DNA from: a virus
Reading direction: 5' to 3' (one strand)
IMG/VR virus record: IMGVR_UViG_3300037493_003172
Coordinates: 1 to 26,336 of that record
Length of the DNA: 26,336 bases
A model generated the notes under the pieces. That model was given only the letters and a program-made list of their open reading frames with translations. It was not told the origin of the DNA and did no database searches. Shown in pieces: positions 1 to 26,336 of this stretch. Numbering within the stretch: position 1 is the stretch's first letter; each line of letters begins with the position of its first letter. A program made the position numbers and the translations under genes.

Positions 1-12
1 GGGCAAAACATC

Positions 13-897
13 TTAGGCAAAGCTGATGGCTTCAGAGCTGCCGGAGCTGGCAGACTTCCAGGGCTTGAGCTGCTGGACTTCCTTTGGGTAACAAGGGAAG
101 CTGTTGAATTCCATTGCAGCTGCATAAGCTTCAATGGCCTGTTGCATCAGCACACCACCTTCAGCCTGAAGCTCAGCACTCACTTCATAGATAGCTGTGG
201 CTTGTGGGCTGGCCTTCTCTACGCAGACCATCCTAAAGCCCTTAGGCCGGAAGCCAAACACCTGTTTGAAAATCATACAATAAGCAGCAGCCTGGATGTG
301 ATAGCCCCTTTTGTAAGTGGTATTTAAGACATTCCTGGGTGTGATTAGCTCACCAAAAGTTTTCAGATCATAAATCCAGCCATCAGCTGTGACCATATCT
401 AGCTGTGCCTTGAGTGGCACTTTGCCATAATCACAGGTTAGGCACAGCTCAGTGGCCACCGGGATGATGCCCCAATGGGCAAGCTCTGCCTTGAGTGCCT
501 GGCCAGCCAGGACTGCATCCTGGTATTCATCCAAGGCCACCACCATCTTGCCCTGGCTGGCTGCTTCAAAGTTATCCCACCAAGCAATGGCTTCCAGAGT
601 CTCAGCCTTTGGCTTCTTGGCTTCCCTCTGTTTCTGGGTGGGCTTCTTAGGGGCATCCTCTGGGGTGCAGATCACAGAGGAAGTGAACAGCTCCGGCTGG
701 AGCACCAGCAGATGGGTAAGGCTTCCAATCCGCAGGGCAGGGCTGTCCTTATGGGGTGCATCCATTGATGCCTTCATATGGCCGGGTGAAATCAAGGCCA
801 TCTTGGCCAGGCTTTGATTGAGTGCCTTGTGGGCATCATAGTCAGCCCTAGTCCATTTGGCAGTGGGCAGTGCGTTGATCATTTCTTGTGTGAGCAT
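13..897 (-). CDS. RecE-like / PDDEXK exonuclease (phage recombination exonuclease)
   Basis: 294 residues. The C-terminal half carries the pattern of PDDEXK nucleases of the RecE/exodeoxyribonuclease VIII type (DUF3799-like): E150, D167 in the stretch QLDMV, the D-x-K core in YDLKT (176-180), and Q202 in YHIQAAAY. The N-terminal RIGSLTH stretch (about 56-62) fits the conserved G-x-x-x-H seen early in these proteins. Such enzymes chew back double-stranded ends to leave single strands for an annealing protein, and an ERF annealase lies 1.4 kb upstream in the same transcript, which supports the role. The start codon is preceded by ACCT and no Shine-Dalgarno. It is the last gene before the left window edge; its stop is complete. 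A RecB/Cas4-like nuclease of another subfamily is the main alternative. Family by motif reading; exact subfamily inferred. Confidence 0.82.
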   Translation of the reverse strand: MLTQEMINALPTAKWTRADYDAHKALNQSLAKMALISPGHMKASMDAPHKDSPALRIGSLTHLLVLQPELFTSSVICTPEDAPKKPTQKQREAKKPKAETLEAIAWWDNFEAASQGKMVVALDEYQDAVLAGQALKAELAHWGIIPVATELCLTCDYGKVPLKAQLDMVTADGWIYDLKTFGELITPRNVLNTTYKRGYHIQAAAYCMIFKQVFGFRPKGFRMVCVEKASPQATAIYEVSAELQAEGGVLMQQAIEAYAAAMEFNSFPCYPKEVQQLKPWKSASSGSSEAISFA

Positions 898-912
898 AGG
901 TGTGGGTGCGTT

Positions 913-1149
913 TTACTTTGTGGGTGTGTAGGGAAAGGCAATGAAGCTGGTGTTGGCCATCCGGCAGAAGGCCAGGGCATCAGCCTTGGTGTCAAAACGG
1001 ACAAGGCCACCTTCAAAGGAAAGAAAAGCTGGCTTGGGTTTCCGGCTGTCTTCTACCAGGATGAAGAAACGGTTTGTGCCCTGCTGATCCTGCCCTATCT
1101 CTGGGCTGTATGTGGGCAGTGGGTTTTTCTTATTTGTTTTTTCTGGCAT
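913..1149 (-). CDS. Small phage protein of unknown function, 78 aa
   Basis: 78 residues, not recognised. It overlaps the end of the upstream 101-residue gene by 20 bases and ends 15 bases before the exonuclease start, so it belongs to the same transcript. GGGAAG seven bases before the ATG is one of the few Shine-Dalgarno-like sequences in the window. The middle reads like a compact alpha/beta fold (FFILVEDS, then GGLVRFDTKADALAF); the last is like a strand followed by a helix. No transmembrane segment or metal-binding cysteines are visible. Position among recombination genes hints at an accessory role, but that is only context. Confidence 0.7.
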   Translation of the reverse strand: MPEKTNKKNPLPTYSPEIGQDQQGTNRFFILVEDSRKPKPAFLSFEGGLVRFDTKADALAFCRMANTSFIAFPYTPTK

Positions 1150-1435
1150 TGTATGCTTCCCGGTTTCTGTTGAACAGCTGGTGATTAAAACCCAGCTGGA
1201 TCAGTCTGTTGTCTCTTGCTTCCCTGGCTTTGGCAAGGTCAGAAGGCAGCTTTTCTTCAATGTGTTTTTTCTTGATGCGGACTCTCAGAAAAATCTTCTT
1301 ACCTTCAAACCTCAGATGGTGATTGTCTGGATCATCGGTGCAACCCTTAGCACCCCGGCCACATTCAAGCAGATAGGCAAGTGCTTTGGCTGACATACCC
1401 CAAGCAGCAGCCCTAGAAGATAGCTCTTCACTCAT
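1130..1435 (-). CDS. Small basic phage protein of unknown function, 101 aa
   Basis: 101 residues, not recognised. It is rich in Lys/Arg, with FEGKKIFLRVRIKKKHIEEK near residues 43-62, and probably binds nucleic acid, which is an inference from charge only. I take the ATG at 1435 as start because the 53-residue upstream gene ends with ATGAGTGA, overlapping this start by 8 bases, as expected for translational coupling; a TTG at 1453 would extend it by six residues. The N-terminal part (MSEELSSRAAAWGMSAKALAYLL) looks helical. The 3' end overlaps the next gene. Confidence 0.7.
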   Translation of the reverse strand: MSEELSSRAAAWGMSAKALAYLLECGRGAKGCTDDPDNHHLRFEGKKIFLRVRIKKKHIEEKLPSDLAKAREARDNRLIQLGFNHQLFNRNREAYNARKNK

Positions 1436-1589
1436 TGGCCTGGGCTTGCTCAAGCTTGGCCACCTTGTCAGTGAGTGCCTTGACCACTTGGGCAGTCTGC
1501 TTCTGGTGCTGGATAAGGTCTGCCACCACTTCAGCCAGCTGCCGGACAGCCTCAGCAGTGGTGATGGTGGGGTGTGTCTGGTTAATCAT
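1428..1589 (-). CDS. Small helical protein, 53 aa, coupled at both ends
   Basis: 53 residues, starting MINQTHPTITTAEAVRQLAE and ending KVAKLEQAQANE. The start shares an ATGA overlap with the stop of the upstream coiled-coil gene, and its own stop overlaps the start of the next gene (ATGAGTGA), so both neighbours support it as real despite its size. After residue 11 it is predicted to be one long amphipathic helix with heptad-like hydrophobics (V15, L18, V21/V22, L25, V34/V35, L39, V43, L46), so it may form a small coiled coil. Function not recognised. Confidence 0.72.
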   Translation of the reverse strand: MINQTHPTITTAEAVRQLAEVVADLIQHQKQTAQVVKALTDKVAKLEQAQANE

Positions 1590-2035
1590 TTACCAAACAG
1601 GCTTGAGGCTTCACCCATTGCCTTCTCATAAGCATCCCAAAGCTTTGCTTCCTTAGGCTTGTATTCCCCTGCATCAGCAATGCCCTGGACAGCCCCAGCA
1701 ATGGCCAGAATGTGCTGGTGATAGGTGCTGGCCTGGGTCTTATGGCAAGTCATCAGCCACTTATGATCTGACCTGAGTGCGGCCAATGCGTCATTGGCTG
1801 TGTGCAAATCTTCCATCACCCTGGCCAGCTCTTCCTTCAGCCCCTTAACCTGGTCAGCGTGATCCCGGCACTCATTGCCAAGACGCAGGGCAGACGCAGC
1901 CAGGCTTTGATTGATGCTGTCAGACTGTGCCAGGGCTTGCTCTGTCTGCTTAAACTTTTCCCAAAGGTGGATGAAAGTGGCCTTGCTCACATAGGACACA
2001 AAGGAAGGTTCACCGTGATCTGGCAGCTCACTCAT
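1586..2035 (-). CDS. Coiled-coil phage protein of unknown function, 149 aa
   Basis: 149 residues, not recognised. Residues about 20-95 are dominated by charged and Leu/Ala positions (KFKQTEQALAQ, QVKGLKEELARVMEDL) typical of a long helix or coiled coil. The C-terminal part (about 110-149) is a shorter helical segment ending SSLFGK. It starts in an ATGA overlap with the upstream HTH-like gene and ends in another ATGA overlap with the downstream 53-residue gene, so the three are translationally coupled. No enzyme motif or membrane segment is visible. Confidence 0.75.
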   Translation of the reverse strand: MSELPDHGEPSFVSYVSKATFIHLWEKFKQTEQALAQSDSINQSLAASALRLGNECRDHADQVKGLKEELARVMEDLHTANDALAALRSDHKWLMTCHKTQASTYHQHILAIAGAVQGIADAGEYKPKEAKLWDAYEKAMGEASSLFGK

Positions 2036-2268
2036 TTCTTTTTGCCTTTCACTGCCTTGCGTAGCTGTCGGCCAGAAATGTCTAGGGTCTTACGGATGTG
2101 CCGGGGCTTCATCTTCTCAGTGAAGAAGAGCTGCCTGGCAATTTCCCGCAGTCCCCAAGTCAGCCAATTAAAGCCTGGCCTCTGGGCTTCCTTCTTCATT
2201 GGGGCAAGGTCAAGCCGGGGCACAGGCTTGCAGGGATTGAGCTTGGGATTGTGTCTGGGCTTGGCCAT
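2032..2268 (-). CDS. Small basic helix-turn-helix-like protein, 78 aa
   Basis: 78 residues, strongly basic. The C-terminal half (about 42-78) fits a helix-turn-helix: an ARQLFF helix, then KPRHIRKTLDISGRQLRKAV, where GRQLRKAV would be the recognition helix. It lies directly after the ERF gene (3-base gap) and overlaps the next start by ATGA. The N-terminal half is proline-rich and probably unstructured. It may regulate transcription or help DNA transactions; the HTH is read by eye and the role is inferred. The ATG is preceded by AACCT and no Shine-Dalgarno. Confidence 0.7.
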   Translation of the reverse strand: MAKPRHNPKLNPCKPVPRLDLAPMKKEAQRPGFNWLTWGLREIARQLFFTEKMKPRHIRKTLDISGRQLRKAVKGKKK

Positions 2269-2271
2269 AGG

Positions 2272-3024
2272 TTAGGAGAGCTTAGATTTAACAGCCTCAA
2301 GGAAAGCCTGACGCATCTTAGGGGTGGACAATTCCTTCACCTGGAATTCAGACAGGTCTTTCAAGCCATCACCTTCATTCAGCCAGCCCTTGCTGACCAG
2401 GATCACAGTGGCAGCTTTGATGCTGTCATCAGTGGCCAGGCCAAAGTCAGTCCACCATTGGCCAGAAGTCAGAGGCTTGGGCTGCTGAGGCTGGGGCTTG
2501 GGCTGGTAAGCTTGGGCAGGGCTGGTCACCTTTGAAGCCTGGTTGCCATCATCATCTTCCAGCTCAGAGGCCACACCTAAGCAAGTGCTTAGGGCATAAC
2601 GCTTTAGGTATGTGAAAACACTGCCAATGTTTTGCTGGTTAAGTCCGGCAGCATTTACCCCAAGCTCACCACATTGGAAGATGTGGCCAGATGTGTGGAT
2701 GATGCTGGTGGTGATCCACACCCGGTCAGCATTGGAGCAAGGGACTTGGAAAGCAGCCAGGCCATAACGGCCAAGCACAGGTTTGATTTCTGCCAACAGG
2801 TCAGCCAAGCCAAAATATCTGGACTTAAAATGTGGGTTGATCCTTGAGGCGGTCACATTCTCACATTCAGAAATGGCTTTCACCAAGGCTTCAAAGGGTG
2901 TGAGAGTGCGGACAAACTCAAGCCAGGCTTTGGCCTTGTCCTGTTCAGCCGGAGTGGGGATGTCTGTGGTGATGGTGATGGGCAGGGTGGCTGCGTCATC
3001 CTTCTGGGTTTTGTGTTTGCTCAT
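2272..3024 (-). CDS. erf: ERF-family single-strand annealing protein
   Basis: 250 residues from the ATG at 3024. An upstream ATG at 3108 lies inside the tRNA gene and is not used. Residues 35-165 match the ERF superfamily: NPHFKSRYFGLADLL (63-77), ITTSIIHTSGH (104-114), then IGSVFTYLKRYAL (133-145) and an acidic DDDGN (157-161). ERF proteins anneal complementary single strands during phage recombination and genome circularisation. A proline/glutamine linker (about 170-185) precedes a C-terminal domain that probably contacts partners. The RecE-like exonuclease downstream is the expected partner. It is preceded by a tRNA whose CCA end lies 23 bases before this start, so its mRNA may be generated by tRNA processing. 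Confidence 0.9.
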   Translation of the reverse strand: MSKHKTQKDDAATLPITITTDIPTPAEQDKAKAWLEFVRTLTPFEALVKAISECENVTASRINPHFKSRYFGLADLLAEIKPVLGRYGLAAFQVPCSNADRVWITTSIIHTSGHIFQCGELGVNAAGLNQQNIGSVFTYLKRYALSTCLGVASELEDDDGNQASKVTSPAQAYQPKPQPQQPKPLTSGQWWTDFGLATDDSIKAATVILVSKGWLNEGDGLKDLSEFQVKELSTPKMRQAFLEAVKSKLS

Positions 3025-3047
3025 TGTGTGGGTGGGTGGAAAGGGGA

Positions 3048-3122
3048 TGGAGCTTTGGAAGGGACTTGAACCCTTAACCTCCCGATTACAAATCGGGTGC
3101 ACAGCCATTGTGCTACCAAAGC
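3048..3122 (-). tRNA. tRNA-Thr (anticodon UGU), CCA encoded
   Basis: Read on the minus strand from 3122: acceptor arm GCTTTGG pairs perfectly with CCAAAGC; TA; D stem GCAC/GTGC; A; anticodon stem CCCGA/TCGGG with loop TTTGTAA, giving anticodon TGT (Thr, codon ACA); variable loop AGGTT; T stem AAGGG/CCCTT with loop TTCAAGT; discriminator T; then an encoded CCA at 3050-3048. The D loop is short at seven bases. It sits within the operon, 8 bases after the stop of the 80-residue gene and 23 bases before the ERF start, so it must be cut out of a polycistronic message. Confidence 0.93.
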
Positions 3123-3130
3123 AAGGTGGA

Positions 3131-3373
3131 TCAGGGCTGGGTCTTGTTAAGCTTGGCCAGCTCCAGGGCTTGCAGATAGCTCTCTAAATCTTCAATGCCA
3201 ATCCGCTTAGTCTTCCCGGCAGACAGTCCCAAATTCCACTTGGGCTGGCCATTGATGACTGTGGGCTTTAGCTTCCTGGCAATGGTGTTGTCAGGCAGGA
3301 TGACATAAGATGTCTGGCCGATTGGCCGGATGACAGCTTCAGCTAAGGGTGTGGGTGTCTTCTTGTGTGCCAT
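3131..3373 (-). CDS. Small phage protein of unknown function, 80 aa
   Basis: 80 residues from the ATG at 3373, which shares one base with the stop of the RuvC-like gene (TAATG). An open frame continues upstream but only as an out-of-frame shadow of the resolvase gene. The protein is basic, with a central segment QTSYVILPDNTIARKL suggesting beta strands and a C-terminal helix (LESYLQALELAKL). It is not recognised; a DNA-binding accessory of the recombination genes is possible from charge and position only. The tRNA begins 8 bases after its stop. Confidence 0.72.
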   Translation of the reverse strand: MAHKKTPTPLAEAVIRPIGQTSYVILPDNTIARKLKPTVINGQPKWNLGLSAGKTKRIGIEDLESYLQALELAKLNKTQP

Positions 3374-3837
3374 TAAAGGGTGATGTTTGAATTGTGTTTG
3401 ATGTGCCAGCCCAGGATCAGCAGGGCATCTGCTGTCTTCAGGGTCAGGCCAGACACTGCTGGAAATCTCCGGCTGGCTTCTGCCTTCAAGGCTGACTTCC
3501 ATTGGCTCTGGGTCTTGTCACCTTTGGGGATGCCCAGGCCAGACTGCCAGACCTGGGGTGTGACCATAATAACAGGATGCTGTCTGCCCACACACCAGCC
3601 TTCCATCCATCCGGCAGACTTGCCAAGCTTGAAGGCTGCACTGCTGGGGATGAGTCTGCCCACAAAGGGTGGGACTTTCTCAATGGCCACTGTGCAGCCA
3701 TAGGGAATGATGTCAGCCAGCTCTGCCTGGTCTTCTGGCATAGGGTGCAGAGTGATCTGCCCATCCATCCAGAGTGCAATGCCACCACCCAAGCCTGGGT
3801 CAATGGCTGCATAAGATTTAGAAAGTGGATTGTCCAA
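3373..3837 (-). CDS. RuvC-like Holliday-junction resolvase (RNase H fold)
   Basis: 154 residues. The N-terminus AAIDPGLGGGIA (10-21) is the first strand of a RuvC/RNase H-fold nuclease with catalytic D13; E53 in TVAIEKV is the second acidic residue, and D137 in KTADALLI is the third, as in the AADAL motif of RuvC. Phage resolvases cut branched DNA so that concatemers can be packaged. The start must be upstream of D13; the only usable codon is TTG at 3837, preceded by ACCCT, an alternative start whose context resembles the CCT-ATG starts of neighbours. The stop overlaps the next ATG by one base. Family confident; specificity inferred. Confidence 0.85.
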   Translation of the reverse strand: MDNPLSKSYAAIDPGLGGGIALWMDGQITLHPMPEDQAELADIIPYGCTVAIEKVPPFVGRLIPSSAAFKLGKSAGWMEGWCVGRQHPVIMVTPQVWQSGLGIPKGDKTQSQWKSALKAEASRRFPAVSGLTLKTADALLILGWHIKHNSNITL

Positions 3838-3855
3838 AGGGTTTGTCTTGGTGAT

Positions 3856-4281
3856 TTATCTAATCAGCTTGGCCTTGCGTCTGGTGATGGCAGGGCACTT
3901 GGCCAAGTCAAACTTTGCTTTTCGGAAACCTTCAAAGCCAAGATTATGGATGGCATACAGCTCTGCCCCGGTGGCCTTCCGGCCTGTGTGATCCTCAAAC
4001 CTGTGGCCATTAAGGGTCAGCCAGCTGTGTAGATAAGCCCTGGCAATCATTGGGTCATAAGCCTTGGCATAGGTGTGGGTGCTTAGGCCATTGGCCTTCC
4101 TCCAGCTGGTGACATCAAGCCAAGCTGCGTAGTGGAATTGGGCACAGCCCCTGGCCAGGCCACCATCCCCTTTGGCATTGGCTTGGCCGGAAGACTCAAT
4201 CTGGATGATGTCTTCAATGAGCTGTGGGGTCACTGCCCAGGATTGGGTGGTCATAAGGATCAGCAGCAGGGTGGCTTTCAT
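3856..4281 (-). CDS. Secreted lytic transglycosylase (SLT-like) endolysin
   Basis: 141 residues from the ATG at 4281, which forms an ATGA overlap with the upstream gene; an ATG five codons earlier is less likely. Residues 1-16 form a Sec signal peptide (MKATLLLILMTTQSWA) with cleavage probably after A16. The mature part starts with IEDIIQIESSG, where E29 in the ESSG context is the likely catalytic glutamate of the SLT/lysozyme-like fold; GLARGCAQFH (41-50) corresponds to the usual G-L-M-Q element and AIHNLGFEGF to the late A-x-N-x-G element. It would cleave peptidoglycan glycan strands in the periplasm at lysis. It lies 4 kb away from the holin cassette, among DNA-metabolism genes, which is unusual. 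Confidence 0.82.
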   Translation of the reverse strand: MKATLLLILMTTQSWAVTPQLIEDIIQIESSGQANAKGDGGLARGCAQFHYAAWLDVTSWRKANGLSTHTYAKAYDPMIARAYLHSWLTLNGHRFEDHTGRKATGAELYAIHNLGFEGFRKAKFDLAKCPAITRRKAKLIR

Positions 4282-4586
4282 AGCACTCCACCCCATTGAT
4301 TAGCCATTGCATCAGCAATCCCCTGGAAGGTTTTGCTTCTGGCCTTCATTCTTTCAAGGGGCTTTAATTTCATTGTTTCATAATGCCAAATGGGGTCTTT
4401 CCGGCCGTCCTTATAGGTGTGGAAGATGGGCTGGACAATCTTGGTGGACATCAAAGGGGGCAAACCACGCAGCCACAATCCTGTCTTCTTGGAATGGGGA
4501 TCACCAAACTCATAAGGCTGAACATATTGATCCGGCTTGCGGAACATAGAAGAGACACTGCCCACAGGATTTTCACAGCAGACCAT
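4278..4586 (-). CDS. C-terminal part of a split DNA cytosine methyltransferase-like gene
   Basis: 102 codons from an ATG at 4586. It lies in the same frame as the N-terminal part (4910-4596), separated only by TAA and three codons (His-Ile-Pro). Its start VCCENPVG contains the ENP element that follows the PPC motif in this phage methyltransferase family, and the rest (RKPDQYVQPYEFGDPHSKKT, then DGRKDPIWHYETMK and KARSKTFQGIADAMANQWG) is the family's usual C-terminal region. Alone it lacks the cofactor site and cannot be a full enzyme. It may be translated by reinitiation at 4586 or by readthrough, or not at all. The stop overlaps the endolysin start (ATGA). Confidence 0.75.
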   Translation of the reverse strand: MVCCENPVGSVSSMFRKPDQYVQPYEFGDPHSKKTGLWLRGLPPLMSTKIVQPIFHTYKDGRKDPIWHYETMKLKPLERMKARSKTFQGIADAMANQWGGVL

Positions 4587-4595
4587 TGGGATGTG

Positions 4596-4598
4596 TTA
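4596..4598 (-). other. In-frame TAA separating the two methyltransferase parts
   Basis: On the minus strand the codons run CTC AAG TCA TAA CAC ATC CCA ATG GTC TGC. The frame does not change across the stop, so one base substitution (for example CAA to TAA) accounts for it. The same TAA is used as an ordinary stop elsewhere in the window, for example at the ends of the portal and ERF genes, so general reassignment is unlikely. Confidence 0.85.
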
Positions 4599-4910
4599 TG
4601 ACTTGAGCTGGAATAAGTCCAAAAAGAATTCCAGGGCATCAAGCCTGTCTTTCTCTCTGGTGGGAAACCTGTCCTTAAACTCTGGTTTAAACCATTTATT
4701 TCCTGTCACTGTGAGATAAGTGCAAGGGGGGTGGGCAATCATTAAGTCCCAATTCTGCCCAAGAATTTTGAAGACATCACCCTGGAAGTGCACACCAGGT
4801 GTGTCACTTGGCAGGAGATCACAGCTGACTGCATAATGTCCAGCCTTGGTGAACGCATCACGCACAGTGCCACTGCACTCACAGGCCACAAGCACTTGGA
4901 GTCTTTTCAT
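4596..4910 (-). CDS. N-terminal part of a split DNA cytosine methyltransferase-like gene
   Basis: 104 codons. Residues 9-20 (ACECSGTVRDAF) look like motif I of SAM-dependent cytosine methyltransferases, D31 follows in SCDLL, and AHPPCTYL (59-66) is motif IV with the presumed catalytic cysteine C63. The downstream LTVTGNKWFKPEFKDRF is characteristic of this small phage family. The frame is closed by TAA at 4598-4596 just before the ENP region, which continues in the same frame in the next entry. Intact relatives are about 200 residues, and the two parts together make about 209. This is therefore a nonsense-interrupted gene, not a short one. Start ATG is preceded by CAGTGCT, close to the GAGTGCT before the endolysin ATG. 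Confidence 0.8.
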   Translation of the reverse strand: MKRLQVLVACECSGTVRDAFTKAGHYAVSCDLLPSDTPGVHFQGDVFKILGQNWDLMIAHPPCTYLTVTGNKWFKPEFKDRFPTREKDRLDALEFFLDLFQLKS

Positions 4911-4953
4911 AGCACTGCACCAGCCTCAATCCCACTGAACACAGAAAGAAATT

Positions 4954-5268
4954 TCATTTACGGACAGGCACACAATTGCCCCTTTGGGTTTCACCATCAG
5001 CCCAGACAAACCTCCAAGAGACTTGGATGAAACCACCATAAGCCACAGAGACATCCACCCAAGCTTCAATCATCCCAGGCAGGGAAGACAAACTTGCCTT
5101 GTGATCTGCCATCAGGGTCTTGGCTTTCTTTAGGCCAGCACTTTCTGTGTAGTCACCCTGTATCACCCGGTCATTGATGTGATACAGCTCTTCAAGGATG
5201 CAGCTCATCTGCCAGGTGGCCAGGTCTTTACTCATCTTTTCAAAAAGCAATGTGCCTTGGGTTAGCAT
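4954..5268 (-). CDS. Phage protein of unknown function, 104 aa
   Basis: 104 residues from the ATG at 5268, 14 bases after the ligase stop; a second ATG at 5235 would start it at MSKDLATW. The open frame extends upstream but inside the ligase gene in another frame. The first two thirds look helical (LEELYHINDRVIQGDY, LKKAKTLMADHKASL), the last third contains aromatic-rich strands (VAYGGFIQVSWRFVW). No motif recognised. It lies between ligase and methyltransferase, so a DNA-metabolism accessory role is only a guess. Confidence 0.68.
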   Translation of the reverse strand: MLTQGTLLFEKMSKDLATWQMSCILEELYHINDRVIQGDYTESAGLKKAKTLMADHKASLSSLPGMIEAWVDVSVAYGGFIQVSWRFVWADGETQRGNCVPVRK

Positions 5269-5282
5269 TGTGGCAAGGGGTT

Positions 5283-6161
5283 TTATTTGTCCCACCTGAT
5301 ACACACCAGGGCAGGGTGTCTCATTGATCCAGAAGGGGTGAGCTGCTGGCAAATCACTTCAGCCACCTTCCCCACCCATTTCTCTGGGTGGTCATAGATG
5401 TCCTGCCTATTGGCATCAGTGAGGCCACCAGCCACAGCAATGGTCTTGCCTTGGTAGCAAACAAGCAGTGCCCCAGCTGCACCATCAAGCCTTCCCTTGC
5501 CAGGCTGGAAGCCCACCACCCGGCAGTCATAGGTCTGCCAGCCCTTGAGCTTAATCCAAGCCCTGCTGCGTTTGCCAGACAGATAGGGGGCATCCACATC
5601 CTTGACCATCAGCCCTTCCCATCCGGCTTCTAGGGCATCAGCCAAAAGGCTGTCAGCCATTTCCACCAGGTCAGCAGTGGTGATGATGTCCACCACTTGG
5701 ATCAGTGCCACCTTGGCTTCCTCAGCCTGGGTCAGCTCAGCCTTGCTGAACATAGTTTCAAGGCAATCCCTGCGGAGGGAATAAGGGACTTCACTGCTTG
5801 CACCCCAGCCATCCACCCAGGGCACATCAAACACAGTGAGCTTGGCCAGCTCAGTGGCCTCAGCCTTCTGGGTTAGGTGGCCAACACCACTGAAGAAGTC
5901 AGCCCCGGCTGTGGCCTCACAGTCAAGGGTGACTGCCTTGCCTACTGCGTCAGCCAGCTTGAGCACCACAGGGGTGAGCAAGGCAAGGCTTGGCAAGGGG
6001 TGACCATTCCTGGTCTGGTAGCTGACAGACTTGCTGACAGGATCAGCACTGACCAGCACCCTGATGCCATCCAGCTTTGGCTCTAGTGCCCACATCTTGT
6101 CACAGTGAAGCTTGCTTAGGTCAGCCAGAGCAGTGGCCAGCATTGGCTTGATTGAGTCCAT
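5283..6161 (-). CDS. ATP-dependent DNA ligase
   Basis: 292 residues, the usual size for compact phage ligases. Motif I is EPKLDGIR (27-34), with K29 the lysine that becomes adenylated; motif III region contains LDCEA (79-83); motif IV is EGLMVKD (182-188); motif V is WIKLKGW (202-208). The C-terminal part from about 210 fits the OB-fold domain (CRVVGFQPGKG). It seals nicks with ATP during phage replication and recombination. The start ATG is preceded by AAGCCCT and no Shine-Dalgarno. A small membrane peptide gene ends 5 bases upstream. No missing motif is visible, so the enzyme is probably active. Confidence 0.93.
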   Translation of the reverse strand: MDSIKPMLATALADLSKLHCDKMWALEPKLDGIRVLVSADPVSKSVSYQTRNGHPLPSLALLTPVVLKLADAVGKAVTLDCEATAGADFFSGVGHLTQKAEATELAKLTVFDVPWVDGWGASSEVPYSLRRDCLETMFSKAELTQAEEAKVALIQVVDIITTADLVEMADSLLADALEAGWEGLMVKDVDAPYLSGKRSRAWIKLKGWQTYDCRVVGFQPGKGRLDGAAGALLVCYQGKTIAVAGGLTDANRQDIYDHPEKWVGKVAEVICQQLTPSGSMRHPALVCIRWDK

Positions 6162-6166
6162 AGGGC

Positions 6167-6325
6167 TTAGGCTTTCCGGCTGGTGAGGCTGTTAAGAATG
6201 ACAGCCAAGATGATGATGCAGAGGAAGCCAGCACCAAGCAGAGCCATCCCCTTGATGGTGTTTGCTTGGGCTTCAGCCAAGGTGGTCTTGGCTGGCTGGG
6301 TGGTGTGGGTCTTGTGGGTTTTCAT
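6167..6325 (-). CDS. Small single-span membrane protein, 52 aa
   Basis: 52 residues, MKTHKTHTTQ at the start and NSLTSRKA at the end. Residues 27-46 (MALLGAGFLCIIILAVILNS) form one transmembrane helix. The N-terminal 25 residues are polar and the C-terminal tail is short and basic. It fills what would otherwise be a 185-base gap, ends 5 bases before the ligase start, and its ATG is preceded by AACCT like many neighbours. It might be an inner-membrane spanin subunit, holin or superinfection factor; the sequence does not decide. Confidence 0.68.
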   Translation of the reverse strand: MKTHKTHTTQPAKTTLAEAQANTIKGMALLGAGFLCIIILAVILNSLTSRKA

Positions 6326-6346
6326 AGGTTAAGAGATTGGTGGTGA

Positions 6347-6700
6347 TTAGCCCCAAAGGTTTAAGGTCTTATCCCAAGCACCCACAGGATTTCCCAAGGA
6401 TCGATTGAAAGTCCGGAGTGGTGGAGGAAGCCCCTTGTAAGTCTTAGCACCATCAGCAATCAGCTTCCAATAAGTCAGCTGTTCCTGGGTCTGCCTAACT
6501 TCCTTGACAGCATATTCCACAGCCTTGGTGTGCTCCTTTGTGTTAGGCTTATGTAGCTTAGCTAAGTCAAGGCAGGCTTCATCAGCTTCCAATGCAGCAG
6601 TGAGTCTAACCACCCAATAGGGTGCAACAAACTCAAGCTGGGCCGGAGTCCAAGTCTTCAGGTCTGCACGATTGGCAGGGGCAGTGGGCTTCATAGTCAT
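6347..6700 (-). CDS. Unknown phage protein, 117 aa; paralogue of the gene at 6932-7297
   Basis: 117 residues. It shares with the product of 6932-7297 an N-terminal KPTAPANRADLKTWT element, a hydrophobic FVAPYWVVRL stretch, a central Q-x-QLTYWKL and a C-terminal WDKTLNLWG, so the two arose by duplication. I chose the ATG at 6700 because it aligns with the start of the paralogue; a GTG at 6712 adds four residues. Function not recognised. Conserved tryptophans at both ends and variable middle sections suggest one compact fold with a diverged interior. Confidence 0.75.
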   Translation of the reverse strand: MTMKPTAPANRADLKTWTPAQLEFVAPYWVVRLTAALEADEACLDLAKLHKPNTKEHTKAVEYAVKEVRQTQEQLTYWKLIADGAKTYKGLPPPLRTFNRSLGNPVGAWDKTLNLWG

Positions 6701-6708
6701 TGGGTGGA

Positions 6709-6909
6709 TCACTTGGTGGTCTGCTTGGTGTAGTCCTTGGAGGCTTCAATGTTGAAGCCACCATTCTCAGTGACTGCACCTAGAAGGTCAGCCACTTTGC
6801 ACAATTCCTGGCCGATTGCATCAGGCACATTGCCTTGCAGGATGGCTTCCACAATCCTTTGGGAGTGCTTGAGCTGTTCCATCTTCTTGTCAGTCATTTG
6901 GATTTTCAT
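6709..6909 (-). CDS. Small helical phage protein, 66 aa
   Basis: 66 residues, mostly helical, charged at the start (MKIQMTDKKMEQLKHSQRIV). It lies between the two paralogous genes and ends 8 bases before the second of them. ATG is preceded by ACACCA. No motif recognised. It may have been part of the duplicated unit, since a comparably small gene (7318-7482) precedes the other paralogue, although the two small proteins do not look alike. Confidence 0.68.
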   Translation of the reverse strand: MKIQMTDKKMEQLKHSQRIVEAILQGNVPDAIGQELCKVADLLGAVTENGGFNIEASKDYTKQTTK

Positions 6910-6931
6910 TGGTGTTATGGTAGGAAAATGA

Positions 6932-7297
6932 TCAGCCCCAGAGTCCTAGGGATTTATCCCAATTGCCCACAGTGGTGTGCCTCTTGGCCGGAGTGCCACG
7001 GTGGGTGGCCACGCTGCCATTTCTGTGGTGAGTGCGGAGGGAATGAGGAAGCACCTTGAAGATGCGATCAGACAGGACAAGTTTCCAGAAGGTCAGCTGC
7101 TGCTGGGTCTTCTGCTGGAGCTTTAGGGCATCCAGCCGGAGCTGAGTGCCTTCTGGGGTGTAGGCCACCAAAGCCAAGTCAGACAGCTTCTGCTTCTCCA
7201 GCTTGGCCACCCAGAAGGGTGCAGCATAGGTCAGCTGATCAGCAGTCCAAGTCTTGAGATCAGTCCGGTCAGCAGGGGCAGTGGGCTTAGAGGTCAT
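6932..7297 (-). CDS. Unknown phage protein, 121 aa; paralogue of the gene at 6347-6700
   Basis: 121 residues. Start MTSKPTAPADRTDLKTWT and end NWDKSLGLWG match the neighbouring paralogue; QQQLTFWKL lies near the middle. Compared with the paralogue it is richer in His and Arg between about 85 and 108 (LRTHHRNGSVATHRGTPAKR). Function unknown. The ATG is preceded by CACACC. It is separated from the upstream 54-residue gene by 20 bases. Confidence 0.75.
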   Translation of the reverse strand: MTSKPTAPADRTDLKTWTADQLTYAAPFWVAKLEKQKLSDLALVAYTPEGTQLRLDALKLQQKTQQQLTFWKLVLSDRIFKVLPHSLRTHHRNGSVATHRGTPAKRHTTVGNWDKSLGLWG

Positions 7298-7317
7298 GGT
7301 GTGATGATCGTTTAAAA

Positions 7318-7482
7318 TTAAAGGCCAAGCAGCGTTTCAATTTCATTAACTACTTCAGACATCTTATCCCCATAAGGGATGCCATGATCAGCAGCTGCTT
7401 GCTTGATGGCTGATCTAGGTTCCAGGCCAAGCTCCATCAGATGGATAGAAGCCTCAGCAATAATGGTCAGTGCGTTTGTCAT
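7318..7482 (-). CDS. Small phage protein, 54 aa
   Basis: 54 residues, MTNALTIIAEASIHLMELGL at the start and NEIETLLGL at the end. It fills a 215-base gap, has a CACCTATG start context identical to that of the upstream 181-residue gene, and has normal codon use for the window. Predicted helical throughout, with acidic C-terminal half. The middle (SAIKQAAADHGIPYG) could be the turn of a small DNA-binding or protein-binding helical hairpin; not recognised. Confidence 0.68.
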   Translation of the reverse strand: MTNALTIIAEASIHLMELGLEPRSAIKQAAADHGIPYGDKMSEVVNEIETLLGL

Positions 7483-7512
7483 AGGTGTGAAGTTTTGTGG
7501 TGAGTGATAGTC

Positions 7513-8058
7513 TCAGACGCAGAAGTGAAAAGCAAGGGCTTCATCAGACATCCCATTGTAGATGGTGATGGTGCTTCCGTATTTGCCCACCATTGCTGCA
7601 ATGCCTCTAGTGACATTGGCCGATCCGCACTTGAGCAAACGGAAGCCAGCCTTGGGGTCTTCCCCGGCCTTGGTGAAGATTACATTCTCAACACAAGCCT
7701 TCTTCACCTTGTTCAAGGTCTTCTTATTGTGCTGCTTCTTGTCTTCAGCTTCCACAAGGATGTCCACAAGGTCATCAAACTTGAAACCATTTTCAGCTCT
7801 GAATTCCCAGCCCTTGATGTCACAAGGATTGATGGACTTGGCAAAGGCTTCAGCAAGTGCTTCATTCTCAAAACGCTTTGCACCTTCAAAGCGGACAAAG
7901 GTGCAACCACCGTGGCCTTCATTGCTGGCAGTGCCAATCACCTTACCATCCAGCAGGACGGTGGCAGTGAAGCAGATCGTTTCCTCAGACATCCACCGGA
8001 CAGTCTTGAAGGACTTGAGGGTGAGTTTGCTGAGCTGGGTGTGGGATGCGGTTGTCAT
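7513..8058 (-). CDS. Phage protein of unknown function, 181 aa, first gene of the left block
   Basis: 181 residues, not recognised. The N-terminal part has alternating strands (ETICFTATVLLDGKVIGTAS) followed by GHGGCTFVRFEG and a helix (ALAEAFAKSI), then a basic helical segment (EDKKQHNKKTLNKVKKA, about 105-121). This is an alpha/beta protein seen as a hypothetical in phage early regions. It is the first gene after the 300-base non-coding region and so probably the first translated gene of the DNA-metabolism transcript. The ATG is preceded by ACACACCT, with no Shine-Dalgarno. Confidence 0.75.
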   Translation of the reverse strand: MTTASHTQLSKLTLKSFKTVRWMSEETICFTATVLLDGKVIGTASNEGHGGCTFVRFEGAKRFENEALAEAFAKSINPCDIKGWEFRAENGFKFDDLVDILVEAEDKKQHNKKTLNKVKKACVENVIFTKAGEDPKAGFRLLKCGSANVTRGIAAMVGKYGSTITIYNGMSDEALAFHFCV

Positions 8059-8359
8059 AGGTGTGTGTGATTAGGTTTGGATTACTCACCCACCATCAGG
8101 CATCACACCCCACCTGTCAAACAATTATTTCAAACGATTGTTCCCCCACCTGTTGATCCTCCAGCCCAGCCTCACCCCCTGCCTTCCCTTCAGCCAGGCC
8201 AGCTTGGCCTCCCTCCACCCAGGACTGCCCACAGGATGCCCCTTCTTTACCCCTTCCCTGCCCTTCTGGGGCTTCTTTAGGGTGGGCTTGGCTCTTGGCC
8301 TGGGTCTGGGTGGCATAGGGGTCTAGAAGCCCAGCCAGCCAGCCACCCCCTAGCAAGCC
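8059..8359 (-). other. 300-base non-coding control region between late and DNA-metabolism genes
   Basis: No convincing gene is present. The part near 8108-8153 carries nested direct repeats (separate entry). From about 8155 to 8300 the plus strand is markedly pyrimidine-rich (C and T), so the transcribed minus strand is G/A-rich. A CAGC run occurs at about 8330-8344, and TAGGGG/CCCCTA at the region's right side could form a weak six-pair stem. It is the largest non-coding gap in the window and separates the lysis/structural block from the DNA-metabolism block, so promoter, operator or origin functions are all possible. Confidence 0.6.
8108..8153 (-). promoter_or_regulatory. Nested direct repeats, candidate operator/iteron and promoter
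   Basis: Ten bases CCCCACCTGT occur at 8108-8117 and again at 8144-8153. Between them, a 13-base unit TCAAACAATTATT (8117-8129) is followed immediately by TCAAACGATTGTT (8130-8142), 11 of 13 identical. AACAAT (8120-8125) and ATTGTT (8137-8142) also form a dyad. On the minus strand TTGACA (8120-8115) fits a -35 box, but the sequence 17 bases further on is a poor -10 box, so the promoter is uncertain. The repeats lie 50-95 bases upstream of the first gene of the left block, where a regulator-binding site is expected. Confidence 0.55.
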
Positions 8360-8629
8360 CTAAAGCCTAACCCTTCTGTAACCTTCCCGCCAAAGGGCTT
8401 CCACAATCACAGCAGTCAGGTGTCTGACCTTGGTTTCACTTAGCTTGTCCATATCCCCAATGTGCAAGGCTTCGTGCACCAGGGTATTCATCCGGCTTCT
8501 CTCTGACTTGTGGGCAGGATCAATCCGTAGCTCAAACCGATTGCCACCCAATGGCTCTGCCTCACCCCAGCAGTCTTCCCTAGTCAGGTCAGTTTCCACC
8601 ACCCTGAATTTCTTTTTAGTCTTGGCCAT
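8360..8629 (-). CDS. Mini zinc metallopeptidase-like protein (HExxH), 89 aa
   Basis: 89 residues from the ATG at 8629; the open frame upstream is a shadow of the membrane-protein gene. Residues 52-56 are HEALH, the HExxH zinc site, inside NTLVHEALHIGDMD; D59 or a later acidic residue could be the third ligand. Before it are two short strands (FRVVETDL and RFELRID), which fits very small phage peptidases of the gluzincin/ImmA-like type. It begins 5 bases after the stop of the 117-residue membrane protein, as the last gene of the lysis cassette. Whether it acts on peptidoglycan or on protein cannot be said. N-terminus is very basic. Confidence 0.72.
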   Translation of the reverse strand: MAKTKKKFRVVETDLTREDCWGEAEPLGGNRFELRIDPAHKSERSRMNTLVHEALHIGDMDKLSETKVRHLTAVIVEALWREGYRRVRL

Positions 8630-8634
8630 AGAGG

Positions 8635-8988
8635 TTAGCCCTTCCGGCCAAGGTGCTTGGTAAGTCCAGACCACTTGAGCACCAGGGCAGTGAAGATGAG
8701 TCCGCAGCTGATGGCCAGACCCAGGGCAATGTCCTTGCAAGCCATCAGGGCAGCTGTGGCACTGTTTAAATTCTTCTCAAGGTTCACATCATCAGAGGCA
8801 ATGCCCCTGCCGGGGATGTCAGTGATCAGCATCACCATTGCATCAGTGCTTCTGAGACTGCTGATGATTAGGTCACAAGTCAGATAGACTGTGAGGCTGG
8901 CCAGGGAAGAGATTAAGACGCACCCCACCACTGCCACCAAAAGATTTTGGGGATTAAAGTCATCAGCCTTGGCCTTGTCACTTGCCAC
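8635..8988 (-). CDS. Two-span membrane protein of the lysis cassette
   Basis: 117 residues with two hydrophobic segments, about 16-40 (LLVAVVGCVLISSLASLTVYL) and 84-107 (CKDIALGLAISCGLIFTALVL), separated by an acidic soluble loop. The start is GTG at 8988, overlapping the holin stop by 11 bases; there is no in-frame ATG before residue 51. GGAAAGGATC upstream gives a Shine-Dalgarno-like match. Size, topology and position directly after the holin suggest a second holin or an antiholin, but no family is recognised. Confidence 0.7.
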   Translation of the reverse strand: MASDKAKADDFNPQNLLVAVVGCVLISSLASLTVYLTCDLIISSLRSTDAMVMLITDIPGRGIASDDVNLEKNLNSATAALMACKDIALGLAISCGLIFTALVLKWSGLTKHLGRKG

Positions 8989-9367
8989 GCTTTGATCCTT
9001 TCCTGGGTCTGCTCAGTTTGCCACCCTTCACCTTGGCCTCTGCTTCCTGCACCTTAGCTGCCATCTTGGCTTTGATAAAAGAAAGGCCACTGTTCAGGAT
9101 TTCCGGGGATGCAAAGCCAGCCACACCACAGACACCCACCCTGAGTCCTTCACCCAGGCCATAGTCCTTGGCCACAAAATTAACGAAATAGGCAGTGACC
9201 CCGGCAGTGATTGAGCTACGGACAATAAAGCCAATGCTTTCCTTCTCAGTGCTCATCAGAAGCCTGGCAATCATTGCAGCCATCCCAAGGCAAGTGGCCA
9301 CAATGCCCTGCCTCACAGCCTCATCAGATGTCACAGCCTCTAGGCCGGATGCAGGGGCAGCACTCAC
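8978..9367 (-). CDS. Phage holin, three-span
   Basis: 129 residues. Three hydrophobic stretches at about 22-38, 48-66 and 75-96 surround the elements SSITAGVTAYFVNF and GVCGVAGFASPEILNSG; the latter is like holins of the LydA/holin 3 type. The C-terminal 30 residues are strongly basic (KGGKLSRPRKGSKRGK), as in holins whose tail stays in the cytoplasm. It starts with GTG in a GTGA overlap with the stop of the lipoprotein gene. It would open the inner membrane at lysis and release or activate the endolysin. The neighbouring spanin-like gene supports this. Confidence 0.75.
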   Translation of the reverse strand: MSAAPASGLEAVTSDEAVRQGIVATCLGMAAMIARLLMSTEKESIGFIVRSSITAGVTAYFVNFVAKDYGLGEGLRVGVCGVAGFASPEILNSGLSFIKAKMAAKVQEAEAKVKGGKLSRPRKGSKRGK

Positions 9368-10113
9368 TTGGGCTGATCCTCAGGGCTGTGGTCTTGGATG
9401 GCCGGACATTCCACAGGCTTGGCAGTCATCTTCCTCCAAAGCATCACAGAGAATTCAAGGGCAATGACAGCCAGGGTGACACCCACCACCCAAGGGAAAT
9501 AAGATGAGTCAAACACCCAGGGCAGACTGACAGTGGCAATCCCACAAAGGATCACCAGGACTGCATTGAATTTGCCAATGCCAATGAAGTGGCCAAAGGC
9601 CATCAGCAGAGTGCCCACAGCTAGGATGCCAGCACCCACTAGGCTGAGCATTGTGCTGGCCTTGTCCTTCCTGGCTTGCTCCAGGGCAATGTGCTTGTCC
9701 GTCAGCTGCTGCTTCAGCTCTGCAATGTCCTTGGTGGCTTGAGCTTGCTGGGCTTCCATCTTAGCCCATAGGCTTTCTAGCTCAGCAGCCAGCTCCTTGC
9801 CCTTGGCCTGGGCATCTTGGAATTCCTTTGTGTCATTCTTGCTGATCCTCTGCCGGGACAGAGCCACTTCCTCAGGGGCAGGGGCAGGAAGAAAGGACTG
9901 TGCCACTTCCAATTCCTTATCAGCTCCGGCTGGGTTTGTGGGGATGGCTTCCCTGGCAGCTGTAATGCTGGCACTGATTTTCTGGTCAGCCTTGTCCTGC
10001 TTCTGTCCAAAGCTCTGGGTGACTTGTTCCCCTGGCTCTGGCTTAGGATCAGGGCTGGGCACTATGGACTTGGTGCACCCGGTCAGCAAGAGTGCCAGCA
10101 GTGCCAGACGCAT
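9364..10113 (-). CDS. Lipoprotein with coiled coil and three membrane spans (unimolecular-spanin-like)
   Basis: 249 residues from the ATG at 10113. Residues 1-13 (MRLALLALLLTGC) are a lipoprotein signal with lipobox LLTGC, so C13 would be acylated. A proline-rich periplasmic segment (19-30) is followed by a charged helical region (about 95-153, KGKELAAELESLWAKMEAQQ) that can form a coiled coil, and then by three hydrophobic segments at about 154-175, 181-202 and 206-226, with a short polar tail. A lipid anchor at one end and a membrane anchor at the other, joined by a coiled coil, is the design of unimolecular spanins, which fuse outer and inner membranes at lysis; known ones have a single C-terminal span. 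Its place directly before the holin supports a lysis role. Confidence 0.7.
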   Translation of the reverse strand: MRLALLALLLTGCTKSIVPSPDPKPEPGEQVTQSFGQKQDKADQKISASITAAREAIPTNPAGADKELEVAQSFLPAPAPEEVALSRQRISKNDTKEFQDAQAKGKELAAELESLWAKMEAQQAQATKDIAELKQQLTDKHIALEQARKDKASTMLSLVGAGILAVGTLLMAFGHFIGIGKFNAVLVILCGIATVSLPWVFDSSYFPWVVGVTLAVIALEFSVMLWRKMTAKPVECPAIQDHSPEDQPK

Positions 10114-10117
10114 TGGC

Positions 10118-10243
10118 TTATTTCTTGAGGCTGTCCAGGGTCTGCTTGGCCTTGGCTTCAAAGCCTTGGAGCTTGGCAGAATTCTTACGGAAGATAAGCA
10201 GCCCGCAGATTAGGCCAGCTAGGAAGGTGAGGATGTAGGTCAT
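10118..10243 (-). CDS. Small single-span membrane peptide, 41 aa
   Basis: 41 residues: MTYILTFLAGLICGLLIFRK at the start, then a charged helical tail ending TLDSLKK. Residues 3-18 form a transmembrane helix with a positive flank (RK). It lies between the tail fibre gene and the lipoprotein gene, with 4 bases to the lipoprotein ATG, and its own ATG is preceded by TTTCCT. An N-terminal anchor with a cytoplasmic or periplasmic helix resembles the inner-membrane subunit of a spanin pair or a small lysis regulator; function inferred from place only. Confidence 0.68.
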   Translation of the reverse strand: MTYILTFLAGLICGLLIFRKNSAKLQGFEAKAKQTLDSLKK

Positions 10244-10262
10244 AGGAAATTAGATTAACATT

Positions 10263-12395
10263 TTATGGGGATGTGTAGCGTGCTGGGACTTTGAATGAAG
10301 TGCCATTTGCTTGGATTTCTATTTCAATAGGATAGTCACTGCTGTGAAGGTTTCCGCTAAAAGGTGAGTTTCCCACTCCACCAATGTCATAAAGATAATT
10401 GCCACTCTGGAAATAGAAAGCAGACCCAGAGCCAGCCAAGCACTTGATGTTAGAGGCCACAATGTTTCCACCCACTGTAAGGGCTTCAGTCAAGGCAATT
10501 GCAGATGGGTCAATCTGGATGCCCACCTTGCCTGAGTTATCAATAATTGTGGCAGATGTGTCTGGAGTAGTTTCATCCTCAATGCGGATGGCAAAGCCTG
10601 TGCCCTTCTGAGTAATCCGCAGACCAGGGGTGCTGGCAGTGGTGTCAATGACCTGGGGTGATCCAAACACATTGCTTGCATTTGTTGCAGCTCCATAAAC
10701 CAGCGTTCCATTGGCGGTCTTGTAAGCCATTTGCCAAGTGCCAATCCACACATCCCCGGCCACTGAGTTAGTCAGGTTAGCAGTGGAATTGATGCTGCCA
10801 ATGTTAAGGCCAGCATTTGTGCTGGTAGGGGAAAGGGTGTTCACCTTCCCGGTGAATGTTGCACCAGCAAGAAGTGCGTAAGGTGTTAGGTTTGGGGTGG
10901 TCGCAGCTGTGCCCTGGGTTGTTCCATCAGGGAAAGTGATCCCACCACCATTTGTGGCCAAGACAAACTTGCCATCAAAGGGTGTGAATTTGTGCAGATA
11001 ATGTGTGCCAGCTCCTGTGTCATTGTAAGAGTCAATAACCAGATCAGTGTTCAGCAAATTCCTGATTGAAGGTGTGTAGACTGTGCCGGAGAATGAAGCA
11101 CCAGACAAAGCAGCCTTGGCATCCAATGCAGTCTGAAGACCTGTGACAGTGCTGATGGCCTGGGTGTGGCTTGTGTTGGCCTTGAGTGCCAAGGCTGTGT
11201 CCACCTGGGTGGTGGAATAGACATTAAGATTTGTCCTGGCTGTGCCCACCACAGGCAGATCAGAAAGATTATTGGACAGCCGGAGATAACGGCCATCAGC
11301 AGTGGTCTGGGAAATGGGTGTTTCCAACACCAATGGTTCAATGGCAGCTTCATCCACCACTGAGCTTTTAAGGGTGCAGGGGATTTGCAGGACAGTCAAA
11401 GGCTTGCTGTCAGAAGTCACTTCCACTTCCAGGGTGGTTTCAAAAGACTCTGCCCCATCAAGCAAGCTGATGGCTTCAGCTGTGTTCAGGTTTAGCTCAC
11501 CCTTGTAACCCTTAAAGGATAGAAGGCCAGAGCCATTGGCTGTCAGCCCAAGAGTGCCAGGCTGATCAGTCACAGTGATGTCATAAGCATAAGCACCCAC
11601 TTGCTGGACTGTCACCTTGTCATCTAAGGCATTGGCATCCAGGGCATTTTGGACTTCAAGGGCAGTAGCTCCAACAGCAATTGTCTTGGTGCTGACATCT
11701 ACCCCAGCCAGAGAGTCAAAGGCCAGGGTGAATGTGCCACCTTTGGGATCAGGGGAAATGCTCACCCGATAGGTGGCTCTAGTGCTATCCCAGGCAGACA
11801 GTGCTGTGACCGTAATTGCACAGGAAGAAACCTGGGTAAAGCTGTTGGCAAAAGCAGCCACAGTCTGCTGAAGGTGCACCAGGGTAATCTGGGGATGTGT
11901 GCTGTCACCCACTTGAAGGGGGCTAATTCCCGCAGTAGAAAGAGGGATCAGGCCGGAGCTGTCAGCAGTGATGTCAGTCCTTGCCCCATTGTTATTGAAG
12001 GCAATGCTGTAATTGTCACCCACCTTTGAAACCACCACACCACCAGCAGAAGTGATGCTGGCAAGGGCATTGAGTGCAGTCTGCACCACAGTAGCTGTGG
12101 CATTAAAAGCTAAGGCAGATGTGACATCACCACCAAAAGAAAGCCGGAAAGTGCCGGATGTGGGGCTGGCATCAATCTCACCTACTGCCACCTTGATGGC
12201 CAAGCCAACAGGATAATCCACTTCCTGCCTAGGGTAGCTGGCAACATTGGTATCCTGCACCAGATAGACTTCCACCTGTGCTTTATCACCCAGGAAAAGG
12301 CTTGGCTTGGTAACCTGGGAAGAGCCATTAAAGCTTGAATAAGCCACCCCTAGGGATGGTTCAATGAACAGTTTAAGGGATGTAGGCAGTGGCAT
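10263..12395 (-). CDS. Tail fibre / receptor-binding protein
   Basis: 710 residues, the largest gene here. The N-terminal 75 residues probably attach it to the tail. Two homologous repeats follow: about 80-155 (GTFRLSFGGDVTSALAFNAT, with NATATVVQTALNAL) and about 219-292 (GTFTLAFDSLAG, with GATALEVQNALDA), each ending in a tyrosine-containing strand and a T-x-D segment. Residues 368-391 (DGRYLRLSNNLSDL, then TARTNLNV) are a known phage fibre motif. ITFPDGTTQGTAA (486-498) is the loop that usually precedes a fibre tip, and the rest is beta-rich with GTGFAIRIEDE. It would recognise the host surface. Tandem GTF repeats are common in large surface proteins. The ATG is preceded by GCTCCT. Confidence 0.82.
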   Translation of the reverse strand: MPLPTSLKLFIEPSLGVAYSSFNGSSQVTKPSLFLGDKAQVEVYLVQDTNVASYPRQEVDYPVGLAIKVAVGEIDASPTSGTFRLSFGGDVTSALAFNATATVVQTALNALASITSAGGVVVSKVGDNYSIAFNNNGARTDITADSSGLIPLSTAGISPLQVGDSTHPQITLVHLQQTVAAFANSFTQVSSCAITVTALSAWDSTRATYRVSISPDPKGGTFTLAFDSLAGVDVSTKTIAVGATALEVQNALDANALDDKVTVQQVGAYAYDITVTDQPGTLGLTANGSGLLSFKGYKGELNLNTAEAISLLDGAESFETTLEVEVTSDSKPLTVLQIPCTLKSSVVDEAAIEPLVLETPISQTTADGRYLRLSNNLSDLPVVGTARTNLNVYSTTQVDTALALKANTSHTQAISTVTGLQTALDAKAALSGASFSGTVYTPSIRNLLNTDLVIDSYNDTGAGTHYLHKFTPFDGKFVLATNGGGITFPDGTTQGTAATTPNLTPYALLAGATFTGKVNTLSPTSTNAGLNIGSINSTANLTNSVAGDVWIGTWQMAYKTANGTLVYGAATNASNVFGSPQVIDTTASTPGLRITQKGTGFAIRIEDETTPDTSATIIDNSGKVGIQIDPSAIALTEALTVGGNIVASNIKCLAGSGSAFYFQSGNYLYDIGGVGNSPFSGNLHSSDYPIEIEIQANGTSFKVPARYTSP

Positions 12396-12428
12396 AGGAG
12401 CTTCTTAATTATGCTTAAAGGTCAAAGG

Positions 12429-12965
12429 TCAGGCAATTGTGGTGATGGCAGTGATCTCATCCGGCACTGATGTGCCAGGGAATGTGCCCACTAGCTGACC
12501 TAGTGGGTGGCTGTTATCCCAGGAAGGGCTGGCAGCTGTAACCCCAGCACCATTCAAGGTGACTGAAGCACCACCCAGGATCAGGGCAATTTCATCCACA
12601 TCCAATCCAGCACCAATGCCCTGGACTTCTGGCTGGCCAGGGTCAATTGGGTTTTCATAATAACCACCCCAAAAGAAATAGACTTTAAGATTTAGTGGCT
12701 CATCAATTATTCCTTCATAAGCAAGATTGCCACTCACCCCACCGGGGATGCCCCTGAATAGCTTTCCACTTGTGTCAGCCACTGAAGCAGAAGTGCCTGG
12801 CACACCATAATCATAATTGGTTAGGCTGTAACCAAACACAAAACTTGGATTGAATTGAGCAGCCACTGCTGTCCTGACCTGTCCCCAGGTCTGGCAATGT
12901 CCAAGGCCACCACTTGATCCACCCACATTGATCCAAGTCCTTGTGATGGAAGGCTGGGCTGGCAT
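12429..12965 (-). CDS. Unknown tail-region protein, 178 aa
   Basis: 178 residues, start sharing one base with the previous stop (TGATG). Gly-, aromatic- and Pro-rich with short strands (GYSLTNYDYGVPGTSA, LKVYFFWGGYYENP) and few lysines; looks like a beta-rich virion protein. Not recognised. Its place just before the fibre, in a group of three coupled genes after the tape measure, suggests a baseplate or tail-tip component. Confidence 0.65.
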   Translation of the reverse strand: MPAQPSITRTWINVGGSSGGLGHCQTWGQVRTAVAAQFNPSFVFGYSLTNYDYGVPGTSASVADTSGKLFRGIPGGVSGNLAYEGIIDEPLNLKVYFFWGGYYENPIDPGQPEVQGIGAGLDVDEIALILGGASVTLNGAGVTAASPSWDNSHPLGQLVGTFPGTSVPDEITAITTIA

Positions 12966-13507
12966 CAGACTCTTGCAAAAAAGTATTGTGCCACATTGCT
13001 ACCCACCTTAATCCTGTCACCCCACAGTGATCCTGTCACATAATTCCAGACTGTAATCTGTTTAGTCTGTGGGTCTTGGTAGGCAGCTGCCAGCAGAATG
13101 AAGCCCAGGCTGTCAGTGGCAATCTGCTGTGAGTTAAAAGCTTTCACCATTGGATACCCTGCTTCATTGGCATTTGTGCTTGGGAATGTTGCAGAGGCTG
13201 TGGCCTTTCCGGCTTGCAGATAGATGAAGCAATAATGGGTGGATGAATTAAAAACAAAGTCCCCTTTGGGCTTGGGAAGCTTTGTCATCAAATCAGCTGT
13301 GGCATAAACTTCAGGTGTCACATTGTTCAGAGTGCCAGGCTGCACTGTGAAGTGATATGTGTTCCCTGTCTTTCCGGCTGTTGAAACTTTAAAGGGGTTT
13401 GTGAAAGATTTTGTTTCACTATCAATCTGCAATGAAAAGCCATTGCCTGTGTTGATCAGGGTATATCCCACACCTGGCTCAAGGTTTCCTAGGTTATCCT
13501 TGGCCAT
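12965..13507 (-). CDS. Unknown tail-region protein, 180 aa
   Basis: 180 residues, coupled to both neighbours by one-base TGATG overlaps. Beta-rich: GVGYTLINTGNGFSLQID at the start and TGSLWGDRIKVGSNVAQYFF at the end. A serine/threonine- and glycine-rich composition without membrane segments fits a virion protein. Not recognised. Position after the tape measure in a three-gene group suggests tail tip. Confidence 0.65.
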   Translation of the reverse strand: MAKDNLGNLEPGVGYTLINTGNGFSLQIDSETKSFTNPFKVSTAGKTGNTYHFTVQPGTLNNVTPEVYATADLMTKLPKPKGDFVFNSSTHYCFIYLQAGKATASATFPSTNANEAGYPMVKAFNSQQIATDSLGFILLAAAYQDPQTKQITVWNYVTGSLWGDRIKVGSNVAQYFFARV

Positions 13508-14244
13508 CAGTTTGATTTCTCATAAACCAGGCCATTCCATCCACCAGAAGCTAATCTAAAGGTGAAGCTGACCTTAAACACTGTGCCATAATTTTCATAG
13601 GTGCACCCGGTGACCAGGCCAAACCTATCGTGATAGCTTGTGACAGGTGATCCTGTCTTGGGGTTAGGGAAGTCTTCAATCCCTGCAAAGCTGGCAAAGG
13701 TCTTGCCCACCATCTTCTGTGCATCCTCTACCCCCTTGAGGCTGTTGCAGTAGTAATTCCCGGTCATCTGAATGTCCGGCACTAGATAGGACTTCACACC
13801 CACCAGGCCATAAGTCACAGCATCAGCATCAGTGGAAGGGAAGGTTTGGGTTTCATTATCCCATCCTAAGTCTTTAAGGGGTTTGCCAGATGATCCAGCC
13901 TTGCCTGTTACAAACTTTGGGTGGGTCTGGATTGGCTGGGTGGTCAAGGCCACTTGGCCTGTGACTTGAAACCTAGTGAAATTTCCAGACTCAATGCCTA
14001 GATAACTTGATGTGATGACAGCAATGCCATTGGCATTTACTACATAAGAAGACTTGGCACAGGTCAGCCTGGAGTCTTCCGGGTGGACTGACTTAACCTT
14101 GGGTGCTTTAGCACTCACAGAGCTGGCATCACAGACAAAGGTTAGCTGGCTGGTAAGCAGACCATAACCATCATTCTCAATGACCCAGCCTGGCTGAAGG
14201 CTGATCTGGCTTAATGAATTACCCTTCTTGATTAGCTTAGTCAT
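13507..14244 (-). CDS. Unknown tail-region protein, 245 aa (possible distal-tail component)
   Basis: 245 residues. It is the first gene after the tape measure, where siphophages usually encode the distal tail protein, but no such domain is recognised. Strands are evident in ITSSYLGIESGNFTRFQVTG, and a late segment GCTYENYGTVFKVSFTFRL has a similar look to tail-tube-like or carbohydrate-binding folds. Two cysteine-containing segments (FVCDASS, RLTCAKS) occur early. The stop overlaps the next start. Assignment beyond tail region is a guess. Confidence 0.65.
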   Translation of the reverse strand: MTKLIKKGNSLSQISLQPGWVIENDGYGLLTSQLTFVCDASSVSAKAPKVKSVHPEDSRLTCAKSSYVVNANGIAVITSSYLGIESGNFTRFQVTGQVALTTQPIQTHPKFVTGKAGSSGKPLKDLGWDNETQTFPSTDADAVTYGLVGVKSYLVPDIQMTGNYYCNSLKGVEDAQKMVGKTFASFAGIEDFPNPKTGSPVTSYHDRFGLVTGCTYENYGTVFKVSFTFRLASGGWNGLVYEKSN

Positions 14245-14250
14245 TTATGT

Positions 14251-15645
14251 TCAGGCAATAGATTGTTTTGTGAAGTCCACTGATGTGGGTGCTTCCGGCA
14301 GTGTCTTGAGATTAAGTCTCTCAAGCTCCACTAGGATTTTGGCTTGGATGTCCAGGGTTTCCTTCTGGTAGTCCACAGGTGAAAATGCTTCCCCTGAGAT
14401 AGCACCACCAATTTCCCTGAGGCTGGAAAGAGTCAGCTTCTCTGGGGTCTTCCTAGCCTTCTCTTCTGCGTCTAGGGCTTTGCCCAGCTCATCCTTATCC
14501 TTCTTGGCTTTATCATCAGCAGCCTTCTTGGCTTCATCTGCTTCCTTCTGAGATGCCTTTGCTGCATCATCCTTAGACTTCTCTCCGGCCTTTCTTTTGT
14601 CTTCTTCAGCCTTTTTGGCATCCTTCTCAGCCTGGGTCATTGCTTCTTCAATGGCTTTGTCAGCACGATCCTGGGCTTCTTTTTCAGCAGCTAAAGCTTC
14701 AGCAGCCACAATGATCTCATTGGCCTTGGCCTCATTGGCAATGCGTAGTCTTTCCTTTTCAGCAGCTGCCCTGGCTTTTAGAATACGCATAACCTCATCT
14801 TGCACATCCTTCATCCCTGCAATGGTTTCTGTTCCAAGCACCACAGCTGCACCACCAGCATTGGCAGCCCTGGCAGCTTCAGCTTGCTTCCTGGCAATAA
14901 TTTTTTGACCTTCTGGGTCAGATGTAAGAAATTCTTTTGCAGCTTCCTGCTTTGCAATCTGAGCCTCTTCCCTATTCTTGGTCTGCTTCTCCTTAATCTT
15001 CTTCTGCCGGATCAGCTCAGCCTCTTCCTTGCTGATGCCAGCTTCTTCACCAAAGCCACCAGCCAAGTCCATTGCAGCCTTGAGCTGAGGAAGTAAATCC
15101 TTTGCAAGAGTTTCACCCAGGACTGCTGTGGCAATCTTCATTGCAGTGGTGTCATCCTTAGCCCCAAGCATAGCAGCCCCAAGCTTCTCAATGACATCCA
15201 TTGGCTGCACCAATCCATTGGCAATGTCATCAGCTGCAAAGCCCAGGACTTCCAGCATCTTGGCTGTGTCATTGCCACCACCCACAGCCCCGGCCAAGAG
15301 CTTCTGAATTTCTGTGTAAGCCTTGCCCACTTTATCAATGGACATCCCGGCTGCGTCAGCTGCACTGCTTAGCTTTTGATAAACTTCTACAGACACACCT
15401 AGATCAGTGGCCTTATTGCTCAGCTCTGCTGTGTTATCAATGGCTTCCTGAACCTTCTTCTTATGCTCTTCAATGGCATCACCAATGGCACTGAAGGCCA
15501 TCTGTGCCAGGGCAAGTGGAGCTGCAAAACCTAAGGCCATCTTGGCCAGGTCACTGCCAAAATTCTTCAGCTTCTTTTGGACTGTTTCAACAGCCCTTGA
15601 AGCCTGATCCTTGGCTGAGATTGTAAATTCTAGATCATTGGCCAT
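14251..15645 (-). CDS. Tail tape measure protein
   Basis: 464 residues, starting MANDLEFTISAKDQASRAVE, the usual opening of tape measure proteins. One hydrophobic segment lies at about 36-56 (KMALGFAAPLALAQMAFSAI). LGVSVEVYQKLSSAADAAGM is a common tape-measure element. From about 215 to 400 the protein is almost all Ala, Glu, Lys and Asp in long helices (DKAIEEAMTQAEKDAKK). It sets tail length and is injected with the genome. At about 1.5 angstrom per residue the length predicts a tail near 70 nm, short for a siphophage. The start overlaps the previous gene by 11 bases. No frameshift is needed. Confidence 0.85.
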   Translation of the reverse strand: MANDLEFTISAKDQASRAVETVQKKLKNFGSDLAKMALGFAAPLALAQMAFSAIGDAIEEHKKKVQEAIDNTAELSNKATDLGVSVEVYQKLSSAADAAGMSIDKVGKAYTEIQKLLAGAVGGGNDTAKMLEVLGFAADDIANGLVQPMDVIEKLGAAMLGAKDDTTAMKIATAVLGETLAKDLLPQLKAAMDLAGGFGEEAGISKEEAELIRQKKIKEKQTKNREEAQIAKQEAAKEFLTSDPEGQKIIARKQAEAARAANAGGAAVVLGTETIAGMKDVQDEVMRILKARAAAEKERLRIANEAKANEIIVAAEALAAEKEAQDRADKAIEEAMTQAEKDAKKAEEDKRKAGEKSKDDAAKASQKEADEAKKAADDKAKKDKDELGKALDAEEKARKTPEKLTLSSLREIGGAISGEAFSPVDYQKETLDIQAKILVELERLNLKTLPEAPTSVDFTKQSIA

Positions 15646-16201
15646 TGGTGTCTTGTGCTCTTAATTTTGCCATTTCGTCAATCAGTGCCTCATCATCAGT
15701 GGTCAGAATTTCAATCTTAGCCCCAGCATTTATGCTGAAGACTGCGGAAAGCCAGATGGCCTTGGCCTCTGGCATTGTCAAAGCCTCTGCATAACCAATC
15801 CCATTAGAAACAAGATTGGCCACCACTGTCAGCTGCCAGGGGACTTGGGCTGATCCATAGCTCTTTCTGTCAGTCCTTTCCCAGAATTGGGGATAATTGC
15901 TTTGGGTGTCTGTGTGCCGGACAAAAGCCAGAGCAGCCCTTTTCAAATAATCCTTTGACACTTGCAGCCGGAAACCAAGCCAGATGTCAGCCAGGGTGGG
16001 TGTCCCAATGGCCTCATCACTGCAAATCTTCAGAGCAATCACCAGGTCTTGTGGTGTGATCTCCTGGCCATCCTTGGTTAAAGGGCTGTTAATCCCTTCC
16101 AAGAAAAGTCTGTGCTTCAAGCAGAAAGGCTTGAGCTTCCGGCCACACACAGTGGTGCTGGCAGGGGTTAGGAAAGCATTGATGAAACGCTGGTCAGCCA
16201 T
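15635..16201 (-). CDS. Tail assembly chaperone-position protein, 188 aa
   Basis: 188 residues, between the presumed tail tube gene and the tape measure, the position of the tail assembly chaperone in lambda-like phages. Mostly helical, with PFCLKHRLFLEGINSPL near the N-terminus and TTDDEALIDEMAKLRAQDT at the end. No family is recognised. I saw no need for a programmed frameshift product because the frame is continuous, and there is no second open frame that would be fused to it. The stop overlaps the tape measure start. Confidence 0.6.
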   Translation of the reverse strand: MADQRFINAFLTPASTTVCGRKLKPFCLKHRLFLEGINSPLTKDGQEITPQDLVIALKICSDEAIGTPTLADIWLGFRLQVSKDYLKRAALAFVRHTDTQSNYPQFWERTDRKSYGSAQVPWQLTVVANLVSNGIGYAEALTMPEAKAIWLSAVFSINAGAKIEILTTDDEALIDEMAKLRAQDTNGQ

Positions 16202-16243
16202 TGCACAGGCTTAACCAGGATCATTACCCAGGTCAATCAGACC

Positions 16244-16585
16244 TTAGGCAATGCCTTCAAAGTCCACAGCTGTGATGGAGATACGCATAAAACCTTTTGC
16301 TTCCCCACGCTCTTCGATGGCTGTGATGTGTCCAGAGAAAGCAATGCCATTGCCTGTGAAGGTTAGGTCACTGCCAATCGTGCCTGAGTAGGCAGTGGGG
16401 ACAAGACCTTCAACAGTCAGGGAAGTGCGTTCATCAGAATAACGGACACCAATGACCACACCTGCGGAATTGGTAACCTCATCAGCATTTGCCCAGGACT
16501 TGCCCACTGTGTAGCTCTGGACAGTCAAACCTGTCACAGTGCCATTGATGCCATAAATGTGGGCTGTGCCCTTAGTGGTTGCCAT
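16244..16585 (-). CDS. Tail tube protein (probable)
   Basis: 113 residues. Almost entirely beta strands: YGINGTVTGLTVQSYTV, then VVIGVRYSDERTSLTVEGLV, and ITAIEERGEAKGFMRISITAV at the end, with a helix only around SWANADEVTNSAG. This size and pattern match small tail tube proteins that stack as hexamers around the tape measure. The position, after the tail terminator and before the chaperone-position gene, agrees. Identity is by fold pattern and place, not by a named motif. Confidence 0.62.
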   Translation of the reverse strand: MATTKGTAHIYGINGTVTGLTVQSYTVGKSWANADEVTNSAGVVIGVRYSDERTSLTVEGLVPTAYSGTIGSDLTFTGNGIAFSGHITAIEERGEAKGFMRISITAVDFEGIA

Positions 16586-16617
16586 TGGTTTTGGGTATCT
16601 TAATTATGCACCCCAAG

Positions 16618-17052
16618 TCAAACAGCCGGAAGCACCATCAAGACATCAAAGGTCAAGGTGGTCATAAAGCACCTTTCACCCCGGCCTTCAGTCAGATCAG
16701 TCTGGGTGCAGTCATAGCAATAAGCATCGGCCAGGGTGGCAAAGGAAGCCTTGATGGCCACTAGGTCATTGAGCTTTGCCATCACATCCTGGGCTGCTGT
16801 CCTGTGATCTGTCAGGGTCTGGTCATCAATCTGGGTGAAGATGCCAACACTCACCTTGCAGACATAATTGCCTAAGCCCTGGGCAAGCCCTTGTGGGTAG
16901 CTGGCAGACTCACAGCTGACCACAATGCTGGGCAGCACAAGGTCTTCAGATGTCTGACCCTTGGTGATATGGTAAGCAGCCAGGCTGGCTTCAGCTACCA
17001 GGGCAGCTGTCAGTGCGTCTTCAGTGATGTTCAGTGGTGATTTTGAGGCCAT
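16618..17052 (-). CDS. Tail terminator / completion protein (probable)
   Basis: 144 residues. The pattern of a N-terminal helix (ALTAALVAEASLAAYHITKG), a buried LPSIVVSCESAS strand, a VCKVSVGIFTQIDD strand, a helix and a final strand TTLTFDVLMVLPAV is like the lambda gpU tail terminator fold (alternating helices and strands). It lies directly before the tail tube gene, as expected. Spacing to the previous gene is 5 bases, and the ATG context is ACTTTATG. Not confirmed by a signature motif. Confidence 0.6.
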   Translation of the reverse strand: MASKSPLNITEDALTAALVAEASLAAYHITKGQTSEDLVLPSIVVSCESASYPQGLAQGLGNYVCKVSVGIFTQIDDQTLTDHRTAAQDVMAKLNDLVAIKASFATLADAYCYDCTQTDLTEGRGERCFMTTLTFDVLMVLPAV

Positions 17053-17057
17053 AAAGT

Positions 17058-18017
17058 TTAGGTGGGTTTCTGGCCATTGTTGGCCTTCTGGATAGCAATC
17101 CGCATAAAGTGATTAAGTCTGCGTTGAAGCTTACCCTGCCGGACAGCTATCACATACATCTTAGTGCCAGCTAGATAGCCCACCCCGAAAATGTTACCGA
17201 GGTCATTCCTGACTGTGATAATCACATTGTTATCACCAGCACCCTGGCTGATGTTGATGCCCACCTTTCCGTGGGTGGCATTGTGCCGGGTGATCCAGGT
17301 GGGTAGCTTACGCAATCCCCTGGTCTGTTCCATTCCATTGATGACAGGCTTGCCAATCTGATTGATGGCAGACACCCATCCGGCCTTCATCCAGCCCACT
17401 CTTTCCTGCCTCTTCTTGATGTAGTCCTTGATAATCTTAAAGGGGGCAAAGGTGAAGGGCTGACCTTTCAGCTTCCCATCACGATCCTGGCCACCATTCT
17501 TTCTGATGCGTCCCCGGTAAAGGCTTCTTGCTTGATCGTGCCTGGCCTTCAGGGTCTGTTCATTATCAATGAAATTGAGTCTGCTGTTGCCCCACTTCTG
17601 GAAGATAGACTGTGCCCTTTTGAAAGCTCTATCCCCATTCTTGTCCATCCAGATTTTCTGCACAATCCCGGCAGACTTAGGGGGCTTGCCCATCTTCCAG
17701 GCTTCAAACTTTGTCCGGCTTCCAGCCCTGGCATTAACAGCCACAGCTAGGCTTTTGCTGTCTTCTGTGACCACAGTTAGGACATCATAAACAATTGCCC
17801 ACTCACCCCACTTCTTGGCAATGGGCTTATCACCTTTGCCACCACTACTGCCATCCAGGGGTGGTGAATAATTGATGGCCTCTCTGGCAGTCAGTGCAGC
17901 CTCTTCTTTAACTAGCTCAGTGGTGAGCTGCTTGGTGTATGCACCAAAATCCTTAAAGACCTTCAAGGTCTTTTCGTGCAAGTCCCTTCTGATCCTGATC
18001 TGGATGTCAGATGCCAT
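17058..18017 (-). CDS. Neck / minor tail protein (lambda gpZ or HK97 gp10-like, tentative)
   Basis: 319 residues, strongly basic. The N-terminal helix (RDLHEKTLKVFKDFGAYTKQ) and the element REAINYSPPLDG, where a helix is followed by a Pro-rich turn, resemble neck proteins of the gpZ/HK97 gp10 group, but the protein is almost twice their length. The middle is rich in Arg, Lys and Trp, and the C-terminal part contains VGINISQGAGDNNVIITVRND. Position between FII-like connector and tail terminator supports the assignment. It shares one base with the previous stop. Confidence 0.58.
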   Translation of the reverse strand: MASDIQIRIRRDLHEKTLKVFKDFGAYTKQLTTELVKEEAALTAREAINYSPPLDGSSGGKGDKPIAKKWGEWAIVYDVLTVVTEDSKSLAVAVNARAGSRTKFEAWKMGKPPKSAGIVQKIWMDKNGDRAFKRAQSIFQKWGNSRLNFIDNEQTLKARHDQARSLYRGRIRKNGGQDRDGKLKGQPFTFAPFKIIKDYIKKRQERVGWMKAGWVSAINQIGKPVINGMEQTRGLRKLPTWITRHNATHGKVGINISQGAGDNNVIITVRNDLGNIFGVGYLAGTKMYVIAVRQGKLQRRLNHFMRIAIQKANNGQKPT

Positions 18018-18349
18018 CAGTGCTGGTCAGCATCCTGACACTGAAGCTGATACCAGGCAGAGCCAGGCTTGGTGGTGAAGGCAGTCACCCGGAACACCCG
18101 GCCATCAAAGGTAAGCTTCTTGCCAGGCTGACAGCTGGCCTTGATTGCAATGACACCAGAAGTGGTGGGCAGCTTCACCAGGGTGCTGACCCTTTCCATC
18201 AAACCACCAGCCTCAAGGGTAGGGGCAAGGGTGGGATCACTGACCATTGCAGGGAAGGCAGTGCCAGCAATGGTCACAGTCTGTCCGGCCTCAGCACACA
18301 TTGCCAAGGCATCAGCCAGCATCATAGCAGAAAGGGTGGCATCCATCAT
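18017..18349 (-). CDS. Head-tail connector, lambda FII-like
   Basis: 110 residues from the ATG at 18349 (a second ATG follows at once; a GTG at 18409 would add 20 residues). After a helical start it reads TVTIAGTAFPAMVSDPTLAP, similar in kind to the strand and turn at the same position in lambda FII, and VRVTAFTTKPGSAWYQLQCQD-like strands close it (FRVTAFTTKPGSAWYQLQ). It would close the portal and bind the tail. It is the first gene after the capsid terminator. Ends in a one-base overlap with the next gene. Start choice uncertain. Confidence 0.62.
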   Translation of the reverse strand: MMDATLSAMMLADALAMCAEAGQTVTIAGTAFPAMVSDPTLAPTLEAGGLMERVSTLVKLPTTSGVIAIKASCQPGKKLTFDGRVFRVTAFTTKPGSAWYQLQCQDADQH

Positions 18350-18435
18350 TATTGCAGAGGCTGTCAATTGGGTCTGGCTTGCCCCAGGAAGCCTTTGGCT
18401 CGGCAACACCTGCCCTAGATACCACCAGACACAAA

Positions 18436-18461
18436 AGAGGCCACCATTTCTGGTGGCCTCT
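18436..18461 (-). terminator. Intrinsic terminator after the major capsid gene
   Basis: On the minus strand AGAGGCCACCA, loop GAAA, then TGGTGGCCTCT: a perfect 11-pair stem closed by a GNRA tetraloop, followed immediately by further T residues (TTTTG). It lies 23 bases after the major capsid stop, within the gap before the FII-like gene. It would stop or attenuate transcription so that head genes are made in larger amounts than tail genes. Confidence 0.9.
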
Positions 18462-18484
18462 GTGATCAGCTCAGCTGTGCTTGC

Positions 18485-19357
18485 TCAGGCAGAGCAGACA
18501 CGCTTCCCGCTGGAAGCCCTGCCAACACCACATCCAAAACGGACTGTGGCCGTAAGACGCACAATGCCATCAGTGCCCTGAGACTTGAGCACCTGGACAG
18601 AAAGACCAGAGGCATCAACAGCAGAGGAAACTTCACCGGGGAACATAGACGCATTGGGCAGAGCCATTGCCACGCAGATGGCATCCTGGCCAAGGGCAGC
18701 TGCTGAAAGTCCTTCAGAATTTGTCGGAAGGTCTGTGAATTCAAACACCTGGAAACCGCCCACCTGGCCGATCAGGCCGGAGCGAACAAGGGAAGCATCA
18801 CCATTGCCAAAGGGTGTGACCAAGGTGGCATCCTTACGGAGAGCACCAGCATAGGTGCTATTCACAAGAAGGGCACGATTGTCAGAAGCCTTGGCAACAT
18901 TAAGGTCAGTGTTCAGATCAACAATCTGGCCATAATTGAAATTGGCAGCAGTGATGACTTCACCAGCAGAATAATTGGCAACAGTGAAGAGAGCACCAAT
19001 TTCACTGTGAACCTTCTTCACCAGCTGGCTGATGGCTTCCGGGACGAAAGCATTGACCAGGTAGGCTTCACCATATTCAGCAAGCTCTGTGGGATCGAAA
19101 TCCTTAGTGCTGTGAAGGTGCTTCAGGGTGACAGTCTTGGCTGTGATGTTGGCCGCATCAGACTCTGTGTAACCACCATTGGCCTTGGAAAATTCCTTGG
19201 CTTCACCACCAGAGATCAGGCTGACTTGCATCGTCTTGCCAACAGCTGTGGGTGTGAGGTTAGTGGAGAAAGCGGAAAGGACAGCCAGACGGCCACGGAG
19301 GCCAGCCAGCACCTGTTCAGCAAGGACTGCCGGAGCAGCTGCGATTGTGTTAGACAT
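18485..19357 (-). CDS. Major capsid protein
   Basis: 290 residues. It follows the scaffold gene and precedes the terminator, and the sequence is that of a coat protein: N-terminal helical arm (AAPAVLAEQVLAGLRGRL), GKTMQVSLISGG, LKHLHSTKDFDPTELAEYG (a typical E-loop/P-domain stretch), then NRALLVNSTYAGALRKD and a beta-rich C-terminal region. An HK97-type fold is assumed from context and length. It assembles the procapsid with the scaffold and the S49 protease. The ATG is preceded by ACCTAAAACCT. Its C-terminus has three cysteines (FGCGV, RVCSA), unusual for a coat protein and possibly stabilising. The exact subfamily is not recognised. Confidence 0.82.
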   Translation of the reverse strand: MSNTIAAAPAVLAEQVLAGLRGRLAVLSAFSTNLTPTAVGKTMQVSLISGGEAKEFSKANGGYTESDAANITAKTVTLKHLHSTKDFDPTELAEYGEAYLVNAFVPEAISQLVKKVHSEIGALFTVANYSAGEVITAANFNYGQIVDLNTDLNVAKASDNRALLVNSTYAGALRKDATLVTPFGNGDASLVRSGLIGQVGGFQVFEFTDLPTNSEGLSAAALGQDAICVAMALPNASMFPGEVSSAVDASGLSVQVLKSQGTDGIVRLTATVRFGCGVGRASSGKRVCSA

Positions 19358-19387
19358 AGGTTTTAGGTATTAGGGATTAAGAAAAAA

Positions 19388-19837
19388 TTATTTGGTAGCA
19401 GTCAGGATGGCCTGGTGCTTCTTGAAGAAGGCTTGCTTATCAAGGCCAGGGGTCATCTTCAGGAAGTCCTGCCGGATGGTCATAGGATCAACAGCTTGGG
19501 CTTCATCACCAGGGCTGACAGCCACAGGCTTCACACCAAGAGAGGCCACCACTTTGGCAGCTTCCTTGCTGGCTGTAATCTGATTGGCAAGGGCAGCTTC
19601 AAGCTGCTTAGAAAGCTCAGCCTTCTCAGCCTGGACAGAAGCAAGCTCTGCTTCAAGGGCTGTGCCCTTAGCATTGGCTTCTTCCACCTTGGCAGTAAGG
19701 TCACAGGAAATGGCAATCTTTTCAGAAGCCAGATTTTCAAAGGATGTCTGAAGCTCAGCTTTTTCAGACTGAAGAGACGCAACAGCTTTCAGCTGGTTTT
19801 CCAGCTGGGCTTCCGGGGTCAGAAATTCTTGGGACAT
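19388..19837 (-). CDS. Head scaffold protein (coiled coil)
   Basis: 149 residues. Residues about 8-105 are a long coiled coil rich in Glu, Lys, Ala and Gln (ENQLKAVASLQSEKAELQ, KAELSKQLEAALANQ). A Pro-rich hinge (about 108-118) leads to a compact C-terminal part, PGLDKQAFFKKHQAIL, a candidate coat-binding helix. It lies between the S49 protease and the major capsid gene, the place of a scaffold (Nu3 in lambda). It would be removed by the protease. In lambda the scaffold is an internal start within the protease gene; here it is separate. Confidence 0.8.
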   Translation of the reverse strand: MSQEFLTPEAQLENQLKAVASLQSEKAELQTSFENLASEKIAISCDLTAKVEEANAKGTALEAELASVQAEKAELSKQLEAALANQITASKEAAKVVASLGVKPVAVSPGDEAQAVDPMTIRQDFLKMTPGLDKQAFFKKHQAILTATK

Positions 19838-19867
19838 CTTAACAGTGCAATGAGAGTCAAATGGCCT

Positions 19868-20710
19868 TCACTTCTTCTTGGCAGTGGGGACACCCAGGGC
19901 AGGAGCAATGGCCTTCATCTGGCTTCCTTCAAGCTGGGCAATCAAGTCCTTCAGGCTGTTAGCAAGACCTGTGGCAAAGCCCTTCTGGGCAGCCACCTTG
20001 CCGGACATAGACTGACCTTGCAGATCAGAGTCCTGCACCATCTTGCGTTTCATCTTCACACCAGCCTTAAAGGTTTCAGCCAGATCATCCACTTGCTTTT
20101 GCAGATAGTCATCTTGCTCAGGGGTGGTGCTTGTGCCTGGCACTCCAATGGCCTTATAAGCTCCGGCCTTATAGACCTTCACTTCAAGTCCAGAAGCCTT
20201 GGCCTGGGCAGACTGATCCATCAAAGTAAGATAAACACCCACAGCCCCAATCGAGCTGCTGGGACTGACCACCACCCTGGTGGCTGCACTTCCAATCCAA
20301 TAGGCAGCTGAATTCATAGAGCCAGAGCTGAAGGCAATTGTTTCCACAGGAAGACTGCGGATTTTGTCAGCCAGCTCTTCAACCCCATCCACAGCACCAC
20401 CATCAGAATTAATGTGGAAAACAATCCTGGCCGGATTGGAAGCAAGGGCTTCATCAATCTGGTCATCAATCTTCTCCACATCAGCAGAGCCAAATGCATC
20501 CAGGGGACTTAGACCCTTGCCAATCATACCCACCACCGGGATCACATAAGTGCCACCCTGGGTCACATAGGGCTTAGGAGTCTCACCAAAAAACTGAGAC
20601 AGCAAATCAGTGAAGCCTTGCTTGGCCTTCAGCTCAAGGTGATCCTTGGCAATCTGGTAATCCACCAGGAAGGGTCGATTGCCATTAATGGCTTTGATAA
20701 GGTTACGCAT
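19868..20710 (-). CDS. S49 (SppA/gpC-like) head maturation protease
   Basis: 280 residues from the ATG at 20710, 7 bases after the portal stop; the open frame further upstream is a shadow of the portal gene. Strands VTQGGTYVIPVVGMIGKG and RIVFHINSDGGAVDGVEELA are the S49 core. S134 in SGSMNSAAYW is the nucleophile and K186 in AGAYKAIG is the general base of the Ser-Lys dyad used by SppA. It cleaves the scaffold and itself during capsid maturation. SSIGAVGVY (152-160) is the usual S49 element between them. The C-terminal 40 residues are basic and helical. Placed between portal and scaffold as in lambda-like phages. Confidence 0.92.
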   Translation of the reverse strand: MRNLIKAINGNRPFLVDYQIAKDHLELKAKQGFTDLLSQFFGETPKPYVTQGGTYVIPVVGMIGKGLSPLDAFGSADVEKIDDQIDEALASNPARIVFHINSDGGAVDGVEELADKIRSLPVETIAFSSGSMNSAAYWIGSAATRVVVSPSSSIGAVGVYLTLMDQSAQAKASGLEVKVYKAGAYKAIGVPGTSTTPEQDDYLQKQVDDLAETFKAGVKMKRKMVQDSDLQGQSMSGKVAAQKGFATGLANSLKDLIAQLEGSQMKAIAPALGVPTAKKK

Positions 20711-20717
20711 AAAGAAA

Positions 20718-22214
20718 TTAGGCAGGGGGCTGGGCAGGGGCTGCACCAGACTGCACTTGATCAATCTGGAATTCAGTGGCTGTGGGTTTGCCTTCACCTT
20801 CCTGAAGCCAATTGAAGCCTGGCTTGTAAAGTGTCCACAGAGGGATGCCTTCCTTCTCAGCCAAGGCCATAATAAATTTGAAGTCTTGTGCTCTCTTCTG
20901 GGCTTCCTGTCTGAAGTCCAAGCCCCTGGCTGAATAGGCTTCAGACAAGCTGAGCAGACCCAGCTCAATGTCAGCCCTTTCCTGGGCAGCATCCCGGCCA
21001 GCATCCACAGTGAGTTTCTTGGGTGTAGTCCAGCTGACCTTGAACCAATCAGGAGAGTCCGGCAGATCACCATTGGCAATGGCACTACCAATCACCCAAT
21101 TCCAGGCGGGGATGCACAGCCTCTGGATGATGATGGCCTGCCAGCGGCTGAAGCTTCTGTCAGCTTTAGCACTGATCAATCTCATTGCACTGCCCCCTGC
21201 TGCTGTGGGATCACCACTAAATTCATAGGGAAGCCCTGTGCCTCTAGCAATATCCCGCTGCACAGCCTCTAGGAATTTTACAAAATTCCCATTGGGTCTT
21301 TTGGACTCCAGACTGATAAGGTCTTCACCTGGCTCAAGAGCCACAAGCTTGCCACCCATCCGGCTGGCCACTGCGTCCAGGCTTCCTGTGCCACTGCCTG
21401 ACAATTCACTTGCCAGATCAGAGGGAATGAAACCACCGTTTTTCTTCAGCACCCTTGTGACATCCGTATCCTGGCGGACTGCAAGCATCTCTAATTTGAG
21501 CAGCTCATCTTCTGATTGAATGTCTGACCAGCTGTGTTGAAGCAAGGGAAGCCCCCGGCTGCCAGATGAATAATCATATTCACAAACCTGGCAGACAGCA
21601 GAGGCAGGGACAGTCCGGCTGCTCTTGTCACTCTGTAAAACATTGTAAGACTTGATCCTGCCATTGCTGTCAAAGGTGACACCATCAAGCATCCCAGGGG
21701 AAACAGCCTGGCCTTCAGGGTTACCCACCCGGTGGCCTTCTACCAATTGCAACCGGGGCTTTCCATCTTGTGGATCATTGACCAGGATGCAGAAGCTGTC
21801 ACCATCCCTGAGGCTTCCCCTAAGCACAATCCGCTGGATTTCTGCAAAGCTAAATCGGCCACACAGTGACAGGGACTTACAGGCTTCAGTAAAATAATCT
21901 TCATACAGTGCAGCCTTCTTCTCATCAGTGCAATGGCTCTGGGCAGTGATAGAGTCACCAATCACATAAGTCACATAGTCACTTAAAATCTGCCGGATAA
22001 GCCCACAATTTCTTTCACCATAACGCAGCCTTTTGATCATCTCCACCCGGTCACTTGGGGTGTAGTCCACTGAGAAATCCACAGCAGTCCCATAGATGAC
22101 AGCACGATTGCTGGACATTCCAACAGATTGGAATTGGGAAGCTCCAGCCCTCTTCTTCAGCTTGGGTGCATCTGCACCAGGCTTAGGGATGGGTGTCTGT
22201 TTCTTGGATGCCAT
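20718..22214 (-). CDS. Portal protein, lambda family
   Basis: 498 residues, typical for the lambda portal family. AVDFSVDYTPSDRVEMIKRL and GLIRQILSDYVTYVIGD mark the N-terminal region. EIQRIVLRGSLRDGDSFCIL and LQLVEGHRVGNPEG belong to the body, and the late sequences TGLPYEFSGDPTAAGGSAMR and ADRSFSRWQAIIIQRLCIPA are the stem and crown region seen in this family. Twelve copies form the ring through which DNA enters and leaves the head. The last 40 residues (EGKPTATEF to APAQPPA) are loose and Ala/Pro-rich. ATG is preceded by ACATTTT. Confidence 0.92.
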   Translation of the reverse strand: MASKKQTPIPKPGADAPKLKKRAGASQFQSVGMSSNRAVIYGTAVDFSVDYTPSDRVEMIKRLRYGERNCGLIRQILSDYVTYVIGDSITAQSHCTDEKKAALYEDYFTEACKSLSLCGRFSFAEIQRIVLRGSLRDGDSFCILVNDPQDGKPRLQLVEGHRVGNPEGQAVSPGMLDGVTFDSNGRIKSYNVLQSDKSSRTVPASAVCQVCEYDYSSGSRGLPLLQHSWSDIQSEDELLKLEMLAVRQDTDVTRVLKKNGGFIPSDLASELSGSGTGSLDAVASRMGGKLVALEPGEDLISLESKRPNGNFVKFLEAVQRDIARGTGLPYEFSGDPTAAGGSAMRLISAKADRSFSRWQAIIIQRLCIPAWNWVIGSAIANGDLPDSPDWFKVSWTTPKKLTVDAGRDAAQERADIELGLLSLSEAYSARGLDFRQEAQKRAQDFKFIMALAEKEGIPLWTLYKPGFNWLQEGEGKPTATEFQIDQVQSGAAPAQPPA

Positions 22215-22220
22215 AAAATG

Positions 22221-22475
22221 TTAATCCTTCAGATTGCTCCAATCAGTCCTGAGCACAGTGATCCTTTCACCATAGACTGTGGGATTTAGCAATTGAAGTG
22301 CGTGCAGAGCTTCTGCCAACATTTCCTTGGCTGGCATTGTGATGGCTTTGCCAACAGAAGTCCCACTGTCAGAATAACTTGTGGTAGTCACTCCGGCAGT
22401 AATAAGGCTAACTGCCTTGGCCTTGATGGCCAGCAGCTCTGCTTCAGTTAGCCCAATTAATAGACCTTGGCTCAT
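22221..22475 (-). CDS. Small head-tail connector (gpW-like position)
   Basis: 84 residues from the ATG at 22475; a TTG at 22499 adds eight residues in frame. It begins MSQGLLIGLTEAELLAIKAK and is a mix of two helices around a short beta hairpin (VTTTSYSDSGTSVG), the pattern of gpW, which sits between the portal and FII in lambda. It lies between the large terminase and the portal, the gpW place. The ATG context AATCTTTAG has no Shine-Dalgarno; its 5' region contains the 12-base inverted repeat. Family by position and fold pattern, not by certain motifs. Confidence 0.65.
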   Translation of the reverse strand: MSQGLLIGLTEAELLAIKAKAVSLITAGVTTTSYSDSGTSVGKAITMPAKEMLAEALHALQLLNPTVYGERITVLRTDWSNLKD

Positions 22476-22503
22476 TCTAAAGATTGCAACGGAAGTCAAT
22501 TGG

Positions 22504-22575
22504 GCTGCTTCCTGGTTTCCACCCGATCAACAACAACGACCCTGAAGCCACTGACACAGCAAGCCAGGAAGCAGC
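22504..22575 (-). repeat. 12-base perfect inverted repeat between terminase and connector genes
   Basis: GCTGCTTCCTGG (22504-22515) and CCAGGAAGCAGC (22564-22575) are perfect complements separated by 48 bases. In minus-strand RNA they would form a 12-pair stem that closes a large loop. No U run follows, so it is not a simple terminator. It occupies a 132-base gap between the large terminase stop and the connector ATG, in a region where other gaps are under 80 bases. Function not known; candidates are an RNA processing site, translational control or a protein-binding DNA site. Confidence 0.75.
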
Positions 22576-22607
22576 TTGAGGGAAATGTGCCCAGCCCAAG
22601 TGCGTTG

Positions 22608-24446
22608 TCAATCTGGTTTCTTCTCCTGGGTTTCATCTGGCCGGACAGCTTCTGTGGCTTCCCGGCCAATGATGCCCCACCTGACAGCCAGGATTAATCC
22701 CATCAGGGCACAATCCCAAGCGTGATTGCCACAGGTCTTGCTGGAGGGAAGCACCCAGGTGGGCTTGCCACTCCGGCTGTCCTTCACCCTCAGCTCACTT
22801 GTGAGCTGGGCAATGTAGTCTTCCGGCACATTTCTGGCATAGGTGTGCAGCCTGGTCTTCTGCAAGCCAGCCAGCAAATCTTTAGTCTGAAGATTGCTCC
22901 ACAGGATCATTTCAGCCCTGTTCCTCTGGCCAGGGATAAACACCGCTTGCTTGTCAGAATAGAAACGCTTGGTGCTCTTGCCCCCTAAATCCTGCACAGT
23001 GAAGTCTGTAAGGCCACTGCCCCTGAGACTCTTCCACTGCCTGGCTGCTGTCCTGGCATAGACTTCCTGGGTCTGGTCACCACAGTCCACCCCACAGAGT
23101 GCCTTGCTTACCTGGTGAAGTTTGGCCAAGTCATCCAGCTGCTCCCAGGTTTCTACCCTACCCCACCACCTCAGTCTGCTGTGGCCAGACTTGCTCCAGC
23201 TTCTGATCTCTGTCCAGAAGTGTCCCCGCTGCACATCTGTGGCCATTGTCCTGAAGGGCACTGACCCAGCCGGGATTGTGGTGCTGTTCACATCCACCAC
23301 CCTGGCCTCAGGGGTGATCCAGGCTTCCTTATCCCAGGCATCACCCAGGGCATAGTCCCCAGCCTGTGCCTGGGCACTCATTTCCCCAGAGTCTTCTGAC
23401 CAGCTTTGGGCAAGCCTCTTCATCTTCCAGGTGCGTCTCAGTGAGCTATCACCATACAGCTCATAGGCTTCCTTGGCCATCAGGAGCTTTGCACCTTCCT
23501 TGCCCCAGGAAGAATTGCACAAGCAATTCCAATGCAAGCCCACTGATCCCCAAGAGCTGCTGGTGCTGGTGGCCACAAACTTTGCACCCCGGTCAATCCT
23601 ATTGGCCTCAGCCCTTACCCCTGGGGTGTCATTCAGTCTGACCTGGCAGTGGGCACATTCATAAGTGGTGGCATTTTCAACAGCCTTCAAATCCCAAGCC
23701 CCATTCACCTTGGCAGAGTCTGGAAATCTGACCTGACTCCAATCCCAGGGCTGGACTGCGGAACAGCTGGGGCAGCTGAAATTCCAATGCATCTGGTTTG
23801 TGCCGGAGTGAAGCAGATCAAATTCTGACCCCACATCCCCGGCTTGCCCCATCACAATCACCCTACCCATCCAGCTGAAGGACTGTGTGCGAGCTGAGGC
23901 TTCAGCAATGTGACCCCTGGGCACAAGCCAGGCTTCATCAATAATCACTGTCCTGAGTGACAGTCTCTGCAAATTGCTTTCATTCCAAGCACCCCTGCAA
24001 TAGACCACAGCCCCATTGGAGAAGTCTGCCACATTGCTTTTATCATTGTCAGTCTCAGCCAGCAAATCTTTCACCACAGGAGTCTGCTGGATTAGTGGCC
24101 GGACATACCTGATGAAGAAGTCCTTTGCTTCCGCATCATTTGGCTCTAGGATCATCATAGGACAAGGTGCAGTGGCAATCTGCCAAAGGGTGTAAATCCT
24201 GGCCAGGAGTGACTTGCCTGACTGTGTGGAAGCCATAATGGTCAGCAGTTTAGTCTCAGGATCACAGGCCAGCTTTAATGCTGCTCCCACCCAGGGTGTC
24301 CGGCTGAGGCTGAGTCTTCCCCTGATTGGGCTGTCTGGCACATCAAGCACATTGGCTTCAGCCCAGGCCACAGGGTCACCTGTGTAACTTGGCCGGATGA
24401 TCTCCTGGGCAGACCCCACCAGGGTGGCTTCATTGTCCGTTGTCAT
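22608..24446 (-). CDS. Terminase large subunit (GpA type)
   Basis: 612 residues from the ATG at 24446, which shares one base with the previous stop (TGATG); an earlier in-frame start at 24515 lies inside the upstream gene. The ATPase part has Walker A ASTQSGKS (72-79) and Walker B TVIIDE (165-170). A zinc-ribbon signature CPSC (224-227) with CAHC (263-266) is seen in GpA terminases. The nuclease part has D403 (ATDVQRG), D453 and D456 (GVDCGD) and a late HAWDCALMG. It cuts concatemeric DNA and pumps it into the head. It is the largest gene of the packaging block. All key residues are present. Confidence 0.95.
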   Translation of the reverse strand: MTTDNEATLVGSAQEIIRPSYTGDPVAWAEANVLDVPDSPIRGRLSLSRTPWVGAALKLACDPETKLLTIMASTQSGKSLLARIYTLWQIATAPCPMMILEPNDAEAKDFFIRYVRPLIQQTPVVKDLLAETDNDKSNVADFSNGAVVYCRGAWNESNLQRLSLRTVIIDEAWLVPRGHIAEASARTQSFSWMGRVIVMGQAGDVGSEFDLLHSGTNQMHWNFSCPSCSAVQPWDWSQVRFPDSAKVNGAWDLKAVENATTYECAHCQVRLNDTPGVRAEANRIDRGAKFVATSTSSSWGSVGLHWNCLCNSSWGKEGAKLLMAKEAYELYGDSSLRRTWKMKRLAQSWSEDSGEMSAQAQAGDYALGDAWDKEAWITPEARVVDVNSTTIPAGSVPFRTMATDVQRGHFWTEIRSWSKSGHSRLRWWGRVETWEQLDDLAKLHQVSKALCGVDCGDQTQEVYARTAARQWKSLRGSGLTDFTVQDLGGKSTKRFYSDKQAVFIPGQRNRAEMILWSNLQTKDLLAGLQKTRLHTYARNVPEDYIAQLTSELRVKDSRSGKPTWVLPSSKTCGNHAWDCALMGLILAVRWGIIGREATEAVRPDETQEKKPD

Positions 24447-24937
24447 CAAGCAGACAGATGGTGCAACTTCTTTAAAGTGGCCAGCCGGAAATGAGTGACA
24501 GGCTTCATCCCACAAAATCCATTTCTGATCCTGATATTCTTTCTTTCAAGGCTGTGCCTTTCAGCCATCTGGAACACAGCAGACCTACTGACATTGGCCA
24601 GCTTGCAGAAGTCAGTGGCACTGATCCAGCCCCTGGGGACTGCATCTTGGCCAATGATCCTTGAAGCCAGCATCACTTCATCAAAGCTCTTTAAAGGTTT
24701 CTTAGGCTGATAGACAAAAGCCCAAGACCTTTTCCCATCAATGGCTTTCACCTGGTAGCTTGTCCGGCAGAGCAGTCCCTTGTCATAGAGACACTTGGCC
24801 TTGGTGCTGGTGCTTGAGTAATTGAGGAAGCCAAGCTTTGCCTGGATGTCCCTGATGGTCAGCCAGCCCTTAGGGGCAGCTGCCTTGTCTTGCTTCCTGT
24901 GCTCAATGAGCTGCTTGGCAAGTTTGGCCAGGGTCAT
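24446..24937 (-). CDS. Winged-helix-like DNA-binding protein, 163 aa, between terminase genes
   Basis: 163 residues. Two similar HTH-type segments are visible: PKGWLTIRDIQAKLGF with STKAKCLYDKGLL (about 22-56), and PRGWISATDFCKLANVSRSA with VFQMAERHSL (about 101-130), suggesting an internal duplication of a winged helix. KRSWAFVY (about 69-76) would be the wing. It overlaps the metallophosphoesterase gene by ATGA and the large terminase by one base. Such a protein could bind packaging DNA or regulate the late transcript. Lambda has no gene here. Not recognised as a named family. Confidence 0.7.
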   Translation of the reverse strand: MTLAKLAKQLIEHRKQDKAAAPKGWLTIRDIQAKLGFLNYSSTSTKAKCLYDKGLLCRTSYQVKAIDGKRSWAFVYQPKKPLKSFDEVMLASRIIGQDAVPRGWISATDFCKLANVSRSAVFQMAERHSLERKNIRIRNGFCGMKPVTHFRLATLKKLHHLSA

Positions 24938-25692
24938 TTGCTTGGGTCATAAAGTTTCAGGTCTGTCTGAAAGACCCACTTCCTTCCCACCTTGTGGATC
25001 AAGGTGACCTTCCAATCCTTGCCATCAATCCACCCGGCTGCAAAGCCACTACCCCACATTGCACTGCCCAGCCTGTGGCTGGCATAGGTCATTGCCTCTT
25101 TCTGGCAGAGACATCCGGCTGAGTAAGCTGCACCACCACCCCACTTCCTGAGTGCTACCATTTCAAGTCTGTGAATATGGCCACACACAAACCCACCACC
25201 CCTTTGGGCATAGTGAGCACCTTGCTCCTGCACAGCTCTGGCACTGTGACTGTAACCGTGAGCAAAGGCCACCTTGCCCAATTCAAACACTCCCAAGTCT
25301 GCGTGATATGGAAGCACCTTGGTGCAGCCAATCTTCCTGGCTTCTCTCATCAGCTCATCCTTAATGCCCTGGCAATAATCCACTTCCTTGGCATCCCCGG
25401 AAGACTCAATGGTGTGATCAAGTCTGGCCTCGTGATTTCCCCACAGCCACACATCCGGGGAAAACTTACGGAGGAATTTCACCCCTTCTTGCAAGTCTTC
25501 CTTCAGACTCTCATTGGCTTCCTTGTCCTTGGCCTGGCTTCTGAGACTGCGTAAATCAAAGCAGTCACCTAGGTGAATACGGACATCCGGCTTGAATTGC
25601 TTACAGTATTCAAGCAGTGCGGACACAGCTTCAGGATCGTGCCTGTCACCGTGATTGTCACCACAGGCCACCCATTTGATGATCTTGCTCAT
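24934..25692 (-). CDS. Calcineurin-like metallophosphoesterase
   Basis: 252 residues. All metal-binding motifs of the family are present: GDNHGD (11-16, the D-x-H motif), LGDCFD (41-46, GD-x-x-D), GNHEAR (85-90, GNHE), FAHGY (143-147) and GHIH (171-174). Such enzymes hydrolyse phosphoesters or act as DNA nucleases (SbcD, YfcE-like). A role in DNA end processing or signalling is not decidable here. It lies between small and large terminase genes, coupled to both sides by ATGA overlaps, so it is made together with packaging proteins. Not part of the lambda order. Family certain, substrate unknown. Confidence 0.9.
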   Translation of the reverse strand: MSKIIKWVACGDNHGDRHDPEAVSALLEYCKQFKPDVRIHLGDCFDLRSLRSQAKDKEANESLKEDLQEGVKFLRKFSPDVWLWGNHEARLDHTIESSGDAKEVDYCQGIKDELMREARKIGCTKVLPYHADLGVFELGKVAFAHGYSHSARAVQEQGAHYAQRGGGFVCGHIHRLEMVALRKWGGGAAYSAGCLCQKEAMTYASHRLGSAMWGSGFAAGWIDGKDWKVTLIHKVGRKWVFQTDLKLYDPSK

Positions 25693-26261
25693 AAGGTCTT
25701 AGATGAAAGCTCTGCCCTTGCTTGCAGTGTCCACTTCTCCAGGGCTTTGATTGCAGTTTCCGGCCTGTCAGGATTGCAAGCCTCAGCACAGTCCAGGGGA
25801 AGTTTGTCTAATCTCTGCACCACCTTGGCAGTCCACCTGGTGATAATCTCCTGGGCTTCAGTTAATTTTATGTAAGCCCTGGCCTCAATTGCTCTAGTCT
25901 TCTCCTCATCCTCTAGCTGCACTAGAGTCCTGAGGCTGGAATTATAGGCTGACTGAAGCTTACTTTGGGCAGGATCGTTTTGCTCAATGGCAGCTGCATA
26001 GACTTCTCTGGCTCTGTCCACCAGGTGTCTGTGCTGTGCCAGGGCATAACTGAGAGTGCCAGCAGTCAGCCCTTCCACTCCGGCAGGGGCATTGACCTGA
26101 GGGGATGGCTTTACAGGTGGAAGCTTCCTGTGCCTTCCGGCCTTACGCAGATCAAGCCAGGCTTTGGCCTCTGGCATTGTCTTAGGCAAACCTTCCTGAC
26201 GCAGCTTGGCCACATAACCTTTTGAAAGCCCAAGTGCCTTGGCCAGCTCTGCCTGGGTCAT
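25689..26261 (-). CDS. Terminase small subunit (Nu1-like)
   Basis: 190 residues. The N-terminal MTQAELAKALGLSKGYVAKL (1-20) with QEGLPKTMPEAKAWLDL is the Nu1-type winged HTH that recognises packaging DNA. A basic Pro-rich linker (40-58) leads to a helical region (about 66-150, LAQHRHLVDRAREVYAAAIE and LQSAYNSSLRTLVQLEDEEK) for oligomerisation and contact with the large subunit. Its place before the large terminase agrees. The ATG overlaps the upstream stop (ATGA) and is preceded by GGGGGTAAG, a purine-rich sequence that is stronger than at most genes here. Confidence 0.85.
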   Translation of the reverse strand: MTQAELAKALGLSKGYVAKLRQEGLPKTMPEAKAWLDLRKAGRHRKLPPVKPSPQVNAPAGVEGLTAGTLSYALAQHRHLVDRAREVYAAAIEQNDPAQSKLQSAYNSSLRTLVQLEDEEKTRAIEARAYIKLTEAQEIITRWTAKVVQRLDKLPLDCAEACNPDRPETAIKALEKWTLQARAELSSKTL

Positions 26262-26336
26262 AGCTTACCCCCTGGGATGCCTTCCAATCCAGCTGACTTC
26301 AAATCCTTGCGTTTTTGGACGGTGGTGGATGCCCCA
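26258..26336 (-). CDS. 3' end of an upstream gene cut by the window edge
   Basis: 25 codons before a TGA that overlaps the terminase start (ATGA), read GASTTVQKRKDLKSAGLEGI and then PGGKL. Its start lies beyond the window, unless the window closes into a circle, in which case ATG TTT TGC CC at 11-1 continues in frame and gives a 29-residue peptide. Basic and short; no function assigned. Confidence 0.5.
   Translation of the reverse strand, partial: GASTTVQKRKDLKSAGLEGIPGGKL

Follow-up and report, generated by a model that had tools for sequence, protein, structure and literature searches.

Gene starts in the analysed stretch

The DNA analysed here (referred to as the window, 26,336 nt) is a 26-kb piece of the genome of a small tailed phage from a lake, with its genes on one strand. 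The initial annotation noted that Shine–Dalgarno (SD) sequences are lacking and that many start codons share the context CC(T/A)-ATG, and proposed a motif touching the start codon that may be read by the ribosome, together with initiation that does not rely on 16S rRNA pairing, as known from Bacteroidota and others. All of the listed positions carry these letters, on the minus strand (Table 1).

CC occupies positions -3/-2 before 68 of the 527 minus-strand ATGs of the window. Because chance CC-ATG combinations are not negligible, reference starts were defined by conservation and not by eye, from aligned orthologues of about 90 related viral loci; the resulting set comprises 465 unique starts from 36 gene families of this phage family. 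Within the window, CC precedes 10 of 23 conservation-defined starts, compared with 58 of the 504 remaining ATGs (Fisher p = 2e-4). One of the starts counted, the automated call at ATG 3741 for the RuvC-like gene, was rejected, since the RuvC catalytic motif would be lost with it, and the count without this call is 9 of 22; TTG 3837 is the better start because it retains the motif AIDPGLGGG. Less secure among the starts listed initially are 6909, 7482, and 8058, which lack a homologue in the set, and 2268 and 7297, whose codon is not exactly kept in relatives.

Table 1. Start contexts in the window, with the evidence from related loci.
Context	Position (strand)	Feature	Evidence
CCT-ATG	895..900 (-)	start of exonuclease VIII-like gene (13-897)	same position in 21/21 homologous loci; phrog_412, E 1.3e-45
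CCT-ATG	2266..2271 (-)	start of 78-aa gene (2032-2268)	same context CCTAACCT-ATG in L005 relative; not exactly same codon in relatives, alignment ambiguity of two codons
CCT-TTG	3835..3840 (-)	start of RuvC-like resolvase gene (3373-3837)	phrog_1770, E 1.3e-16; TTG in 9/12 loci
CCT-ATG	6159..6164 (-)	start of ATP-dependent DNA ligase gene (5283-6161)	10/10 loci; phrog_114, E 6e-62
CCT-ATG	6323..6328 (-)	start of 52-aa ORF (6167-6325)	9/9 loci, each <90% identity
CCA-ATG	6698..6703 (-)	start of gene 6347-6700	conservation-defined; absent from initial annotation
CCA-ATG	6907..6912 (-)	putative start, before ORF 6709-6909	letters confirmed; no homologue in set
CC-ATG (ACCATG)	7295..7300 (-)	start of gene 6932-7297	letters confirmed; homologue starts not at exact same codon
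CCT-ATG	7480..7485 (-)	putative start, before ORF 7318-7482	letters confirmed; no homologue in set
CCT-ATG	8056..8061 (-)	putative start, before ORF 7513-8058	letters confirmed; no homologue in set
CCT-ATG	8314..8319 (-)	start of gene 8125-8316	conservation-defined; absent from initial annotation
CCA-ATG	10111..10116 (-)	start of gene 9364-10113	12/20 loci; 11 starts in family
CCT-ATG	10241..10246 (-)	start of 41-aa ORF (10118-10243)	15/20 loci, CCT in nearly all
CCT-ATG	12393..12398 (-)	start of 710-aa tail protein gene (10263-12395)	33/33 loci
CCA-ATG	15643..15648 (-)	start of tape-measure gene (14251-15645)	50/51 loci
CCA-ATG	16583..16588 (-)	start of gene 16244-16585	exact codon in 20/55 loci; family column 97% start codons
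CCT-ATG	19355..19360 (-)	start of major capsid protein gene (18485-19357)	37/56 loci; 35 starts in family

SD-independent, open start regions in the phage family

The lack of SD sequences holds across the family: SD 4-mers occur at 33 of the 465 starts (7%), which is the chance level: shuffled leaders contain 26, and one is present in 8.8% of random 15-mers. The leaders are rich in A and C, with only 11% G over -12..-1, and the start regions are weakly folded, with a mean minimum free energy of -6.4 kcal/mol compared with -10.4 and -12.7 kcal/mol in windows offset by 60 nt in each direction (p < 1e-15). A is favored at -6/-5, reaching 46-53% at -6; where 15 nt or more separate a start from the upstream gene, position -17 is C in 45% of cases and positions -15..-13 are A in 37-45%. 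Translation initiation in these phages is SD-independent, a conclusion that is well supported.

CC at -3/-2 is found before 30% of the 465 starts, against 5% of internal in-frame ATGs and 14% of off-frame ATGs, and its share rises to 36% among starts with an upstream gap of 15 nt or more. Taken singly, C is present at -2 in 51% and at -3 in 47% of the starts, while about two thirds of the set do without the CC pair. It is possible, though on balance doubtful, that CC has no role of its own and that selection acts only for low-G, unfolded leaders, with C and A taking up positions from which G and, at -1, C are barred. The most general features of these starts are indeed G depletion and weak folding, and G depletion is present in every phage clade, including the one without CC excess; in the CpG-rich clade, CC reaches just 13-16% and T/C stands at -3/-2 instead. 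Against this reading, CC is 2.7-fold more common at -3/-2 than elsewhere in the same leaders (0.29 vs 0.106; 95% of the bootstrap difference 0.09-0.28), and a C peak at the start codon is also seen in sampled Verrucomicrobiota genomes.

If the mRNAs were leaderless, CC(T/A) would be part of a promoter or transcription start, and leaderless genes have been discussed as a source of upstream bias in SD-less genes (PMC5397173, PMC3160421). This is highly improbable here, given the dense gene arrangement on a single strand, with 72 of the 465 starts lying in an overlap and 135 following a gap under 15 nt, and given that upstream no TANNNT peak resembling a -10 element reaches a usable size (maximum 5.8% at one offset).

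CATG avoidance shapes position -1

The window contains 4 copies of CATG where 243 are expected; one of these rare copies lies in the ACCATG at 7295..7300. Since CATG is excluded, C is missing at -1 in the phage: it is found there in 0 of 407 starts in CATG-avoiding relatives and in 14 of 45 starts in CATG-tolerant ones (p = 1e-15). The T or A at -1 is thus a by-product of CATG avoidance and not a recognition signal, and for the same reason the CC pair sits one base further out, at -3/-2. Of the motif touching the start codon that was initially proposed, the true positional enrichment of CC therefore remains, while the adjoining T/A does not belong to it.

Extended pairing of T at -1 with A37 of the initiator tRNA has been proposed for E. 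coli, and T reaches 49-61% at this position in the phages. Selection for such pairing is nevertheless unlikely here, as T falls to 36% in the CATG-tolerant relatives, where C rises to 31%, and C is preferred at -1 in sampled Opitutaceae genomes.

The host of the phage family

Start context alone cannot name the host, because Cyanobacteria and Bacteroidetes also show C signals (PMC5397173). Other evidence indicates that Verrucomicrobiota are most likely the hosts and that Bacteroidota are not likely. Among 50,697 phage records, the capsid protein matches only Verrucomicrobia phage P8625, the nearest cultured phage, which infects Verrucomicrobiota and whose gene order is conserved with the phage family. 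Capsid homologues occur in 10 of 388 Verrucomicrobiota genomes and in none of 595 genomes of Planctomycetota (0/294) and Chloroflexota (0/301). Syntenic prophages in Verrucomicrobiota (L355-L358) share 30-35% identity in TerL and 35-40% in the portal protein. In addition, GTAC is absent from all loci of the phage family but one (2 copies) and is nearly absent from four Verrucomicrobiota genomes, where it was scored by the pattern SSGTACSS.

Several other searches gave no pointer to a host. A scan of genome contigs with the capsid alignment had no match; exonuclease and ligase matched phage records of many hosts at <60% identity, and the terminase matched phages of many hosts at about 22%. Pfam scans of accessory genes revealed no host-specific gene, and tRNA-Thr was dropped as a host tag because it is too variable among relatives. 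A cyanobacterial host, the first idea, which came from the known C context, was dropped on the capsid, prophage, and GTAC evidence, the bacterial genomes sampled for capsid homologues being those of Verrucomicrobiota, Planctomycetota, and Chloroflexota.

Initiation contexts of similar type are found in Verrucomicrobiota. With gene starts taken from a simple caller (22-65 per genome), three genomes (G012, G029, and G016) show SD 4-mers at 8-14% of starts, C at 50-65% at -1 and 40-59% at -2, and G at 12-17%; CC falls within -3..-1 in 33-44% of their starts compared with 11-13% of internal ATGs. In the sampled Opitutaceae, Spartobacteria, and other Verrucomicrobiota, start regions lack SD sequences, are poor in G, and carry C at -2 and -1, while G170, which lacks GTAC and contains a related prophage, shows G depletion with only a weak C excess. 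The anti-SD CACCTCCTTT is present in the 16S rRNA of three further Verrucomicrobiota genomes, two of which are SD-less, and the bS21 gene was found in all genomes checked.

Comparison with known systems

SD-less starts and C signals adjoining start codons are already known from other phyla. In Flavobacterium johnsoniae (Bacteroidota), SD-independent initiation goes with a Kozak-like context with A at -3 (PMC6847099, PMC9976891). Occlusion of the anti-SD by bS21/bS18/bS6 is a further mark of that system. Both systems mostly lack SD words, keep the anti-SD in 16S rRNA, and have weakly folded starts with A around -6/-5. They differ in that the phages carry CC at -3/-2, A at -3 not being enriched (27% vs 25% background), and in that an extended SD at rpsU is absent from most SD-less Verrucomicrobiota genomes checked, although two have it. 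Copying of SD-less initiation from a host in Bacteroidota or Cyanobacteria is very unlikely: both phyla include SD-scarce members and C signals before starts (PMC5397173, PMC6847099, PMC10783764), yet the missing A-3 enrichment, the sole capsid match among phage records to P8625, and the close syntenic prophages in Verrucomicrobiota argue against it. The initial suggestion of initiation as in Bacteroidota is upheld for SD independence, whereas the likeness to that phylum is poor.

C signals directly upstream of non-SD starts have been described in Chlorobi, Deinococcus-Thermus, Bacteroidetes, Cyanobacteria, and some Proteobacteria (PMC5397173). The description of this class also includes C and A signals near -15 and U near -25. 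As in that class, the phage C adjoins the start codon without an SD, with C at -1 blocked by CATG avoidance; in contrast, Verrucomicrobiota are not named there, and here a phage family is concerned in which the C pair is displaced. Akkermansia and IMCC26134 are SD-scarce Verrucomicrobiota that keep CCUCC in 16S rRNA (PMC10783764), and our data agree with few SD interactions despite this retention. That work scores mRNA-16S pairing; what is added here is the CC-ATG context of this phylum, along with its copy in a phage.

P8625 (PMC4642752) resembles the phage family in its order of TerL, portal, capsid, and tail genes and in the absence of GTAC, and only 7 of its 52 starts carry SD 4-mers. Unlike the family, with which its protein identity is 22-30%, it has a start context of A at -3 and Y at -2 and tolerates CATG (147 occurrences). 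Cyanophages imitate the SD usage of their hosts (PMC6847405); phage starts would likewise track host initiation here, with the difference that SD absence and a C-rich context would be copied.

Proposed explanation and its significance

We consider it probable (about 0.78) that the phage copies the SD-independent initiation of its host, with CC shifted out by one base through CATG avoidance. According to this model, 30S subunits would load onto open, unfolded mRNA without SD pairing, the phage would imitate the initiation context of its host, and the host CC-ATG would appear in the phage as CC(T/A)-ATG; CC may be a putative ribosome contact or merely an aid to the open region. A more specific and rather tentative idea is that the Verrucomicrobiota 30S subunit recognizes a C/pyrimidine pair around the E-site codon, takes it as a positive signal for initiation, and tolerates a one-base shift. 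If this were true, CATG-avoiding phages would represent a natural mutagenesis, in which C at -1 is given up and the pair is kept at -3/-2.

In this phage family, translation initiation and the avoidance of a restriction-site-like word act on the same bases, a pairing that is rarely seen. The results point to SD-less starts in a C-rich context within a phylum of environmental importance, about which we found little in the literature. In such phages and hosts, gene finders that expect SD sequences may place starts wrongly. A host is also predicted for a phage family that is uncultured and apparently widespread.

Start Codon Context in the Phage Family

Start codons without a Shine-Dalgarno (SD) sequence and with a shared CC(T/A)-ATG context had been proposed in the initial annotation, and its letters are correct when read on the minus strand. 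Since CCN-ATG is frequent by itself there (68 of the 527 minus-strand ATGs of the window), starts picked by eye were not trusted. About 90 relatives of this viral contig of 26,336 bases were collected through searches with terminase, capsid, ligase and exonuclease. Starts were then defined over all loci from aligned orthologue families, as the most upstream conserved start-codon column with a drop in conservation before it, yielding 465 unique starts from 36 families.

In this set, CC occupies positions -3/-2 upstream of 30% of ATG starts, compared with 5% of internal in-frame ATGs and 14% of off-frame ATGs, so that this part of the proposal holds; the share rises to 36% where the upstream gene ends at least 15 bases away. 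The excess is positional within the leaders (0.29 at -3/-2 versus a mean of 0.106 at -20 to -5), a difference for which a bootstrap over families excludes zero, and a strict set of 22 families gives 0.296 versus 0.104. SD 4-mers are not enriched: 33 of 465 leaders contain one, compared with 26 after shuffling within leaders and with 8.8% of random 15-mers. No purine motif is seen at -8.

G is scarce throughout the leader (11% over -12 to -1), A is preferred at -6 and -5, and folding is weak at the starts, with a mean of -6.4 kcal/mol in a 50-nt window versus -10.4 and -12.7 in windows placed 60 nt away in each direction. CC is present at 27-33% of starts in the CpG-poor clades and at 16% in the CpG-rich clade, whose starts have C or T at -3/-2; A at -6 reaches 79% there. 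The comparison of clades indicates a common rule, namely an A-rich stretch and then a pair of pyrimidines, with G scarce; in the clades closest to the window, the prevailing form of this pair is CC.

The recognisable genes are listed in the table. A divergent tRNA-Thr is present in several relatives. As the tRNA-Thr of the window overlaps the longest Erf frame, the Erf start is more likely ATG 3024. For the resolvase, the automated conservation pick, ATG 3741, was rejected; the RuvC motif AIDPGLGGG sits upstream of it, and TTG 3837 is therefore preferred.

Recognisable features of the window and their positions
Feature	Position	Strand	Remark
Small terminase, phosphoesterase, large terminase (TerL), portal, ClpP-like protease, capsid, tape measure, tail		minus	
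Holin-like protein, DNA ligase, exonuclease VIII		minus	
RuvC-like resolvase		minus	
Erf annealing protein	2272-3108	minus	longest frame
tRNA-Thr(TGT)	3048-3122	minus	
DNA methyltransferase (phrog_757)	4278-4586 and 4596-4910	minus	two ORFs, N-terminal and C-terminal halves with a stop between; second half preceded by CCA-ATG

CATG Avoidance and the Base Touching the Start Codon

By composition, a C before an ATG start creates CATG, a word counted 4 times on both strands of the window versus 243 expected. Thirteen relatives tolerate CATG, mostly at about half of expectation, and C stands at -1 in 14 of their 45 starts versus 0 of 407 in the avoiding relatives (p = 1e-15). The swap is visible at orthologous starts, for example ACACACCC-ATG versus ACACACCT-ATG. 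The (T/A) of the proposed motif is thus not a recognition letter, and results from word avoidance.

The window also lacks GTAC, ACGT, GCGC and several six-base palindromes, and its CpG is at 0.17 of expectation. Within this one phage family (the window and loci L002-L092), word avoidance is extreme and clade-dependent: CATG, ACGT, GCGC, GATC or CCGG is missing depending on the clade, GTAC is missing nearly throughout, and CpG spans 0.16 to 1.26 of expectation among relatives with about 70% capsid identity.

Host Phylum

The sole capsid match among 50,697 phage records is P8625, a cultured phage of marine Verrucomicrobiota, which has a common gene order with the window phage at 22-30% identity. 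Of 388 Verrucomicrobiota genomes, 10 have capsid homologues, versus 0 of 294 Planctomycetota and 0 of 301 Chloroflexota genomes. Four fetched prophage regions keep the order TerL, portal, ClpP-like protease (TerL 30-35%, portal 35-40% identity), and three of them also contain the capsid match. The match is weaker in a fifth region, L341 of genome G170 (about 24%), and a further region, L359, shows none.

GTAC is at zero in all loci of the phage family but one (2 copies), and is absent from P8625. It is nearly missing in 4 of 46 Verrucomicrobiota genomes, and one of these four contains a related prophage. SSGTACSS sites number 7 in G029 (loci L257-L266 and L220), 8 in G016 (L297-L301 and L234), 2 in G012 (L345-L354 and L210) and 1 in G170 (L335-L344), versus 1401-3215 for the reversed control; in 200 kb of G029, GTAC occurs 0 times versus 456 expected. 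The near-absence of one tetranucleotide from a whole chromosome is striking by itself; the word is present in the 42 other genomes. The predicted host phylum is very probably Verrucomicrobiota.

Start Sites in Verrucomicrobiota

Unambiguous ATG starts from a simple gene caller were scored in three genomes with SD-less starts, the Opitutaceae G029 and G016 and the Spartobacteria genome G012. SD words are near background (8-14% of starts) versus 44-48% in the control genomes LP2A and Leptolinea, and G amounts to 12-17% over -12 to -1. C is found at -1 in 50-65% and at -2 in 40-59% of starts, and a CC pair falls between -3 and -1 in 33-44% of starts versus 11-13% of internal ATGs. Ribosomal-operon starts agree broadly with these contexts.

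The 16S tails of SD-less G005 and G028 and of SD-using G007 all contain CACCTCCTTT, which indicates that the anti-SD itself is retained. In the Lake Tanganyika Verrucomicrobiota G005 and G019, otherwise without SD, rpsU (L323 and L324) has a TTG start after AAGGACGTGA and AAGGAAGTGA, respectively, nearly the full complement of the 16S tail, similar to rpsU autoregulation in Bacteroidota.

Proposed Mode of Initiation

Leaderless initiation is unlikely here, as no -10 peak is seen and the operons are packed. The best reading of these sequence patterns is SD-independent, host-like initiation on open, G-poor leaders. The CC pair may either be read or just mark an unfolded leader, and its weakness both in G170 and in the CpG-rich phage clade calls for caution.

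SD-poor Verrucomicrobiota have already been reported (PMC10783764), several phyla have C signals adjoining the start codon in their non-SD genes (PMC5397173), and cyanophages track host initiation (PMC6847405). As far as we found, what is new is the C-rich SD-less start context in Verrucomicrobiota, its copy in the phage family of the window, and its displacement through CATG avoidance. The phage start context would mimic the CC-ATG of the host as nearly as the CATG ban permits.
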